Assembly (NCBI RefSeq): GCF_021272345.1
Contig: NZ_JAJSDQ010000003.1
Coordinates: 248,001 to 312,000 of the forward strand
DNA from: Ornithinimicrobium sediminis
Lineage (GTDB): Bacteria > Actinomycetota > Actinomycetes > Actinomycetales > Dermatophilaceae
Direction of reading: 5' to 3'
Length of the DNA stretch: 64,000 nucleotides
Part shown: positions 1 to 64,000 of the stretch, piece after piece
How the letters are laid out: the number at the start of each line of letters is the position of its first letter
How positions within the stretch are numbered: the stretch's first letter is position 1
The notes under the pieces: model-generated
The model's database searches: none
Told to the model about the DNA's origin: nothing
What the model saw: only the letters and a program-made list of their open reading frames with translations
Translations under genes and position numbers: made by a program

Positions 1-180
1 GTACATGCCCGGGCGCTTGCGCACCGCCTCCAGCCCCTCCAGGACCTGGATGGCGTTGGCGTCGTATGCCGGTGCGGTCGCCAGCGAGTCCGGCGCCCCC
101 TCCGGGACGGTCGCCTCGGGCAGCTCCGGCATCGCCGGTGTGGATGGGTGGTCCTCGGGTCCGACAGTGTTCTCGGGCAC
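1..180 (-). CDS. gyrB: DNA gyrase subunit B, N-terminal part (truncated by window edge)
   Basis: Only the first 60 codons are in the window. They start at a GTG at 180 that is preceded by an AAGGAG ribosome-binding site. After an acidic, Pro-rich N-terminal extension of about 38 residues the reading reaches YDANAIQVLEGLEAVRKRPG, which is the conserved entry of the GyrB GHKL ATPase domain. GyrB is the ATPase subunit of the type II topoisomerase that introduces negative supercoils. It follows recF and dciA on the same strand, as usual near actinobacterial origins. The start is well supported by the Shine-Dalgarno; the rest of the gene lies outside the window. Confidence 0.95.
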   Translation of the reverse strand, partial: MPENTVGPEDHPSTPAMPELPEATVPEGAPDSLATAPAYDANAIQVLEGLEAVRKRPGMY

Positions 181-213
181 GGGGCTCCTTCGGCAGGGGG
201 ATGGCAGGCCTCT

Positions 214-219
214 AGTTTA
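214..219 (-). promoter_or_regulatory. Probable -10 element of gyrB
   Basis: Read on the minus strand this AT-rich hexamer is TAAACT, the best -10 element in the 195-bp gap between dciA and gyrB. It lies about 34 bp upstream of the gyrB GTG. No convincing -35 is present at 16-18 bp. The same gap also holds a small hairpin (GGTCCA, 3-nt loop, TGGACC, 295-309) that may end the recF-dciA transcript. Confidence 0.4.
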
Positions 220-375
220 ACGGTCCGCGACCCCCGAACGTGCCATCCACAGCCTTCGGACGGCGATTTCAGCCCAGGAGACACCACGGTCCACGGTCCA
301 CCATGGACCCGAGGGGCTCAGCGGCCCACAGCCGCCTCTGCCGGATCCGGGTGCCGGCGGTCCGCGGGGACCGTC

Positions 376-939
376 TCAGCCGTAGGTGTCGCGCGGTCCG
401 GGACCCTGCGAGCGCAGCGGTCCCTTGCGCCAGCTGGGCCCGCCGGGAGCCTTCACGACGATGCTCGTGACGACCTCCGCACCGACCTCGGCGGTGATCC
501 GGGTCAGCACGGAGCTGACGAGCAGGCGCATCTGGGTGGCCCAGGCGGTGGAGTCGGCCTGCACGGTGAGCACCGTGCCCTCGAACGCCACCGGGGTGAC
601 GTGGGCGGCCACCTGGTATCCCACGATCGCCGGCCACCGGCCCACGACGGACCCGACCTGCAGGTCCGCCTCCCACCCGCGGGCGGACATCAGCCGGTCG
701 AGCTCGTCGCCGAGGGCCTGCGGGTCGCGGCCGCCCTGGCCGGTGGGGCTGCGCCGCTGGTGCAGCCCCCTGCCCTGCCCGGCCGACCGGGCGGCCTGGC
801 CCGGCCGGAAGCCACGCTCGCGGGCGCCTCGTCGGGCGCGTGCCACAGCGTCCCGCGCCGCCGCCAGCGGGTCGGCCTCCTCGGCCTCGTGCGGCGGCAG
901 CCCCTCGGCCCCCCGGCCGTCCTCCGGTGGTGTCGTCAC
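376..939 (-). CDS. dciA: DciA-type DUF721 protein (helicase-loading factor)
   Basis: A 187-residue protein. The N-terminal ~85 residues are charged and low in complexity. The rest matches the DUF721 domain, with [26 protein letters not shown] and the [11 protein letters not shown] stretch that is typical of the family. DciA is the widespread bacterial partner that helps load the DnaB replicative helicase; this function is known for the family and is inferred here. Its ATG overlaps the recF stop codon (ATGA), which suggests translational coupling. The gene order recF-DUF721-gyrB is standard in actinobacteria, which supports the call. Confidence 0.85.
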
Positions 940-2156
940 GACGCCCGCCTGGTGACGGCGCCGTCGGCCACGTCGAAGACCGCGCCGGTGACCAGCTCCG
1001 CAGGCACGTCGTCGGGCACCGCCGCCGTGATGAGCACCTGCTCGCAGTCGGCCACGAGCTGCGCCAGCCGCCTGCGGCGACCGCTGTCGAGCTCGGCGAA
1101 GACGTCGTCGAGCACGAGCACCGGGTCGGTGCCGAGGTCGGTGCGCAGCAGGCGGAACGCGGCCAGCCGCAGCGCGAGGGCGATAGACCAGGACTCACCG
1201 TGGCTCGCGTAGCCCTTGGCCGGCAGGTCACCGAGCGAGAGCACGACGTCGTCGCGGTGCGGCCCGACGAGGCTGACCCCGCGCTCCTGCTCCTGGCGGC
1301 GCACCTGCTCGATGGTCGCGAGCACCGCCTGCCCGAGCTCCTCCTGCTCTGGCACCTGCCCCTGGGCCAGGGCCTCGGCGACCTCCGCGTGCAGGGAGGA
1401 CCGGTAGGTCGCGAGCACGGGCGTGTCCGCGTCGCTGATGGTGCGGTAGGCGTCCTGCAGGTAGGGCCCCAGGTCACGCAGCAGGCGCAGCCGGGCGTAG
1501 GTGAGGGCGGCACCGACCTGCGCCAGGTGCGCGTCGAACACCGTGAGGGTGGACAGCGCCGACTCCCGGGCGTCCTCCAGCGACTCCCCGGGGCCCAGCC
1601 GGGGCGCCGGCGCACGCCGTCGCGAGGAGCGTGGGTCGCGCCACAGCGCGGCGCCCGACCTCAGCAGGGCGTTGCGCTGCTTGAGCGCCTTGTCGTAGTC
1701 GGCACGCACCCCGGCCCAGCGGGGCTGGCGGGCCACGAGCAGGTCGTCCAGGAAGCGGCGCCGCTCCGAGGGGTCGCCCTTGACCAGGGCGAGGTCCTCC
1801 GGCGCGAAGAGCACCGTGCGCAGCGTGCCGAGCACGTCCCGCTGCCGGGTGAGCGCCGACCGGTTGAGCCGGGCGCGGTTGGCTTTCCCGGGCACGATCT
1901 CCAGCTCCACCAGCGAGGTGCGCCCGTCCCGCACGACCTCGGCCCGCACGACCGCCGAGGTGGAGCCGAAGCGCACCAGCGGGGCGTCCTGGGCCACCCG
2001 GTGGCTGGCCAGCGTCGCGACATACCCGGCAGCCTCGACGAGGTTGGTCTTGCCCTGTCCGTTGCGTCCCAGGAAGGTCGTCACCCCGGGGCCGAGGTCC
2101 ACGGTGACACTCGGGTAGCTGCGGAAGTCGGTGACGGACAGGCTCGTCAGGTGCAC
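936..2156 (-). CDS. recF: DNA replication and repair protein RecF
   Basis: A 406-residue SMC-like ATPase. It opens with [17 protein letters not shown], has a Walker A GRNGQGKT at residues 30-37, an ABC-type signature near [15 protein letters not shown], and a Walker [13 protein letters not shown] toward the C-terminus. RecF loads RecA at gapped DNA with RecO and RecR during recombinational repair and fork restart. The length is near the upper end for the family, owing to an Arg-rich insertion around residue 180. It overlaps dciA by 4 bp downstream and is separated from gndA by 22 bp upstream, so it probably shares a transcript with both. Confidence 0.97.
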
Positions 2157-2178
2157 AGGGGGTCCGGTATGCCGGCGC

Positions 2179-3246
2179 TCAGGTCTTGTCGGCCTCGCCG
2201 GAGCCGGAGGTGGGCCCGGTGGGGTCGTCGGTCGCGCCCGCCCCGGACGACGGACCGGCCTCGTCCGCCTCCTCCTCGCGGTGCCCCGACGGCGGCGTCC
2301 GCTCGCCGTCGCCCTTGGGCTCCGCGCCCTCGTGCACCTCCTCCTGGCCCTCCTCGAGCTCGGCCTCGAGCATGCGCACGTGGTGCCCGCCGAACTCGCC
2401 GCGCAGCGCGGCCACCGCCTGCATCGCCGGGGAGTTCTCCTGGCGCGAGGCGAACCGGGCGAACAGCGCCGCGCTGATGACCGGCATGGGCACGGCGTGG
2501 TCGATCGCCTCCTGCACGGTCCAGCGGCCCTCCCCGGAGTCGGTGGTGTACTCGTCGATGCCCTTCAGCCCCGGGTTGTCCTCCAGGGCGTTGACCAGGA
2601 GGTCCAGCAGCCAGGAGCGCACCACCGTGCCGCGGCTCCAGGCCTCGAAGCAGCCCTTGACGTCCTTGACGATCTCCTTGGCGGTGAGCAGCTCGAAGCC
2701 CTCGGCGTAGGCGTGCATCAGGCCGTACTCGATGCCGTTGTGCACCATCTTCGCGTAGTGACCGGCTCCGACGTCGCCGGCATGCACGAAGCCCTCGCGC
2801 CGCGGGCCCTCCGGGCGCAGCGCGTCGAAGATCGGCATGACCTGCTCGACGTGCTCGGGGCGGCCACCGCACATCAGGCCGTAGCCGTTGTCCAGCCCCC
2901 AGATGCCGCCGGAGACACCGCAGTCGACGTAGCCGACGCCCTTGGCCGCCAGCTCCGCGTCGTGCCGCTCGTCGTCAGTGAAGTGGGAGTTGCCGCCCTC
3001 CACCACGATGTCGCCCTCGTCGAGCAGCTCGCCGAGCGCCTCCACGGTGCTGTGGGTGGGACCGCCGTGGGGCACCATCACCCACACGACGCGGGGCGCC
3101 TCCAGCGCCTTGACCATGTCCTCCAGGCTGTCGACGTCCCGGACGCTCTCGTCCAGGTCGTAGCCGAGGACCTCGTGGCCTGCGCGGCGCAGCCGCTCGC
3201 GCATGTTGCCGCCCATCTTCCCCAAACCGATCATTCCGAGCTGCAT
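2179..3246 (-). CDS. gnd: 6-phosphogluconate dehydrogenase, decarboxylating (short NAD type)
   Basis: I chose the ATG at 3246, preceded by AAAGGGACGGCAG; an upstream in-frame start would only add non-conserved sequence. The 355-residue product starts [15 protein letters not shown] with a Rossmann GLGKMG at 7-12. It has the substrate motif VSGG at 111-114 and the catalytic KMVHNGIE at 166-173. The enzyme converts 6-phosphogluconate to ribulose-5-phosphate and CO2 in the pentose phosphate pathway. It belongs to the short (~300-residue) class. The last ~65 residues are an acidic, Gly/Ser/Pro-rich tail that is not part of the family core. Position between dnaN and recF is typical of Streptomyces and relatives. 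Confidence 0.93.
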
Positions 3247-3298
3247 CTGCCGTCCCTTTCGGTGTCGTCGTGCGTGTCGGTGGTCGGTGCCGGGCACC

Positions 3299-4432
3299 TC
3301 ATCCCGCGAAGCGCACCGGCATCAACACGTAGCGGTAGGTCTCGTCGGAGTCACCCTCCGACTCGGCCTGACCGGAGATCACGCACGGTCGTGACGGCTG
3401 GGTGAAGGCCATCCGGGTGTAGTCGGTGCCCAGTGCCCCGAGTCCGTCGAGGAGGAACTGCGGGTTGAACGCGCTCTCGATCTCCGGTCCGGTCAGCGAC
3501 GCCTCGATGGCCTCGCTGCCCTGTGCATCGTCCCCCGTGCCGGCCTCGATCGCGACCTGACCATCCGTGAAGCGCAGCCGCACCGGCGTGTTGCGCTCGG
3601 CCACCAGGGCGACCCGGCGCACCGCCTCGATCAGCGTGCCCGTGTGCATCACGGCAACGGTGTCCACGCTCGAGGGGAAGATCGAGGTGACCTTCGGGTA
3701 CTCCCCGTCCAGCAGCCGCGTGGTGGCCCGCCGGGAACCGGCCTCGAAGCCGATGAGCCCGTCGCCGTGGTCGGCGTCTCCGAGGGCGACGTCGATGGAG
3801 CCGGCCGCACCGAGCGCCTTGGCGGTCTCCGAGAGGGTGCGGGCCGGGACGAGCGCCACGTGCGAGGCCTCCGGCGAGGAGGGGTGCCAGGTGAGCTCAC
3901 GCATGGCCAGGCGGTAGCGGTCGGTGGCCAGCATGGTGACCTTGTCGCCGTCGATCTCGACACGGACCCCGGTGAGGATGGGCAGGGTGTCGCCGCGGTC
4001 GGCGGCCACCGACACCTGCGCGACGGCCTGGGTGAAGGCCGGCCCGGGGATCGTCCCGCTGGACTCCGCCGGCGAGGGCAGGTTGGGGTAGTCGGCGACC
4101 GGCATCTGGATGAGCGAGAAGCGGCTGGACCCGCAGGACAGCTGGACCTTGGTGCCCTCGGCCGAGATCTCCACCGGCTTGGCCGGGAGGTTGCGCGAGA
4201 TGTCGGCGAGCAGCTTGCCCAGGACCAGCACCGTGCCACCTTCGGCGACGTCGGCCTCGACGGTCACCGTGGCGGAGATCTCGTAGTCGAAGGCGGACAG
4301 CGTGAGGGTGCCCTCCTCGTCGGCCTGGAGGCGCACACCGGCCAGGACCGGCACGGGCGGGCGGCTGCTCAGGCCGCGCACGACCCAGGCCACGGCCTCG
4401 GCGAGCACGTCGCGCTCTACACGGAACTTCAC
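3299..4432 (-). CDS. dnaN: DNA polymerase III beta subunit (sliding clamp)
   Basis: The start is a GTG at 4432 preceded by AGAGGGCTGAC, giving VKFRVERDVLAEAVAWV, the usual beginning of actinobacterial DnaN. The 377-residue product has the three clamp repeats, including PVPVLAGVRL, the ATDRYRLAMREL segment of the middle domain, and the C-terminal end YRYVLMPVRFAG that shapes the peptide-binding pocket. It tethers the replicative polymerase to DNA. It is the first gene left of oriC and has its own good promoter (4492-4520). Confidence 0.97.
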   Translation of the reverse strand: MKFRVERDVLAEAVAWVVRGLSSRPPVPVLAGVRLQADEEGTLTLSAFDYEISATVTVEADVAEGGTVLVLGKLLADISRNLPAKPVEISAEGTKVQLSCGSSRFSLIQMPVADYPNLPSPAESSGTIPGPAFTQAVAQVSVAADRGDTLPILTGVRVEIDGDKVTMLATDRYRLAMRELTWHPSSPEASHVALVPARTLSETAKALGAAGSIDVALGDADHGDGLIGFEAGSRRATTRLLDGEYPKVTSIFPSSVDTVAVMHTGTLIEAVRRVALVAERNTPVRLRFTDGQVAIEAGTGDDAQGSEAIEASLTGPEIESAFNPQFLLDGLGALGTDYTRMAFTQPSRPCVISGQAESEGDSDETYRYVLMPVRFAG

Positions 4433-5019
4433 GTCAGCCCTCTTCGCATCGTCACGGACTCGGCCCGTCCTCGGACCACAGGTGAAGGATGACATTAGCC
4501 GTGAGCCGCTGCCCCGCCAACCCGTGGACGTTCTTGTGGTTCACGCCGTCCGGGCGGTTGTCCCCAGGGACGTGGGACGGGATCCCGGGATGATGAGGAC
4601 TCGTCATCGTCGTAGGGGCTGTGGACGGAGTGGACAACCTCGTCCCGGCGCAGGTCGCCCGGTGCGATCGGGGTGTGCACAGGGGGTGGAGGGCGGCGGT
4701 GGACGAAGCACGGTGCCTGGGGAGCGCCGGCGTCCCTCCACAGGCAGTTGACGCCGGACCACCGGCTTGTCCGCATCCGGACCGCCTCTGCGCGCAGGTT
4801 GTCCCCAGGCCGTGTGCACGCCGCCGACTCCGGGCGGACACGTGACATATCGTTGAACCTTCAACCACTACCCACAGTGTTGTCCACAGGGTGGGGACAA
4901 CCTGGGGCACTCCGAGGTCCTGGCGGGTCGCAGGGCGTCGAGGCATCCACATGGGCGGTGGACGGACCCCCTGACGCCCGTGGACACGGCCGCTGCCGGC
5001 GACGGGCCTGGCGGCAGGG
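4433..5019. other. oriC: Chromosomal replication origin oriC (dnaA-dnaN intergenic region)
   Basis: A 587-bp non-coding gap between dnaN and dnaA. It contains DnaA boxes close to the high-GC consensus TTGTCCACA. The box at 4880-4888 (plus strand) is perfect. One-mismatch boxes are at 4558-4566 and 4799-4807 (TTGTCCCCA), 4767-4775 (TTGTCCGCA), and on the minus strand at 4629-4637 and 4892-4900. Several weaker GTGGAC-type sites lie between them. A relatively AT-rich spot with the palindrome GTTGAA-CC-TTCAAC (4852-4865) adjoins the perfect box and is a candidate unwinding element. Known actinobacterial origins occupy this same gap. No convincing protein-coding gene is seen here. Confidence 0.9.
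4492..4520 (-). promoter_or_regulatory. Probable dnaN promoter
   Basis: On the minus strand the -35 TTGGCG (4520-4515) and the -10 TAATGT (4497-4492) are separated by exactly 17 bp. This is the best sigma-70-type (HrdB/SigA) promoter in the origin region. Transcription would start near 4485 and leave a leader of about 50 nt before the dnaN GTG. Confidence 0.6.
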
Positions 5020-6510
5020 TCAGCGGGCAGCGGCCTTGCGGATGGTGCCGGTGAGCTCGGTGATCTGGTCGAACAACGCCCGGCGCTCGCCGATGAGCTG
5101 GCGGATCTTGCGCTCGGCGTGCATGACGGTCGTGTGGTCGCGTCCACCGAACTCCTGGCCGATCTTGGGCAGCGAGAGGTCGGTGAGCTCGCGGCAGAGG
5201 TACATCGCGATCTGCCGCGCGTTGACGAGGGTGCGCGAGCGCGACGTCCCGCACAGGTCGTCGACGCTGATGCGGAAGTAGTCGGCGACCTCGGTCATGA
5301 TCGTCTGTGCCGTGATCCGGCCGGACTCCGCGTTGGGGATGATGTCCTTCAGGACGTGGGCCGCCAGGTCCCGGTTCGGGGGCTGGCCGCTGAGCGAGGC
5401 GAAGGCGGTGACCCGGATGAGGGCGCCTTCCAGCTCGCGGATGTTGGTCGTGATCTTCGTGCCGATGAGCTCGAGCACGTCGTCGGGGGTGGTCATCCCC
5501 TCCTGCGCGGCCTTCTTCTTGAGGATCGCGATGCGGGTCTCGAGGTCCGGCGGCTGGACGTCCGTGAGCAGTCCCCACTCGAACCGGCTGCGCAGCCGCT
5601 CCGCGAAGCCGGACAGCTTCTTCGGCGGCTGGTCGGAGGTGATGACGACCTGCTTCTCGCTGTTGTGCAGGGTGTTGAACGTGTGGAAGAACTCCTCGAC
5701 CGTCTGCTCCTTGCCCTGCAGGAACTGGATGTCGTCGATGAGCAGGAAGTCCACGTTGCGGTACCGACGCTGGAAGGCGCCGGCCTTGTCGTCGCGGATG
5801 CTGTTGATGAAGTCGTTGGTGAACTCCTCGGAGTTCACGTAGCGCACCCGGGTCTCGGGGTAGAGGTTGCGGGCGTAGTGGCCGATGGCGTGCAGCAGGT
5901 GGGTCTTGCCCAGGCCCGACTCGCCGTAGATGAACAGCGGGTTGTAGGCGCGGGCCGGCGACTCGGCGACAGCCAGGGACGCGGCGTGCGCGAAGCGGTT
6001 GGAGGAGCCGGAGACGAAGGTGTCGAAGGTGTACTTCGGGTTCAGCCGGGAGTCACCGTCGGTGGTGGTCGCCACCCCCACCCCCGCGTGCCGCGGCGGA
6101 GGGCGCAGCTCGTCGGTGTCGCCGCCCGCGGGCAGGGAGCCGTCGGGCAGGGAGCCGTCGGTGCTCGCCTCGACGGGTGCGACCCCTGCGGCGACGCCGT
6201 TGAGCTCGTGCGGGTGCGGCGCTCCCTCGCCCTCCACCTCGCGCCGCAGCTCGTCGTCGACGGTCACCGCCAGGCGCACGTCACGGTCCAGGTTCTGGGA
6301 CAGGGCCCGGCTGACCGGGAGCCGCAGCGAGGTCTCGAGCGTCTCCTTGGTGTGCGAGTACGGGACGGCGAGCAGGGCCGTGGAGTCGAGCAGGCCGACG
6401 AAGCGGGTGAGGCGCAGGAAGGCCCTCTCACGAGGGGCGATGCCCGAGGAGTCGAGCTGCTCGACGACGCGAGCCCAGATGACCGGGTAGTCGAGCTGCT
6501 CCTGAGACAT
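5020..6510 (-). CDS. dnaA: Chromosomal replication initiator protein DnaA
   Basis: A 496-residue AAA+ initiator. Domain I occupies roughly residues 1-85. Residues 95-150 form a Gly/Pro-rich linker (domain II). The AAA+ module has Walker A GESGLGKT at 196-203, Walker [10 protein letters not shown] around 256-264, and an arginine-finger region [12 protein letters not shown]. Domain IV carries the DNA-binding signature [15 protein letters not shown] near the C-terminus. It binds DnaA boxes in oriC and melts the origin. The start ATG has a weak upstream AAGGA. A cluster of DnaA boxes 90-135 bp upstream suggests autoregulation. Confidence 0.98.
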
Positions 6511-6599
6511 CGTTGCGACGCGTCCTTACTCTGTCGTCGGGCGTACGGTCAGGCGCGCCTGCCGGCCCCGCTGGTGCGAGTATGCGGCCACGACACCCC

Positions 6600-6644
6600 T
6601 CGTCCACAAGGTTATCCACAACCTGTGAATAAACTGGTGGACAA
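6600..6644. promoter_or_regulatory. DnaA-box cluster upstream of dnaA
   Basis: Four boxes lie within 45 bp: TCGTCCACA (6600-6608), a perfect TTATCCACA (6612-6620), its inverted near-copy reading TTATTCACA on the minus strand (6624-6632), and TTGTCCACC on the minus strand (6636-6644). This is the most AT-rich spot in the 535-bp gap between dnaA and rpmH. A minus-strand TTGTGG overlapping the boxes followed by CATACT about 19 bp later could be the dnaA promoter. DnaA bound here would then repress its own gene. The box calls are direct; the autoregulation is inference from well-studied dnaA promoters. Confidence 0.75.
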
Positions 6645-6810
6645 GGGACCGGAAGTGGCGACCGTAACAAGGGCCGGACGCCCCGGCAAGTGGCGGCGAC
6701 ACCCACCATGTCACGACTCTGCTGCTCCTCGGCGTGTCGCCGCTGGGCGACGGCTGCGGCAGGTGAAGATCTGAGGTTCAGTGGAGCGCAGGACGAGGGC
6801 CTCGCGCGGT

Positions 6811-6840
6811 TTGACCAGTGTGTCTGGCCTCGCGTACCGT
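6811..6840 (+). promoter_or_regulatory. Promoter of the rpmH-rnpA operon
   Basis: TTGACC (6811-6816) and TACCGT (6835-6840) are separated by 18 bp. That is a good housekeeping-type promoter reading toward rpmH. It predicts a leader of about 200 nt. No other feature is evident in 6841-7045 apart from the rpmH ribosome-binding site CGGAG just before the ATG. Confidence 0.55.
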
Positions 6841-7045
6841 GGTCGCTGCCGTTGTGTCGGCCGTTTTCGCCTGCCCATGAGGATCGCGTTCGGACCGCGC
6901 CCGGGAGCCAGCGCCCAGTGCGCCACTCCCTCGCGTGCCCGGGTGTGCCGGCGTGGGCTTTCGATTGCGGCCGGTCACGGTCCCGTACACACCACCTCAT
7001 CGCCTCAAGCGGTGGCAGGCATGTCACCGCGGTCACGGAGCAGTC

Positions 7046-7183
7046 ATGAGCAAGCGCACGTTCCAGCCCAACAACCGCCGCCGGGCGAAGGTCCACGGCT
7101 TCCGCCTGCGGATGCGCACCCGTGCCGGCCGGTCGATCCTGGCTGCCCGCAGGCGCAAGGGCCGCTCCTCGATCTCGGCCTGA
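7046..7183 (+). CDS. rpmH: 50S ribosomal protein bL34
   Basis: A 45-residue, highly basic protein beginning [20 protein letters not shown] and ending [11 protein letters not shown], the unmistakable pattern of bL34. The ATG at 7046 has a GGAG sequence 8 bp upstream. It is a structural protein of the large ribosomal subunit. It is directly followed by rnpA, the near-universal bacterial arrangement. Confidence 0.97.
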
Positions 7184-7209
7184 GGCCGCGGTCGGGACCG
7201 GCGCGCGCC

Positions 7210-7575
7210 GTGCTGCCTCGCCGTCACCGACTGACCCGACCGGAGGAGTTCCGAGCCGTCCTGCGAGGCGGTGCCCGGAGCGGCACCCGTCGGGCAGGCG
7301 GCCATGTCGTCATGGTGCACAGGCTCGACGTCGACGCCGGTGCAGGCCGCCAGCCCCGCCCTGCCCGCGTCGGTTTCGTGGTCTCCAAGGCCGTCGGCAA
7401 CTCGGTTGTGCGGCACAGGGTCACCCGCCGGTTGCGGGCGTTGGTGGCGGAGCGGCTGGACACCCTGCCCCCGGGCACCGACCTGGTCGTCCGGGCCCAG
7501 CCGGCGGCGGCGGCGGCAGACTCCTCCGAGCTGGGGAGTGCGCTGGACCGGGCCCTGGCCAAGGTCGCGCCATGA
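7210..7575 (+). CDS. rnpA: Ribonuclease P protein component
   Basis: A GTG start at 7210 gives a 121-residue protein beginning [18 protein letters not shown], as RnpA proteins do. The conserved RNA-binding segment [19 protein letters not shown] lies near the middle. RnpA is the protein cofactor of the RNase P ribozyme that matures tRNA 5' ends. The open frame extends further upstream through rpmH, but that part is an artefact of high GC. The stop overlaps the yidD start (ATGA). Confidence 0.93.
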
Positions 7576-7880
7576 GCGCCACGACCTCCGGACCCGCCGG
7601 ACGTTCGTGGCGCGAGCTGCTGGCGCAGCCGCTGATCTGGCTCGTCCGTGCCTACCAGCTGGTCGTCTCCCCCCTCCTGGGCCCGACGTGCAAGTTCTAC
7701 CCGTCCTGCTCCACCTACGCCGTGGACGCCCTCCGGACCCACGGGCCCCTGACCGGGGTCTGGCTGGCCGGACGGCGCCTGCTGCGATGCCACCCGTGGA
7801 GCCACGGCGGCGTCGACCACGTGCCTCCCCGAGCGAGCACCGTCATGACCACCGGTGAGCCCGGCTCACCACGAGACTGA
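7572..7880 (+). CDS. yidD: Membrane protein insertion efficiency factor YidD
   Basis: A 102-residue protein with the YidD family hallmarks: an amphipathic/hydrophobic N-terminal stretch [20 protein letters not shown], the cysteine-containing [15 protein letters not shown], and [19 protein letters not shown]. It assists YidC-dependent membrane protein insertion. The ATG overlaps the rnpA stop and yidC follows after 7 bp, matching the conserved rnpA-yidD-yidC operon. Confidence 0.93.
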
Positions 7881-7887
7881 GGACCCT

Positions 7888-8889
7888 ATGGGCTTCTTCG
7901 CCGCGTTGATGTACCCCTTCGAGTGGTTCGTCGCCTCCATCCTGGCGGGCGCCGAGACGCTGCTGACGACGTTCGGCCTGGCACCGACCAGCGGCTGGAC
8001 GTGGGCCCTGTCCATCGTCTGCCTCGTGGTGGTCCTGCGCATCCTGCTCATGCCCCTCTTCGTGCGGCAGATCCGGGCGCAGCGACGGATGCAGCTGCTG
8101 CAGCCCGAGCTCATGAAGATCCAGAAGAAGTACAAGGGCAAGAAGGACGAGGCCTCGCGCAAGGCGATGACCGAGGAGTCCTTCGCCCTCTACAAGAAGC
8201 ACGGCACCAACCCGTTCTCGTCGTGCCTGCCGATCCTGCTGCAGATGCCGTTCTTCTTCGCGCTGTTCAGGATCCTCAACAACATCCCCGGCATCGCCGA
8301 CGGGTCACGGACCGCTCCGGGCTTCTTCACCGCCGAGCTGGCCCAGACGATGCAGGAGGCCACCCTGCTGGGGGCCAACCTGACCTCGAGCTTCCTCTAC
8401 AGTGACGACGTCTCCGCGAAGGTCCTGTCGCTGGTGCTCATCGTCGCGATGTCGCTGACGCAGTTCATCACCTCGCATCAGCTGATGCGCAAGAACATGC
8501 CGGCGGCTGCCCTCGACAGCCCCATGGCTCGCCAGCAGCAGATCCTTATCTACGTGCTCCCCGTGATGTTCGCGGTCTTCGGGGTGAACTTCCCCCTCGG
8601 TGTGCTCATCTACTGGACGACCACCAACCTGTGGACCATGGGTCAGCAGTTCTACGTCATCCGCGCCATGCCGGCCCCGGGCTCGCTGGCCGAGAAGGCG
8701 CTCGAGGAGCGCCGGCTCGCCAAGGGCAAGCCGCTGAAGAAGTTCCAGTTGAGCGACACCGTCGAGGTGGAGGACGCGCCCGAGGAGGAGACGCCCGGCA
8801 GGACGAGTGGACAGCGGGCCCAGCCTCAGGGCAAGGCTCGGGCCAAGAAGAAGAAGAAGAAGAACAACAACCGGCCCAAGGGGCGGTGA
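7888..8889 (+). CDS. yidC: Membrane protein insertase YidC/Oxa1 family
   Basis: A 333-residue polytopic membrane protein starting MGFFAALMYPFEWFVASIL. It is the short Gram-positive form, without the large periplasmic domain of proteobacterial YidC. The basic cytoplasmic hairpin RQIRAQRRMQLLQPELMKIQ and the following helices are typical. The C-terminus is a Lys/Asn-rich tail (KKKKKKNNNRPKGR), which in related insertases contacts the ribosome. It inserts proteins into the membrane with or without SecYEG. The upstream in-frame codons from 7855 overlap yidD and were not used. Confidence 0.95.
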   Translation: MGFFAALMYPFEWFVASILAGAETLLTTFGLAPTSGWTWALSIVCLVVVLRILLMPLFVRQIRAQRRMQLLQPELMKIQKKYKGKKDEASRKAMTEESFALYKKHGTNPFSSCLPILLQMPFFFALFRILNNIPGIADGSRTAPGFFTAELAQTMQEATLLGANLTSSFLYSDDVSAKVLSLVLIVAMSLTQFITSHQLMRKNMPAAALDSPMARQQQILIYVLPVMFAVFGVNFPLGVLIYWTTTNLWTMGQQFYVIRAMPAPGSLAEKALEERRLAKGKPLKKFQLSDTVEVEDAPEEETPGRTSGQRAQPQGKARAKKKKKKNNNRPKGR

Positions 8890-9004
8890 CGCCGGGGTGG
8901 ACGACGACACCAGCGCACCGCGTGAGCACGCCGAGGATGCTTCCGACGGCGTGGCTCAGCCCACTGCACCAGCCCGACCGCATGACACCGACAGGGAGAC
9001 ACCC

Positions 9005-9577
9005 ATGAGTGCTGAGACCACCGACGCAGAGCACACCACGGCCGAGGAGAGCCCGACCGTGACCGGGTCGTCGGACCCGGCGACCTCCCAGCGTGGGTCC
9101 GCGAGGAGGCGCGACCTCGAGCGTGAGGGCGAGATCGCTGCGGACTTCCTGGAGACACTGCTGGACATCGCCGACCTCGACGGTGACCTGGAGGTGGATG
9201 TCGACGGGGACCGTGCGGCTGTCTCCGTCGTCGACTCCGAGGACGGGTCGGTCCCGCGGCGTCTCGTGGGACCGGACGGCAGCGTCCTGGAGGCCCTCCA
9301 GGAGCTCACCCGGCTGGCGGTGCAGGCCGAGACCGGTGACCGCAGCCGCCTGATGCTGGACGTCGCGGGCCACCGGGCCCAGCGCCGAGCCGCCCTGGTG
9401 GAGCTGGCTCGTGAGGTCGTGGAGTCCGTCCGGAGCTCGGGTGAGCGGCGTGACCTGGAGCCCATGACGGCTTTCGAGCGCAAGGTCGTGCATGATGAGG
9501 TGCTCCGTGCCGGCCTGCGCTCGGAGTCCGAGGGCGAGGAGCCCCAGCGCCACGTCGTCGTGCTTCCGGCGTCCTGA
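9005..9577 (+). CDS. jag: Jag/KhpB-type RNA-binding protein (KH-R3H)
   Basis: A 190-residue protein. The first ~40 residues are acidic and Thr/Ser-rich. A KH-type domain follows, including VPRRLVGPDGSVLEALQELTRLA. The C-terminal R3H domain contains RRDLEPMTAFERKVVHDEV with the conserved Arg and His. Homologues (KhpB) pair with KhpA to bind RNA and influence cell elongation and division. The ATG at 9005 has GGGAG upstream. Position between yidC and rsmG matches other actinobacteria. Confidence 0.9.
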   Translation: MSAETTDAEHTTAEESPTVTGSSDPATSQRGSARRRDLEREGEIAADFLETLLDIADLDGDLEVDVDGDRAAVSVVDSEDGSVPRRLVGPDGSVLEALQELTRLAVQAETGDRSRLMLDVAGHRAQRRAALVELAREVVESVRSSGERRDLEPMTAFERKVVHDEVLRAGLRSESEGEEPQRHVVVLPAS

Positions 9578-9632
9578 CGTCGACCCGGACCGCACCACAC
9601 CGGGGTCGACACGGCCCCCTGCCCGAGGAGGG

Positions 9633-10382
9633 TTGAGGATTCCCGCGCCATCCGACCGTGACAAGGCTCCCGCCCCGCCACGCAGTGCGGCCGAGGTCTT
9701 CGGGGAACGTCTGCCGCTGGCGGTGCGCTACGCCGAGATGCTGGCGACGACCGGCACGCAGCGCGGACTGATCGGCCCCCGCGAGACACCTCGTCTGTGG
9801 GACCGACACATCCTCAACTGCGCTGTCATGGAATCCCTTCTGCCACACCGAAGTCGGCTCATCGACATCGGCACTGGCGCGGGCTTGCCGGGTCTGGTGC
9901 TGGCCATAGCGCGACCCGACCTGCAGGTGACCTTGGTGGAGCCCTTGCAGCGTCGCACACGGTGGCTGGACGCCGCCGTGGAAGAGCTGGGGCTGGCCCA
10001 GGTGACGGTCCTGCGGGGGCGTGCGGAGGAGTTCTCGGGTCGGCTGCAGGCTCCGGTCGTCACCGCACGAGCCGTCGCGCGGCTGGAACAGCTTTACCAC
10101 TGGTCCTGGCCGCTGCTGCCCCCGGGAGGCAGGCTGCTGGCGCTGAAGGGACAGAGCGCCGAGACCGAGCTGGAGGAGAGCGCGGCGACCCTGGAGCGCA
10201 TGGGGGCGGCGTCGGCTCAGGTGATCACCGTCGGCGAGGACATCGTCGACCCGCCGGCGCGGGTGATCGAAGTCGTGCGGGGCGACCAGGGCTCGCCTGA
10301 GGGGTCGTCCCGGTCCGGCGCCGGCACCCGACGCGCCGGAGCACGCGCCGCACGGCGCACTGCGCGGCGCCGAGGGCGATGA
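9633..10382 (+). CDS. rsmG: 16S rRNA (guanine527-N7)-methyltransferase RsmG
   Basis: The Rossmann methyltransferase core is clear: LIDIGTGAGLPGLVLAIA is the SAM-binding loop, followed by LVEPLQRRTRWLDAAVEELGL and VVTARAVARLEQL. RsmG methylates G527 of 16S rRNA. The start is uncertain. The frame is open from 9492, which would overlap jag. I prefer the TTG at 9633 just after GAGGAGGG, although the spacing is short. The C-terminus is an Arg/Ala-rich tail. Its stop overlaps the parA start (ATGATG). Confidence 0.88.
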   Translation: MRIPAPSDRDKAPAPPRSAAEVFGERLPLAVRYAEMLATTGTQRGLIGPRETPRLWDRHILNCAVMESLLPHRSRLIDIGTGAGLPGLVLAIARPDLQVTLVEPLQRRTRWLDAAVEELGLAQVTVLRGRAEEFSGRLQAPVVTARAVARLEQLYHWSWPLLPPGGRLLALKGQSAETELEESAATLERMGAASAQVITVGEDIVDPPARVIEVVRGDQGSPEGSSRSGAGTRRAGARAARRTARRRGR

Positions 10383-11611
10383 TGGGACCGATGACCTCGA
10401 CACCCGCCACCATTGCCGCTGACCGGCGGACGACGGGGGCCGCTGTCGTCAGCGGGTTGGGCTGGCCGGGAGCGACCCAGTCGTCGCACCCACACCTGGG
10501 GTGGCCTGCTGATGACGGCGTTTCACGGGACATCACACAGCCCCCGGCTTCTGAGGAACAGCCCGGCCCTCAGGAACGTCTCGCGCAGCCCGAACCGGGC
10601 GACGTTTCACGGGAAACCGGGCGCGCCGCTGTGGCGCAGGCCGCGCCGGAGACGCCACCGACGCCGACAGCGACTGACGAGGTTTCACGGGAAACGCCTC
10701 GGTTGACGCCGCTCGCGCGCGCGGTGGCCGACGAGGCGCGACGCCGTAAGGCGCTGGAGGTGGCGACCACCGAGCGGCCGGTGAGCACCAGGATCTTCAC
10801 CGTGGCCAACCAGAAGGGTGGCGTCGGCAAGACCACGACCACGGTGAACCTCGCCGCCGCGCTGGCGCAGCTGGGCATGCGGGTCCTTGTCATCGACATG
10901 GACCCGCAGGGCAACGCCAGCACGGCCCTGGGGGTGCCGCATCACGCGGGCGTGTCCGGGATCTACGACGTGCTGATCGACGGCCTGCCGCTGGCCGACG
11001 TGGTGCGGGAGTCGTCCTCGGTCGCGGGCCTGTGGTGTGCGCCGGCGACGATCGACCTGGCCGGTGCCGAGATCGAGCTGGTGCCACTCGTGGCTCGGGA
11101 GTCTCGCCTCCGCAAGGCGCTGAGGGCCTTCCTGTCAGGGCACTCCGGTGAGCAGCGCTTCGACTTCGTCTTCGTCGACTGCCCGCCGAGCCTCGGGTTG
11201 CTCACGGTCAACGCCTTCGTGGCGGCCGTCGAGGTGCTGATCCCGATCCAGTGTGAGTACTACGCCCTTGAGGGGGTGAGCCAGCTGCTGACCAACATCG
11301 AGATGATCCGCGAGCATCTGAACCCCGACCTCGACGTGTCGACGATCCTGATGACGATGTACGACGCGCGGACCCGCCTGTCCGCCCAGGTGGCCGACGA
11401 GGTGCGCCAGCACTTCCCGCAGCAGGTCGTCAAGACCGTGATTCCCCGGTCCGTCCGGGTGAGCGAGGCGCCGAGCCACGGGGAGACCGTGATGACCTAC
11501 GACCCGCACAGCACCGGCGCGCTGTCCTACCGTGAGGTGGCCGTCGAGCTCACCAGCCCCCGTGCTTCCCCTGACCCGAGTCCCCAGCCTGAAGGAGCAT
11601 CCCGTGAGTGA
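10379..11611 (+). CDS. parA: Chromosome-partitioning ATPase ParA (Soj)
   Basis: A deviant Walker A KGGVGKTTTT sits at residues 146-155, followed by DMDPQGNASTALG and DCPPSLGLLTVNA. This is a ParA/MinD ATPase that, with ParB, segregates newly replicated origins. The first ~140 residues are an unconserved extension that carries three VSRE(T/D) motifs. These are the translation of parS-type sites embedded in the DNA; a single VSRET motif is also present near the start of mycobacterial ParA. The ATG at 10379 overlaps the rsmG stop. A later start (GTG 10724 or TTG 10703) would give a shorter protein of conventional length and cannot be excluded. Confidence 0.93.
   Translation: MMGPMTSTPATIAADRRTTGAAVVSGLGWPGATQSSHPHLGWPADDGVSRDITQPPASEEQPGPQERLAQPEPGDVSRETGRAAVAQAAPETPPTPTATDEVSRETPRLTPLARAVADEARRRKALEVATTERPVSTRIFTVANQKGGVGKTTTTVNLAAALAQLGMRVLVIDMDPQGNASTALGVPHHAGVSGIYDVLIDGLPLADVVRESSSVAGLWCAPATIDLAGAEIELVPLVARESRLRKALRAFLSGHSGEQRFDFVFVDCPPSLGLLTVNAFVAAVEVLIPIQCEYYALEGVSQLLTNIEMIREHLNPDLDVSTILMTMYDARTRLSAQVADEVRQHFPQQVVKTVIPRSVRVSEAPSHGETVMTYDPHSTGALSYREVAVELTSPRASPDPSPQPEGASRE
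10520..10533. promoter_or_regulatory. parS: Degenerate parS site
   Basis: GTTTCACGGGACAT. The left half matches the parS consensus GTTTCACGTGAAAC and the right half is degraded. It lies in the parA reading frame, encoding VSRD. Confidence 0.6.
10604..10617. promoter_or_regulatory. parS: parS site
   Basis: GTTTCACGGGAAAC, one base from the ParB-binding consensus GTTTCACGTGAAAC. It lies inside parA and encodes VSRET. Its start is 84 bp (28 codons) from the degenerate copy and 78 bp (26 codons) from the next one. Confidence 0.85.
10682..10695. promoter_or_regulatory. parS: parS site
   Basis: GTTTCACGGGAAAC again, identical to the site at 10604 and encoding VSRET in parA. Multiple near-origin parS sites nucleate the ParB-DNA complex. 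Confidence 0.85.
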
Positions 11612-12683
11612 TCGTCGTCGAGGCCTCGGCAAGGGTCTGGGTGCGCTCATCCCACCGTCCTCCGGCACCGCGGACCGTCCCAGCGACGTCTTCTTCCCGC
11701 GGCCGCTGACCACGCCGGGACATGCATCCAAAGACATCGACAGTTTCACGGGAAACACCGCACCGTCGGCGGGCACTGCCGAGAGCACCGGCGGCGCCGC
11801 CAGGGTGACCGACGAGGACGACGGGCAGACGTTGCGGAGCGTGCCGGGGACGACGTTCGGCGAGCTGCCGGTCGAGGCGATCCGACCCAACCCGCGCCAG
11901 CCGCGCCAGGTCTTCGACGAGGACGAGCTGGCTGAGCTCGTCCACAGCATCGCCGAGATCGGTGTCCTCCAGCCCATCGTGGTCCGGCCGCTCGACGACG
12001 ACAGCGGGGCCGAGGCAGCCTACGAGCTGATCATGGGTGAGCGTCGGTGGCGGGCGAGCATCGACGCGGGCAAGGAGACGGTGCCGTCGATCATCCGGCG
12101 CACCTCGGACGACGACCTGCTGCGCGACGCGCTGCTGGAGAACCTGCACCGCAGCCAGCTCAACGCCTTGGAGGAGGCCGCGGCCTACCAGCAGCTGCTC
12201 GAGGACTTCGGCTGCACCCACGAGGAGCTCGCACGCCGTATCGGACGCTCGCGACCTCAGATCTCCAACACCATCCGGCTGCTGCGCCTGCCCCCGCTGG
12301 TCCAGCGCCGGGTTGCCTCTGGGGTGCTGTCCGCAGGACATGCGCGGGCCCTGCTCGGACTGTCCGACGCGGCTGCGATGGAGCGGCTGGCCCAGAGGAT
12401 CATCGCCGAAGGCCTGTCCGTGCGGTCCGTGGAGGAGATCGTCGTGCTCGGTGAGGACGACGCAGCGACGCCTCGACGCGCGGCACGGCGAGGGAGCAGC
12501 GCCGACCCGGACCTGGAGCACCTGTCGAGCCGGCTCTCGGACCGACTGGACACCAGGGTCCAGGTCGCGATGGGGCGGCGCAAGGGCAAGGTGACGGTCG
12601 AGTTCGCCTCACGCGAGGACCTGGACCGCATCCTGGGGCTGCTGGCACTGGATGCACCTCTGGCTGAGGACGACAACGCCTGA
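11604..12683 (+). CDS. parB: Chromosome-partitioning protein ParB
   Basis: The GTG start at 11604 follows GAAGGAG and overlaps the end of parA. The 359-residue protein begins VSDRRRGLGKGLGALIPP. It has the ParB/Srx CTPase region with ELVHSIAEIGVLQPIVVRP and the GERRWRA motif, then a helix-turn-helix THEELARRIGRSRPQISNTI that binds parS. The C-terminal ~50 residues form the dimerization domain. ParB loads at parS and spreads as a CTP-dependent clamp. A further parS site lies within codons 47-51. Confidence 0.96.
   Translation: MSDRRRGLGKGLGALIPPSSGTADRPSDVFFPRPLTTPGHASKDIDSFTGNTAPSAGTAESTGGAARVTDEDDGQTLRSVPGTTFGELPVEAIRPNPRQPRQVFDEDELAELVHSIAEIGVLQPIVVRPLDDDSGAEAAYELIMGERRWRASIDAGKETVPSIIRRTSDDDLLRDALLENLHRSQLNALEEAAAYQQLLEDFGCTHEELARRIGRSRPQISNTIRLLRLPPLVQRRVASGVLSAGHARALLGLSDAAAMERLAQRIIAEGLSVRSVEEIVVLGEDDAATPRRAARRGSSADPDLEHLSSRLSDRLDTRVQVAMGRRKGKVTVEFASREDLDRILGLLALDAPLAEDDNA
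11743..11756. promoter_or_regulatory. parS: parS site inside parB
   Basis: GTTTCACGGGAAAC, identical to the two sites in parA but read in a different frame (SFTGN). The identical DNA in two frames shows that selection acts on the DNA site and not on the peptide. Confidence 0.85.
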
Positions 12684-12782
12684 CGTCGCCTCACCCGGGA
12701 GGGGGACCCGCCTCAAGGACCGCGGTGCGGCACGCTCCGTGCCAGGATGCCGGTGACGGGTGACCGACACGTATGCACACCC

Positions 12783-12825
12783 TCGTCCACATCCTGTGGA
12801 CAACGGATGTGGACGTTGTGGACGT
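12783..12825. promoter_or_regulatory. DnaA-box cluster between parB and trxA
   Basis: TCGTCCACA (12783-12791), a perfect inverted TTGTCCACA (minus strand, 12795-12803), then two abutting direct copies of TGTGGACGT (12808-12816 and 12817-12825). The spacing and box types resemble the cluster upstream of dnaA. It lies in the 301-bp gap between the convergent genes parB and trxA, where no promoter for either gene is expected. Confidence 0.6.
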
Positions 12826-12892
12826 GCCATCCTTGCTGGTCAGCGACCTAACCATGCGCGCCGGGGCACCGGGGCCCAGCGGGCGGGACCGC

Positions 12893-12930
12893 AGACGAGC
12901 CCCCGGTCCACATGGTCCGGGGGCTCGTCT
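12893..12930. terminator. Bidirectional terminator-like hairpin between parB and trxA
   Basis: The arms AGACGAGCCCCCGG (12893-12906) and CCGGGGGCTCGTCT (12917-12930) are perfectly complementary over 14 bp around a 10-nt loop. It sits between the convergent parB and trxA and can terminate both. There is no T-tract, as usual for high-GC actinobacteria. Confidence 0.75.
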
Positions 12931-12984
12931 GGGGGTGCGTCCGGGACACCGTTCGACGGGCGCTCGCGCGGACGCGGTCCGGGC

Positions 12985-13308
12985 TCAGCCGAGGAAAGGC
13001 TCGAGCTCGCGGACGAGCTTCTGCTTGGGCAGGGCACCGACGACGGTCTTGACGACCTCGCCGCCCACGTAGACGTTCATCGTCGGGATGCCCGTGATGC
13101 CGTACTTCTGGGTCACCTGGGGGTTCTCGTCGGTGTTGAGCTTGACGACCGAGATCTTCTCGGAGTACTCCTCCGAGAGCTCCTCGAGCACCGGTGCGAC
13201 CATCTTGCAGGGGCCGCACCAGGGGGCCCAGAAGTCGACCAGCACGGGACGGTCGCTCTCGAGCACGTCGGCGGAGAAGTTGGCGTCGTCGGTCTGCTTG
13301 GTAGCCAT
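12985..13308 (-). CDS. trxA: Thioredoxin
   Basis: A 107-residue thioredoxin with the redox active site WAPWCGPCK in the normal position and the cis-Pro segment GITGIPTMNVY. The ATG at 13308 is preceded by GAAGGAAG. It reduces protein disulfides and is itself reduced by TrxB, encoded 68 bp upstream. The pair corresponds to the trxB2-trxC pair of mycobacteria. The two genes probably form one oxidative-stress-inducible operon driven from the promoter upstream of trxB. Confidence 0.96.
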   Translation of the reverse strand: MATKQTDDANFSADVLESDRPVLVDFWAPWCGPCKMVAPVLEELSEEYSEKISVVKLNTDENPQVTQKYGITGIPTMNVYVGGEVVKTVVGALPKQKLVRELEPFLG

Positions 13309-13376
13309 GAGTCTTCCTTCGTGGTGGCGGATCGAAGTGCCGTGAGAACGGCGTATTGTCTTGTCCTGCAGGTGAA

Positions 13377-14414
13377 TCAGGTGACAGGAACGGCGGTGTC
13401 GCTCAGTGGTGCGGTGGCCGAGGCGTCGTCGAGCCCGGCCAGGTAGCGCTCGGCGTCGAGAGCAGCCGAGCACCCGGTGCCTGCTGCCGTGACAGCCTGC
13501 CGGTAGGTGTGGTCGACCAGGTCGCCGGCAGCGAAGACTCCCGGCAGGTTCGTGGCCGTGCTCCGTCCCTGCACGAGCACGTAGCCCTCGGCGTCCAGGT
13601 GGACCTGACCCTGGATGAGCTCGTTGCGCGGGTCGTGGCCGATGGCGATGAACACCGCGCTGGTCTCCATGGTGCGGGTCTCGCCGCTGCGGGTGTCCCG
13701 CACCACGATGCCGGTGAGCTTGTCCTCACCGACGAACTCGGCGACCTCGCTGTGCCACACGAAGGAGATCTTGGGGTCGGCCTGGGCACGGTCGGCCATG
13801 ATCTTGCTGGCACGGAGCTCACCACGACGGTGCAGCACGGTCACGGAGCGCGCGAAACGGGTGAGGAAGGTCGCCTCCTCCATGGCGGAGTCGCCACCGC
13901 CCACCACGACGATGTCCTTGTCGCGGAAGAACGCCCCGTCGCAGGTGGCGCACCACGAGACCCCGTGCCCGGACAGCCGCTGCTCGTCGGGCAGACCGAG
14001 CTCGCGGTAGGCGGAGCCCATGGCCAGGATGACCGAGCGCGCCCGGTGCACGGTGCCCTCCGCGTCGGTGACCAGCTTGACCGGCCCGGTGAGGTCGACC
14101 TCGGTGACGTCGTCACGGATGAGTGTGGCGCCGAACCGCTCTGCCTGGGCGCGCATCGCGAACATCAGCTCCGGACCCATGATGCCGTCCTCGAAGCCGG
14201 GGAAGTTCTCGACCTCGGTGGTGTTCATCAGGGCTCCGCCGGCGGTGACCGCCCCCTCGAACGCCAGGGGCTTCAGGTTGGCGCGGGCGGCGTAGACCGC
14301 CGCGGTGTAGCCGGCCGGACCGGAGCCGATGATGATCACCTCGTGCACCGTCTCGTCGGAGACGGTCGGCCGAGGGGCTTCCGGTTGGATGGAGATGCCG
14401 CTGAAGACGGACAT
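13377..14414 (-). CDS. trxB: Thioredoxin-disulfide reductase
   Basis: A 345-residue flavoprotein. The FAD-binding site [20 protein letters not shown] lies near residue 25. The redox pair is in [11 protein letters not shown], the NADPH motif is [12 protein letters not shown], and the second FAD motif is [15 protein letters not shown]. It transfers electrons from NADPH to thioredoxin. It precedes trxA in the same direction and is preceded by a SigH/SigR-type promoter. Confidence 0.97.
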
Positions 14415-14464
14415 GACGAGGTGTGCTCCTGTGGTGCGAGGTGGTTCCTGAGTGCGCTCTCGTC

Positions 14465-14490
14465 AACCGATCCTAGGGGTGCCTTGTTCC
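14465..14490 (-). promoter_or_regulatory. SigH/SigR-type (oxidative stress) promoter of trxB-trxA
   Basis: On the minus strand GGAACA (14490-14485), 17 bp, then GTT (14467-14465). This matches the GGAAYA-N17/18-GTT consensus of the redox-responsive ECF sigma factors SigH (mycobacteria) and SigR (Streptomyces), which control thioredoxin genes. It lies about 50 bp upstream of the trxB ATG. Whether the neighbouring SigM-like factor or another ECF factor uses it cannot be told from sequence. Confidence 0.65.
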
Positions 14491-14501
14491 GGCAGGCACG
14501 C

Positions 14502-15305
14502 TCAGGGCAGCTCGAGAGGCCCGTGCAGGACCTCAGCGGTGTCGTCGCCGTCCGCGCACCCAGGGGCGACGGCCCAGGCACGCAGCGGGTCCGTGCTGCG
14601 GTCGACCACCAGGACTGCAGGCTCGTCGTCGAGCGTGGCGCTGCCGACGAGCCACGCCCCGGCCGACGCGTCGCCACCGGTGGCCGCCACGCAGCTGCGG
14701 GCGGCCTGCGGGTCCAGCGCCGTGCTCGCGGTGTCCGACCCCTCGGAGGACTCCTCCTGCGGCGACACGACGGCGCTGTGGGCACCCACCGCGAACGTGT
14801 CGCGACCCAGGGCGGTCGTCGTGGGCAGCACCTCCACGACCCCCAGGACCTCACTGCTCCCGCGCTCCTCGCCCCCGTCGTCCATCTCGGTCATCGCCTC
14901 GGCACCTGCGTCCCCGTCGCCGGCCTCCGCATCGCCGGCGGCTGCGTCGTCGGCGGCTGCGTCGTCGGTGCTGGGGTAGAAGGCGGCGACCGTGTCCCAG
15001 GCCTGGTCCCCGAGCGCACTCTGGAACACGACGGCGCCGCCTACGGCGACGACGGCGACGGCAGCGGCTGCGGCCAGCCACTGGTGGGCGGAGCCGCGCG
15101 CGCGCCGAGATGCCAGCGGCGTGGCGCCGAGCAGCTCGTCGGCCTGCCCTGCGCGCAGGGACTGCTCCTGCCGCAGGCGCGTCGTGATGCGGTCGGCCAG
15201 GTCGGGCGGCATCGGTCCGGGGTCGGGCAGGGACGACAGCATCGCCCGGACACCGGTCGGGTCGAGGTCCTCAGCAGCGGGCTCGCGGTCGTCAGGGGTG
15301 CTCAC
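14502..15305 (-). CDS. Probable membrane anti-sigma factor, partner of the adjacent ECF sigma factor
   Basis: The GTG at 15305 has a GAGGAGGAG upstream and gives a 267-residue protein. The first ~85 residues are cytoplasmic and contain an anti-sigma-like helical region (PPDLADRITTRLRQEQSLRAG). One transmembrane helix follows (WLAAAAAVAVVAVGGAVVF). The extracytoplasmic part is Asp/Ala-rich and then a small globular domain with two cysteines. No zinc-binding HxxxCxxC motif is present, so it is not a redox-sensing ZAS protein. Location directly after sigM matches the SigM anti-sigma gene (Rv3912-like) in mycobacteria. Function is inferred from position and topology. Confidence 0.7.
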   Translation of the reverse strand: MSTPDDREPAAEDLDPTGVRAMLSSLPDPGPMPPDLADRITTRLRQEQSLRAGQADELLGATPLASRRARGSAHQWLAAAAAVAVVAVGGAVVFQSALGDQAWDTVAAFYPSTDDAAADDAAAGDAEAGDGDAGAEAMTEMDDGGEERGSSEVLGVVEVLPTTTALGRDTFAVGAHSAVVSPQEESSEGSDTASTALDPQAARSCVAATGGDASAGAWLVGSATLDDEPAVLVVDRSTDPLRAWAVAPGCADGDDTAEVLHGPLELP

Positions 15306-15414
15306 CTGCTGCTCCTCCTCGTGGTCGTGGCGTCGGACGGTGTGGTGTCGGAGCGGACAGGCAGGGCCGTGTCCCGTCGTGTAGGACGAGTGCGGGGGCG
15401 CCGTGGTTCCCTGC

Positions 15415-15951
15415 TCATGGCGAGGACAGCATCCCGGCGAGGGCCGCCCGTCCCCGGGCACAGCGTGACTTGACGGTGCCCTCGGCGACCTCGAGCACCG
15501 CCGCGGCCTCGGCGACACTCAGGCCCTGCATGTCGACGAGGATGAGCGCCAGCCGCTGGGCCTGCGGGAGACGGTCGAGGGCGGCGCGGACGTCCATCTG
15601 CACCTCCACGCTGTGGTGGTGGTCCCTGGGCTCGACCGGGTCGTGGTCGGCCAGGTCAACGGTGGGGCGCACCCGGCGGAGCCGGTCGAGGCAGGCGTTC
15701 ACCACGATGCGGTGCAGCCAGGTGCTCACCTGGGCCGTCCCGCGGAACGAGTCGGCCCGGCGGAACGCGTTGAGGAAGGCGTCCTGCACCGCATCCGAGG
15801 CCATCTCCGGGTCCCGCGTGGTGCGGATCGCGACCGCCCACATCTTGTCCTTGTGGCGGCGGAAGATCTCACCGAAGGCGTCGGGGTCACCGGAGGTGTG
15901 CAACGCCAGCAGCTCGGCGTCGGTCCGCTCAGCCAGGTCGGAGAGGGTCAC
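15415..15951 (-). CDS. sigM: ECF RNA polymerase sigma factor, SigM-like
   Basis: A 178-residue sigma-70 family protein with only regions 2 and 4. Region 2 includes DPDAFGEIFRRHKDKMW and ASDAVQDAFLNAFRRADSF. Region 4 includes DRLPQAQRLALILVDMQG, then the helix-turn-helix SVAEAAAVLEVAEGTVKSR. It starts with GTG only 10 bp after the murJ-fusion stop. The order murJ-sigM-anti-sigma-trxB-trxA is the same as around mycobacterial sigM (Rv3910-Rv3914), which supports the gene name. Confidence 0.88.
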   Translation of the reverse strand: MTLSDLAERTDAELLALHTSGDPDAFGEIFRRHKDKMWAVAIRTTRDPEMASDAVQDAFLNAFRRADSFRGTAQVSTWLHRIVVNACLDRLRRVRPTVDLADHDPVEPRDHHHSVEVQMDVRAALDRLPQAQRLALILVDMQGLSVAEAAAVLEVAEGTVKSRCARGRAALAGMLSSP

Positions 15952-15961
15952 GACATCGTCG

Positions 15962-18900
15962 TCACTTCACGACGATCTCGGAGACGTAGACGATCTCCCC
16001 ACCCGGCCCCGCCCAGGCCCGGTCGAACCAGATGAGGACGTACTCGCCCTCGACCGGCTCCTCCGCCGTGAAGGTCACCTCGCCGGAGGCCTCGTCGGAG
16101 GTCCCGATGCTCGTGGCGCCGTCCCGGCTGGCCTCGTCGGTGACGAAGACCTCCACCCCGTAGTCACCCTCAGGGAAGTCGATGTCGACCTCCCGCACCT
16201 CCTGGCTGCCTCCGAGGTCGACCAGCAGGCCCACCCCGCTCTTGAGGTTGCCCCAGTTGGAGGCGAGGTAGGTGTGGCTGTTCCACGAGGTGGTGCTGTC
16301 ACCGTCGATGGCGCGGTCGACGATGTCGTTGCGCTCGTCGCCGTCACCCTCGGGGTCGTACGAGGTGATCCCGGCGAGCGAGATGGGCTCGAGCGGGGCG
16401 TCGTCGTCCTCGTCCTCCGGCGCGGCGGTCTCCTCCTCGCCGTCGCCGTCGCCGTCGCCCTCGTCCCCGGCGGCCTGCTCGCCCTCCTCGTCCTCGTCCT
16501 CGGTCTGGGTGGCCGTGCTGGTCGCGCCGGCCCCCGGTGCAGCGGTGTCGTCGGCGTCGGGCTGGAAGCCCTGGAACACGCCGTAGGCCAGGAACACGGC
16601 GACGACCAGGATCGCTGCCACGAGCGCCAGCACGGCTCCGGACTGGCGACGCTCCGTCGGCCGGTCGACCTCCGCGCCTGCCAGGGCGCGGTCGCCCGCA
16701 GCCGTGGACCCGGCGCCCGCGGCGAAGACGTCGTCGGAGGGACCCTCCTCCCGCGTCCGGTAGTAGTGCGGCTCCTCCTGTTGTCGGGGCTGCACGTCCT
16801 CGTCGCCGGCGTCCGGATGCCCGGCACCGGGCTCGTGCGCGGCCTCGTCCTCGTCCCTGCTGTCGTGCGCGTGGGCGGCCGTGACGGCTGCGCCGGCCCC
16901 CGCGCCTGCGGCCAGCGCGGCCTCGGCGCCGGAGTCCTCCAGGGGCGCGTCGGGCCCGAACTCCTGACCACCGGCACCCGGGACCAGCTCGGAGGGCCAG
17001 GGGGCGAGCTGTCGGGCCAGCTCCCCGGGGGTCTGCGGGCCCCGGTCCGGGGCGTACTCGGCCCCGAAGGTCATGCGGCACAGGGTGTCCAGGTCACCAG
17101 GGACTCCGGCCACGACCTCGGAGGGGGCCGGCAGGGTGCCGTCGGCCAGACGGCGGGCGGGGCGCAGCCCCTCGATGTCCTCGCCCGGCCACCGACCGGT
17201 CAGCCCGGTGTAGAGCAGGGACAGCAGGTCGGTGGTGTCGATGAGCGAGGCCTCGGCCGCCGAGACGTCGTCGGCCTGCTCGATGGCGGCGGCCACGCCG
17301 ACTCCGGAGACCTTGACGCTGCCCTCGCTGGTGCGCAGGACGGCATGGGGGTTGAGGTAGAGGTGGTGCAGACCGCGGCGGCGGGCGGACTCCAGCCCCG
17401 AGGCGGCCTCGCCGACGATGCGTCGCGCCTCCTCGGCCGGCAGCGGGTGCTCCAGGACGAGCGAGGCGAGCGACTCCGCCTCGCTCAGGCCCTCCTCGAC
17501 GATCCAGCACACCTCCTGCTCGAGGCCGACGTCCAGCACGCGCACCAGGCGCGGGTCGTCCACCCCGGCCGTGCGCCGTGCCCCGTCGAGCACGGCGTGG
17601 GCCATCTCCTCGTAGTCACCGGTCGCAGGCAGCACCGTGACCGCGACCAGGCGGTCGAGGGTCTGGTCGTTGGCCGACCAGTAGTCCAGGGTGTCGTCCC
17701 GACGCGCCAGCAGCTCCTCGAGCTCGTAACGACCTCCCAGGACCGTGCCGGTGTCGATGCCGTGCACCATGGGTTCCTCTCGCAGATCAGTAGACGTGGG
17801 TCCGTCCAAGAGTAGTCGGGCGGTGGGTCCGCTTCGGCCTGCGGAGCGGTATGTCGCGGTCCCGCTCCGCTGGGGTTCGCCGTCGGCGCGCTCGCCGTCG
17901 GCCTGGGTGACGAGAGCCTCGCTGCCGTCGGCCCGGTCACCGTCAGGCGCCGCACCGTCGGGCCGGTCGCCGTCGGGCCCGCCCCCACGCCCGCCCTGGG
18001 GACCGCCACCTTCGGGCCCGCCGTCAGGAGGACCGCCTCCGGGACGGCGACGGCGCACCCGGCGCAGCAGCGGGTCGACCACCTCGGCCAGCTCGCGCAC
18101 CCCGAAGAGGTGGGCCAGCACGCCATACATCACGAAGAAGACGACGCCTCCCGAGACGAGCACGCTCAGCGAGGCCAGCTTGCCGTCGAAGACACGCTCG
18201 CCGACGGCGATCACGCCCAGCACCGGCAGCACCGGGACGAGGGAGGCGGCCAGAGCCCGCAGGTAGGTCGCACGCACGTCGGCCATCGGCACCCCGTCGA
18301 GCCGCCGGCGCACCCACCAGATGCCCAGCACGGCCGCGACGGCCTGGCCCAGGGACTGGCCGGCACCGATGGCCATGGCGGTCACCTGGGGTGGCAGCAT
18401 GACCGCCACCACGAGCGAGGCGACCGCGATGCCGGTGATGATGGTCTGCAGCCGGAACGGGGGCTTGCCCTCCTGGTAGGCGTGGAACACCCGCTGAGAG
18501 AGCAGGTACATGCCGTAGGGCACCAGGCCCAGGGTCAGGGCGCGGACGACCCAGGCGATGTCGTCGGTGGCCCCCTGGCCGGTGAAGACCAGCAGGCTGG
18601 CCGACAGCTGCGGCGCGAGGAGCAGCACGGCGACCGAGACCGGCACCATGGCCGCGCCGAGCAGGCGCAGGCCGTGCTTGTACTGCTCGCCCAGGGCCGC
18701 CCGGTCGTCGGTCATCGCGGCCCGCGACAGCTGCGGGAACATGGCCGTGAGCAGGGACGTCGCGACCAGCGAGTGCGGCAGGATGAAGATCAGGAAGGCG
18801 GTGCTGTAAACGATCTTGCCGGGCACGCCCGGGTTGGCCTCGGCGTTCCAGTTGAGCACGTTGGTCGACAGCAGCAGCCCGGTCTGGGAGACACCGATGA

Positions 18901-19684
18901 TCGCCAGGGTCCACAGGGCCATGCGGGAGGCCGACCCGAGACCGACCCCCCGGAAGCCCCACCGGGGGCGCCACCGGAAGCCGCTGCGCCACACGACGGG
19001 CAGCAGCACAGCCGCCTGCACGACCACCCCGAGGGTGGCCGTGCCCCCCAGGAGCAGGATCATCGGGGAGGTCCACTCGCCCGGGTCCAGCACGTCGGTG
19101 CCCGGGTAGAGCACCGCGAAGACCGCGAGACCGGAGATGGCCACGATGTTGTTGGCGACCGGCGCCCACATGTACCACCCGAACTTCTCCTGGGCGTTGA
19201 GCACCTGCCCGAGCACCGAGTAGAGCCCGTAGAAGAAGACCTGGGGGAGGCAGAGGTAGGCGAAGGCCACCGCCAGCCCGAGCTGCTCGCCGGTCCAGGA
19301 CCACGCGTAGAGCTTGGTGACGGCATACGCCCCCGCGGTGACCACCACCGTCGTGGCCAGGAGCGCGGCCAGGGCCAGGGTGATCAGCCGGTCGGTGAAG
19401 GCCCGGCCCTTGTCCTCCTGGGCCAGGGCCCGGGTGATCTGCGGGACGAAGACGACGTTGAGGATGCCGCCCGCCAGCAGGATGTAGATCGTGTTGGGCA
19501 GGGTGTTGGCGGTGTCCCACGCGTCACCGGACAGGCCGGTGCCGACGATGCCCACCAGCAGCGCCGTGCGCACCAGGCCCATGACCCGTGACACGAGCGT
19601 GCCCGAGGCCATGAGCGCGCTCGAGCGCGCCAGGCGGGCCGAGCTGTGGCCGGTGGGACCCGGCTGGTCGGGGGCCTCGCTCAC
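15962..19684 (-). CDS. murJ: MurJ lipid II flippase fused to pseudokinase and discoidin-like domain
   Basis: The GTG at 19684 has AGGAGG upstream and overlaps the previous stop (GTGA). The 1240-residue product has three parts. Residues ~1-545 are the multi-helix MurJ/MviN core, starting ALMASGTLVSRVMGLVRTAL. After a Gly/Pro/Asp linker, residues ~640-880 resemble a Ser/Thr kinase fold (GTVLGGRYELEELLARRDD), but without a recognisable HRD catalytic loop or DFG motif, so it is a pseudokinase. An Ala/acidic linker and one membrane helix near residue 1020 lead to an extracytoplasmic beta-rich domain (WNSHTYLASNWGNLKSGVG) of discoidin type. M. tuberculosis Rv3910 has the same plan, and its pseudokinase is bound by FhaA. 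An internal ATG at 17770 with its own RBS could yield the second half separately. Confidence 0.9.
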   Translation of the reverse strand: MSEAPDQPGPTGHSSARLARSSALMASGTLVSRVMGLVRTALLVGIVGTGLSGDAWDTANTLPNTIYILLAGGILNVVFVPQITRALAQEDKGRAFTDRLITLALAALLATTVVVTAGAYAVTKLYAWSWTGEQLGLAVAFAYLCLPQVFFYGLYSVLGQVLNAQEKFGWYMWAPVANNIVAISGLAVFAVLYPGTDVLDPGEWTSPMILLLGGTATLGVVVQAAVLLPVVWRSGFRWRPRWGFRGVGLGSASRMALWTLAIIGVSQTGLLLSTNVLNWNAEANPGVPGKIVYSTAFLIFILPHSLVATSLLTAMFPQLSRAAMTDDRAALGEQYKHGLRLLGAAMVPVSVAVLLLAPQLSASLLVFTGQGATDDIAWVVRALTLGLVPYGMYLLSQRVFHAYQEGKPPFRLQTIITGIAVASLVVAVMLPPQVTAMAIGAGQSLGQAVAAVLGIWWVRRRLDGVPMADVRATYLRALAASLVPVLPVLGVIAVGERVFDGKLASLSVLVSGGVVFFVMYGVLAHLFGVRELAEVVDPLLRRVRRRRPGGGPPDGGPEGGGPQGGRGGGPDGDRPDGAAPDGDRADGSEALVTQADGERADGEPQRSGTATYRSAGRSGPTARLLLDGPTSTDLREEPMVHGIDTGTVLGGRYELEELLARRDDTLDYWSANDQTLDRLVAVTVLPATGDYEEMAHAVLDGARRTAGVDDPRLVRVLDVGLEQEVCWIVEEGLSEAESLASLVLEHPLPAEEARRIVGEAASGLESARRRGLHHLYLNPHAVLRTSEGSVKVSGVGVAAAIEQADDVSAAEASLIDTTDLLSLLYTGLTGRWPGEDIEGLRPARRLADGTLPAPSEVVAGVPGDLDTLCRMTFGAEYAPDRGPQTPGELARQLAPWPSELVPGAGGQEFGPDAPLEDSGAEAALAAGAGAGAAVTAAHAHDSRDEDEAAHEPGAGHPDAGDEDVQPRQQEEPHYYRTREEGPSDDVFAAGAGSTAAGDRALAGAEVDRPTERRQSGAVLALVAAILVVAVFLAYGVFQGFQPDADDTAAPGAGATSTATQTEDEDEEGEQAAGDEGDGDGDGEEETAAPEDEDDDAPLEPISLAGITSYDPEGDGDERNDIVDRAIDGDSTTSWNSHTYLASNWGNLKSGVGLLVDLGGSQEVREVDIDFPEGDYGVEVFVTDEASRDGATSIGTSDEASGEVTFTAEEPVEGEYVLIWFDRAWAGPGGEIVYVSEIVVK

Positions 19685-22128
19685 GGCGTGTCCTCCTGGG
19701 GGCGGTCGGTGGGGGTCTGCGTGGCCGGGTCGGCCGGCCGGCGCAGCGCCCGGGCGAGACCGAGCACCAGGATGACGCCGGCCACCCCGCCGAGCAGCCA
19801 GTAGATCCACTGGCCGGCGGGCTGCACGCGCACCTCCATCACCTGCTCGTCTCCCACGACGAGACCGGTGGGCGTGGACAGGTAGGCCCGGACCGGCACC
19901 TCCCCGGCCGCGACGGCGCGCGCTCGGAACTGCACGGTAGCGCGGCTGTCGGCACCGATGGTGATGGGCTCGGCCTCCTCCACGACCCTGATGCGGCCGT
20001 TGCCGGGCTCGATGTTGAGCCGCAGGTCCTCGACCGCGACGTCCAGGGTGTTCACCACGGTCAGCTGGATGAGCCCTTCCTCGGCCAGGAAGTTGACCGT
20101 CGTCGGGTTCACCTGCACCCCGGCGAGCACCTCGTCGACCTGGGTCTGCAGGTCGGTGAGCGGGGTGCGCCAGGCGGCCCGGTCGAGGCGCCAGCGGGTC
20201 GAGACCAGCCCGTCCAGCACCGGGCTCCAGCGCTCCACGGCGGTGTCGTCGGTCAGGATGGTCTCGATGTCGGACACGACGGTGCGCAGGTCGTCGATCT
20301 CCGTGAGCAGGGAGGCGTTGAGCGGGCTCGGCTGGGGCACGGGGTATGCCGTGGTGTCGCCGGACGCCCCGTCCACCAGCGCGGTGCCGGTCAGCTGCGC
20401 CCGGCCGGGGGCCTCGAGGGCGTCGCCGGCAGGGACGTGCTCCAGCCACGGGCTGCTCTCCAGAGCCTCGGTCACGGCCCTCAGGGTCCGGTGGTCGACC
20501 GTGGTGCCGCGAGGCGGCGAGACGACCAGGGTGCGCTCGGTGGCTGGGCTCTGCTGGTAGACGGCCAGCGTCTCGGCGACCAGACGCTGCACCGTCTCAC
20601 CGTCCCGCTCGGGTGGGGGTGCGCCCGCCAGGAGCCCGGACAGGGTCGTGTCCAGCCCGAGCAGGGTGAGCTCCTCGCCGCCGACGGAGACCCGCCCGGC
20701 TGCGGACCCCCCGCTGACGCTCAGGGCCGTGGACGGGACGAGCGTGGCCCCCAGCGAGGCGCGGTCCTGCGGCCACAGCGACCACAGCGCCTCCAGCATC
20801 GACGGCTGCACCCGGGTCCACGCCGGCCAGGCGACGTCGCTGCGGCCGGACTCCAGCAGGGGACGGGAGAGCAGCACGGAGTCGGGGAGCTGCCGGTTCA
20901 CGGCATCAGCCACCTGGCCCTCGTCGGTGCCCAGCTCGACGAACGCGGCCAGGTCGGGGTCGGCCACCGGCAGCCACCAGAGCTGCTCCTGCGGCAGGGC
21001 GGACAACGCCGTCTCCAGGTCGACCTGGGCCTGCTCCACCTCGGAGAGGTCGTCGGGGACGTCCACCCCGGGCAGCGTCGGCTCCTCCGGCACCACCTCG
21101 GTCGTCTCCTGCGGAGATGACGTGGTGGTGCTCCCGGTGAGGTCACCGGTCGGGGCCTGTGGCACGGCGGTCGCCGCTGCGGTGGGCTCGGGGGTGGTGG
21201 GCTCTGGGGTGGTGGGCTCCGTGGTGGTGGGCTCCGTGGTGGTGGCCGCCGGTGCGGTGGTGGGGGGCGAGGTGGTCTCGGGTGGCGTGGTGCCTGCGGT
21301 CCCGGTGCCGGTCGGCTCGACCTCCTCACCGTCACCGTCGCCGTCCTCTCCGTCCCCCTCGTCGGGCTCCGCCGGCGTCCGCTGCGGGACGACCGGTGCC
21401 AGCAGGGCAGGGTCGACCACGAAGGTCGCAGCGTGGCCCTCCAGACCCTCCAGCCAGGTCCGGGGCGTGGACCCGGGACCGATCGCCTCCAGCCAGGCGC
21501 TCGTGCGCTCCTCGTCGTCGGGGTCGCTCAGCGCCGGCTCCGGCGGCACCGTGAGCGGCACCACCCAGGACAGGTGCAGCGGGACCTCGGCCCGTCCCCC
21601 GGCATACCAGGGCAGGAAGCTGCGGACCCTGCCGCGCACCTGGTCCTGGTCGTCCAGCACCTCCACCGACAGCGGCAGGGTGCCGAAGTCGAAGGGTGCC
21701 TCCACGACGCCGGCGGCCACGGGGATGACGAACGTGGTGCTGGCTCCGGGCGCCAGCGGGATGTCGAAGGGGTCGCTGCCCAGCTCGCGGCCGGTGGAGA
21801 CCCCGCCGTCACCCGATGCCCACGCAGCGATCGCCGACCGCGTGTCGAGGGCGTCGTAGGAGGTGGCGGCGCGCACCCCGCCGAGAGCCACGGGCGCGGA
21901 CCCGGCGTTGCGGACCGTGCCGCGCAGAGTGAACGCAGCGCCCGGCTCGACGACCGACGGGCTGACCTCGTCGAGCACCAGGCTCACCGGCAGGGCCTCG
22001 GTCTGTGCTGCGCGGACCGTGCTCTCAGCCGCGCCGGTGCCCGCCGCGGGCACCACGAGGAGCAGCATGGCCAGGCAGGCGGTGAGGGCAACCCTGGCGT
22101 TCGGGAGGGTTGGGGGTCGGATGCGCAC
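19681..22128 (-). CDS. DUF6049-like secreted/membrane-anchored protein
   Basis: The start is taken as GTG at 22128, 16 bp after the nudix gene; upstream in-frame sequence overlaps that gene. The ~815-residue protein has a signal peptide (VALTACLAMLLLVVPAAGTGAAES), a long extracytoplasmic region with a Thr/Pro/Glu-rich spacer around residues 255-340, and one C-terminal helix (WIYWLLGGVAGVILVLGLA) followed by a short basic tail. It matches the large actinobacterial DUF6049 family in layout and position: mycobacteria have the same order nudix-Rv3909-Rv3910(murJ). The function is unknown. Overlap with murJ suggests it works with the flippase or its extracellular domain. Confidence 0.8.
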   Translation of the reverse strand: MRIRPPTLPNARVALTACLAMLLLVVPAAGTGAAESTVRAAQTEALPVSLVLDEVSPSVVEPGAAFTLRGTVRNAGSAPVALGGVRAATSYDALDTRSAIAAWASGDGGVSTGRELGSDPFDIPLAPGASTTFVIPVAAGVVEAPFDFGTLPLSVEVLDDQDQVRGRVRSFLPWYAGGRAEVPLHLSWVVPLTVPPEPALSDPDDEERTSAWLEAIGPGSTPRTWLEGLEGHAATFVVDPALLAPVVPQRTPAEPDEGDGEDGDGDGEEVEPTGTGTAGTTPPETTSPPTTAPAATTTEPTTTEPTTPEPTTPEPTAAATAVPQAPTGDLTGSTTTSSPQETTEVVPEEPTLPGVDVPDDLSEVEQAQVDLETALSALPQEQLWWLPVADPDLAAFVELGTDEGQVADAVNRQLPDSVLLSRPLLESGRSDVAWPAWTRVQPSMLEALWSLWPQDRASLGATLVPSTALSVSGGSAAGRVSVGGEELTLLGLDTTLSGLLAGAPPPERDGETVQRLVAETLAVYQQSPATERTLVVSPPRGTTVDHRTLRAVTEALESSPWLEHVPAGDALEAPGRAQLTGTALVDGASGDTTAYPVPQPSPLNASLLTEIDDLRTVVSDIETILTDDTAVERWSPVLDGLVSTRWRLDRAAWRTPLTDLQTQVDEVLAGVQVNPTTVNFLAEEGLIQLTVVNTLDVAVEDLRLNIEPGNGRIRVVEEAEPITIGADSRATVQFRARAVAAGEVPVRAYLSTPTGLVVGDEQVMEVRVQPAGQWIYWLLGGVAGVILVLGLARALRRPADPATQTPTDRPQEDTP

Positions 22129-22144
22129 TCGGCATACCGTGTCG

Positions 22145-22630
22145 TCAGAGGGGCCCGGCGAGTCGCTGCCAGGCGACCCGGGCGATCCGGCGTTCGTTGG
22201 GGAAGGTGAGCTGTGCGTGCACCTCGTCGAGCGGGAACCACGCGGCGTCGATGGCCTCCCGGTCGGGGTCGCCCTCGACCGTGAGATGCCCGCCGACCGC
22301 CTCCAGGAGGTAGTGGTAGACCATCTTGTGGATGCGGTGCTGCGAGGTGGAGAACCAGTACTCCACCGTGCCGAGCGTGACCAGGGCCCGGCCGCGGATG
22401 CCGGTCTCCTCGGCGACCTCACGCTCCGCCGTCTGCTGCAGCGTCTCACCGGCTTCCACGTGCCCCTTGGGCAGGCACCACTCGACCCTGCCGCTGCGGT
22501 TGCGGCGCGCGATGATCGCGATCCTGGCCCTCCCCTGGTGCACGTCGACCACGACGCCGCCTGCCGACGTCTCGTTGACCGCGGGCAGCCGCCGGGCAGG
22601 GCGGGTGGGGCGCGGCGTGGTGGTCATCAC
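22145..22630 (-). CDS. NUDIX hydrolase (MutT4-like)
   Basis: A 161-residue protein with a complete Nudix box, GHVEAGETLQQTAEREVAEETGI. The surrounding fold elements are SAGGVVVDVHQGRARIAII and CLPKGHVE. Nudix enzymes hydrolyse nucleoside diphosphates linked to another group; the substrate cannot be told here. It is the first gene of the nudix-DUF6049-murJ operon, matching mutT4-Rv3909-Rv3910 in mycobacteria. It is divergent from the CCA-adding enzyme gene. Confidence 0.9.
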   Translation of the reverse strand: MMTTTPRPTRPARRLPAVNETSAGGVVVDVHQGRARIAIIARRNRSGRVEWCLPKGHVEAGETLQQTAEREVAEETGIRGRALVTLGTVEYWFSTSQHRIHKMVYHYLLEAVGGHLTVEGDPDREAIDAAWFPLDEVHAQLTFPNERRIARVAWQRLAGPL

Positions 22631-22717
22631 CTCACTCTAACGAGCCGTGACGGCCTCGCAGGTGGGCCTCGCCGGACGGGCGGGGGTCCGGGGCCGGCCC
22701 GCGTAGTCTGGGACACC

Positions 22718-24184
22718 GTGCCCGAACCTGTCGTCGAACCCGAGCTCCTCGCCCGTGCGGTGCGCCACCTGGCGCCGACCCTTCCGCTGCTCACGCAGCT
22801 GGGCGAGCGGTTCGCGGCGGCCGGGCACGAGCTCGCCCTGGTCGGAGGTCCGGTCCGGGACGCCTTCCTCGGCCGGCTGTCGCCCGACCTCGACTTCACC
22901 ACCTCCGCACGCCCGGACGAGATCGAGCAGGTGCTCCGGGGCTGGGCCGAGCACACCTGGGACGTGGGCCGCGCCTACGGCACCATCGGCGCCCGCCGCG
23001 ACGCGACGACCGTGGAGGTCACGACCTACCGCGCCGACGCCTACGACGCCGCCTCGCGCAAGCCCGTGGTCGCCTTCGGCGACAACCTGGCCGACGACCT
23101 GGTGCGCCGCGACTTCACCGTCAACGCCATGGCCCTGCGGCTGCCCCAGGCCGAGTTCGTCGACCCGCACGACGGCCTGACCGACCTGGCCAAGCAGCTG
23201 CTGCGCACACCGCACACACCGGAGGTGTCCTTCTCCGACGACCCGCTGCGGATGATGCGGGCGGCCCGGTTCGTCAGCCAGCTCGGGATGGGGGTGGCGC
23301 CCGAGGTCGCCGAGGCGATGAGCGAGATGGCCGGCCGGCTGAGGATCGTCTCCGCGGAGCGGGTGCGCGACGAGCTGAGCAAGCTGCTCCTGGGTGCGCA
23401 GCCGCGGGCCGGGCTCGAGGTGCTCGTGGACTCGGGGATGGCCGACATCGTGCTGCCCGAGCTGCCAGCCCTGCAGCTGGAGGTCGACGAGCACCACCGT
23501 CACAAGGACGTCTACGAGCACAGCCTCATGGTGCTCGAGCAGGCCATCGACCTGGAGGACCCGCCCGGCGCCGAGGGGCAGGACGTGGTGGTGGGGCCGG
23601 ACCTGGTGCTCCGGCTGGCGGCGCTCCTGCACGACATCGGCAAGCCGGCGACCAGGCGTTTCGAGCCGGGCGGCGGGGTGAGCTTCCACCACCACGAGGT
23701 GGTGGGCGCCAAGCTCACCCGCGCCCGTCTGCGGGCCCTGCGCTACGACAAGGAGACGGTGCGCGACGTCAGCCGGCTGGTCGAGCTGCACCTGCGCTTC
23801 CACGGCTACGGCACGGGAGAGTGGACCGACTCGGCGGTGCGCCGCTACATCACCGACGCCGGCCCGCTGCTGGGGCGCCTGCACAAGCTGACCCGCTCCG
23901 ACTCGACCACGCGCAACCGGCGCAAGGCCGCCCGGCTCGCGGCCACCTACGACGAGCTGGAGCAGCGCATCGGCCGCCTGCGCGAGCAGGAGGAGCTGGC
24001 GGCCGTCCGCCCCGAGCTCGACGGTCACGAGATCGGCCAGCTGCTCGGCATCGCGCCGGGTCCGGTCCTGGGCCGGGCCTACAAGCACCTGCTCGCCGTG
24101 CGGCTCGACCAGGGGCCGATCGGGCAGGACGCCGCCGAGGCGGAGCTGCGCCGCTGGTGGGCGCAGCAGCCCGAGTCCGGCTGA
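22718..24184 (+). CDS. pcnA: CCA tRNA nucleotidyltransferase
   Basis: A 488-residue class II polymerase-beta-type enzyme. The catalytic head has LVGGPVRDAFLGR and SPDLDFTT (the two Asp that bind Mg2+), then RRDFTVNAMALRL and DDPLRMMRAARF. A C-terminal HD phosphohydrolase domain has LAALLHDIGKPATR and FHHHEVVGAK. It adds or repairs the CCA end of tRNAs. The GTG at 22718 is only 8 nt after a TAGTCT -10-like element (22704-22709), so the mRNA may be leaderless. The gene is divergent from the nudix gene. Confidence 0.94.
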   Translation: MPEPVVEPELLARAVRHLAPTLPLLTQLGERFAAAGHELALVGGPVRDAFLGRLSPDLDFTTSARPDEIEQVLRGWAEHTWDVGRAYGTIGARRDATTVEVTTYRADAYDAASRKPVVAFGDNLADDLVRRDFTVNAMALRLPQAEFVDPHDGLTDLAKQLLRTPHTPEVSFSDDPLRMMRAARFVSQLGMGVAPEVAEAMSEMAGRLRIVSAERVRDELSKLLLGAQPRAGLEVLVDSGMADIVLPELPALQLEVDEHHRHKDVYEHSLMVLEQAIDLEDPPGAEGQDVVVGPDLVLRLAALLHDIGKPATRRFEPGGGVSFHHHEVVGAKLTRARLRALRYDKETVRDVSRLVELHLRFHGYGTGEWTDSAVRRYITDAGPLLGRLHKLTRSDSTTRNRRKAARLAATYDELEQRIGRLREQEELAAVRPELDGHEIGQLLGIAPGPVLGRAYKHLLAVRLDQGPIGQDAAEAELRRWWAQQPESG

Positions 24185-24210
24185 CGTCTGTCCCCGGGTC
24201 GGCCTACGAT
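24181..24210 (+). promoter_or_regulatory. Leaderless promoter of the GlgC-like gene
   Basis: CTGACG (24181-24186) and TACGAT (24205-24210) are 18 bp apart. The ATG begins 6 nt after the -10, where transcription should begin. No Shine-Dalgarno is present. Confidence 0.5.
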
Positions 24211-24216
24211 GCGCAG

Positions 24217-25461
24217 ATGAGCGCTGGGAGTGCCGGCCGGCCACGGGTGCTGGCGATCGTGCAGGCAGGGGGCAAGGGCTCCCGGATGGACGTGCTGACG
24301 CGTGAGCGGGTCAAGCCGGCGCTGCCCTTCGGCGGCCAGCACCGCCTGGTGGACATCACCCTGTCCAACCTCGCGCACAGCGGCATCAGTGATGTCTGGG
24401 TGTCGGTGCAGTACCAGGCCGGATCCCTGGACCAGCACCTCGCGGGTGGCCGGCCGTGGGACCTCGACCGCACCCGCGGCGGGATGCGGCGCATGGTGCC
24501 CGAGGAGAGCGCCGGGGCCGCCGACCAGAGCGGCTTCTCGCACGGCAACGCCGACGACCTCTACCGGCTGCGGGACCAGATCGCCGTGCAGGCCCCCGAT
24601 GTCGTGGTCGTGAGCAGCGCCGACCACGTCTTCCGCCTCGACCTGCGCGACGTTGTCGACGCGCACCTGGCCGCCGGGGCGGAGTGCACCCTGGTGACCA
24701 GCGAGGTCTCCCGACAGGAGGCTGCCAACAACGTGGTGGTGGTGCTCGGGCAGGACGGTGCGGTGACCCGGGTGGTCGACAAGCCGGACGACCCACCGAC
24801 GACCACCGTGGCGATCGAGGTCTTCGCCTACGACGCACCGGTGCTGCTCGCCCAGCTCGAGGCGCTGCGCCGGCGCACGGTCCACCAGGCCGACGACGAC
24901 GACACCGGGCTCGGGGACGTCGCCGACGTGCTGCTGCCGGCCCTGGTCCGGAGGGGCCGGGTGCGCACGTTCCCGCTGGCCGGCTACTGGCGCGACGTCG
25001 GTCGCCCCGAGGCCTACCTGCAGGCACACCGGGACCTGCTGCGCGGCAGCCTCGACGTGTTCGACGACCCGGCGTGGCCGGTCCTCGGGCAGCTGCCCAC
25101 CGGCGCCCCCGCCCGGGTGGCCGGCGACGGGACGGTCGTCGACGGCCTGCTGAGCACGGGCTGCGTGGTGCGCGGCACGGTCGAGCGCAGCGTCCTGGGC
25201 CCCGGTGTGGCGGTGCACCCGGGCGCCCGGGTCGTGGACAGCGTGCTCATGGGCGGGGTGGTCGTGGAGACCGGTGCCACCGTCGCCACCGCAGTGGTGG
25301 ACGAGCAGGTGCGCATCGGTCGCGGCGCCACGGTCGGGGTAACACCGGCAGCCACCCGGCTCCGCGCGGAGGACGTCACGATGGTCGGCCGCGACAGTGT
25401 GGTCCGGGGCGGCACCACGGTGCCTGCCGGCGGGCGGATGGAGCCCGGCAGCACGACCTGA
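24217..25461 (+). CDS. Glucose-1-phosphate adenylyltransferase-like sugar nucleotidyltransferase
   Basis: A 414-residue protein. The N-terminal nucleotidyltransferase has QAGGKGSRMDVLTRERVKPALPFG, a GlgC-like variant of the GGxGTRL loop with the conserved Lys. RLVDITLSNLAHSGI and SSADHVFRLD follow. The C-terminal ~110 residues form a hexapeptide left-handed beta-helix. In GlgC this makes ADP-glucose for glycogen or maltosyl-phosphate; the exact substrate here is inferred. The ATG at 24217 follows TACGAT (24205-24210) by 6 nt with a CTGACG -35 18 bp earlier, which suggests a leaderless transcript. Confidence 0.85.
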   Translation: MSAGSAGRPRVLAIVQAGGKGSRMDVLTRERVKPALPFGGQHRLVDITLSNLAHSGISDVWVSVQYQAGSLDQHLAGGRPWDLDRTRGGMRRMVPEESAGAADQSGFSHGNADDLYRLRDQIAVQAPDVVVVSSADHVFRLDLRDVVDAHLAAGAECTLVTSEVSRQEAANNVVVVLGQDGAVTRVVDKPDDPPTTTVAIEVFAYDAPVLLAQLEALRRRTVHQADDDDTGLGDVADVLLPALVRRGRVRTFPLAGYWRDVGRPEAYLQAHRDLLRGSLDVFDDPAWPVLGQLPTGAPARVAGDGTVVDGLLSTGCVVRGTVERSVLGPGVAVHPGARVVDSVLMGGVVVETGATVATAVVDEQVRIGRGATVGVTPAATRLRAEDVTMVGRDSVVRGGTTVPAGGRMEPGSTT

Positions 25462-25514
25462 GCCGGCGTCCCACCCGCACGGCATGGCCGGAGGGGAGAG
25501 GGCAGACTGGATGC

Positions 25515-26492
25515 ATGCGCGCCGTCGTCGTCACCGAGCACGGAGGGCCGGAGGTCCTCACCGTCGTGGAGCGGGAGGTCCCCACCCCCGGCACCGGGGA
25601 GGTGCTGGTCGAGGTCACCGCAGCCGGGGTCAACTTCATCGACATCTACCAGCGGTCCGGGGTCTACCCCATGGACCTGCCGTATGTCGTGGGCTCGGAG
25701 GGAGCCGGCACCGTCACCGCCGTGGGCGCGGAGGTCACCGAGGTGCGGGTCGGCGACCGGGTCGCCTGGGCCATGGTCGCCGGCGCCGGTGCCGCCGAGC
25801 AGGTGGTCCTGCCGGCGGCGCGGGTGGTGCCGGTGCCCGCAGGCCTCGACCCGTCGCTCGCTGCAGCGGTGATGCTCCAGGGCATGACGGCGCACTACCT
25901 GGCCGGGTCGACCTTCCCGGCCCGGGCGGGCCAGACGGCACTCGTGCACGCCGCTGCGGGGGGCGTGGGCCTGCTGCTGTGCCAGATGCTGTCGGCCAAG
26001 GGTGTGCGGGTGATCGGCACGACCTCGACCCCGGAGAAGGCCCGGCTGGCACGCGACGCCGGGGCTGCCGAGGTCGTGCTCTACCGCGACCAGGACGTGG
26101 TCACCGAGGTGCGCAGGCTCACCGGTGGGGCGGGTGTGCACGTGGTCTACGACGGTGTCGGCAAGGACACCTTCGACGCCGGCCTCGACGTGCTGCGTCC
26201 CCGCGGCATGATGGTGCTCTTCGGCGGGTCCAGCGGCCAGGTGCCGCCCCTGGACCCGCAGGTGCTCAACGCCAAGGGCTCGCTCTACCTCACCCGGCCG
26301 TCCCTGGCCCACTACGTCGCCGACCGTGCGGAGCTGACCTGGCGGGCCGGCGACGTGCTCGGCGCGGTCGCCTCCGGGGACCTCGACGTGCGGGTCGGCG
26401 GCACCTACCCGCTGGCGGCGCTGGGCCGGGCGCACGAGGACCTGGCGGCCGGCCGCACGACCGGCAAGCTGCTGGTCACCCCGCGCGACTGA
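25515..26492 (+). CDS. Zinc-independent quinone oxidoreductase / medium-chain reductase
   Basis: A 325-residue medium-chain dehydrogenase/reductase beginning MRAVVVTEHGGPEVLTVVE. The quinone-oxidoreductase signature is present (VNFIDIYQRSGVYP), as is the nucleotide-binding AAAGGVGLLLCQMLSAKG. The structural-zinc cysteines of alcohol dehydrogenases are absent, as in Qor/zeta-crystallin. It probably uses NADPH to reduce quinones; the physiological substrate is unknown. The ATG at 25515 has no Shine-Dalgarno and follows CAGACT by 6 nt. The next gene is convergent, 24 bp away. Confidence 0.9.
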   Translation: MRAVVVTEHGGPEVLTVVEREVPTPGTGEVLVEVTAAGVNFIDIYQRSGVYPMDLPYVVGSEGAGTVTAVGAEVTEVRVGDRVAWAMVAGAGAAEQVVLPAARVVPVPAGLDPSLAAAVMLQGMTAHYLAGSTFPARAGQTALVHAAAGGVGLLLCQMLSAKGVRVIGTTSTPEKARLARDAGAAEVVLYRDQDVVTEVRRLTGGAGVHVVYDGVGKDTFDAGLDVLRPRGMMVLFGGSSGQVPPLDPQVLNAKGSLYLTRPSLAHYVADRAELTWRAGDVLGAVASGDLDVRVGGTYPLAALGRAHEDLAAGRTTGKLLVTPRD

Positions 26493-26516
26493 GGCCGGCA
26501 CTCCGGCCGGGACGGG

Positions 26517-27692
26517 TCAGCCCTGCTGTGGCAGGGTCAGCCGTCCCTGTGCCTCCGCGGTCCTGCGTTTGTCCTCGGACCAGGTGGTGACCGCCGTCCA
26601 GGCGACGGCGGCGAGGGGCACCGACAGCAGGGCGCCGATGATGCCGGCGAGGATGGTGCCCGCCGTCAGGGCCACCAGGATGGCCAGCGGGTGCAGGGAC
26701 AGCGCCTTGCCCAGCACCACCGGCGCCAGGATGTCCCCCTCCAGCTGGTTGACGGCGATGACGATGCCGACGACGACCAGCGCCACGACCGGCCCGTTGG
26801 CCACGAGGGCCACCAGAGCGGCGAGGATGCCGGCCACGGTGGCTCCCACCAGCGGGATGAACGCGCCGAGGAACACGATGAGCGCCAGCGGGAAGGCGAG
26901 CGGCACGCCGAGCAGCGCGAGCGCGACACCGATGATGACGGAGTCCACCAGGGCCACGATGGCTGTGCCGCGCAGGTAGCCGCCCAGCACCTCCACGGAG
27001 CGGCCGCCGACGAGCTCCATCCGGCGCCGCCGGTGCCCCGTGGCCGGCTGCAGGAAGAACGTCCAGATCCGCTTGCCGTCCTTGAGCAGGAAGAACAGCA
27101 GCACCACGCCGAGGAACATCCCGGCGACGACCTCCGCGGCAGCCGTCGCCCCCGCCAGCGCTCCGCTGCGCACCTGCTCCCCCTGCGCGAGCTCGATGAC
27201 GGCGTCACGCGCCTGGTCCAGCTGCTCGTCACTGATCGGCAGGGGGCCGGAGGTGAGGAAGCTCTGCAGCTCGGCGAACCCCTGCTCCGCCTGGTCGCGC
27301 AGCTCGTCCCACTCGTTGCGGATGCCGCGCACCACGACCCAGCCGACCGCGACGAGGGCGGCCAGGCCGGTGAGCAGGGCCGTCCACACCGCCAGCAGGC
27401 GGGGCAGGCCCCACCGTGCCAGCAGCTCGACGAGCGGGACCACCGCTGCGGCGAGCACGGTGGCGACGAGGATCGGCACCACGACGAGCCGCAGCTGGAC
27501 GAGGGCGTAGACGACCACGACGCCCAGCGTCAGCAGCAGCAGCAGCTGTGCGCTGCGGATCGCCACCCGACCGAGGCCGTCGGCCCACGGCGACGCGGGC
27601 GGAGAGGCCAGGGTGGGCGGCTCCTGGGCGGCGACCCGGGGCTCGGCGGCACGTGCTGGGGCTGGGGGACGTCGACGGCGGGTACGCAGCAT
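26517..27692 (-). CDS. AI-2E family (PerM-like) transporter
   Basis: A 391-residue membrane protein with about eight hydrophobic helices. A Pro/Ala-rich cytoplasmic N-terminus of ~45 residues comes first. A long extracytoplasmic segment (~115-175) precedes the second helix cluster. The family signature includes GKRIWTFFLQP, EVLGGYLRGTAIVALVDS, GAFIPLVGATVAG and NQLEGDILAPVVLGKALSLHPL. Family members export small molecules or ions; the substrate is unknown. It is convergent with the quinone oxidoreductase gene. Confidence 0.9.
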   Translation of the reverse strand: MLRTRRRRPPAPARAAEPRVAAQEPPTLASPPASPWADGLGRVAIRSAQLLLLLTLGVVVVYALVQLRLVVVPILVATVLAAAVVPLVELLARWGLPRLLAVWTALLTGLAALVAVGWVVVRGIRNEWDELRDQAEQGFAELQSFLTSGPLPISDEQLDQARDAVIELAQGEQVRSGALAGATAAAEVVAGMFLGVVLLFFLLKDGKRIWTFFLQPATGHRRRRMELVGGRSVEVLGGYLRGTAIVALVDSVIIGVALALLGVPLAFPLALIVFLGAFIPLVGATVAGILAALVALVANGPVVALVVVGIVIAVNQLEGDILAPVVLGKALSLHPLAILVALTAGTILAGIIGALLSVPLAAVAWTAVTTWSEDKRRTAEAQGRLTLPQQG

Positions 27693-27802
27693 CGGGCCAG
27701 TATGCGGTGTGCCGGCCGGTCGACGCAGTCCGAGCGGACCAGGGGTGAAGCGCGCTGGGAGGCGGCCGGTCCGACCCGCGAGCCGCTGGTGCGGCCCGGC
27801 TG

Positions 27803-28219
27803 CTAGCGCGAGGGCTGGGAGATGACGAAGCTGCGTCCGGTCACCTCGTCCGGGTCGATGCGCACGATGTGCGGCTTCGAGCCGGACTGCCAGGGCTGGA
27901 TGGGCAGGCTCAGCGCCTCCAGCACCCGGGTGATGTCCTTCACCTCGTGGGCCATGCCCTTGGCGACCACGCTCCAGGCCTCACCGGTGGCGAGGTCCTG
28001 GCCGTCCACCTCGTAGGCGACGTGGCGGCCGCCCGCCGAGGCTCTCAGCTTCGACCCGTCCGTGGTGCGGAAGAGGATGCTGCCGTGGTCGACCACGTGG
28101 TTGACCGGGAAGATCTCCGGCAGGCCGTCGACGACGACGGCGAGGCGCCCCACGGGGCTCTCGCGAAGTCGGGCCCAGCACGCAGACGAGCTCATCTGGG
28201 AGTGGTCGGCGATGTCCAT
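27803..28219 (-). CDS. PPOX-class FMN/F420-type split-barrel protein
   Basis: The ATG at 28219 lies just after AAGG and a TAAGGT -10-like element; the frame is open a little further upstream but I see no reason to use it. The 138-residue product has the split-beta-barrel pattern of the pyridoxamine-5'-phosphate-oxidase-like family, ESPVGRLAVVVDGLPEIFPVNHVVD and SILFRTTDGSKLRAS. Such proteins bind FMN, F420 or heme. No specific activity can be assigned. It lies 17 bp downstream of the GT87 gene. Confidence 0.82.
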   Translation of the reverse strand: MDIADHSQMSSSACWARLRESPVGRLAVVVDGLPEIFPVNHVVDHGSILFRTTDGSKLRASAGGRHVAYEVDGQDLATGEAWSVVAKGMAHEVKDITRVLEALSLPIQPWQSGSKPHIVRIDPDEVTGRSFVISQPSR

Positions 28220-28235
28220 GCCTTCGACCTTAGCC

Positions 28236-29618
28236 CTAGGTGTCCGCACGAACAGGGTCGAAGGACCCGGAGCCGACGGGGCGGTGCACGCGCGGTTCCG
28301 GTCCGGGGACAGGCCGGTCGCGCCCGGCCTCCCACACCTGCCACAGCACCCAGGTCCACGCCAGGACGCGCAGGGCGATGGCGAGGCTGTAGGCGTCGCC
28401 CGGCAGCCCCCGGCTGGGGTCGGAGGAGAAGCCGATGTGCATCCACACGGCCAGGAAGTGCAGGCTCTCCGCTGCTGCCCAGACCAGGTGGTCGCGCCAG
28501 CGGAGGTCCGACAGGGCCAGGAAGGGCAGCACCCAGAGGCCGGTCTGCACCGGGACCGACTGCGCGGTGACCATCACCACGAGGGTCATCGGCGCCGCGA
28601 CGGCCACCAGGTCGTGGCTGCCGGTGCCCCGGCGGGTCAGCAGCCAGCCGACCAGGACAGCGACCAGCCACCCGGTCAGGGCGAGCCAGGTGACGGTGGG
28701 CGCCGGCAGCGGTGTGCCGTGCAGCTGGGGCACGAGGCTCAGCGCGCCGTAGCCCGCGCCGGACTCGACCCAGCTGCGGGGCGCGGTCAGCACGCCGTCG
28801 GGCACGACGAGCACGAACGGCAGGTAGAGCACCACCCCGGTCACCAGCGCGGCGACCACGGCCTGCGCGGCGTCCCGGACCCGCCCCTGGTGCCGGGCCA
28901 CCAGCACGATGGCGACCAGGAAGACCAGAGGGTAGGGGCGCATCAGGAAGGCCGTGGCCAGCAGCGCACCTGCCGCAGCGGGGTGCCGGCGCTCCCAGGC
29001 GAGCACCGCATACAGCACCAGCACGACACCCAGCAGGTCCGTGGAGACCAGTGCGAGCAGGCCGATGACGGGACTGACCGCGAGGTGCGCCGCCTGCCAG
29101 GGTCGCTGCGGCCGCAGCGCGACGACGGCGAGCACGCCCGCAGCGAGCAGCAGCATCACGACGAGAGCCCAGAGCGAGAAGACCCACTGCTGGGCGGACA
29201 CGTCCGTGCCCGACTGCGGGGAGACCAGCGCCAGCACCCACATCACCAGCCCCGAGACGAGCGGCTGGTCACTGGGCGACTCCCCGGCATACGGCAGGAG
29301 GCGGTCGGACAGGCTGCTGCTCACGTGCACGACCGTGATGTCGGAGTAGCACGTGCGCCAGAAGTGGTCCGGGCTCGCCCAGCCCTTCATGAGGCAGTGG
29401 CCCTTCTGCCACACCCCGAGCGCGAGCATGCCGGCGCCCAGGGCGGTCACGGCCGCCGCGACACCGGCCAGGCCGCGCACCCCGAGGACGGCGTGCCGCC
29501 CGACGGGGCCGCCGACGACGCCGGTGGCCACCCGGACGACCGGGTCGGACCAGGACGGTATGTCGTACGGCGGCCGCGTGCTGCGGCTCATCCCCTCAGG
29601 GGCGCGGGGCGGCGCCAC
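28236..29618 (-). CDS. GT87-type polyprenyl-phosphate-dependent mannosyltransferase, integral membrane
   Basis: A ~460-residue protein with about 11 transmembrane helices. It has a periplasmic loop with YSDITVVHVSSSLSDRLLPYAG, where the Asp is in the position of the GT-C catalytic residue, and a LMRPYPLVFLVAIVLVARHQ segment. Related actinobacterial proteins use polyprenyl-phosphomannose to extend lipoglycans. The same gene follows ponA in mycobacteria (Rv0051 after Rv0050). The start is uncertain: GTG at 29618 lacks a Shine-Dalgarno, and ATG at 29591 has GAGGGG directly before it. It follows the penicillin-binding protein gene by about 10 bp. Confidence 0.78.
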   Translation of the reverse strand: MAPPRAPEGMSRSTRPPYDIPSWSDPVVRVATGVVGGPVGRHAVLGVRGLAGVAAAVTALGAGMLALGVWQKGHCLMKGWASPDHFWRTCYSDITVVHVSSSLSDRLLPYAGESPSDQPLVSGLVMWVLALVSPQSGTDVSAQQWVFSLWALVVMLLLAAGVLAVVALRPQRPWQAAHLAVSPVIGLLALVSTDLLGVVLVLYAVLAWERRHPAAAGALLATAFLMRPYPLVFLVAIVLVARHQGRVRDAAQAVVAALVTGVVLYLPFVLVVPDGVLTAPRSWVESGAGYGALSLVPQLHGTPLPAPTVTWLALTGWLVAVLVGWLLTRRGTGSHDLVAVAAPMTLVVMVTAQSVPVQTGLWVLPFLALSDLRWRDHLVWAAAESLHFLAVWMHIGFSSDPSRGLPGDAYSLAIALRVLAWTWVLWQVWEAGRDRPVPGPEPRVHRPVGSGSFDPVRADT

Positions 29619-29627
29619 CGCGACCGG

Positions 29628-31976
29628 TCAGAGGTCCGTGGGGGCGGCGTCGCTGTCACCGGGACCTCCCGGGGGGCCCGGCTCACGGTCGCCCGGCGGG
29701 CCGCGTCCCTCGTCGGGGGGCCCGTCGCCCTCCCCGGGAGGACCACCACCCTCACCCGGGGGCTCCTCGCCCTCGTCGGGCGGGCCGGGCTCGGTGGGCT
29801 CCGGCTCGGTCGGCTCCGGCTCGGTCGGCTCCGGCTCGGTCGGCTCGGGCTCGGGCTCCGGTTCGGGCTCCGGTGCGGGCTCGGGCTCGGGCTCCGTGGT
29901 GGGCTCCTCGGTCGTGGGCTCCTGGGTCGTCGGCTCCGGGGTGGGCACCGGCTCCGTGGTGGGCTCCTGCGTCGTCGGCTCCGGGGTGGGGGTCGGCGTC
30001 GGCTGCACGACGTCGTCGTTGACACCCGCGCGCTCGGGGAACTCGAGCACCTCCTCGCCCTCGAGGGCCAGACGCATGAACTCGCCCCAGATCTGCACCG
30101 GGAAGGAGCCGCCGGTGATCTGGTCGACACCGGCGATGTCCTGCATCTCCTCGGTGCCGTCGCCCTTGAACATCAGCACCGACGCGGCGAGCTGGGGGGT
30201 GAAGCCGTCGAACCACGCCGAGCGGTTGCTCTCGCTGGTGCCGGACTTGCCGGCCGCGGGGCGGCCGAGGTCGCCGGCGGCCTGGCCGCTGCCCTCGGTG
30301 ATGACCTTGGTCATGGCGTCGGTGACGTCGGCGGTGACGTCCTCCTCGACGACCAGGTCGGTCTCGGGGTCGGCCTCGTAGTCGTAGACGCCGTTGGTGC
30401 TGGTCACCTCGGCCACGAGGTAGGGCTCAGCCAGACGACCCTCGGCCGCGATCGCGGCATACGCGTTGGTCATCTCCATCATGGTCGGCGAGGCGGTGCC
30501 CAGCACGTTGGACAGGTCGTCCGTGAGGCCGGGCGTGTCCTCGTCGAGACCGAGGTCGACCGCCACCTCGCGGGTGCTCTCGGGGCCGATCTCCTCGTTG
30601 AGCTGCACGTAGACCGTGTTGACGGAGTTGGCGGTCGCCGTGCCCAGGTCGATCTCGCCGAACTGCTCGTCGCGGAAGTTGTTGACCTCGTAGGGCTCGT
30701 CCTCGCCCTCGATGACGAACTCCATGGGGCTGGGGCCCGCGTAGGTCGCCCGGGTGCTCACGTCGTCCTGGAGGGCGGCGATGAGGGTGAAGATCTTGAA
30801 CAGCGAGCCGGCCTGCAGCCGGGCGTCGGTCGCGATGTTCAGCTGCTCGCTCTGGTAGTCCTCGCCGCCGTACATGGCGGTGACGGCACCGTCGCCCGGG
30901 GTCACCGACACCAGGCCGACCTTGAGGTCCTCGGCGTCCTCGTCCTCCGGCTTGTAGGCCTCCACCGCCTCCTCGGCGGCCTCCTGGTGCTGCTCGACGA
31001 CCGTGGAGGTGATGCGCAGGCCGCCCCGGTCGATGTCGCCCTCGGGGATGTCCAGCTCCTCGACCAGCTCGTCGCGCACCTTCTGGGCGATGTAGCCCTG
31101 CGTCCCCTGGGTGGCCGACGAAGGCTGCGGGGGGAGGATGTCGGGGAAGGTGGCCTGGTCGGCCTCCTCCTGGGTCAGCCAGCCCTGGCTGACCATGCCC
31201 TCGATGACGTAGTCGAACCGCCCCTCGGCGCGCTCCTGGTTGCCCTCGGCCGCGGCGGGGTCGAAGAGCGAGGGGGCGTTGGTCACCGCAGCGAGGAAGG
31301 CGCCCTCGGCGACCGAGAGCTCGCCGGCGTCCTTGCCGAAGTAGGCCTGGGACGCGGTCTGGATGCCGTAGGCACCCCGGCCGTAGTAGATCGTGTTGAA
31401 GTAGCTCTCGAGGATCTCGTCCTTGGACAGCTCGCTGTCGATCCTGACGGAGATCAGGACCTCCTGGAGCTTGCGGGTGTAGGTCTGCTCGGAGCTCAGG
31501 TAGTAGTTCTTGACGTACTGCTGGGTGATCGTCGAGCCACCCGCGGTCGAGTCCGACGTGAGGTTGTTCCACGCGGCCCGGGCGGTGCCGGTGACCGAGA
31601 CGCCCTCGTTCTCGTAGAAGGAGCGGTCCTCCGCCGAGAGCATCGCGTAGCGGACGTGCTCGGGGATCTCCTCCAGGGTCACCGACTCACGGTTCGTGCC
31701 TCCCGTGAAGCGGGCGAGCTCGGTCTCGCCGTCGGCGTAGTAGATGATCGAGCTCTGCGACTCCGCGAACTCGTTGGGGTCCGGGATCTCGGTGTTGGAG
31801 TAGGCGAAGGCCAGCACCCCGACGACCAGCAGCGCGGCGAGCACACCCAGGCCGAGCAGCCACAGCAGGATCCGCCGCCACAGCGGCCTGCGGGGCCGCC
31901 GGGCGGACCGTGCGGAGCGTCGGGTGGGGGCCCCGCGGCGGGGGTCGGTCGAGGCTGAGCGGGGGGTCCGGCTCAC
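29628..31976 (-). CDS. ponA: Class A penicillin-binding protein (transglycosylase/transpeptidase)
   Basis: I chose the GTG at 31976, which has AGGAGG upstream, over upstream starts. The 782-residue product has a basic cytoplasmic tail, one membrane helix, and a GT51 transglycosylase domain (SAEDRSFYENEGV, GGSTITQQYVKN, YGRGAYGIQTASQAYFGK). The transpeptidase domain has SxxK as AGSLFK, SxN as SVN, and the third box KSGTSE. The last ~115 residues are a Pro/Thr/Glu then Gly/Pro-rich tail with many short repeats. The enzyme polymerises and cross-links peptidoglycan. Downstream lies the GT87 gene; upstream is the divergent padR-ino1 pair. Confidence 0.93.
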   Translation of the reverse strand: MSRTPRSASTDPRRGAPTRRSARSARRPRRPLWRRILLWLLGLGVLAALLVVGVLAFAYSNTEIPDPNEFAESQSSIIYYADGETELARFTGGTNRESVTLEEIPEHVRYAMLSAEDRSFYENEGVSVTGTARAAWNNLTSDSTAGGSTITQQYVKNYYLSSEQTYTRKLQEVLISVRIDSELSKDEILESYFNTIYYGRGAYGIQTASQAYFGKDAGELSVAEGAFLAAVTNAPSLFDPAAAEGNQERAEGRFDYVIEGMVSQGWLTQEEADQATFPDILPPQPSSATQGTQGYIAQKVRDELVEELDIPEGDIDRGGLRITSTVVEQHQEAAEEAVEAYKPEDEDAEDLKVGLVSVTPGDGAVTAMYGGEDYQSEQLNIATDARLQAGSLFKIFTLIAALQDDVSTRATYAGPSPMEFVIEGEDEPYEVNNFRDEQFGEIDLGTATANSVNTVYVQLNEEIGPESTREVAVDLGLDEDTPGLTDDLSNVLGTASPTMMEMTNAYAAIAAEGRLAEPYLVAEVTSTNGVYDYEADPETDLVVEEDVTADVTDAMTKVITEGSGQAAGDLGRPAAGKSGTSESNRSAWFDGFTPQLAASVLMFKGDGTEEMQDIAGVDQITGGSFPVQIWGEFMRLALEGEEVLEFPERAGVNDDVVQPTPTPTPEPTTQEPTTEPVPTPEPTTQEPTTEEPTTEPEPEPAPEPEPEPEPEPTEPEPTEPEPTEPEPTEPGPPDEGEEPPGEGGGPPGEGDGPPDEGRGPPGDREPGPPGGPGDSDAAPTDL
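29790..30005. repeat. Short tandem repeats in the PBP C-terminal tail
   Basis: The DNA encodes runs of EPTTQEPTTE, EPEPEP and EPTEP units, with the 15-bp unit CTCGGTCGGCTCCGG repeated several times. These are coding low-complexity repeats in the extracellular tail of the penicillin-binding protein, prone to length variation. Confidence 0.7.
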
Positions 31977-32117
31977 GCATCCTCCTGGGTCGGCCTGGTC
32001 GGCACGGGTCGTTACAGCCTGCATTGTGCCCCCTCGGACTGGGTCGGTGCTGCGCACGCAGCCGCCCGTCCGGCGCTGCGAGGGGGGTGGTCCGACGCGT
32101 CGTGGTCGCAACCGATG

Positions 32118-32130
32118 TATCGCTACGATA
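32118..32130. promoter_or_regulatory. Probable PadR operator overlapping the padR-ino1 promoter
   Basis: TATCG-CTA-CGATA is a perfect inverted repeat inside an AT-rich island (32115-32133) that also contains the -10-like TACGAT. PadR family regulators often bind ATGTAT/ATACAT or TATCG-type palindromes at their own promoters. It lies 46 bp upstream of the padR GTG and 142 bp from the divergent ponA start. Autoregulation is inference. Confidence 0.55.
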
Positions 32131-32176
32131 TATTGGAGGTGTTGTCCCAGTCGTTCCACTCAAGTCGGAGGTCGCG

Positions 32177-32758
32177 GTGAGTCGGCGTTCCGACATGCTC
32201 GAGCTGGCCATTCTCGGTCTGCTGCACGACGTGCCGCTGCACGGGTACGAGCTGCGCAAGCAGGTGCACCGCGTCCTCGGCACGGTGCGCGCGCTGTCCT
32301 ACGGCACGCTCTACCCTCGGCTGCGGGACCTCGTCGACCGGGGGCTGCTCGTCGAGACGGGGCGCCCGGTCCCCGGGCGGCGTGCGCGCATCACGTATGC
32401 CGTGACACCTGCCGGGCGGGAGCGGTTCACCGAGCTGCTCGCGGCAGCAGGGCCCAGTGCCTGGGAGGACGACGCCTTCGCGGTGCACTTCGCCTTCTTC
32501 GGCCGCACCGAGACGGGGGTCCGCCTGCGGATCCTCGAGGGCCGGCGGGCGCGGCTGGAAGAACGGCTGGACGCCATCAGGGCCAGTGGCCCGGCGCTCA
32601 GCGGGACCACGCAGGACAACTACGCCATGGAGCTGCACCGGCATGGGCTGGAGTCGACCGAAGCGGATCTTCGGTGGGTCAGCCGCATGATCGAGGCCGA
32701 GCGGCTTCACCACGAACGTGCTGCCACCTCCCGCGGCAGCACCCTGGACAAGGAGTAA
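32177..32758 (+). CDS. PadR family transcriptional regulator
   Basis: A GTG at 32177 preceded by GGAG gives 193 residues. The winged helix is typical of PadR: MLELAILGLLHDVPLHGYELRKQV, then SYGTLYPRLRDLVDRGLL and YAVTPAGRERFTELL. A C-terminal helical dimerization domain follows (PadR subfamily with RILEGRRARLEERLDAI). It ends 3 bp before ino1. The same padR-ino1 pairing occurs in mycobacteria (Rv0047c-Rv0046c), so it likely regulates inositol synthesis. Confidence 0.93.
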   Translation: MSRRSDMLELAILGLLHDVPLHGYELRKQVHRVLGTVRALSYGTLYPRLRDLVDRGLLVETGRPVPGRRARITYAVTPAGRERFTELLAAAGPSAWEDDAFAVHFAFFGRTETGVRLRILEGRRARLEERLDAIRASGPALSGTTQDNYAMELHRHGLESTEADLRWVSRMIEAERLHHERAATSRGSTLDKE

Positions 32759-32761
32759 CGA

Positions 32762-33835
32762 ATGGGATCCGTGCGCGTCGCCGTCGTCGGCGTAGGCAAC
32801 TGCGCCAGTTCACTGGTGCAGGGTGTCGAGTACTACAAGGACGCTGACCCGGCCGGAGCAGTGCCGGGTCTCATGCACGTCGAGTTCGGTCCGTACCACG
32901 TCCGTGACGTGAGGTTCGTCGCTGCGTTCGACGTGGACGCCAAGAAGGTCGGCTTCGACCTGTCCGAGGCCATCGGCGCGAGCGAGAACAACACCATCCG
33001 CATCGCGGACGTGCCGCCGACCGGCGTCATGGTGCAGCGCGGCCCGACCCTGGACGGCATCGGCCGCTACTACGCCGAGACCATCGAGGAGTCCGACGCC
33101 GAGCCCGTGGACGTCGTCCAGGCGCTCAGGGACGCCGAGGCCGACGTGCTCGTGTCCTACCTCCCGGTGGGCTCCGAGGAGGCGGACAAGTTCTACGCGC
33201 AGTGTGCGCTCGACGCCGGTGTCGCCTTCGTCAACGCGCTGCCCGTCTTCATCGCCTCCGACCCCGAGTGGGCCCAGAAGTTCACCGACGCCGGGGTGCC
33301 GATCATCGGCGACGACATCAAGAGCCAGGTCGGGGCCACCATCACCCACCGCGTGATGGCCCGCCTGTTCGAGGAGCGTGGCGTGGTCCTGGACCGCACC
33401 TACCAGCTCAACGTCGGCGGCAACATGGACTTCAAGAACATGCTCGAGCGCGACCGCCTGGAGTCCAAGAAGGTCTCCAAGACGCAGGCCGTGACCTCCA
33501 ACATCAGCCACGACATGGGCGCCCGGAACGTGCACATCGGCCCGTCCGACTACGTCCAGTGGCTGGACGACCGCAAGTGGGCCTACGTCCGGCTCGAGGG
33601 CCGTGCCTTCGGCGACGTGCCGCTGAACCTGGAGTACAAGCTCGAGGTCTGGGACTCCCCCAACTCCGCCGGCATCATCATCGACGCCATCCGGGCGGCC
33701 AAGATCGCCAAGGACCGCGGTGTCGGTGGCCCGGTCCTGTCGGCCTCCTCCTACCTCATGAAGTCGCCGCCGCAGCAGCTCCCGGACGACGAGGGCCGCA
33801 CCGCTGTCGAGGCCTTCATCCGCGGCGAGGGCTGA
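32762..33835 (+). CDS. ino1: Myo-inositol-1-phosphate synthase
   Basis: A 357-residue protein beginning with the NAD-binding [22 protein letters not shown]. It has the family signature [21 protein letters not shown] and [21 protein letters not shown]. It converts glucose-6-phosphate to inositol-1-phosphate, the precursor of phosphatidylinositol and, in actinobacteria, of mycothiol and inositol lipids. It is co-transcribed with the padR-type regulator and is followed by a strong hairpin terminator. Confidence 0.97.
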
Positions 33836-33860
33836 CCTCCCGCCTCTTCGGCACCACCCG

Positions 33861-33894
33861 GTATGCCGTCCGCTCCCCGGAGCGGACGGCATAC
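33861..33894. terminator. Terminator hairpin after ino1
   Basis: GTATGCCGTCCGCTCC (33861-33876) and GGAGCGGACGGCATAC (33879-33894) are perfectly complementary over 16 bp, starting 25 bp after the ino1 stop. No T-tract follows. The next 157 bp to the glycosyltransferase gene show nothing else clear. Confidence 0.75.
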
Positions 33895-34051
33895 CTGTCG
33901 TGGGGCAGTGGCGCCAGGTGGGTAGCGGGACGTGCACACCGGGCCTGATGAGGCCTGTCGTGCGAGTGGCCCCGGCGTTGTGCCCGTCCGGCCGGACCGC
34001 CAGGCCGCGTTCGGCCCGCGATGGTCGGACCGGGGTGCGTGCTGACACCAT

Positions 34052-36238
34052 GTGCGGGTGGCAGCGGAGACGATCGCGGCGGGACCGGCGCCCGTCCGGG
34101 TGCTCGCGCTGGCCAGGGCCGCCGAGGACCTGCCGCAGGTGGCGCCGTGGGGAGCCGAGGTCACCTGGTGCACCCTCCTCGCGGGCGTGGGTGAGGCACC
34201 CCTGCCGGGCTGCCCGTATCCGGTGACCCGGGTGCGACCCGACCCGCCGGAGGGTGCGGGGGAGCGCTGGCGCGTCGGGGCGGCCCGGGTGAAGACCTCC
34301 GCGCTGGCCGCCCGGGCCGATGCGCCCGCCGAGTGGCTGTGGACCCTCAAGCGCAGCACCTGGCTGCGTCGCGAGGTGCGGCGTGCCGACGTGCTCTGGA
34401 GCCTCGACACGGACACCGACGCCGCGCTGCGCGCCGCGCCCGACCTGGCCGGTGGCACCGTCGTGGTCACCTCCTCGGAGGCCGACCGGGTGGCCCGGGC
34501 GCTGCGTGACCTCGCCGCCCTGCTGGAGGAGCTGGCGGGGGACCGGGCCGCCGCACCGGGTGGGCTCACGGACGGTCTGGCGGCCTGGCAGGCCACCGCG
34601 GCAGCCGTGGCCGCGGCCGGGGTGCCACCGGTGATCCTGCCGGTCGAACGGGCCGCCGAGGTCGCCCGCGGCCTGCTCTCCCGTGCCGGACGCCTGTCCG
34701 CCGCGACGGTCGTGAGCTCGGTGCTCGACGCGGTCCCGTGGGCGTCCGCCCCGCGGGGCGTGTCCGGGCTGGCCGCCCAGCGGGCGGCGGCCGACCTCAC
34801 GCTGGCCCGGCCGAGCGGGGCCGAGCCCGACGAGGGTCTGCTCGCTGCGTCTGCGGACGCCGCCCTGGACGGGGCCGACGACGCCCTGGAGTCCGGTGAC
34901 GGTGCCCTGGCCCTGGCACGGCTCGGGGACGCGATGGCCCTGCTCTTCCACCGTGAGCGCCACGCCGAGGTGCCGCGTTCCGCGCTGGCGGAGGACCCGG
35001 GGTCCTACCTGCGCTCCCTGCGACGCAGCCGCACGCTCCGGGCCCTGCTGCACGCCGAGCCGGTCAGCCGCCGGCCCCGCCTGGTGCAGGACCGGGACCT
35101 GCGGGTCCTCGTGGTGACGGGCAGCTACGGCAGCTTCCACGCGCCGGTGGTGCAGGCCCTCGCCGGCGCAGCGGAGGTCAGGGTCGCCGACCACGCCGAC
35201 ACGGACCCGGTGCTGTCACGCAAGCTGATGGACACCGAGGTCCTGCCGCACCTGGCCGCCCTCGTCGCCGAGTGCGGTGGGCAGCACCTCTCCGGAGTGC
35301 CGGCTCCGGACCGTCAGGGGATGCAGACCCTGCGGCGGGTGCGCGCCGACGTGCGCTGGGCCGACGTCGTGGTGAGCGACTGGGCCGACCGCAGCACCGT
35401 GTGGGTGTCCCACCTGTGCCCTCCCGACGTGCGCCTCGTCGTCCGCGTGCACGCTCTCGACGCTCTCGACCCGTGGCTGCACCTCGTGCGGTGGGAGGCC
35501 GTCGAGCAGGTCGTCGTCGTGAGCGAGCCGATGCGGAGCCTGGTGACCGACATCCTCACGACGGGGGGTGTCGACGTGCCGGTCACCGTGCTGCCCAACC
35601 TCGTGCGCCTCGAAGCGCTGGACACCGACAAGGACGACACGGCACGCACCACGCTGGGCATGGTGGGGTGGGGACGCAAGGTGAAGGACCCCCTGTGGGC
35701 GCTGGACCTGCTCGAACGGGACCCCTCATGGCACCTGGTGCTCGTCGGCAGCGACTTCCGGGACGTGCCCGCGCAGCACCCGGCCGCGGCCTACGTGCAG
35801 CGGTTCCGGGCCCGGGCCGCCGAGCCGCACCTGCGCGAGCGTGTGCACGTCGTCGGCTTCACCGCTGACGTGGCCGAGCCGCTGCGCCGCATCGGGGTGA
35901 TCCTGTCCACGAGCGTGCGGGAGTCGTGGCACCTGGGCCTCGTGGAGGGGGCGATGTCGGGGGCGGTCCCCGTGGTGCGCAACTGGCCGCTGCTCGCGTC
36001 CCGGGGCGGCGCACGTGCGCTCTTCCCCGACGAGTGGGTGGTCGACGACGTCGACGAGGCGGAGGCCAGGGTGCGGGCGGTCACCGACCCCTCCCGCTGG
36101 CCGCAGGAGAGGGCACGCGCCAGGGCGGCGGCGGTCGGGCTGTTCGACCCCGAGCAGGTCGGCCGGGCCTACCGTGAGCTCGTGCTGGGCGGGCCCGAGC
36201 GGGCCGCCGGAGCGCCAGGGCCACCGCTGCAGGCGTGA
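34052..36238 (+). CDS. Glycosyltransferase with GT4-like C-terminal domain
   Basis: A 728-residue protein. Residues 1-~340 are Ala/Arg-rich and helical, with no family I recognise. From residue ~350 (RDLRVLVVTGSYGSFHAPVVQ) it has a two-lobe GT-B fold: a first Rossmann lobe with VVVSDWADRSTVWVSHLCPPDVRLVVRVH, and a second lobe with MVGWGRKVKDPLWALDLLERD, LVLVGSDF, and the donor-site-like ESWHLGLVEGAMSGAVPVVRNW, in which the family EX7E glutamates fall in SVRESWHLGLVEG. The sugar donor is unknown. It is the first gene of the glycan locus and overlaps the next gene by GTGA. Confidence 0.75.
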   Translation: MRVAAETIAAGPAPVRVLALARAAEDLPQVAPWGAEVTWCTLLAGVGEAPLPGCPYPVTRVRPDPPEGAGERWRVGAARVKTSALAARADAPAEWLWTLKRSTWLRREVRRADVLWSLDTDTDAALRAAPDLAGGTVVVTSSEADRVARALRDLAALLEELAGDRAAAPGGLTDGLAAWQATAAAVAAAGVPPVILPVERAAEVARGLLSRAGRLSAATVVSSVLDAVPWASAPRGVSGLAAQRAAADLTLARPSGAEPDEGLLAASADAALDGADDALESGDGALALARLGDAMALLFHRERHAEVPRSALAEDPGSYLRSLRRSRTLRALLHAEPVSRRPRLVQDRDLRVLVVTGSYGSFHAPVVQALAGAAEVRVADHADTDPVLSRKLMDTEVLPHLAALVAECGGQHLSGVPAPDRQGMQTLRRVRADVRWADVVVSDWADRSTVWVSHLCPPDVRLVVRVHALDALDPWLHLVRWEAVEQVVVVSEPMRSLVTDILTTGGVDVPVTVLPNLVRLEALDTDKDDTARTTLGMVGWGRKVKDPLWALDLLERDPSWHLVLVGSDFRDVPAQHPAAAYVQRFRARAAEPHLRERVHVVGFTADVAEPLRRIGVILSTSVRESWHLGLVEGAMSGAVPVVRNWPLLASRGGARALFPDEWVVDDVDEAEARVRAVTDPSRWPQERARARAAAVGLFDPEQVGRAYRELVLGGPERAAGAPGPPLQA

Positions 36239-38442
36239 GACCATGGTCCACTGTGGCTGGAGTAGTTGGTGACACCGGGGCGCAGTCCCGTTTCCGACCT
36301 GACATCGAGGGGCTGCGCGCCGTCGCCGTCCTGTTCGTCCTGCTCTACCACGCCGGGCTGCCGGGCCTCAGCGGCGGCTTCGTCGGCGTCGACATCTTCT
36401 TCGTCGTCTCCGGCTTCGTCATCACCTCCCAGCTGCTGCGTGAGCTGGAGCGCACCGGCACCGTCGACCTCCCCCAGTTCTACGGGCGGCGGGCCAAACG
36501 GCTGCTGCCGGCCGCCGCGCTGGTGCTCGTGGTCACCGCGGTCGGCACCTGGCTGCTCGCCCCGCGGGTGCAGTGGTCCAGCATCGCCGGCGACCTGGTG
36601 GGGGCGTCGCTGTATGTCGTGAACTGGGTCTTCGTGGGCCGCTCGGTCGACTACCTCGCCGAGGACGTCGAGCCCTCGCCGGTGCTGCACTTCTGGTCGC
36701 TGGCGATCGAGGAGCAGTTCTACATCATCTGGCCCCTGCTGATCCTGGGGCTGGTCTGGCTGGCCACCCGTCGTTCCCGCCACCTGGCCCCGACGGCGCT
36801 GCGCTCGACGCTGGCCCTCGGCCTGACGGCGGTCGTGGTCCTCCCCTCTCTCGCGTGGTCGATCTGGTACACCGCCACCAGCCCCCAGCAGGCCTTCTTC
36901 ACCACCACGACGAGGCTCTGGGAGCTCGGCCTCGGCGCCCTGGTGGCGCTCGGCGCCGGCCTGTGGCTGCGGATGCCCCGGCCCTGGGCCCTGGCGGTGG
37001 CGTGGGCGGGGCTGGCGGCCATCCTGCTGGCGGGTCTGGTCCAGTCGGGCCAGACGCCGTGGCCGGGCAGTGCCGCCCTGCTGCCGACGCTCGGGGCTGC
37101 AGCCGTCATCGCCGGTGGCTTCGCTGCCGGCCCGCGCGGCCCGGAGACCCTGCTGGGGCTGCGTGGTGCGGTGTGGGTCGGTGGGCTCTCCTACTCGCTC
37201 TACCTGTGGCACTGGCCCCTGTTGCGGATGGTCGAGTGGCAGTTCGGGCAGATCTCGACCATGGTCGGCCTGCTGGTCGTCACCGCGTCGGTGGTCCCGG
37301 CCTGGCTGTCCTACCGGTTCGTCGAGCACCCCATCCGCTACTCCCCGGCGCTCAACCGCTCGCCGAAGGTGGCACTGTCCGTGGGCGCCAACCTGACGCT
37401 GGTCTCCCTCGTCGCCGCCCTCGTGCTCTCGCAGGTCGCCTACCGGGCTGCCGCTCCGGGCGAGGCCGGGGGGACCGTGACCGGCAACCTCGTCGTCGAG
37501 GAGCCGGAGGCCACGGACGGCGGGCCGGGGGAGGACCCGTCACCACCGGAGGACGAGGCCGGGGGCGCGGACGAGCCGGGGACCGCGGACGAGCCGGAGC
37601 CGCGCGGGCCCGAGCCTCCGGAGCGGACGAGCACGGACGACCCGCCCATCTACGAGACCATCACTCCCGACCCCCTGGCCGCCACCGAGGACGTGCCCCG
37701 GTTCTACGACGAGGGGTGCCAGGTCACCGTCGACGAGGGCCAGGTCACGTCGTGCCCGGCGGGCGACCCGGACGGCGACGTGCTGGTCTACGTGATCGGC
37801 GACTCCAAGATCGGGCAGTGGGTGCCGGCGATCGAGGAGATCGCGCTGGCCAACAGCTGGCGGGTCGTCATCCACACGAAGTCGGCCTGCGCGTTCACCG
37901 ACGTCATGACGACCGTGGGAGGCGAGCCCTACGAGCAGTGCCGTGACTGGGGCGAGGAGGTGATGGCCGAGCTGCGTGCGGAGGAGCCCGACGTCGTCAT
38001 CACCGGCGGGCTGCGCGGCGAGGCCCTGGCGGAGGACGGCACCACGAGCCGGGAGGCGCTCGTCGAGGGCTATGCCCGCTACTGGAGCGAGCTCGAGGAG
38101 CAGGGCACCCGGGTCATCGCGATCGCCGACAACCCGCAGCCCGCGGACCCGCCGGTGTACGAGTGTGTCGACGAGCACCGGGACGACCACCTGGAGCAGT
38201 GCAGCTGGGACTACCGTGACGGCTCCGGGTCGGAGGCGCTGCGGCTCGCCGCCGACCAGGTCGACGGCGTCCGCTTCGTGGACATGAACCCCTGGGTGTG
38301 TCCGGGCGAGCTGTGCGTCGGTGTCTGGCGCAACGTGCTGACCTACCGGCAGGGCTCCCACATCACCGCGACCTTCGCGCTGGCCCTCGCCGAGCCGCTC
38401 GCCGAGCACATCGTCCCGCTCGTGGGCCCGCCCGCGCGCTAG
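36235..38442 (+). CDS. Membrane acyltransferase-3 with C-terminal SGNH domain (O-acetyltransferase, OafA/PatA-like)
   Basis: A 735-residue protein. The N-terminal ~400 residues form about 10 helices with the acyltransferase-3 signatures RPDIEGLRAVAVLFVLLYHAG, GGFVGVDIFFVVSGFVIT and SLAIEEQFYIIWP. An acidic Pro/Glu linker (~410-470) leads to an extracytoplasmic SGNH hydrolase-like domain with the nucleophile VIGDSK and the C-terminal His in RQGSHITATFA. Such proteins move acetyl or succinyl groups across the membrane onto cell-surface polysaccharide. It starts with a GTG overlapping the previous stop and ends in a CTAG shared with the convergent gene's stop. Confidence 0.88.
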   Translation: MRPWSTVAGVVGDTGAQSRFRPDIEGLRAVAVLFVLLYHAGLPGLSGGFVGVDIFFVVSGFVITSQLLRELERTGTVDLPQFYGRRAKRLLPAAALVLVVTAVGTWLLAPRVQWSSIAGDLVGASLYVVNWVFVGRSVDYLAEDVEPSPVLHFWSLAIEEQFYIIWPLLILGLVWLATRRSRHLAPTALRSTLALGLTAVVVLPSLAWSIWYTATSPQQAFFTTTTRLWELGLGALVALGAGLWLRMPRPWALAVAWAGLAAILLAGLVQSGQTPWPGSAALLPTLGAAAVIAGGFAAGPRGPETLLGLRGAVWVGGLSYSLYLWHWPLLRMVEWQFGQISTMVGLLVVTASVVPAWLSYRFVEHPIRYSPALNRSPKVALSVGANLTLVSLVAALVLSQVAYRAAAPGEAGGTVTGNLVVEEPEATDGGPGEDPSPPEDEAGGADEPGTADEPEPRGPEPPERTSTDDPPIYETITPDPLAATEDVPRFYDEGCQVTVDEGQVTSCPAGDPDGDVLVYVIGDSKIGQWVPAIEEIALANSWRVVIHTKSACAFTDVMTTVGGEPYEQCRDWGEEVMAELRAEEPDVVITGGLRGEALAEDGTTSREALVEGYARYWSELEEQGTRVIAIADNPQPADPPVYECVDEHRDDHLEQCSWDYRDGSGSEALRLAADQVDGVRFVDMNPWVCPGELCVGVWRNVLTYRQGSHITATFALALAEPLAEHIVPLVGPPAR

Positions 38443-40433
38443 GGTGCGGAGGTCTCCTGGACCGGCAGGCCCGGCACGGCCTCGCGCACCTGCGCACGCT
38501 CGTCCTCGGTGAGCCCCGGAGCGAAGGCCCAGTGTGGCCGGACCCCCCACCAGTCCGCGCAGACGTCGGCGGTCCCCAGCAGGTCCAGCGGCAGCAGCGA
38601 CCGGTCGGGAGCCACGTGCTCGGGCGCCAGGCGCACCTCGACGCGGTCGGCGCTCACCCGGCACGGCTGCCCGGCGACGGTGGAGAGGACGGCCGGGTCG
38701 ACGACGACCATGCGCTCCACGTGCACCGGCTCGACCCGGGACAGGGGGCGTAGGTGCGGGTGCCGCTGGATGATGTCGAACCACGGCTTGGCCATCCGCG
38801 GCCGACGGGTGGGGTGCACCCAGGGGGGCTCGAGGTGCCACACCCCGACCACTGCGGCGCCGGGCGGGCGCTGCTCGAAGAGCTCACGCAGGGCGCGGGC
38901 GTGCCGCGAGGGACGGGCCGTGGAGAAGTTGCCCACATACGCGACGTCCAGGTGGGTGGGGGTATGGCGCTCGGCGGCCAGCCCGCGCACGAAGGTCGCG
39001 GGCACCGGGAAGGGCAGCGCGTGCAGCTCCTCGCGCGACACACCCAGCGGGCGACCGGCGTCGGCTCGCTCCTGCAGCTCGCGGTGCCAGGCCAGGAACG
39101 CCCCCCGGAAGGTCAGGCGGTCGGGGGCGAACCAGGAGAACGTGAAGTCGCCCCGCGACAGGGACCCGGCCCGCAGCCGGGTCACCGCGAGCGGGGTCCC
39201 CGTGTCGGCGATCGCGCCGGCCAGGGTCTCCACCCGCTCGGCGAACTCCGAGTCGGCCCCCTTGCGCACCGGGACGAAGCCACCGTAGTGCTCCAGCACC
39301 TGCCGGCGGACCAGGAGGGACGAGGCGTTGTCACGGACGGGCTGGTAGCCCAGCCACTGGTGGGTCAGGTCGTCCTTGGCCCGCACGGCCTGGCTGCGGC
39401 TCATGGGTGCCGTGGTGCCGGTCAGCGCCTCCACCTGGTGCTCGATGCGGCTGGGGTGCGACCAGTCGTCGGCGTCCTGGAACGTGACCAGACTTCCGGT
39501 GGACTGCGCGATGGCGGCCTCCCGGGCCAGGTAGCTGCCGCCGTTGCGCTCCATCGTGAGCACCCGCGCCCGGGGGTCGAGCGACGCGGCCTCCGCGAAC
39601 AGCTCGCGGTAGTCCGGGCCGGACGCGTCGTCGACGATGACGATCTCCAGGTCCGCCCAGCTCTGCCGGCTGATCGAGCGGACCGACGTGAGCAGGCCGC
39701 GGTCGGGCCGGAAGCACGGCATGACCACGGTGACCAGGGCCCCCCCGGTCGAGGCCGGCCTCGTGCCCTGCGCGTCCAGCCGGTCGAACAGCGGCTGCCC
39801 CCGGTGCTCCTGGTCCCGCAGGGCCAGCGGCGAGAGCCCCTCGTCGACGAAGGGCAGCGACAGCAGCCGGGGCCACCGGTCGGCGTCCTGCGCGGTGGCC
39901 GGGCGGTCGGCAGGTCGCTCGGCGAACGGGTTGGCCAGGTCGGTCTCCAGGTAGTGCCGGACGGACGGCGGGAGGTCCAGGCTCGGCAGGAGGTGCTCGA
40001 GGGCGGCGTGCCGCCCGGAGAGGAAGAGAGCCTGGCCGGCCACCACGTGGTGCTCAGGAACGAGCTGCCGACCGGCGCCGGCGGCCCAGAGGTGCTCGTA
40101 GGCCAGGGCGGCGCCCAGCAGCTCGTCGGTGGTGCGACCGGTGCCGGCCCACACCATCGCGGTGGCCGCCAGGGCACCGCATCGGCGAGGTCCCAGGGAC
40201 ACCGGGGACGGGCCGTGCTGCAGCACCTCGCGCAGCAGCGTGCCGGCGTCGTCGCGCCCGTTCGTGGCGGCGCGGGCCAGGGCCTCCAGCACCGCCGGCG
40301 ACCGCGTGCGCAGCGCCTGGTGGGCCAGGCCCTCGGGGTCGAACCCGACACGGGCGTGCAGCAGCCGCCAGGTGTGCCAGGCCTCGGGGGCCGCCGCGCC
40401 TCCGGCACCGACCGCGGTGCTCGGGGTGGTCAT
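38439..40433 (-). CDS. GT2 family glycosyltransferase with helical N-terminal domain (paralogue A)
   Basis: A 664-residue protein. Residues 1-~190 are a helical domain with repeat-like segments. The GT-A domain begins near residue 234 (VTVVMPCFRPDRGLLTSVRSI) with IVIVDDASGP near 260 and the metal site QDADDWSHP near 316. Conserved downstream motifs SLSRGDFTFSW and VDVAYVGNF-like segments recur in the next gene. The last ~200 residues are unassigned. The ATG overlaps the stop of the upstream paralogue (ATGA), so the two are co-translated. It probably adds a sugar from a UDP donor; specificity is unknown. Confidence 0.82.
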   Translation of the reverse strand: MTTPSTAVGAGGAAAPEAWHTWRLLHARVGFDPEGLAHQALRTRSPAVLEALARAATNGRDDAGTLLREVLQHGPSPVSLGPRRCGALAATAMVWAGTGRTTDELLGAALAYEHLWAAGAGRQLVPEHHVVAGQALFLSGRHAALEHLLPSLDLPPSVRHYLETDLANPFAERPADRPATAQDADRWPRLLSLPFVDEGLSPLALRDQEHRGQPLFDRLDAQGTRPASTGGALVTVVMPCFRPDRGLLTSVRSISRQSWADLEIVIVDDASGPDYRELFAEAASLDPRARVLTMERNGGSYLAREAAIAQSTGSLVTFQDADDWSHPSRIEHQVEALTGTTAPMSRSQAVRAKDDLTHQWLGYQPVRDNASSLLVRRQVLEHYGGFVPVRKGADSEFAERVETLAGAIADTGTPLAVTRLRAGSLSRGDFTFSWFAPDRLTFRGAFLAWHRELQERADAGRPLGVSREELHALPFPVPATFVRGLAAERHTPTHLDVAYVGNFSTARPSRHARALRELFEQRPPGAAVVGVWHLEPPWVHPTRRPRMAKPWFDIIQRHPHLRPLSRVEPVHVERMVVVDPAVLSTVAGQPCRVSADRVEVRLAPEHVAPDRSLLPLDLLGTADVCADWWGVRPHWAFAPGLTEDERAQVREAVPGLPVQETSAP

Positions 40434-42358
40434 GCGTGCCTTGCGGCCAGCAGACCCGGCTCGACCGGCAGGTCGGGCAGCGCGTCCCGCAGACGGGACT
40501 CCCCTGCGGGGGTGTCCGGCCCGGTCACCCAGGTCGGGCGCAGCCCCCACCAGTCGTGGCACGCGTCGGAGACACCGAGCAGGTCCAGCGGCAGCCCGCT
40601 CGGCGAGGGGGCCAGGGCGGCCTCGTCGAGCACGACCTCGACCCGGTCGGCGTGCACCGTCGTCGTCTGCGCGGTCGAGAGCAGCAGGGCGGACGGGTCG
40701 AGCACGACCACCGTGCCCACCCGGCAGTGCTGTGTGCGGGTGACCAGGTGCAGGTCCGGGCTCGCCACCACCAGGTCGAACCAGCCGGCGTGCATCTCGG
40801 GCCGGGCACGGGTCAGCGCGCGCGGTCGCTCGACGTGCCACAGCCCCACGCGGCGTCCGGAGAGCCGGTCCAGCAGGCGGCGCCGCGAGTGTCGACCACC
40901 GCTGGCGGGCGGGTCGCTGAAGTCACCCAGCAGACACACGTCGACCTCGGTGGGCAGGGTCACCGCCTGGGGGATCCCCCGCCCGAAGGCCTGCGGCACC
41001 TCGGGCGTCGCGTCGGGCGGGACGTCCGTCGCACCCGACGCGCGCAGCGAGCGGTGCCACGCGCGGTAGGTGCCACGGAAGGCGATGCGGTCGGGATGGG
41101 ACCACTGGTAGCTGAAGTCGCCCCGCGACAGGCTGCCGGTGCGCAGCCGGGTGACGGCCAGGGGCGTTCGCGTGTCCGCGACCTTCGCGAGCAGGTGCTG
41201 CACCCGCTCGGCATACTCCGAGTCCGCGCTCTTGCGGATCGGCAGGAAGCTCCCGCAGGTCTCCAGCACCTCACGGCGGACCATGAGCGAGGAGGCGTTG
41301 GCGCGCAGCGCGCGGTAGCCGAACCACTGGTGGGTGAGGTCGTCCTTGGCGCGCACCGCCTCCGACCGGCTGGCCGGAGCCTCCGGGTGCTCGTGCAGCA
41401 GCGCCACCTGCTGCTCCATGCGCTCCGGGTGGCTCCAGTCGTCGGCGTCCTGCGTGGTCACCAGCGCGCCGGTGCTGGCCGCGACGGCGGCCCGCCGGGC
41501 CAGGTAGCTGCCGCCGTTCTGCTCGAGGGTGAGCACCCGTGCCCGCGGGTCCAGGTCCGCCGCCGCCGCGATGAGCTCGCGGTGCTCCGGCCCGGACGCG
41601 TCGTCGACCAGCACGATCTCGAGGTCGGCATAGGTCTGGCCGGCGATGGAGGCCACCGAGGTGAACAGGCCCTCGTCGGGGCGGAAGCACGGGATGACCA
41701 CGGTGACCAGCGGGCCGTGCACCCGCCCGGGTGCCACCGTGCCACGGAGGTGGTCGAAGAGGTGCGGCGAGTGCCCCTGCGGGCCCACCGCCAGGGGCGA
41801 CAGCCCGTGCTCGACGAAGCGGGCCGAGAGCAGCGCCTCCCACCGTCGGTGCGCCTGCTGGTCCTGGGCACCGGGCCCGGGGTGCGCGAGGTCGGCCTCG
41901 AGGTAGTGGCGCACGTCGTCGGGCATCTTGCCCAGCATCGGCAGGAGCTGCCGGAGGGCGTCCTGCTCCCCTGCGAGGTAGAGACCCTGTCCGGCCGCGT
42001 GGTGGTGCACCGGGTGCAGCGCGGCCAGCTCGCCGGTGGCTGCGAGCCAGCGGTAGAGGGCCGCGCCGGCACGCAGCGGCGCCTCGTCACCGCGACCGGA
42101 CCAGAGCAGGGCCAGGCCGGCAGCGACCGGCGGGGCGGTCACCGCCTCGCCCAGGGCGGCGGCCAGGCCGGCGGAGCCGGTGCCGTCGGCCGCGAAGCCA
42201 CCGAGCCGCTCGAGCAGCTCGCTCGCGGTGAGCAGGCCACCGGTGGCTGCCAGGCCCAGGGCCTCGGCAACCACCGCAGAGGTGGTGCGCAGGCCCAGGT
42301 GGGCGACCGCCTCCGGCCGGGCGGCAGCGGCCACCGCGAGGTCGGCTGAGGTCCACAT
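40430..42358 (-). CDS. GT2 family glycosyltransferase with helical N-terminal domain (paralogue B)
   Basis: A 642-residue protein starting at an ATG with GGGAG upstream (a GTG at 42385 is an alternative). It is a clear paralogue of the next gene: both have LLSARFVEHGLSPLA-type linkers, VTVVIPCFRPDEGLFTSVASI, IVLVDDASGPEHREL, TQDADDWSHPERMEQQV and SLSRGDFSYQWSHPDR. The arrangement suggests tandem duplication within the locus. Residues 1-~185 are helical. Predicted soluble, acting at the cytoplasmic face. The donor and acceptor are unknown. Confidence 0.82.
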   Translation of the reverse strand: MWTSADLAVAAAARPEAVAHLGLRTTSAVVAEALGLAATGGLLTASELLERLGGFAADGTGSAGLAAALGEAVTAPPVAAGLALLWSGRGDEAPLRAGAALYRWLAATGELAALHPVHHHAAGQGLYLAGEQDALRQLLPMLGKMPDDVRHYLEADLAHPGPGAQDQQAHRRWEALLSARFVEHGLSPLAVGPQGHSPHLFDHLRGTVAPGRVHGPLVTVVIPCFRPDEGLFTSVASIAGQTYADLEIVLVDDASGPEHRELIAAAADLDPRARVLTLEQNGGSYLARRAAVAASTGALVTTQDADDWSHPERMEQQVALLHEHPEAPASRSEAVRAKDDLTHQWFGYRALRANASSLMVRREVLETCGSFLPIRKSADSEYAERVQHLLAKVADTRTPLAVTRLRTGSLSRGDFSYQWSHPDRIAFRGTYRAWHRSLRASGATDVPPDATPEVPQAFGRGIPQAVTLPTEVDVCLLGDFSDPPASGGRHSRRRLLDRLSGRRVGLWHVERPRALTRARPEMHAGWFDLVVASPDLHLVTRTQHCRVGTVVVLDPSALLLSTAQTTTVHADRVEVVLDEAALAPSPSGLPLDLLGVSDACHDWWGLRPTWVTGPDTPAGESRLRDALPDLPVEPGLLAARHA

Positions 42359-42549
42359 GCCGGGCTCTCCCGCTCTCGGATGCACCGGGAGCAGGTGCAG
42401 GGATGCGTCGATCGTCCTCTCCTCGTGGCCGTGACGTGCGGGTGTGGTCGCGCGGACGCAGCGAGCCTACGCGCTACAGTGAGCACCGTCATCGTGCGCG
42501 GGCCAGGGGCCCCGGCGCGTCGTCCTCCCCGCCTGAAAGGTCCACCGCG

Positions 42550-42927
42550 TTGCGATCTCGTCTCGTTCTCGTCCTGGGTGCCCTCGCCGCCCTCGTCCTG
42601 AGTGCGGTGATCGTCGTCGGTGTCGCCTTCGAGCAGTGGGTGCTCGCCGCGGCGGGCGCTGCGGCCCTGCTGAGTGCCTGTCTGCTGGTCCAGCTCGACT
42701 CGTGGCGCCGGGCCCGGTCCCTGCGCCGCTTCCTGCGCGACGAGCTGCGCCGCGGCCCCGCCGTGGGCAGCACGGACCGCTCCACGGTCAGCGAGAGCGA
42801 CGTCGTCGGGGCGGTGCGCCTGATGCAGGCGCAGTACACCGGTCGTCTCGACCGTATGCAGGCCGCTCTCGACCGTGCGCTCGCCGAGTCCGCCGCGACC
42901 CGGCACGCCGGCCACGACGAGCGGTGA
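42550..42927 (+). CDS. Small two-helix membrane protein, function unknown
   Basis: A TTG at 42550 preceded by GAAAGG gives 125 residues. Two hydrophobic helices come first (LVLVLGALAALVLSAVIVVGVAF and WVLAAAGAAALLSACLLVQL). A basic segment WRRARSLRRFLRDELRRG and an amphipathic helix follow (RLMQAQYTGRLDRMQAALDRAL). I recognise no family. It overlaps the next glycosyltransferase gene by GTGA, so the two are probably translated together; it may anchor or partner the glycosyltransferase. A TACAGT -10-like element lies near 42473. Confidence 0.6.
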   Translation: MRSRLVLVLGALAALVLSAVIVVGVAFEQWVLAAAGAAALLSACLLVQLDSWRRARSLRRFLRDELRRGPAVGSTDRSTVSESDVVGAVRLMQAQYTGRLDRMQAALDRALAESAATRHAGHDER

Positions 42928-45890
42928 GCCCTCCCGCTCCTCTCCGGGCGACGACCCAGGGCGTCGCCGCCGACCACGCCCGCATCGCCGAGCGACGTGC
43001 CCGGGCCCTGGTCTCGACCGCCCTGCGCACCAAGTCGGTCCACGCCCGCGAGGTCCTTGCCGAGGTCGCCTGGCCGGGGCACTCGCCGGTGGAGCTCGAG
43101 CAGTGGGCGTGCGCGCATGACCTGTCCACCCCCCTGCCGAGCGGTGTCGACCCGGTCGGAGCCGGTGCCTACGGCCGGGTCGCAGCCGTCCAGGTCGGTG
43201 GCCGGCAGGACGGCCACATCGCGCGGGTGCTGCTCGAGGGTGCGGCCCGCACCCGGGAGTGGCCCGAGGCACCCCGGGACCAGGTCGAGGTGCTGGCCCA
43301 GCTGCGGGTGCTGGACGGTGACGCCGAGGGCGCCCTCGAGCTCGCCGCGGACCCGCGGGTGCGCGCCGCCGTGGCCGCCTCCGTCCGCACCGACGTCCTC
43401 AACCCCGCCCTGGTGGCGCCCGGAGACGGGGTCGCGTGGGCTGCCGCCTTCGGCTCCACGCTGCACGGACCGCGGCTCGCGCCCTTCCTGGCCCCCGAGG
43501 CAGGCGAGCTGCCGAGCATCGACCGGCTGAGGGTCGAGGCGCGTCCGTCGGTGGACCGCCCTGAGCGGGTGACCGTCCTCATGAGCGCCTACCGGCCCGG
43601 ACCCGCCCTGCTGACCGCGGTGCGCTCGGTGCTCGCCCAGACCTGGACCAACCTCGAGCTCCTGGTCGTGGACGACGCGTCCGGCCCGGACGGCGCCGAG
43701 GTCCTGGAGCTGGCCGAGGCGCTGGACCCACGGGTGCGGGTCATCCGCAAGGCCGTCAACGGCGGCACCTACCGCGCCCGCAACACGGCCCTGCGCCAGG
43801 CCACGGGCGACGTCGCCGTGGTCCTCGACTCGGACGACTGGTGGCACCCGCAGACCCTGGAGCTGTGCATCCGCCCCCTCCTCGACCGTCCGTCCCTGCT
43901 GGCCACCCGGGCCCAGGGTGTGCGCACGAGCCCCGAGCTCGTGCTGACCCGACCGGGCTACGTGCCCAGGTTCACCTCCGCCGCCACCGTGCTCTTCCGG
44001 ATCAGGCCGGTCATGGCACGGATCGGCTTCTTCGACCCGACCCGCAAGGGTGCCGACACCGAGTTCGCACGGCGCATGGAGGCGGCCTTCGGCCCGGTCA
44101 TCCAGGACATCAAGCAGACCACGACGATCCTGCGCGGCGGCGGCGAGACCCTCTCCTCCGCGGAGTTCTCGAACGGGTGGCGGCACCCGGCGCGGCACCA
44201 GTACAAGTCGGCATACGGTGTGTGGCACGCCAGGGTCGAGCAGGGGCTGAGCGATCCCTACCTGGACCCCGAGCAGCCCCGCCGGTTCCCCGAGCCACGG
44301 CGGTGGGAGCGCCCCGTGCACCCCCTGCTGGCACGTGCCGCCGGTGTCGACCTGTGCCTGGCGGGTGACTGGCGCGGCTTCGGCGGACCGCAGCTGTCGA
44401 TGCTGGAGGAGGTCAGGGCGGCGCGCAGCGCCGGGCTGCGGGTGGCGGTCATGCACCTGGAGGCGCTGCGGTTCATGGGCAACCGTGACCTGCCCCTGTG
44501 TGACCCGGTGCTCGACCTGGTCGACGCCGGCGAGGTGGAGTGGGTGCAGCCGGACGACGACGTGGACATCGCCGTGCTCATGGTGCGCTACCCGCCGATC
44601 CTGCAGTACCCGCCGCTGCTGACGCGGCGGGTGCGTGTCGGACAGGTCCTCGTCATGGCGAACCAGGCACCGCTGGAGCTCGACGGGGGTGACCAGCGGT
44701 ATGTGGTCGCCGATGTGACGGCACGCACCCGTGAGCTGTTCGACGCGCCGGTGGCCTGGCTGCCGCAGAGCCCGACGATCCGGCGGGTGCTCCTGGAGCA
44801 GGACCCCACCGTCCCGCTGGCGGACTGGGACAACCCGGGGCTCATCGACGTGGAGCAGTGGTCGGTCCGCGACCCCGGTGCGCCCGTGGGCTCCTCCGGG
44901 CGGGTGGTCGTCGGGCGGCACTCCAGGGACAACCCGATCAAGTTCCCACCCACGTACGACGAGCTGCTGCGGGGCTACACCTTCCCGGACGGCTACGAGG
45001 TGCGCATGCTCGGTGCGCAGACCACGGTCGAGGAGCTGCGGGAGGCCGAGGAGCGCCCCGCCCCGGTGCCTGACAGCTGGACCGTCCTGCCGCACCGCGC
45101 GGTCGACGTGCGTGACTTCCTCGCGGGTCTGGACTTCTTCCTCTACCTCGACAACCCGCACGCGCACGAGGCCTTCGGCCGCACGCTCCTGGAGGCCGCG
45201 GCGAGCGGGGTGCTGACCATCGCCCACCCCAAGCACCGGCCGACCTTCGGGGACGTGGTCGACTACGCCGAGCCGGGGCAGGCCCAGCAGCTCGTCGCCC
45301 ACTATGTCGCCGACCCGGCCGCCTACGAGGCCCGGGTCCGGAGCACCCGGAAGGCCGTGGTCGAGCGTTTCGGGCATGCCGGCTTCGTCCGCCGGCTGCG
45401 CGAGCTGGTCCCGCCGCAGGACGCCCCCGCCGTGGCACCGGCCCCGTCGCGGACCACCGTGCGCCTCACGCTGGGCGTGGGGGTGCCGGCCGAGGTCCAC
45501 GCGGCCGAGGCGGACGTCGAGGTGGTCGTCCTGCGCTCGGCCGCCGACGCCGAGCGGACCGACCGGCTGACCGTGCTGCACCACGGAGCCTCGGCACCGG
45601 CACTGCGGGCCTGGCTGCGACCGCTGCTGGCGTCGGGGGGCCCCCTCCGCTCGCACGACGAGCTCGTCGCCACCGCCCCGCCGGCGGTGGTCGCCGTCCT
45701 GGCGTCCCGCGACGGTCTGACGTATGCCGCCGGCCGAGGGCGCTGGTCCGGTGCCGCACGGGACGAGGCGCTGTGCCGTCTCGCCGAGCCGGCACGCCAG
45801 GAGGGCTGGGACGACCTGGCCTGGTGGGACCCGGCCGGGCCTGCACACCTCACCCTTCACCCGCCCGTCCGAGACGAGGACGACCAGTGA
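42924..45890 (+). CDS. Large bifunctional glycosyltransferase (GT2 + GT4-like)
   Basis: A 988-residue protein. Residues 1-~210 are helical. A GT-A/GT2 domain starts near 215 (VTVLMSAYRPGPALLTAVRSVL) with VVDDASGPDG and the metal site DSDDWWHP near 300; this domain is related to the two neighbouring minus-strand GT2 proteins. A GT-B-like domain spans roughly 465-840, with VDLCLAGDWRGFGGPQLSMLEE at its start and HEAFGRTLLEAAASGVLTIAHP as the donor-binding motif. The C-terminal ~130 residues are unassigned. Two catalytic domains suggest it makes a disaccharide repeat or two successive linkages. It starts and ends in GTGA overlaps with its neighbours. Confidence 0.82.
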   Translation: MSPPAPLRATTQGVAADHARIAERRARALVSTALRTKSVHAREVLAEVAWPGHSPVELEQWACAHDLSTPLPSGVDPVGAGAYGRVAAVQVGGRQDGHIARVLLEGAARTREWPEAPRDQVEVLAQLRVLDGDAEGALELAADPRVRAAVAASVRTDVLNPALVAPGDGVAWAAAFGSTLHGPRLAPFLAPEAGELPSIDRLRVEARPSVDRPERVTVLMSAYRPGPALLTAVRSVLAQTWTNLELLVVDDASGPDGAEVLELAEALDPRVRVIRKAVNGGTYRARNTALRQATGDVAVVLDSDDWWHPQTLELCIRPLLDRPSLLATRAQGVRTSPELVLTRPGYVPRFTSAATVLFRIRPVMARIGFFDPTRKGADTEFARRMEAAFGPVIQDIKQTTTILRGGGETLSSAEFSNGWRHPARHQYKSAYGVWHARVEQGLSDPYLDPEQPRRFPEPRRWERPVHPLLARAAGVDLCLAGDWRGFGGPQLSMLEEVRAARSAGLRVAVMHLEALRFMGNRDLPLCDPVLDLVDAGEVEWVQPDDDVDIAVLMVRYPPILQYPPLLTRRVRVGQVLVMANQAPLELDGGDQRYVVADVTARTRELFDAPVAWLPQSPTIRRVLLEQDPTVPLADWDNPGLIDVEQWSVRDPGAPVGSSGRVVVGRHSRDNPIKFPPTYDELLRGYTFPDGYEVRMLGAQTTVEELREAEERPAPVPDSWTVLPHRAVDVRDFLAGLDFFLYLDNPHAHEAFGRTLLEAAASGVLTIAHPKHRPTFGDVVDYAEPGQAQQLVAHYVADPAAYEARVRSTRKAVVERFGHAGFVRRLRELVPPQDAPAVAPAPSRTTVRLTLGVGVPAEVHAAEADVEVVVLRSAADAERTDRLTVLHHGASAPALRAWLRPLLASGGPLRSHDELVATAPPAVVAVLASRDGLTYAAGRGRWSGAARDEALCRLAEPARQEGWDDLAWWDPAGPAHLTLHPPVRDEDDQ

Positions 45891-47050
45891 GCAGTCTGCG
45901 CAGCAGCATCAGCCGCCGTATGCCGGGCGTGGCCTGGCGCGACGAGGAGCTGGCCCGCCGCCAGTCGCGGGTCGAGCGGCTGCGCACCCGGGTGGACGAG
46001 CTGGAGCAGCAGGCTCAGGAGCTGGAGCACCGCGCCGAGGAGCTGCGCGCCGAGGTGGCGCGTCGGGTCGAGGTGGACGACTACCTCTCCCGGGCCTCCT
46101 TCTACCGGCACATCGCGGGCCTGCGCCGCACGACGGTGGAGCTGCGCAGGATCGACCCCGGCTACCGCCACCCCCTCCGGCACCTGCCGTTCAAGCTGCG
46201 CAACTACCGGCTCGCCGCGAGCCACGGCATCCCGGTGCCCAGCGTGCTGCGGACCTGGTCCACCGTCACCGAGATGGACCTCGACCCTCTGCCGGACGCC
46301 TTCGTGGTCAAGTCCGACGGTGGCGCGGGCAGCCATGGGGTGCTCCCCCTGCGGAGGGTGGCACCGGACCGCTACGAGACGGTGGAGGGCGCGCGGTCGT
46401 TCACCGGTGACCAGGTGCGCGACCACTTCGCCGAGCGCGTCTCGAGGAGGAGCATCAGCGGCCCCTTCTTCGTCGAGGAGCTGCTGACCCAGCCAGGTGG
46501 GGGACCCATCCCGGACGACGTCAAGGTCTACGCCTTCCACGGGGACGTCCAGCAGATCCTGCTGCGCCGCATGGGCCGGCACGGCGACCTGCGGACCCTG
46601 ACCCGGCGCTACGTCACGGGCGACGGCTCCGACCTGGGGGAGATCCTCACCGGGGTGCCGGTGGACCCGCAGATCCCGGTGCCCTCCGGCCTCGAGCAGA
46701 TGGTGGAGACCGCACGACACATCTCGCGCGCGGCGGGTGTGCCCTTCGTCCGGGTCGACCTCTTCGACACGGACCAGGGGCCGGTGCTGGGCGAGGTCAC
46801 CCGGGCGCCCGGGGGCAACCAGCAGTTCGTGCCCCGGCAGGACGAACGGCTCGGACGGGCCTGGGAGCACGCCGCCTACCGGCTCGACCTGGACGTGCTC
46901 GCCGGGCGGCCACCCGGCGTGCTGCACGGCGACCGGCCCGTCCCCAACCCCTACCCGCCCGACCACGTCTCACACTCCGACAGCCCCGGCCCGTGGGCCC
47001 CGGTGGTCGTGTCGTGCGACGCCTGGTGCCACCTTCGACAGGAGGGGTAG
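45887..47050 (+). CDS. TupA-like ATP-grasp ligase with N-terminal coiled coil
   Basis: A GTG overlapping the previous stop gives 387 residues. Residues ~20-65 are a strongly predicted coiled coil (heptads in VERLRTRVDELEQQAQELE). The rest resembles TupA-like ATP-grasp proteins: HLPFKLRNYRLAASHGIPVP, then VVKSDGGAGSHGVLPL as the Gly-rich ATP loop, and a C-terminal metal/ATP site FVRVDLFDTDQGPVLGEVTRAPGG. TupA of Bacillus halodurans is linked to teichuronopeptide synthesis. ATP-grasp enzymes join a carboxylate to an amine or thiol, so it could attach an amino acid to a uronic acid of the polymer. That role is inference. Confidence 0.72.
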   Translation: MSSLRSSISRRMPGVAWRDEELARRQSRVERLRTRVDELEQQAQELEHRAEELRAEVARRVEVDDYLSRASFYRHIAGLRRTTVELRRIDPGYRHPLRHLPFKLRNYRLAASHGIPVPSVLRTWSTVTEMDLDPLPDAFVVKSDGGAGSHGVLPLRRVAPDRYETVEGARSFTGDQVRDHFAERVSRRSISGPFFVEELLTQPGGGPIPDDVKVYAFHGDVQQILLRRMGRHGDLRTLTRRYVTGDGSDLGEILTGVPVDPQIPVPSGLEQMVETARHISRAAGVPFVRVDLFDTDQGPVLGEVTRAPGGNQQFVPRQDERLGRAWEHAAYRLDLDVLAGRPPGVLHGDRPVPNPYPPDHVSHSDSPGPWAPVVVSCDAWCHLRQEG

Positions 47051-47054
47051 CCAC

Positions 47055-48629
47055 TCAGGGCGTGGGGTCGTCGACCTGCAGCGCCGGGGCGGCGTCGAGC
47101 ACCGCGGTGTAGAGCGCCTTCGCGACCCGCTGGGCCTCCGGCAGCCGGTGCATGGTCTCCAGGACCCGTCGGTCGTTGAAGGGCACCATGATCCGGTGGG
47201 AGAGGTCTCCGTCGAGGAACTTGCGATGGCCCCACCGGCCCATCCGGTGCTCCCAGTACATGAGGTCGTGGTGGTCGTAGCCGAGCAGCCGCTCGTCGGT
47301 GAACTGCGCGTACTCCAGGTACGACGCGAAGATCTCCAGGTAGGTCGGGTGCTCGGAGAAGGCCGGACCCAGCCAGAGCGAGGCCGCCTTGGCGGGGGTG
47401 ATCGGCCGGGTGTTCCGCACCCGCATGTGCACGGTGCCGATCTCGCCGCCGTTGGACTGGACCTGCACGATGTCGTGCGGCAGGTCGGCCCACATCGCGT
47501 GGGCTGCTCCCTGCGAGGCGTAGGAGACGGGGTAGGTCATCCGGTGCAGGTCGGCGAAGACGCTGCCCTCGGGCGCCTTGCGCCAGCGCAGCACCCGGTG
47601 GGGCAGGCCCAGGCGGGAGGACAGCAGGTTGGCGACGAAGACGTCCTCCGCGGCCCCGGGTGACCTCACGCCATCGCGCGGGTTGAAGTAGGTGAACGTG
47701 AACGTGCCCGGTGGGGCAGGGTCGGCCAGGTGGGCCAGGGTCACCCGGCTGTCGAGCCCGCCGGTGAGACTCCAGGCGAGCGGACCCAGGTGGGCCATCA
47801 GGGCGATCTGGGCCCGCAGACGCTCCGAGAAGTCGCTGGTCACGCGCGGGAGGTCGCTGTCCTCCACCCGTGGCTCGAAGGGCCAGAACCTCTCGTGCCG
47901 GGCCTGTCCGGGGCGGTCGACGTCGAGGCGCAGCAGGCAGTTGGGCACCACCTGGCGCACCCCGTCGTAGAGCGTGGTCTCACCGGGGAGGTAGACGACC
48001 CCCTGCGGGCGCAGCTCCTTGATCTCGGCCATGAGCTCGGGCGCACGCGTGCTCGGTGAGATGTCCCGGGCGGCGGCGACCAGGGTGTCCGAGGAGGCCA
48101 GGGTCGCGTCGCGCCGCCCGACGGCGTAGTAGACCGGCTGGCTGGCCAGGGTGTCGGGCACGACGGTGAGGCCGCCCAGCCGCGGCTGCCGACCGCGCCC
48201 CGGCGCGGTGGTCCGCGAGGCCGGGTGCAGCAGGAGCACCGTCCAGCGGCCACTGAGGTATGCCGCGCGCCGCACCGCGGCGTCCACGCCGGCGTCCACC
48301 AGGCTGCGCAGCAGCCCGTCGACGACGGACGCGGCGTCGGTGGTGCCGCTGTCGGTGTCGATCGGATGGCCCAGGGCCACGACACGGCCACGGTCGTGCG
48401 CCCGGGAGACGGTGACGACGGTCCGCGGGGCCGTGTGCAGCCAAACCGGGCCCACCTGGGTCACCTGCCAGTGGGCGAGGATCCCCGGCAGCGCAGCAGG
48501 GCCCCCGGTGTGCACCAGGTAGCCGTGCCCGAAGGCGCCGTCGAGCACACCGGCGTCGTGCTCCGACAGGGGTTCGGGGGCGGCGGGGGTCGGCTCGGGC
48601 CTGCGGCGTCCCGGCCGCAGCCTCACCAC
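47055..48629 (-). CDS. Asparagine-synthase-like protein lacking the glutaminase cysteine
   Basis: A 524-residue protein. The C-terminal ~310 residues carry an asparagine-synthase (PP-loop ATPase) domain: WSLTGGLDSRVTLAHLADP matches the ATP-binding SGGLDS loop. The N-terminal ~200 residues look like a degenerate Ntn-hydrolase domain (YLSGRWTVLLLHP, LTVVPDTLASQPVYYAVG), but the protein starts MVRLRPG and has no Cys at position 2 as in true glutamine-dependent AsnB. It would need free ammonia or another amine donor, or act as an amide synthetase as in beta-lactam and lasso peptide pathways. Amidation of uronic acids is a plausible role here. Convergent with the ATP-grasp gene (4-bp gap). Confidence 0.78.
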   Translation of the reverse strand: MVRLRPGRRRPEPTPAAPEPLSEHDAGVLDGAFGHGYLVHTGGPAALPGILAHWQVTQVGPVWLHTAPRTVVTVSRAHDRGRVVALGHPIDTDSGTTDAASVVDGLLRSLVDAGVDAAVRRAAYLSGRWTVLLLHPASRTTAPGRGRQPRLGGLTVVPDTLASQPVYYAVGRRDATLASSDTLVAAARDISPSTRAPELMAEIKELRPQGVVYLPGETTLYDGVRQVVPNCLLRLDVDRPGQARHERFWPFEPRVEDSDLPRVTSDFSERLRAQIALMAHLGPLAWSLTGGLDSRVTLAHLADPAPPGTFTFTYFNPRDGVRSPGAAEDVFVANLLSSRLGLPHRVLRWRKAPEGSVFADLHRMTYPVSYASQGAAHAMWADLPHDIVQVQSNGGEIGTVHMRVRNTRPITPAKAASLWLGPAFSEHPTYLEIFASYLEYAQFTDERLLGYDHHDLMYWEHRMGRWGHRKFLDGDLSHRIMVPFNDRRVLETMHRLPEAQRVAKALYTAVLDAAPALQVDDPTP

Positions 48630-48656
48630 CGCAGGCTCCGGCCGGCCCGCGCGAGC

Positions 48657-50513
48657 TCAGACCGTGACATGGGCGGTCGGGTCGCCGTAGAACACGATCC
48701 GCGAGCTGCGGTTGACCAGGTCCTGGTCGGCGATGCCCCAGGTGTGCCCGGCCGTGCTGACGGCCCGGCGGGAGACGTAGTTGAAGCGGTCCGCGGAGTA
48801 GACCTGTCCTCCCCGTGCCCGGACCTTGTCGAGGAAGGTGGTGTCCACCCGGCGCGGGAGGTCCTCGAAGCCCACCTCGGTGGCCACCGACCGGGGTGCG
48901 AGGATCGTGCCTCCCTGCACCAGGTTGACGTAGCGGTGCTCGGCGTGGGCGAACCGCAGCACCGTCGCGTCGGACGCGGCCAGGTGCACGTAGTGCGCCC
49001 ACTTGCCCACCACCTCGGCCTCGCTGTAGTCGAAGGCGCGCACCAGGTCCGACAGGTAGTGCGGGCTGTAGGTGTTGTCGTCGTCCATCTTGGCCACGTA
49101 GCGCCCGGAGGCGGCGTCGACGCCGAGGTTCATGCAGGCCCCGAGCGTCAGGTCCGCCTGCGCCGGCCGCACCACGACCCGGGCCAGGCCGAGGTCACGG
49201 GCACGGGCCTGCAGGTCGTCCTCGTCCACGGTGAAGCCGTGCGGCACGAGCACCAGCTCCAGGTCCCGGTGGACCTGTCCGGCCAGGGTGGTCAGCACGT
49301 GGTCCACCTGCCCGGGTCGCATCGTCGGCACGACGGCCGAGACCGAGTGGTCGAGCGGCACGACCGGCAGCCCCACGGTGCGCAGCACCTCGTCCACCCG
49401 GTGGGTGTAGAGGTGCTCGTCGAACACGCGGCGGTGGGCCCGCAGCGCCAGCCGCTCCCGGTGCTCGGGCTGGTCCAGCAGCAGCGACAGCGCGCCGCGC
49501 GCCTGGTCGACGTCCTCCACGACGGTCACCGTGTCGCCGAAGAACGGCCCGACCGCCGCAGAGGGGGTCGACAGCACGGCGGTCTGGGCGGCACTGAGCT
49601 CGAACAGACGCCGTGCGCACATGGTGGGCGACCCCGTCACCGAGTTGACGTTGAGGAAGACCGGGTATGCCGTGGCGGCGGTGAGCATCTGCTCGTAGGG
49701 GACGGAGCCCACGACCGAGCGGCGGTAGCGAGCGGGGAACTGGTAGCGCTCGTCCTCGGCCTGCATCCGCGAGAAGATGTGCAGCCCGCGCTCCTGCGCA
49801 GCGGGGAGCAGCACGTCCATCTGGGCCCGGCGCTCGGCGTGCTTGTGGGTGAAGTAGGTGCCCGCGAAGGCCACCTCGCCCAACGGTGCGGCCAGCCGGC
49901 GCACCGGGCTGTGCACCCGCGGCTGGGCGGCGAAGGGCAGCAGACCGACCCGTTCGTGGCCCAGGTCGCGCACGTAGTCCGGGATGCGCTCGGCGTCCAC
50001 GGTGAACACGTGGTCGAACAGGGCGGCGGTCTGCACGAAGACGTCGTAGTTGGGCGGGTCCTCCTTGTTCCAGAACACCGTCGGGACCTGCTGCTCCCGA
50101 CACCAGGCCACCAGGTCGACGAGGTCCTGGGCGGGGCCCTCCGGCTGGGTCATGGCCAGCCGCCAGGCCTTGTCGTTGCCGGCCCACGCCGACTCCACGA
50201 AGAGCAGGTCGGGGCGGGCGGACCCGAGCAGCTCGCGCCACCCCTGGCGGGGCACCGGCACCTGGTGCCACTCGAACCGGAAGGCCAGGGTGGAGAAGGG
50301 GTCGAGGACGACCGCGGCGGTGAGCCCGGGACGGTTCACGGGGCCCTCCGGCACGGGGAACGCGGGCACGTCGACGCTCGCGGCCTGACGCCGGCGGGCG
50401 ATCTCCTTGCGCGCCCGCTTGCGCACCTTGCGGGAGAGAGCGGCCCTGGCCTGCGGGTCGGTCACGGCTGCGCCGAGCTCCTGCCGCAGCCGTGCGGCGC
50501 GCCCGGTGCTCAC
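48657..50513 (-). CDS. Glycosyltransferase with CgeB-like and GT2 domains
   Basis: A GTG at 50513, overlapping the stop of the epimerase gene, gives 618 residues. The N-terminal ~370 residues resemble CgeB/DUF3880-type GT-B proteins: LLFVESAWAGNDKAWRL, VPTVFWNKEDPPNYDVF, EVAFAGTYFTHKHAERRAQM and SPTMCARRLFELSAAQTAVLS. A GT2-type domain follows (SAVVPTMRPGQVDHVLTTLAG, GACMNLGVDAASGRYVAKMDDDN), where the DDD is the metal site. Domain assignment is by motif; sugar specificity is unknown. It is cotranscribed with wecB. Confidence 0.78.
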   Translation of the reverse strand: MSTGRAARLRQELGAAVTDPQARAALSRKVRKRARKEIARRRQAASVDVPAFPVPEGPVNRPGLTAAVVLDPFSTLAFRFEWHQVPVPRQGWRELLGSARPDLLFVESAWAGNDKAWRLAMTQPEGPAQDLVDLVAWCREQQVPTVFWNKEDPPNYDVFVQTAALFDHVFTVDAERIPDYVRDLGHERVGLLPFAAQPRVHSPVRRLAAPLGEVAFAGTYFTHKHAERRAQMDVLLPAAQERGLHIFSRMQAEDERYQFPARYRRSVVGSVPYEQMLTAATAYPVFLNVNSVTGSPTMCARRLFELSAAQTAVLSTPSAAVGPFFGDTVTVVEDVDQARGALSLLLDQPEHRERLALRAHRRVFDEHLYTHRVDEVLRTVGLPVVPLDHSVSAVVPTMRPGQVDHVLTTLAGQVHRDLELVLVPHGFTVDEDDLQARARDLGLARVVVRPAQADLTLGACMNLGVDAASGRYVAKMDDDNTYSPHYLSDLVRAFDYSEAEVVGKWAHYVHLAASDATVLRFAHAEHRYVNLVQGGTILAPRSVATEVGFEDLPRRVDTTFLDKVRARGGQVYSADRFNYVSRRAVSTAGHTWGIADQDLVNRSSRIVFYGDPTAHVTV

Positions 50514-51598
50514 CGTGCACCCGCCAGCCGGCGGACGATGACCTCCGCGATGCGCGGGCCCGCCTGCCCGTCCCACAGCGGGGGGACGGGCCAGTCCTGC
50601 AGCGGGCCTGCGGCGAGCACCTCGCGCACGGCCTCGGCGAGGGTCTCGCGGCGCACGAGCCGGTTGGTCCCGTGCGTGATGGTGACGGGACGCTCGGTGT
50701 TGGGTCGCAGCGTCAGGCACGGGACGCCGAGGATGGTCGTCTCCTCCTGGACGCCGCCGGAGTCGGTGACCACGGCGGCAGACCCCCGCACCAGTCCCAT
50801 GAACTCGAGGTAGCCGTAGGGGTCGACGACCTGCATCTGCGGGTGGTCGAAGAACCCGGCGGCCCGCAGCCGGTCGCGCCCGCGCGGGTGCAGCGGGACG
50901 ACGACCCGGGCCTGGTCGGCGACGGCGTGCATGGCCTGCACGAGCTCCTGCACGTCCTGCGGGCGGTCGACGTTGCCGGGCCGGTGCAGGGTGGCCACCA
51001 GGTAGGTCTGCGGCAGGTCCAGCTCGGCACGCAGCGGGGCGGGGTCGAACCTGTCGCGGTGGGCCAGGAGCGTGTCGATCATCGGGTTGCCGACGAAGTG
51101 GATGCGCTCGGCGTGCACGCCCTCGTTGCCCAGGTGGGCCACGGCGTCGACGCTCGTGGTGAGCAGCACGTCGGCGAGCCGGTCGGTCACCATCCGGTTG
51201 ACCTCCTCGGGCATGGTGAGGTCGAAGGACCGCAGGCCGGCTTCCACGTGCGCGGTGAGGATGCCCAGCTTGGCGGCCACGAGCGAGGCGGCCACCGTGG
51301 AGTTGACGTCGCCGTAGACCACGACCATGGCCGGGCGACGCTCCACGAACAGCGCCTCCAGACCCGTCATGATGGCCGCCGTCTGGGCACCGTGTGCCCC
51401 GGAGCCGACCTCGAGGTTGATGTCGGGCATCGGGATGCCGAGCTGGCGGAAGAAGACGTCGCTCATCCGCTCGTCGTAGTGCTGTCCGGTGTGGACGAGG
51501 AGCTGGGGCACCCCCCGTGCCTCGAGGGCGGCGATGACCGGGGCCGCCTTCGGGAAGTTGGGGCGGGCCCCGGTCACGTGCAGGACGAGCTCAGACAT
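50510..51598 (-). CDS. wecB: UDP-N-acetylglucosamine 2-epimerase (non-hydrolysing)
   Basis: A 362-residue GT-B fold enzyme. It starts MSELVLHVTGARPNFPKAAPVI and has LLVHTGQHYDERMSDVFF, VYGDVNSTVAASLVAAKLG, HVEAGLRSFDLTMPEEVNR, and VVTDSGGVQEETTILGVPCLTLR with the family's conserved His/Glu/Arg residues. It interconverts UDP-GlcNAc and UDP-ManNAc. With the nucleotide-sugar dehydrogenase at 53583 it would supply UDP-ManNAcA, the uronic acid of teichuronic acid in Micrococcus and of enterobacterial common antigen. The ATG at 51598 replaces an upstream in-frame start that lies in the divergent promoter gap. Confidence 0.95.
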   Translation of the reverse strand: MSELVLHVTGARPNFPKAAPVIAALEARGVPQLLVHTGQHYDERMSDVFFRQLGIPMPDINLEVGSGAHGAQTAAIMTGLEALFVERRPAMVVVYGDVNSTVAASLVAAKLGILTAHVEAGLRSFDLTMPEEVNRMVTDRLADVLLTTSVDAVAHLGNEGVHAERIHFVGNPMIDTLLAHRDRFDPAPLRAELDLPQTYLVATLHRPGNVDRPQDVQELVQAMHAVADQARVVVPLHPRGRDRLRAAGFFDHPQMQVVDPYGYLEFMGLVRGSAAVVTDSGGVQEETTILGVPCLTLRPNTERPVTITHGTNRLVRRETLAEAVREVLAAGPLQDWPVPPLWDGQAGPRIAEVIVRRLAGAR

Positions 51599-51765
51599 CA
51601 CAGGTGGGTCCTCGAAGGGTCGACGGCGCGCGCGGGTCAGGCTCAGAATGCCACGTCCGCGCCCTGCCGCGGCGAGCCCCTGCCGCCCCACCACGGTGGT
51701 CGGGGCTGCTGCGGCGTGGCACGATCACGGGGTCGTGAGGATCCCTCGAGGGAAGGGGCGAGCTG

Positions 51766-53517
51766 TTGAGCCAGGTGAGACGCACCCTGCGCAACCTCCC
51801 CCTGAGCACGTCGGTGCTGCTGGGGCACGTGCAGCGCGGCCGCGCGAAGGGACAGTCGGTCGTCCTGCGCCGGCTGCCGACCCGCGCCCGCGACCGGCTC
51901 ACCTCCACCACCGTGCGCTCGCGGCGGCCCGACCTCGCCGCCCTGGCCCTGGCGGCGGGGGGACGCGCCGCGGAGGCGCGCGTGCTGCTGGAGGACGCCC
52001 TGGCACGGGCCGGCGACGGCGAGGAGGGGGCGCGCCGCCGTCACGGGGTCGCCGAGGCCGCGGTCACCCTGCACCAGCTGGACCTCGCCGAGCGAGCCCT
52101 GGGCGCCGTCCCGGCGGAGCTCGGTGACGCCCGGCTGGCCGCGCTCGTGGCGGCGGGGCAGGGGCGCCTCAGCGCCGCCCTGGCGCTGCTCGCCGGTGCC
52201 GGCGACGCCCGCTCCCGCCGGTTGGCCGGCCGGCTTCTCGGCGAGGTCGAGGTGGTGCGGGCCGAGGCGCTCAGGGAGGACCTGAGCGCACCCCGGCCCC
52301 CCCGCCGGGCCTTCGCGGCGCCGGTGCGGGTGCTCCATGTCGTGACCAACGCGCTCCCCGACCGTCAGGCCGGCTACACCATCCGCACCCACGGCATCGT
52401 CACCGCACAGCGTGCCCGCGGCATCGACGCGCGGGTGGTCAGCCGCCTCGGCTTCCCCGTGGACACCGGGGTGGTCGGCGCCCCACCCCTGGTCACGGTC
52501 GACGGCGTCCCCTACCACCGGCTGCTGCCCGGCTCGCGGGTCCCCCCTCCGGGCCGGGCCCGTCAGGACGTAGCGGTCCGTGAGCTGGGCGCTCTCGTCG
52601 AGCGGACCGGCGCCGAGCTGCTGCACGCCCACAGCAAGCACGACAACGCCCAGGTGGCCCTGCGCGTGGCCCGGCCGCTCGGGCTCCCGGTGGTCTACGA
52701 GGCCCGCGGGTTCCTCGAGGAGACCTGGCGCACGGAGGGCGGCTCCGCCGACAGCGACTTCTACCGATGGTCCCGTGAGAGCGAGACCCTGTGCATGGCC
52801 TCCGCCGACGTGGTCGTCACGCTCGCCGAGGCGATGCGCCAGGACATCGTCGGACGCGGCATCGACCCCGACCGGGTCGTCGTGGTGCCCAACGCGGTGC
52901 CCGAGTCGTTCACGGCCCCGCTGCCACCGGCCGGCGCCGCGCGCGAGCGGCTCGGCCTGCCGGCCGAGGCCTTCGTCCTCGGCACGGTCACCACGCTCAA
53001 CGACTACGAGGGCCTCGACACGGTGGTCGAGGCCCTGCGGCTGCTCGACGACCCCCAGTTCCGGCTCCTGGTCGTCGGGGACGGCCCCGCCCGGCCACGG
53101 CTCGAGGCGCTGGCCGCACCGCTGGGTGACCGCGTCCGCTTCACCGGCCGGGTGCCGCACTCCGCCGTCCGCGAGCACCTGGCGGCCCTCGACGTCTTCG
53201 TGGTGCCCCGTCACGAGACACCGGTCACAGCTCTCGTGCCGCCGATCAAGCCCCTGGAGGCGTTGGCGGTCGGCGTGCCCGTGCTGGCCAGCGACCTGCC
53301 CCCGCTGGTCGAGATCGTGCGTCCGGGCAGCTACGGCGAGATCGCCGCGGCCGGTGACGCCGCCTCGTGGGCCGACCAGATCGCCTCGCTGGGATATGCT
53401 CCCGAGCACGTCCGTGCCCTGGGTGGACGCGCCGCCGCGTTCGTCGCCCGGGAGCGGACCTGGACCGCAGCCGTGGACCGCTACGACGCGGCATACGCCA
53501 TCACGGCTCACCGCTGA
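51766..53517 (+). CDS. GT4 family glycosyltransferase
   Basis: A TTG at 51766 follows GGAAGGGG and gives 583 residues. Residues 1-~175 are Arg/Ala/Leu-rich helices. From about 185 (VRVLHVVTNALPDRQAGYTIRTHG) there is a classical GT4 GT-B fold: LHAHSKHDNAQVALRVARPLGLPVVYEARGF, VVVVPNAVPESF, LGTVTTLNDYEGLDTVVEAL, LLVVGDGPARPRLEAL and PPIKPLEALAVGVPVLASDLP. The donor-site EX7E motif is replaced by a PPIKPLE variant as in some polysaccharide GT4 enzymes. It heads the plus-strand run GT4-dehydrogenase-ABC permease-ABC ATPase. Confidence 0.85.
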   Translation: MSQVRRTLRNLPLSTSVLLGHVQRGRAKGQSVVLRRLPTRARDRLTSTTVRSRRPDLAALALAAGGRAAEARVLLEDALARAGDGEEGARRRHGVAEAAVTLHQLDLAERALGAVPAELGDARLAALVAAGQGRLSAALALLAGAGDARSRRLAGRLLGEVEVVRAEALREDLSAPRPPRRAFAAPVRVLHVVTNALPDRQAGYTIRTHGIVTAQRARGIDARVVSRLGFPVDTGVVGAPPLVTVDGVPYHRLLPGSRVPPPGRARQDVAVRELGALVERTGAELLHAHSKHDNAQVALRVARPLGLPVVYEARGFLEETWRTEGGSADSDFYRWSRESETLCMASADVVVTLAEAMRQDIVGRGIDPDRVVVVPNAVPESFTAPLPPAGAARERLGLPAEAFVLGTVTTLNDYEGLDTVVEALRLLDDPQFRLLVVGDGPARPRLEALAAPLGDRVRFTGRVPHSAVREHLAALDVFVVPRHETPVTALVPPIKPLEALAVGVPVLASDLPPLVEIVRPGSYGEIAAAGDAASWADQIASLGYAPEHVRALGGRAAAFVARERTWTAAVDRYDAAYAITAHR

Positions 53518-53582
53518 CAGACTGTGCAAGGCGGGCGCGACAAGGGTCGCCGCCCCGACACCGACGCAAGGAGCCGAACATC

Positions 53583-54845
53583 GTGGCTGTGGACGCCGTC
53601 ATCATCGGGCTGGGCTATGTCGGCCTGCCGTTGGCCGAGGAGGCCACCCGCGCAGGCATGACCGTGCTGGGCTACGACATCAACCAGGGCGTCGTGGACT
53701 CGCTGAACGCGGGTGTCTCGCATGTGGACGACCTGTCGGACGACGACATCGCGCAGATGGTGGCGGGGGGCTTCCGGGCGACCACGGACGAGTCCGAGAT
53801 CGACGGGGCGGCGGTGGCGGTGATCTGTGTGCCGACGCCGTTGTCGGTGGACGGTGGGCCGGACCTGCGGGCGGTGGAGAGCGCGGTCGACACGGTCGCC
53901 CGACATCTGCACCCGGGGATGCTGGTGGTGCTGGAGTCCACGACCTACCCGGGGACGACCGACGAGGTCGTGCGGCCCCGGCTGGAGGCCGGTGGTCTGG
54001 TGGCCGGTCAGGACTTCCACCTGGCGTTCTCCCCGGAGCGGATCGACCCGGGCAACGAGAGGTTCGGTGCCAAGAACACCCCGAAGGTGGTCGGTGGGCA
54101 CACCCCGGCCTGTGGTGAGGCGGCGGCCGGGTTCTACGGGCGGTTCGTGGACAGTGTCGTGCGGGCCAAGGGCACCCGGGAGGCCGAGACGGCCAAGCTG
54201 CTGGAGAACACCTACCGGCACATCAACATCGCGCTGGTCAACGAGATGACCCGGTTCTGCCACGAGCTGGGCATCGACCTGTGGGACGTGATCGCCGCGG
54301 CCAAGACCAAGCCGTTCGGCTTCCAGGCGTTCTACCCAGGGCCGGGTGTCGGGGGGCACTGCATCCCGATCGACCCCAACTACCTCTCGCACAACGTGCG
54401 TGCCCGTCTGGGCTACCCGTTCCGGTTCGTGGAGCTGGCGCAGGAGATCAACTCCGGCATGCCTGCGTATGTGGTGAACCGGGCCCAGGACATCCTGAAC
54501 GAGATCGGCAAGCCGCTGAAGGGCTCGACCGTGCTGCTGCTGGGGGTCACCTACAAGCCGAACATCGCCGACCAGCGTGAGAGCCCGGCGGTGCCGCTGG
54601 CCAAGCAGCTGCTGGCCAAGGGTGCCGTGGTGCGCTACCACGACCCCTACGTCACGCAGTGGGGCGCGCTGGGCGAGGCCGTCGCACGGGTCGAGGACCC
54701 CCTGGCCGGTGTGGCCGGGGCCGACCTGACGATCCTGGTGCAGAACCACCGTGACTACGACGTGGACGCCCTCGCCGGTGCCGGCCAGGCCTTCTTCGAC
54801 ACCCGTGGTGTGGCCACGGAGAGTGAGAAGGTCTCCCGCCTGTGA
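53583..54845 (+). CDS. Nucleotide-sugar dehydrogenase (UDP-ManNAc or UDP-GlcNAc 6-dehydrogenase)
   Basis: The GTG at 53583 follows AAGGAG. The 420-residue product has the NAD-binding VIIGLGYVGLPLAEEATRAG, VLESTTYPGTTDEVV, LAFSPERIDPGN, KLLENTYRHINIALVNEM, the catalytic Cys in GPGVGGHCIPIDPNYL, and LGVTYKPNIADQRESP. The SPERIDPGN and ALVNEM motifs are those of the WbpA/WecC branch that oxidises N-acetylhexosamine nucleotides, not of UDP-glucose dehydrogenase. Next to wecB, UDP-ManNAc is the likely substrate. It overlaps the ABC permease gene (GTGA). Codon use is even more GC3-biased and repetitive than in its neighbours, perhaps reflecting recent spread. Confidence 0.9.
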   Translation: MAVDAVIIGLGYVGLPLAEEATRAGMTVLGYDINQGVVDSLNAGVSHVDDLSDDDIAQMVAGGFRATTDESEIDGAAVAVICVPTPLSVDGGPDLRAVESAVDTVARHLHPGMLVVLESTTYPGTTDEVVRPRLEAGGLVAGQDFHLAFSPERIDPGNERFGAKNTPKVVGGHTPACGEAAAGFYGRFVDSVVRAKGTREAETAKLLENTYRHINIALVNEMTRFCHELGIDLWDVIAAAKTKPFGFQAFYPGPGVGGHCIPIDPNYLSHNVRARLGYPFRFVELAQEINSGMPAYVVNRAQDILNEIGKPLKGSTVLLLGVTYKPNIADQRESPAVPLAKQLLAKGAVVRYHDPYVTQWGALGEAVARVEDPLAGVAGADLTILVQNHRDYDVDALAGAGQAFFDTRGVATESEKVSRL

Positions 54846-55738
54846 CCAGCGGTGGCCCCGACCAGCAGGGCTCCCTGCCGGGACTGAGCTCCGCCGAGGC
54901 GGCTGCGCTCGCGCAGCGCCACGGCATGGAGCAGGTCGGGGTCCGTCCACCCCTGGGGACCTACCTGCGTCAGCTGTGGCGCCACCGCAGCTTCCTGCTC
55001 ACCATGTCCTCGGCCGACTTCGTGGCGCGGCACCAGCAGAACTACCTCGGCCAGGTCTGGGCCGTGCTCAACCCGCTGCTCCTCGGCGCCGCCTACTTCC
55101 TCATCTTCGGCCTGCTGCTGAACGTCACCCGCGGCGTCGACAACTACGTCGCGTTCCTGCTGATCGGCCTGTTCAGCTTCATCTTCATCTCCGCCGGCAT
55201 GAACTACGGGGCCAAGTCGCTCATCGGCAACCTCGGGCTCGTGCGTGCGCTGCGCTTCCCGCGCGTCGTGCTGCCCATCTCGGTCACCGCGACCGAGCTC
55301 TTCGCCGCGCTCCCGGCATACGCGGTGGCGCTGGTGGTGGTGCTGCTCACGGGGGAGCGGCCCACCTGGGCCTGGCTGCTCTACCCGGTCGCCATCGGCA
55401 TCACCTTCCTGGTGACCTGTGGGCTCGGCATGCTCGCCGCCCGCATCGTGTATGTCGTGCGCGACGCGAGCAACCTGGTGCCGCTCATCACCCGCATGCT
55501 GCGCTATGTCTCGGGGGTCTTCTTCGTGATCCCGGCCTACGCCGGCAACGAGGTCGTGAACATCGTCCTGTCCTACCAGCCCGTCGCGGTCTGTCTGACG
55601 ATGCTGCGGCAGTGCCTGATGGAGGAGTTCCCCCCCACGCCGGAGGTCTGGCTCGTCGCCGCCGGGTGGGGTGTGCTGCTCTCGGTCACCGGGCTGCTGC
55701 TGTTCTGGCGGGGAGAGGCCACCTATGGTCGACAGTGA
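54842..55738 (+). CDS. ABC-2 type polysaccharide/teichoic acid export permease
   Basis: A 298-residue membrane protein with six helices. A cytoplasmic N-terminus of ~45 residues holds [35 protein letters not shown], the typical entry of TagG/Wzm permeases. It forms the channel that moves undecaprenyl-linked polymer across the membrane together with the ATPase encoded next. GTG start overlaps the dehydrogenase stop. It overlaps the ATPase start by 14 bp. Confidence 0.92.
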
Positions 55739-56672
55739 CGTCCCCTCCGTCATCGCCTCGCACGTCGACATCCGCTACACCGTCTTCGGTGCCGGGTCCG
55801 GCCGTTCGCTCGACCAGGGCAACAAGCTGGTCCGGATGCTCAACCGCTCCACGCAGCGGGTGGGCACCCGTGAGGTGCACGCGGTCAAGGACGTGTCGTT
55901 CGTGGCCTACAAGGGCGAGTCCATCGGGCTGATCGGGCGCAACGGGTCGGGCAAGTCGACCCTTCTGCGCTCGGTCGCCGGGCTCATCCCGCCCTCCAGC
56001 GGCGAGATCTACCTCAACGGCAAGGCGGCCCTGCTCGGCGTCAACGCGGTGCTGATGCGCAAGCTCAGCGGAGCCCGCAACGTCATGATCGGGGGGCAGG
56101 CCCTGGGCCTGTCCCGGCGGGAGGTGCGGGAGAAGTACGACGAGATCGTCGAGTTCGCCGACATCGGCGACTTCATCGACCTGCCGATGAGCGCCTACTC
56201 CTCCGGGATGGCGGCCCGCCTGCGCTTCGCCATCTCCACCGCCGCCGTCCCCGACATCCTCGTCGTGGACGAGGCCCTGGCCACCGGCGACCAGGAGTTC
56301 AAGGCGCGGGCCACCGAGCGGATCCAGCAGATCCGCCAGTCGGCCGGCACGGTCTTCGTGGTGAGCCACTCGGCCAAGCAGATCGAGACGCTGTGCACGC
56401 GCGCCCTGTGGATGGAGGGCGGTCACCTCATCATGGACGGTCCGCCCGCGGAGGTCGGTGCGGCCTACGTGGAGAAGTACCCGCCCCGCAGGACCGCGGC
56501 CAAGAAGACGGCTGCCAAGAAGACGACTGCCAAGAAGACGGCGGCGAAGGAGACCACGTCCGAGGAGACGGCGTCCGACAAGGCGGCGCCCGACACGACG
56601 CCCGAGGAGCCGACGGCCGGCGAGCCGGCCACGAAGGAGAAGCCTCAGGCCGGGGCGCAGGACCCCGCCTGA
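55725..56672 (+). CDS. ABC polysaccharide exporter ATPase (TagH/Wzt-like)
   Basis: A 315-residue protein starting at an ATG with GGGAGAGG upstream. It has Walker [15 protein letters not shown] near residue 70, the TagH-like lack of a strict LSGGQ (signature [17 protein letters not shown]) and Walker [14 protein letters not shown]. The ATPase core ends near residue 250. The last ~60 residues are a Lys/Ala/Thr repeat ([15 protein letters not shown]) turning Glu/Pro-rich, which is not the folded carbohydrate-binding domain of Wzt. It energises export of the polymer with the permease upstream. Confidence 0.92.
56499..56546. repeat. Tandem 15-bp coding repeats in the ABC ATPase tail
   Basis: GCCAAGAAGACGNNT-type 15-bp units are repeated three times and a decayed fourth follows, encoding [10 protein letters not shown]. 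The tail resembles histone H1-like or low-complexity Lys-rich sequence. Confidence 0.65.
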
Positions 56673-56673
56673 C

Positions 56674-57981
56674 TCAGCTGCGGCCGAGCCCCAGGTAGGT
56701 CCAGCCGGCAGCCTTGTAGGCCTCCCGGTCCAGGCAGTTGCGACCGTCGATGACGACCCGTTGCGCCACCTTGCCGCCCAGGGTCTCCGGGTCGAGCTCC
56801 CGGAACTCCGGCCACTCCGTCAGGTGCAGGACCGCGTCGGCCCCGTGCACGCACTCCTCGACCGAGTCGCTGTAGTCGAGCGTCGGGAAGATCTTGGCGG
56901 CGTTGCCCATCGCCTTGGGGTCGTAGACGCTGACCGAGGCGCCGGCCAGGTGCAGCTGGCCGGCGATGGACAGCGCAGGGGAGTCGCGCACGTCGTCGCT
57001 GTTGGGTTTGAACGCCGCACCGAGCACGGCGATGCGACGACCGACCAGGCCGCCGACCTGCCCGCGCACCAGCTCCACGACATGCTCGCGGCGGCGCAGG
57101 TTGATGGCGTCGACCTCGGCCAGGAAGGCCACGGAGGCCGCCGCGCCGAGCTCACCGGCGCGGGCGGAGAAGGCGCGGATGTCCTTGGGCAGGCAGCCGC
57201 CCCCGAAGCCGACGCCGGCGTTGAGGAACTTGCGGCCGATGCGGTCGTCGTAGCCGATCGCGTCGGCCAGCAGCGTCACGTCGGCTCCGGTGATCTCGCA
57301 GATCTCCGACATGGCGTTGATGAACGAGATCTTGGTGGCCAGGAAGGAGTTGGCCGCCACCTTGACCAGCTCGGCGGTCGGCAGGTCCGTGACGACGACC
57401 GGTGTCCGGTCCTCCTCGATCGTGCGGGCGTAGACCTCGCGCAGGATCTGCTCGGCGCCCGCGCTCGGCACCCCGAGCACAAGGCGGTCGGGGTGCAGCG
57501 TGTCCTGCACGGCGAAGCCCTCGCGCAGGAACTCGGGGTTCCACGCCAGCTCCACGTTCACGCTGTCGGGGGTGAGGGTCTCGATGCGCTCGGCGAGCCG
57601 CTCCGCGGTGCCCACCGGCACGGTGGACTTGCCGACGACGAGCGAGCCGTCCTTGAGGTGCGGGATGATCGCGTCGACCGCCGCGTCGACATACGTCATG
57701 TCGGCGGCGAGGGAGCTGCCCTGCTGCGGTGTGCCCACACACACGAAGTGGACGTCCGCGTCGGCGACCTCGGCGAAGTCGGTGGTGAAGCGCAGCCGGC
57801 CCCCGACGTGCTTCTCCAGCAGCGGCTCGAACTCCGGTTCGTAGAAGGGCATCGTCGCCGCCTGCAGCGAGGCGATCTTGGCCTTGTCGACGTCGACGCC
57901 GACCACCTCGAAGCCGAGCTCGGCCATGCCGGCCGCGTGCACGGCGCCCAGATAGCCCGTGCCGATGACGGAGATCCGCAT
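56674..57981 (-). CDS. ugd: UDP-glucose 6-dehydrogenase
   Basis: A 435-residue enzyme starting [20 protein letters not shown] at an ATG preceded by AAGGGTTGAGAGA. The [32 protein letters not shown], catalytic-Cys [14 protein letters not shown] and [15 protein letters not shown] motifs are those of UDP-glucose dehydrogenase. It makes UDP-glucuronic acid, a second acidic precursor for the locus beside UDP-ManNAcA. It is convergent with the ABC ATPase gene, with a 1-bp gap between stop codons. The upstream in-frame extension overlaps the acyltransferase gene on the same strand and is not used. Confidence 0.93.
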
Positions 57982-58099
57982 TCTCTCAACCCTTCGACGT
58001 CCACGTGTCCGGGACGACGGTACCCCGCGCCGGTGCGTCACCGGCAGTCCGTCAGCGCCCGAGGCGGCGGAGTGTGAGCGGTCTGACAGGGCCCGGTGC

Positions 58100-60136
58100 T
58101 CAGTCCAGTGCCGGGACGCGCCCGACGAGCACCGGTGCCAGGAGGGTGCTGTAGGTGCGCGAGATGTGGCTGTGGTCGTGGTACACGATGACGTCGCCGA
58201 CCACCGCAGGGCAGGTGCCCTCGGCGCAGAAGGAGGACGTGAGGTCCGCGAGGGTGACGTTGTCGGGCAGGTCGGGCAGCTCGGACGCGGGGTCCACGGC
58301 GGCCAGGGTCTGCTCCAGCGGCGTGTCGCAGGCCCGGCTCGTGGCTCCGCGGACGGCGAGGCACTCCACGACGTCGCGGCCCGGGAAAGGGGTGTCCCGC
58401 AGCGCCAGCACGGCGATGTCGTGCCCGCCCAGCTCATCCCAGGTGCGCACGAAGGAGGGTGGCACGTGCTCGGGCTCGCCCATGGCCACGGTCGAGGTGG
58501 TGACCACCAGGTCGGGCCGCTCGGCGATGATCCGGGCGGTGACGTCCTGGCTCCAGGCGATGCAGGAGCCGACCTCCGCGGAGGCTCCGGTGCGGTCAGG
58601 GTCGTGGTGGGCGCCGGTGCGGCAGGAGCTCTTGGTGGCGACGACCAGGCGCCAGCCGTGCTGCTCGGCGACGGCCGCCAGCGCCGGCTGCCAGTGCACC
58701 GCGTGACTGCTCCCGACCAGGAACATCGTGCGGTCGGCCGCCTCGTCGCCGAACGTGCAGGTCTCGACGGCCGGCTCGCGCAGGGTCTGGTGGCACCCCA
58801 GGTCGTAGGCCGGTGACCGGTCCTGCGCGGCGAAGACGATGCCCGGCGCCGGGTCGTCGGTGTTGTCGGCCCGCAGGTCCTCCAGCCGGGCGCCCTCCCC
58901 CGCGGAGCCCGGCCCGGCGCTCGGACCGGTGGGCACCGGACGTGGTGCCGTGGCGTCGGATCGGCTCACCTCGCCGGCAGCCGCCGCCCCGGTGGCGACG
59001 AGCACCGCGGCGGCGGTGCCGGCCAGGGTCACCGCCCACGGCCGGCGGCGGTCCAGCGACGTGCTGCGCAGGGGTGTCTCCACCCAGGCCGTCGAGAGGA
59101 ACGACAGCGCGACCGACGCGGCGATGATGAGCACGCCGGGGAGGAACCCCGCCCGGTCCTGCTGGGTCAGCAGCAGGTAGAACACCAGCAGCGGCCAGTG
59201 CCACAGGTAGAGGGCGTAGGACACGGCGCCCAGCCGCACCAGCGGCCTGCTCGAGAGCAGCGAGCTCGCCGACCAGCGTGCCGGGGTGTGGCCGGCCACC
59301 AGGATGAGCACGGCTCCGAGCACCGGCCACAGGGCGACCCAGCCGGGGAAGGATGTGCCCACCGACAGCACCATCCCGCAGGAGACGATGAGCAGGAGAC
59401 CCACCCACCCCAGCACGAACGACAGACGACGGGACAGCTCCGGCAGGGACGCTGCGAAGAGGGCCACCAGGCCGCCGGCACCGAACTCCCACAGACGGGC
59501 ACCGGTGTGGAAGTAGGCGACCGGCTGGTCCGCGGCGGTGAACCACACCGAGAAGGCGAAGGAGGCGCCGACCGAGAGCACGAGCAGCTGCGCCAGCCGT
59601 CGACGGAAGCCTGCCGCCGAGGACACGGTGAGGACGAGCAGGAAGAGCGCGAGCCAGGCCAGGTAGAACTGTCCCTGGATCGACATCGCCCAGTAGTGCT
59701 GGACCGGGCTGTTGGTGGCGTCGCGCTGCAGGTAGTCGACCGACTGTGCCGCCAGCAGCCAGTTCTCGGCGTAGAGGGCGGAGCCGGCGATCTCGAGCAG
59801 CACGTCCTGACGCCGGGTCACCGGCACCCAGACCATCGTGGCCGCCGCGACCGCGACCAGCACGAGGAGCGCGTTGGGCAGCAGCCGCTTGAGCAGCTGG
59901 CCGAGGTAGCGGCCGACCTGCACGCGGCCGGTCCGCTCCACGTGCCCCAGGAGGGAGGTGGTGACCATGAACCCTGCGATGACGAAGAAGACGTCGACGC
60001 CGCCGGAGACCCGCCCGAACCAGACGTGGTAGACGGCGACGAGCAGCGCCGCCACAGCGCGGAGCCCCTCGATCTCCCAGCGGAACCGGCGCGGGGTCCC
60101 TCCCTGCTCAGCCACGTCTGCGCTCCACGTCCTCAC
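58100..60136 (-). CDS. Membrane acyltransferase-3 with C-terminal SGNH domain (second copy)
   Basis: A 678-residue protein beginning at a GTG, with another GTG eight codons later. The acyltransferase-3 core has RWEIEGLRAVAALLVAVYHVWFG and SGGVDVFFVIAGFMVTTSLL. The SIQGQFYLAW motif has Q-G-Q where the copy at 36235 has E-E-Q. The C-terminal SGNH domain has the nucleophile LVGSSHAVHW and a C-terminal Asp/His pair in VYHDHSHISRTY. The different motif variants suggest a different acyl group or acceptor from the first copy. It lies upstream of the UDP-glucose dehydrogenase gene, same direction. Confidence 0.87.
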   Translation of the reverse strand: MRTWSADVAEQGGTPRRFRWEIEGLRAVAALLVAVYHVWFGRVSGGVDVFFVIAGFMVTTSLLGHVERTGRVQVGRYLGQLLKRLLPNALLVLVAVAAATMVWVPVTRRQDVLLEIAGSALYAENWLLAAQSVDYLQRDATNSPVQHYWAMSIQGQFYLAWLALFLLVLTVSSAAGFRRRLAQLLVLSVGASFAFSVWFTAADQPVAYFHTGARLWEFGAGGLVALFAASLPELSRRLSFVLGWVGLLLIVSCGMVLSVGTSFPGWVALWPVLGAVLILVAGHTPARWSASSLLSSRPLVRLGAVSYALYLWHWPLLVFYLLLTQQDRAGFLPGVLIIAASVALSFLSTAWVETPLRSTSLDRRRPWAVTLAGTAAAVLVATGAAAAGEVSRSDATAPRPVPTGPSAGPGSAGEGARLEDLRADNTDDPAPGIVFAAQDRSPAYDLGCHQTLREPAVETCTFGDEAADRTMFLVGSSHAVHWQPALAAVAEQHGWRLVVATKSSCRTGAHHDPDRTGASAEVGSCIAWSQDVTARIIAERPDLVVTTSTVAMGEPEHVPPSFVRTWDELGGHDIAVLALRDTPFPGRDVVECLAVRGATSRACDTPLEQTLAAVDPASELPDLPDNVTLADLTSSFCAEGTCPAVVGDVIVYHDHSHISRTYSTLLAPVLVGRVPALD

Positions 60137-60246
60137 GCTGGTCGCCGTCTGTCCCGGGCACCTGGCGACCCCTGCGGCCGACGCCTCACGATACGCGGTC
60201 GGGCGCCGGCGACCCTGTGCGGGCGGACTCTGACAGGATCAGCCGT

Positions 60247-60462
60247 ATGACGCAGCACATCGCCTCGGAACTGGTGGCCAACGTCGCCCAGGTGCACGTG
60301 GAGCCCGGGCAGCGGGTCGGGGCCGGGGAGGAGGTCGTCCTCCTGGAGTCCATGAAGATGGAGATCCCCATGCTCGTGGAGGAGGCCGGCACCGTCACCG
60401 AGGTGCGGGTGACACCGGGCGACGTCGTGCAGGAGGGTGACGTCCTGGTGGTCATCGACTGA
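60247..60462 (+). CDS. Biotin/lipoyl-carrier protein, 71 residues (TB7.3-like)
   Basis: The product starts MTQHIASELVANVAQVHVEP. It is a single biotinyl domain with the biotin-accepting lysine in LLESMKMEIPM and ends VVQEGDVLVVID. The length and sequence match the 71-residue biotinylated protein TB7.3 (Rv3221c) of mycobacteria, a free-standing BCCP-like domain. Its carboxylase partner is not nearby. The ATG lies 8 nt after CAGGAT, so the mRNA may be leaderless. It is isolated between the acyltransferase and a noncoding region. Confidence 0.88.
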   Translation: MTQHIASELVANVAQVHVEPGQRVGAGEEVVLLESMKMEIPMLVEEAGTVTEVRVTPGDVVQEGDVLVVID

Positions 60463-60567
60463 CCAGGAGAAGTTCAAGAAGAGGTCAAGAGCGGGCCAGC
60501 CGACCGTCAAGGGCAGGAGTGTGACCTGCTACTTCGTGATGTCGCAGGACGCGTTTCCGGAGTTGCC

Positions 60568-60743
60568 TTGTGGGGCAGGTCACACGGGTCTAGTGTGCGA
60601 ACTGCGACACCGAGGGGTCCGATGCCGCGACCTGTCCCGTGACCGTGACTGACGACAGGAGATCGAGACGAGAGGTCATCCGAGCCTGCCTGCGCAGTCT
60701 CGTCGCGGTGCACCGTTGCGCTGCTGACCTCTGACCCACAAGC
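60568..60743 (+). ncRNA. Candidate small RNA
   Basis: TTGTGG (60568-60573) and TAGTGT (60591-60596) are 17 bp apart, a housekeeping-type promoter. It lies in a 295-bp gap between the convergent carrier-protein and hydrolase genes, where neither needs a promoter. The predicted transcript from about 60602 could fold with AGAGGTCA (60671-60678) pairing TGACCTCT (60725-60732), and ends at the strong hairpin 60744-60782. Upstream, GTTCAAGA, GGTCAAGA and CGTCAAGG recur at 11- and 22-bp spacing (60472-60512), resembling an activator site. No coding frame with a good start is seen. Confidence 0.35.
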
Positions 60744-60782
60744 GGATGTGGTCGGGCCTACCCGTGGGGCCCGGCCACATCC
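60744..60782. terminator. Bidirectional terminator hairpin
   Basis: GGATGTGGTCGGGCC (60744-60758) pairs with GGCCCGGCCACATCC (60768-60782): 15 bp with one G-U. It overlaps the last codons of the alpha/beta hydrolase gene and can terminate transcripts from both sides. Confidence 0.7.
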
Positions 60783-61654
60783 ATGTGTGCGTCCAGGTCA
60801 CGGACCTGCAGCCAGCGCGCGATCATCGGCACCACCTGCTCGGGCACCTCGAGGTGGTGGAAGTGCCCGGCACCGACCGTCTGGCCCTCGGTGAGGGCGA
60901 CCCCGGCGTCGCGGGCCACCTCGCCGATCTGCCGCTCGGCGGTGTCGGCGTGGATCACCAGCAGCGGGGTCTCGACCCGGCGCAGCGCCGTCTCGCCGTC
61001 GAAGTCGGCGACCGCGCGGGCGGCCCCGGCGGCGACGGCGGGCCGGAAGCGCGCCATGGTCTCGATGACGGCGTGCCGGGCGACCCGGTCGGTGGACAGG
61101 AAGAGCCCTTCGGCGAAGCGGGTGCGCCAGGTGCCGGAGTGGTCGCCGGCGACCTCGACCGCAGCCTCCTGCCAGAAGGCCTTGCCGCTGGGGTCGACCA
61201 CGGGCGCAGGGTCGAGGAGCACGCCGCCGATCGGCGCCTGCGGCCCCGTGTGGTGCGCCGCCAGGGCGGCCAGCACCACCAGGGCACCCATGCTGTGCCC
61301 GACCAGGACGGGCGTCTGGGCCAGGGCCTTGCGGCAGACCTGCCAGACGTCGTCGGCGTAGTCCTCGATGCGCACGTCGCGCAGGGCACGGGGCACCGGC
61401 TCGCCCATGTCGGCCATCCGGATGCCCCCCACCCCCATCGACCCGTCGTCCTCGACGCGCGAGCTCTCGCCGTGACCGCGCAGGTCGATCTCGAGGATCC
61501 GGTGATCGCCGGCGAAGGCCTGCTTGAGCGTGGCCATCGACGAGCTCTCGCAGCACCACCCGTGGACGAGCACCAGGTCGGGGCGCCCGGAGGCGGGCGG
61601 TCCCGACACGGCATACCTGACCGCGCCGGCGGGGGTGTGGACAGCGGGCGCCAT
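60758..61654 (-). CDS. Alpha/beta hydrolase
   Basis: A 298-residue alpha/beta-hydrolase fold protein: DLVLVHGWCCESSSMATL with the oxyanion-hole HGW, then LRGHGESSR, and the nucleophile elbow VLVGHSMGALVV with Ser. LLVIHADTAERQ carries the acid Asp region and GAGHFHHLEVPEQV the catalytic His. The substrate is unknown. The gene is convergent with the small-RNA region and divergent from rpsF. Confidence 0.92.
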   Translation of the reverse strand: MAPAVHTPAGAVRYAVSGPPASGRPDLVLVHGWCCESSSMATLKQAFAGDHRILEIDLRGHGESSRVEDDGSMGVGGIRMADMGEPVPRALRDVRIEDYADDVWQVCRKALAQTPVLVGHSMGALVVLAALAAHHTGPQAPIGGVLLDPAPVVDPSGKAFWQEAAVEVAGDHSGTWRTRFAEGLFLSTDRVARHAVIETMARFRPAVAAGAARAVADFDGETALRRVETPLLVIHADTAERQIGEVARDAGVALTEGQTVGAGHFHHLEVPEQVVPMIARWLQVRDLDAHMDVAGPHG

Positions 61655-61691
61655 GAGGCCGATCGTGCCACGTCACCCGGCGCGCACGCGA

Positions 61692-61722
61692 TTGGACCCG
61701 TATGCCGTCACGCCGGTATCGT
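61692..61722 (+). promoter_or_regulatory. Probable promoter of the rpsF-ssb-rpsR-rplI operon
   Basis: TTGGAC (61692-61697) and TATCGT (61717-61722) are 19 bp apart. This leaves a leader of about 150 nt before rpsF, in which a ribosomal-protein autoregulatory structure could lie; I could not recognise one with confidence. Confidence 0.4.
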
Positions 61723-61881
61723 GGCGGGGTTCACCGTTCCGGTCCATGCCCCTGTGGATACACGCTGCAGCCCGTCGTCGGGCGTGGCACCGTGGGGGAG
61801 ACCGAAGCGGTGGGACGTATCGCAACCCTCCTGTCACGGAGAGACCGTGGCCGCTTGAGACCGAAGGAGGTGGGTTCACGC

Positions 61882-62169
61882 ATGCGTCAGTACGAACTGA
61901 TGATGATCCTCGACCCCGAGATGGACGAGCGCAACCTTCAGCCCGCGCTGGAGAAGATGCTCGCCGTCGTCGGCAAGGACGGCGGGTCCGTCGACTCCAT
62001 GGACATCTGGGGTCGTCGCCGGCTGGCCTACGAGATCAAGAAGCAGGCCGAGGGCATCTACGCCGTCGTCACCATGACCGCCGAGTCGGCCACCGCCAAG
62101 GAGCTCGACCGACAGCTCGGGCTCAACGAGCAGGTGCTCCGCACCAAGCTTCTGCGCCTCGACGTCTGA
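61882..62169 (+). CDS. rpsF: 30S ribosomal protein bS6
   Basis: A 95-residue protein beginning [18 protein letters not shown], with the [19 protein letters not shown] segment typical of bS6. The ATG at 61882 has a near-perfect AAGGAGGTG. bS6 forms a complex with bS18 on 16S rRNA. It heads the rpsF-ssb-rpsR-rplI operon, conserved in actinobacteria. Confidence 0.97.
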
Positions 62170-62215
62170 CGTCCCGGCGCCCGGATCAGACCCCGACCCA
62201 AGCGAAGGACTGAGC

Positions 62216-62836
62216 ATGGCAGGCGAAACCCCGATCACGATCGTCGGCAACCTCACTGCAGACCCCGAGCTGCGGTTCACCCCCTCCGGGGCGGCCGTGG
62301 CCAACTTCACCGTGGCCTCGACGCCGCGCACCTTCGACCGCCAGGCCAACGAGTGGAAGGACGGCGACACGCTGTTCCTGCGCTGCTCGATCTGGCGTGA
62401 GGCTGCGGAGAACGTCGCCGAGTCCCTGCACCGTGGCACCCGCGTGGTCGTCACCGGTCGGCTGGTGCAGCGCTCCTGGGAGTCCCCCGAGGGCGAGAAG
62501 CGCACCGTCGTGGAGATGCAGGCCGACGAGGTCGGTCCGTCGCTGAAGTACGCGACCGCCCAGGTCACCAAGGCCCAGCGGGGCGGTGGTGGCGGCGGCT
62601 TCGGTGGCGGCGGCCAGCAGTCCGGTGGGTTCGGCGGCCAATCGGCACCCCAGGGTGGCGGCCAAGGCTTCGGCGGCGGTGCCGGCGGTGCCGGCAAGGC
62701 GCAGCCCGAGGCCGACCCGTGGGCCACCGGAGGCGGCTCCGGCGGCCAGCAGTCCGGTGGCCAGCAGTCCGGCGGCCAGCAGGGCGGCGGCGGCAACTGG
62801 GGCGGTGGCCCGTCCTACGACGAGCCTCCGTTCTGA
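62216..62836 (+). CDS. ssb: Single-stranded DNA-binding protein
   Basis: A 206-residue SSB. The OB fold spans residues 1-~120, starting [21 protein letters not shown] and including [19 protein letters not shown]. The intrinsically disordered linker is Gly/Gln-rich, with GGQQS repeats near 175-195. The acidic tip DEPPF recruits replication and repair partners. The ATG has GAAGGAC upstream. Confidence 0.97.
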
Positions 62837-62934
62837 TCCTGGAGACCTGAGCCGGCACCCGCCGGTTCCACCTTTTCGAGAACCACCCCATCCCGAGTGT
62901 GATGCTCGGGCTCTCACAGAAGGAGAGCACCACG

Positions 62935-63171
62935 ATGGCCAAGCCCGTTGTGCGCAAGCCCAAGAAGAAGGCGAACCCTCTCAAGGCCGCCAAGATCGAG
63001 TCCATCGACTACAAGGACACCGCGCTGCTGCGCAAGTTCATCTCCGACCGCGGCAAGATCCGCGCCCGCCGGGTGACCGGGGTGTCGGTGCAGGAGCAGC
63101 GTCGCATCGCCAACGCGGTCAAGAACGCCCGCGAGATGGCGCTGCTGCCCTACTCCAGCTCGGCCCGCTGA
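62935..63171 (+). CDS. rpsR: 30S ribosomal protein bS18, cysteine-free form
   Basis: A 78-residue protein starting [20 protein letters not shown] with [21 protein letters not shown] and ending LLPYSSSAR. The ATG at 62935 has AGAAGGAGAG; the frame extends upstream to 62899 but that is not the conserved start. The zinc-ribbon CxxC residues are absent, so this is a zinc-independent C-minus form. Actinobacteria often carry a second rpsR elsewhere. Confidence 0.97.
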
Positions 63172-63202
63172 GCGACTCGACAGCAGACACCGAGAGGACA
63201 CC

Positions 63203-63649
63203 ATGAAGATCATCCTGACCCAGCCCGTGAGCGGGCTCGGCGTGGCCGGTGACGTCGTCGACGTCAAGGACGGCTACGCCCGCAACTACCTGCTGCCCCG
63301 CAAGTTGGCCACCCCGTGGACCAAGGGCGGCCAGAAGCAGGTCGACGCGATCACCTCGGCCCGCACCAAGCGTGCGAAGCACAACGAGGAGGAGGCCAAG
63401 GCCGCCAAGGCGCGCCTGGAGTCCGAGCCCGTCGTCGTCTCCGCGCGCGCCGGGACCGGTGGTCGGCTCTTCGGCGCCGTCACGTCCACCGAGATCGCCC
63501 ACGCGATCCACGAGACCGGTGGCCCTGAGGTCGACCGTCGCCGGATCGAGGTCCCGACCCCGATCCGCTCCGTCGGCTCGCACACCGCCCACGTGCGGCT
63601 GCACGACGACGTCGCCGCCACGGTGACCGTCGAGGTCGTCAGCGCCTGA
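63203..63649 (+). CDS. rplI: 50S ribosomal protein bL9
   Basis: A 148-residue protein starting [33 protein letters not shown], the bL9 N-terminal domain. A long charged helix follows, then a C-terminal domain with [17 protein letters not shown]. It stabilises the L1-stalk base of the ribosome and helps reading-frame maintenance. It ends the rpsF operon and is followed by a strong terminator. Confidence 0.97.
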
Positions 63650-63672
63650 GCGGCTGACGCAGCACCGCACAC

Positions 63673-63708
63673 AGCAGGGCCCGCCGGGATCTCCCGGCGG
63701 GCCCTGCT
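63673..63708 (+). terminator. Terminator of the rpsF operon
   Basis: AGCAGGGCCCGCCGGGA (63673-63689) pairs perfectly with TCCCGGCGGGCCCTGCT (63692-63708): 17 bp, starting 24 bp after the rplI stop. It is followed by ATT but no long T-tract. Confidence 0.85.
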
Positions 63709-63712
63709 GCAT

Positions 63713-63805
63713 TCGCGTTGCTCGGGGTTGTGCACCCTGACCGTCGCGTTGCAAGGGTTTTCGCACCCTTCTCGTCACGTTGCTCGGGGTTCTGCCCCCT
63801 CTGCG
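63713..63805. repeat. Three 31-bp tandem repeats after rplI
   Basis: Units start at 63713, 63744 and 63775 with TCGCGTTGC or TCACGTTGC, followed by (C/A)(T/A)(C/A)GGGG or AAGGG, a T-rich loop and an inverted C-rich arm. Each unit can form its own small hairpin (for example GGGGTTCTGCCCC). A decayed fourth unit, GCTGCTACGGGTGTGCAGAAGGGG, follows. It lies between rplI and the minus-strand gene at the window edge. Confidence 0.6.
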
Positions 63806-63896
63806 CTGCTACGGGTGTGCAGAAGGGGCTGCCGGTGACCTTTTCTGCACACCTCAAGGTCCAGACGCCCTGCACCTCAGCGCCCAGACGCCGCCG

Positions 63897-64000
63897 TCAC
63901 GTCGGGATCAGCACGTTGGCGAAGATCTGCCAGGCGAGCACGCTCTTGGCCACCAGGCTCAGCACGATGTAGGTGCGCTCGCCCACAAGGTAGTTGCGCC
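63897..64000 (-). CDS. Heliorhodopsin-like protein, C-terminal 33 codons (truncated by window edge)
   Basis: The frame on the minus strand has no stop from the window edge down to TGA at 63899-63897. It reads RNYLVGERTYIVLSLVAKSV then LAWQIFANVLIPT. One hydrophobic helix carries a buried lysine in LVAKSVLAWQ. This matches the seventh helix of heliorhodopsins, where the lysine binds retinal as a Schiff base; the preceding short loop with GERTYIVLS is also like that family. Heliorhodopsins are common in actinobacteria and have an inverted membrane topology. Only 33 residues are visible, so the call rests on this one motif. Confidence 0.6.
   Translation of the reverse strand, partial: RNYLVGERTYIVLSLVAKSVLAWQIFANVLIPT

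Follow-up and report, generated by a model that had tools for sequence, protein, structure and literature searches.

Here, we describe a locus of 16 genes in Ornithinimicrobium sediminis that probably makes an acidic wall sugar polymer and caps the acid groups of that polymer as amides via two unrelated enzymes. The locus lies at positions 34052-60115 of the window, by which we mean the whole 64,000-nt stretch of DNA that was analysed (assembly GCF_021272345.1, contig NZ_JAJSDQ010000003.1, 248,001 to 312,000 of the forward strand). Genes were called from codon bias and domains assigned with Pfam/NCBIfam models, and the account is grounded in the genes present, their linkage and synteny, the predicted folds, and the motifs retained. 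The genes and their borders are:

32762-33835, plus strand: left border, myo-inositol-1-phosphate synthase (ino1; PF01658, 122 bits), outside the pathway
34052-36238, plus strand: g26, GT-B type glycosyltransferase (PF13692, 25.2 bits, under the cut-off of 27)
36235-38442, plus strand: g27, AT3-SGNH O-acyltransferase (PF01757, 97 bits; PF19040, 78 bits), start at 36235 or 36253
38439-40433, minus strand: g28, GT2 glycosyltransferase carrying long extensions at both termini (PF00535, 80 bits, residues 235-365)
40430-42358, minus strand: g29, GT2 glycosyltransferase, paralogue of g28 (PF00535, 78 bits)
42403-42927, plus strand: g30, small protein, 4-base overlap with g31, start uncertain (42403 or 42607)
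42924-45890, plus strand: g31, GT2 plus C-terminal GT-B type glycosyltransferase (PF00535, 92 bits; PF13692, 19 bits, under cut-off)
45887-47050, plus strand: g32, TupA-like ATP-grasp ligase, long helix at the N terminus (PF14305, 60.9 bits, cut-off 25)
47055-48629, minus strand: g33, asparagine-synthetase-like protein with a beta-lactam-synthetase-like fold, without the glutaminase Cys
48657-50465, minus strand: g34, bifunctional CgeB-like GT-B plus GT2 glycosyltransferase (PF13524, 62 bits; PF00535, 32 bits)
50510-51598, minus strand: g35, WecB-type UDP-GlcNAc 2-epimerase (TIGR00236, 289 bits, cut-off 210)
51775-53517, plus strand: g36, GT4 glycosyltransferase (PF13692, 93 bits)
53583-54845, plus strand: g37, UDP-ManNAc-type dehydrogenase (TIGR03026, 420 bits, cut-off 190)
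54842-55738, plus strand: g38, ABC-2 permease, Wzm type (PF01061, 32.5 bits, cut-off 26.9)
55725-56672, plus strand: g39, ABC ATPase, Wzt/TagH type (PF00005, 68.5 bits)
56674-57981, minus strand: g40, UDP-glucose 6-dehydrogenase, TuaD type (TIGR03026, 430 bits, cut-off 190)
58100-60115, minus strand: g41, AT3-SGNH O-acyltransferase (PF19040, 96 bits; PF01757, 75 bits), longer start at 60136 possible
61882-63649, plus strand: right border, rpsF-ssb-rpsR-rplI (gene calls and translations), outside the pathway

The right-border genes are, judged by their sequences, rpsF, ssb, rpsR, and rplI. The same genes and ino1 border the locus in relatives too, its position in the Ornithinimicrobium/Serinicoccus genus being between ino1 and rpsF; in 13 of the 29 relatives fetched, the sequence reached both borders, with g37 and g39 between them in every case. 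Chance is excluded as the source of the locus by its gene content together with its recurrence across the genus. A preliminary description of this DNA had listed wecB, a WbpA/WecC-type dehydrogenase, ugd, a TupA-like ATP-grasp protein, an asparagine-synthase-like protein without its glutaminase Cys, two AT3-SGNH proteins, and an ABC-2 exporter, and all of these stand, with TIGR00236, TIGR03026, PF14305, and PF01061 above their cut-offs, PF01757 and PF19040 exceeding theirs in both acyltransferases, and PF00005 matching the exporter ATPase. Its operons joined by 4-base overlaps are likewise real in the re-called genes (g28/g29, g30/g31, g31/g32, and g37/g38, with g26/g27 also overlapping by 4 bases provided that the earlier GTG at 36235 is the start). 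Its count of seven glycosyltransferase-type proteins falls to six (g26, g28, g29, g31, g34, and g36) on re-calling and Pfam search; these carry eight glycosyltransferase domains, those of g26 and the C terminus of g31 being under the Pfam cut-off. Tblastn matches to g26 were found in the regions of 22 of 29 relatives, and matches to g30, adjoining g31, in those of 25. The g30 product contains a hydrophobic stretch, as judged by eye, and gave no match in the Pfam search.

Gene-content counts refer to 29 of 30 genus relatives (G019 was left out); G022, G005, and G018 are represented by short contigs, and the locus of G017 is split over contigs. Of the 27 loci L003-L029, alignment A1 holds 23, all but L017, L020, L021, and L028; the window takes the place of L003. 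Row L008 of A1, partly out of frame, was excluded from A2 (17 rows). Alignment A3 holds 13 TupA rows, the copies in G020 and G009 being excluded as without a gene call. Loci L088, L094, L096, and L097 are identical with the records G135, G458, G169, and G323, each pair entering the counts once, and the named loci L076-L087 and L089-L091 (of the genus; L080 is named Oceanitalea) were not recounted.

The sugar-nucleotide genes point to an acidic polymer. The epimerase g35, first gene of the run g35-g34-g33, is closest among PDB sequences to 4neq (263 bits) and 8sxv (252 bits), and together with g37 it would make UDP-ManNAcA, with g40 supplying UDP-GlcA. An orthologue of g37 at 81-86% identity is present in 29 of 30 genus relatives; its closest PDB entries are 4r16 and Cap5O, and it passes the TIGR03026 subfamily model but falls below the cut-off of the WecC model PRK11064 (235 bits vs. 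459). Against the TuaD model, g40 reaches 392 bits of the 700 required, and in the one relative scanned, the UDP-glucose dehydrogenase at the same end of the locus is instead of the E. coli type (PRK15057, 572 bits), a non-orthologous replacement. The aminouronic acid could be GlcNAcA or a 2,3-diamino uronic acid and not ManNAcA, an option we regard as rather unlikely: UDP-GlcNAc3NAcA 2-epimerases are among the PDB neighbours of g35, the Streptomyces utr loci use ManNAc3NAcA according to the accessible part of their description (PMC13274773), and DegT and hexapeptide genes lie in a second locus of the same genome, but Pfam found no DegT aminotransferase or hexapeptide acetyltransferase among the locus genes of the window, the DegT matches of the genome being on other contigs, and the UDP-ManNAc dehydrogenase models outscore TviB on g37 (258 and 235 bits vs. 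196). WbpE/B/D had been suspected in extra genes of 375, 348, and 198 aa that adjoin g37/g39 in relatives and were rejected; in the one example of each that was scanned, the 375- and 348-aa products are glycosyltransferases and the 198-aa product is without a match, and therefore a diamino-uronate pathway is not claimed for the locus.

Export is assigned to g38-g39, the ATPase of which scores 178-189 bits against TagH models, below their cut-offs. The two AT3-SGNH proteins fall short of the SucT equivalog NF058601 (cut-off 1275; g41, 415 bits; g27, 249 bits). As the preliminary description had stated, no initiating phosphoglycosyltransferase or LCP gene is called in the window; both occur elsewhere in the genome, where contig C7 has two PF02397 sites and contigs C9 and C11 together have three LCP sites. 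ABC-2 exporters serve capsules as well, and the locus is without an LCP gene, so the product might instead be a capsule or a released exopolysaccharide, and not a wall-linked teichuronic acid. We find this improbable, given the three LCP genes outside the locus, the best scores of the g39 ATPase, which are to teichoic-acid export models, and the abundance of CWB2 wall-anchoring modules in the genus.

The first of the two candidate amide-forming enzymes, g32, is probably a uronate amide ligase. Its AF2 model (pLDDT 85.6) has an ATP-grasp fold, with LysX/ArgX, Ddl, and RimK as the closest solved folds, though neither phmmer nor a g32 profile gave a useful match among PDB sequences. The TupA gene, which overlaps g31 in the window, stands in line with g31 in nine of the 19 relatives that have it. 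In Campylobacter, the TupA-like domain Cj1438C amidates GlcA, and the one TupA-like enzyme found with published chemistry attaches serinol-phosphate or ethanolamine-phosphate to glucuronate, according to the accessible part of the report (PMC11800379). The earlier proposal that carboxylates are conjugated to amino acids or amidated holds insofar as amides are probable, and given these amines its wording "amino-acylated" is too narrow.

The second candidate, g33, gave no Pfam match at E 0.01 and no useful phmmer match among PDB sequences; its assignment draws on an SLTGGLDS loop, weak NCBIfam matches, a PDB profile match, and a confident AF2 model (pLDDT 88.7, pTM 0.90). The PP-loop S-x-T-G-G-x-D-S and the two-domain fold place it in the asparagine-synthetase superfamily. 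Foldseek ranked beta-lactam synthetase (3.1e-16), TsnB9 (4.8e-15), and carbapenam synthetase (1.1e-14) ahead of AsnB (6.5e-10), with rows at 12-18% identity; the beta-lactam and carbapenam synthetases beat AsnB by E-value, but AsnB ties with beta-lactam synthetase by Z. The asparagine-synthetase fold of these synthetases joins a carboxylate to an amine. Like them, g33 combines the fold with absence of the glutaminase Cys: residue 1 of the AsnB chain, the N-terminal catalytic Cys1 of glutamine-hydrolysing amidotransferases (AsnB, WbpS), aligns with His at residue 35 of the g33 model, in which the sole Cys is C231. Across the 23 rows of the g33 family this position holds His in 17, Cys in three, Gly in two, and a gap in one, and in members from other genera, where readable, it is Arg or His. 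Because the glutaminase Cys is absent, g33 probably uses free ammonia or an amine directly, and it is probably an amide synthetase for an aminouronic acid. This subfamily without the glutaminase Cys is not named by the Pfam and NCBIfam models used.

Three other functions for g33 were weighed. It could be an ammonia-dependent uronamide synthase that draws its nitrogen from free ammonia or from a separate glutaminase and yields the WbpS/WbqG product (CO-NH2) without any new chemistry, the strongest of the three, albeit still unlikely. WbpS (PGN_1234) is needed for a uronamide form, with WbqG required for the same activity, in the accessible text (PMC7468200), and the Bordetella b-Cool locus, as far as its available description goes, has a putative asparagine synthase and a glycan with two uronamides (PMC12407052). 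The tie of AsnB by Z fits this function as well; the unkept Cys position and the best Foldseek E-values speak against it, as does the WbpS model TIGR03108, which at E 1e-3 matches one of 17 g33-family members, the window's g33 not being that one. Alternatively, g33 could be a pseudoenzyme with a scaffolding or regulatory role for g34/g35; in favour are the second, degenerate domain copy, fused or as a separate gene, that follows g33 in many relatives, and the dispensability of g33 in the two single-contig genomes G011 and G027 of the genus. We consider it quite improbable given that S287, T289, G291, and D293 of the PP-loop, and likewise E396, E460, D475, and R487, are invariant in 23 of 23 alignment rows, and that a frame scan of 10 distant homologues found the loop in nine. 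Homologues of about 900 aa, suspected of being fused to TupA, were rejected as such; their C-terminal half is a degenerate asparagine-synthase-like copy with no ATP-grasp match.

Gene neighbourhood bears on the third function, amidation of peptidoglycan or another wall substrate in the manner of AsnH or LtsA, with the position in a polymer locus incidental. The Lactobacillus casei asparagine synthetase AsnH responds to lysozyme-treated cell-wall extract and is given a peptidoglycan role in the accessible text (PMC3885529). However, AsnH and LtsA have glutaminase activity in their available descriptions, whereas g33 is without that Cys, and in 10 of 25 genus loci g33 lies next to and behind wecB (g35) in the same orientation, with at most 59 bases between the matches, and in other genera it comes after a glycosyltransferase; we judge this function very improbable. 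In Isoptericola, Agrococcus, Aurantiacibacter, and one Jiangella, g34 stands immediately upstream of g33, a pairing that extends to an alphaproteobacterium. A phylum-wide search at E 1e-10 with a wider g33-family profile (A4) matched nine of 396 genomes, the source genome included and five near the threshold, with linked genes in none of the three neighbourhoods fetched from it.

Among the 29 relatives, TupA is present in 19, g33 in 25, and both in 16; in a related genus, most of the locus occurs without either gene. TupA and g33 are therefore separable add-ons: each occurs alone in syntenic loci, which overturns the earlier view of the TupA-like and asparagine-synthase-like proteins as one combined pathway. 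Such absence from syntenic loci is half of what the preliminary description had named as counting against that pathway, and it refutes an obligatory joint pathway only.

The dehydrogenase-exporter core is found in other genera too, and the locus is therefore best interpreted as encoding a wall polymer of teichuronic-acid type, marked here by its uronic-acid sugar-nucleotide genes (g35 with g37, and g40) and its six glycosyltransferase proteins with an ABC-2 permease and ATPase. We infer the sugars, the carboxylate targets, the amines, the order of steps, and the wall attachment. The six glycosyltransferase proteins would assemble the chain on a lipid carrier, the priming enzyme being encoded elsewhere. 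In the cytoplasm, two unrelated ATP-dependent enzymes would turn carboxylates into amides: g32, by acyl-phosphate chemistry, most likely on a GlcA-type residue and perhaps working with the overlapping g31 as the fused Campylobacter Cj1438 does, and g33, by acyl-adenylate chemistry, most likely on a ManNAcA-type residue and working with g34 and g35. Export would be by g38-g39 and attachment by an LCP ligase encoded elsewhere in the genome, and the two AT3-SGNH proteins would then O-acylate the polymer outside. For this model as a whole, from teichuronic-acid-type polymer and g32/g33 amide capping to outside O-acylation and LCP attachment, we put the balance just on the favourable side. The acidic, ABC-exported, teichuronic-type polymer with probable amides and outer acylation proposed earlier is supported; an obligatory joint ligase pathway is not, and amino-acylation is too narrow a term.

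The polymer may also bear on surface-protein display. In a set of 66 genomes from beyond the genus, CWB2 modules are present in eight of 14 with a g37 orthologue versus seven of 52 without (Fisher one-sided p 0.0017), a suggestive result that ignores phylogeny and uses an orthologue threshold of at least 343 bits chosen after the list was seen; at a three-module threshold the counts are six of 14 versus six of 52 (p 0.014, again ignoring phylogeny). Against the association, six genomes with at least nine modules are without g37 at the 343-bit threshold. In a wider reading, speculative and on balance doubtful, g33 would represent an undescribed, beta-lactam-synthetase-like and glutamine-independent family whose members, in Actinobacteria, Proteobacteria, and perhaps Bacteroidota, couple amines to aminouronic-acid carboxylates of surface glycans, TupA would in Ornithinimicrobium be a second, unrelated ligase acting on the same wall polymer, and that charge-tuned polymer would be the CWB2 ligand that displays CWB2 surface proteins in the genus. 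If the main model above is right, wall acidity would be set by the amount of uronic acid plus two separate masking ligases, which would affect cation binding, the anchoring of autolysins and surface proteins, and phage or toxin recognition, and the locus would offer a genetic handle on the asparagine-synthetase subfamily without the glutaminase Cys.

Actinobacterial teichuronic-acid loci with variable accessory genes have already been described (PMC13274773, in its accessible part), and the kind of locus is therefore known, whereas its enzyme outfit differs. Within the literature searched, the combination of g33 and TupA was not found in print, nor was anything on ATP-grasp with uronic acid, amide, and capsule; on Ornithinimicrobium and teichuronic acid, it yielded one taxonomy paper. 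The teichuronic acid of Micrococcus luteus (a ManNAcA-Glc polymer, TUAS) is likewise a UDP-ManNAcA-based acidic wall polymer of an actinobacterium, with no amide ligase or acyltransferase mentioned in the accessible part of its published description (PMC3005890). Streptomyces utrA-J is likewise a wall polymer locus of an actinobacterium and encodes a uronic acid dehydrogenase, an epimerase, and glycosyltransferases, with O-acetyl groups and strong accessory-gene variation; unlike here, its GalNAc-ManNAc3NAcA polymer is appended to wall teichoic acid, and the available text mentions no TupA-like or asparagine-synthase-like genes (PMC13274773). For g33, there is precedent in WbpS/WbqG, which amidate uronic acids (PMC7468200, accessible part); with BB0880 they share its superfamily and a setting in a uronic-acid glycan locus (PMC7468200, PMC12407052, as far as accessible), but unlike these amidotransferases g33 is without the glutaminase Cys. 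The beta-lactam and carbapenam synthetases, which Foldseek ranks as its nearest solved folds (AsnB being level by Z), close a small-molecule ring, and lactam formation by this family is described in PMC13060819 (accessible part), whereas g33 sits in a glycan locus. For g32, Bacillus halodurans TupA/teichuronopeptide shares the ATP-grasp family name and an acidic polymer with glucuronate, but that polymer has poly-gamma-glutamate (PMC8153356, accessible part), of which this locus shows no sign. Campylobacter jejuni Cj1438 likewise pairs a GT2 with a TupA-like ATP-grasp, fused there and encoded here by the separate overlapping genes g31/g32, and amidates glucuronate prior to addition of the next sugar; it differs in serving a Gram-negative capsule with serinol-P or ethanolamine-P as the amine (PMC11800379, accessible part). 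If our reading is true, the locus would give the amide-ligase role of the Campylobacter TupA-like domain a Gram-positive setting.

The polymer locus, identified here by gene calls on the window (G000:C10:248001-312000 of the Ornithinimicrobium sediminis genome, which is 3.53 Mb in 16 contigs and 99.99% complete), lies between two borders:

32762-33835, ino1, left border
61882-63649, rpsF-ssb-rpsR-rplI, right border

The left part of the window encodes, from the translations, what we take to be dnaA, dnaN, yidC, parA, and parB, as well as one 1,240-aa protein (15962-19684) combining a MurJ flippase with a weak protein-kinase-like stretch. Our own gene calls and Pfam/NCBIfam scans confirmed the genes listed in the preliminary description, except that the glycosyltransferase proteins number six rather than seven. 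The reported linkage of genes by overlaps is visible in the coordinates as 4-base overlaps (g28/g29, g30/g31, g31/g32, and g37/g38), and the reported absence from the window of an initiating phosphoglycosyltransferase or LCP ligase also holds, as PF02397 and LCP genes sit on other contigs, which encode two PF02397 phosphoglycosyltransferases, two PF00953 proteins, and three LCP proteins. By eye, the SGNH domain of the O-acyltransferase g27 (36253-38442) reads GDSK and QGSH where its counterpart g41 reads GSSH and DHSH; judged from these motifs, g27 may lack the catalytic Asp of block V.

Within the Ornithinimicrobium/Serinicoccus group (hereafter, the genus), an orthologue of the UDP-ManNAc-type dehydrogenase g37 was found at 81-86% in 29 of 30 relatives, with fragmented matches in G003 and G009; the sole exception, G019, is a 75% complete genome. 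Gene content was tabulated from fetched regions of 29 relatives. Both ino1 and rpsF were in reach in 13, and g37 and the ABC ATPase g39 lay between them in all 13, surrounded by a variable complement of glycosyltransferases. Many locus genes in the G003:C62 and G009:C1 regions match as several pieces or frames, perhaps reflecting draft sequence errors. The locus of one relative (G013, L066:8090-11447) contains dTDP-rhamnose-type genes (RmlA-, RmlB-, and RmlC-like by eye), and the repeat unit is therefore likely to differ from species to species. Regions around the g37 orthologue were also fetched from seven genomes in other genera. In four of these (G041, G045, G038, and G059), g37 and the exporter genes g38-g39 occur together; in G058 they are about 5 kb apart, and in the stretches fetched from G036 and G042 no such exporter lies beside g37. 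G038 additionally carries g40, g35, g34, g36, g31, g30, g28, g26, and g27, with no TupA-like g32 within the 40 kb fetched and no asparagine-synthetase-like g33 anywhere in its genome. The dehydrogenase-exporter core is the older part of the locus.

Homologues of g33 occur in 25 of 30 genus relatives, in none of 28 genomes from other genera of the family, and in 3 of 38 in the order (one strong); the family is rare across the class (7 of 394 genomes, own included). The preliminary description had coupled g33 and TupA in a single pathway. Both are indeed present in 16 of the 29 tabulated relatives, but each also occurs alone: g33 is found in 25 and TupA in 19, with TupA without g33 in three, g33 without TupA in nine, and neither in one, a short contig. 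G011 and G027, each on one contig, retain TupA and lack g33. Two of the nine loci with g33 alone (G017 and G018) are split or short, and at seven well-covered loci TupA is absent from the locus with g33 present. As each gene is found at loci that lack the other, g33 and TupA are separable.

On the minus strand of the window, the glycosyltransferase gene g34 follows g35 (wecB) after 44 bases, and g33 follows g34 after 27. Across 25 genus loci, g35 adjoins g33 on the same strand in 10 (at most 59 bases between matches), and TupA is its neighbour on the other strand, at most 332 bases away, in nine; the two genes converge in three (G026, G003, and G009), which is the arrangement of the window, and diverge in six. 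Outside the genus, the fetched stretches of 10 of 19 distinct g33 loci encode a g34-like protein, full length and directly upstream of g33 in Isoptericola, Agrococcus, and the alphaproteobacterium Aurantiacibacter, and a GT2-domain match in the remainder; g35 or g37 occurs in seven and AT3-SGNH in six. No g34-like, g35, g37, or AT3-SGNH gene was found in the fetched stretch of seven of the 19, which are remote (22-31% identity) and in some cases on short contigs. In several g33 homologues of about 900 aa (L013, L015, L018, L019, and L022, among others), the second half is a degenerate Asn-synthase-like copy; other relatives have this copy as a gene of its own.

The g40 protein of the window is a TuaD-type UDP-glucose dehydrogenase. 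At the same locus end, the one relative scanned (G024) has an enzyme of the E. coli type (572 bits to PRK15057), and others have weak g40 matches (~30%) near rpsF; a GlcA supply retained through replacement looks functional, not incidental. The aminouronic sugar is likely ManNAcA, since g35 exceeds the TIGR00236 cut-off and in the PDB neighbours both a UDP-GlcNAc epimerase (263 bits) and epimerases for UDP-GlcNAc3NAcA (252 bits), and the closest PDB chains to g37 are an archaeal UDP-ManNAc dehydrogenase and Cap5O. WecB homologues (E 1e-30) were found in 16 of 18 genus relatives searched, the exceptions, G005 and G009, being incomplete; eight relatives without g35 in the fetched locus encode one elsewhere. 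A second hexosaminuronate locus in the own genome (L158/L159, G000:C13:60001-100000) encodes a WecB-like epimerase, a nucleotide-sugar dehydrogenase, a DegT aminotransferase, and a hexapeptide protein.

The own genome encodes 34 CWB2 wall-anchoring modules, arranged as eleven triplets plus a lone module, for example:

G000:C9:41820-42671, CWB2
G000:C10:356319-357179, CWB2

Every one of the 31 genus genomes searched has one module or more, and 30 have at least three. In G008, G010, and G023, CWB2 matches map between ino1 and rpsF; in G006 and G015, whose fetched regions did not extend to ino1, they lie next to the locus. Outside the genus, the test for association with g37 is weak. G008 (L039:1126-8074) carries, as do G006, G010, and G015 in similar form, a block beside or inside the polymer locus flanked by proteins of one cluster, both of which bear CWB2 in G008. 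The block encodes small proteins, one of them Cys-rich with a twin-arginine-like leader, together with a MauE-like protein (PF07291 in the one example scanned), and resembles a methylamine-dehydrogenase-type maturation set. We hypothesize that the locus polymer is the ligand for CWB2 proteins here. In Clostridioides difficile, the anionic polymer PSII is where proteins are anchored through three CWB2 motifs (PMC4973711).

Several elements of this system have published precedents, namely teichuronic-type loci of actinobacteria whose accessory genes vary (PMC13274773), the ManNAcA polymer of Micrococcus luteus (PMC3005890), and asparagine-synthetase-type amidation of uronic acids (PMC7468200; PMC12407052). 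Within the literature searched, two things are new: a beta-lactam-synthetase-like family, the g33 family, that lacks the glutaminase Cys and in more than one phylum is linked to aminouronate genes, and the presence of this family and a TupA-like ligase at the same wall-polymer locus.
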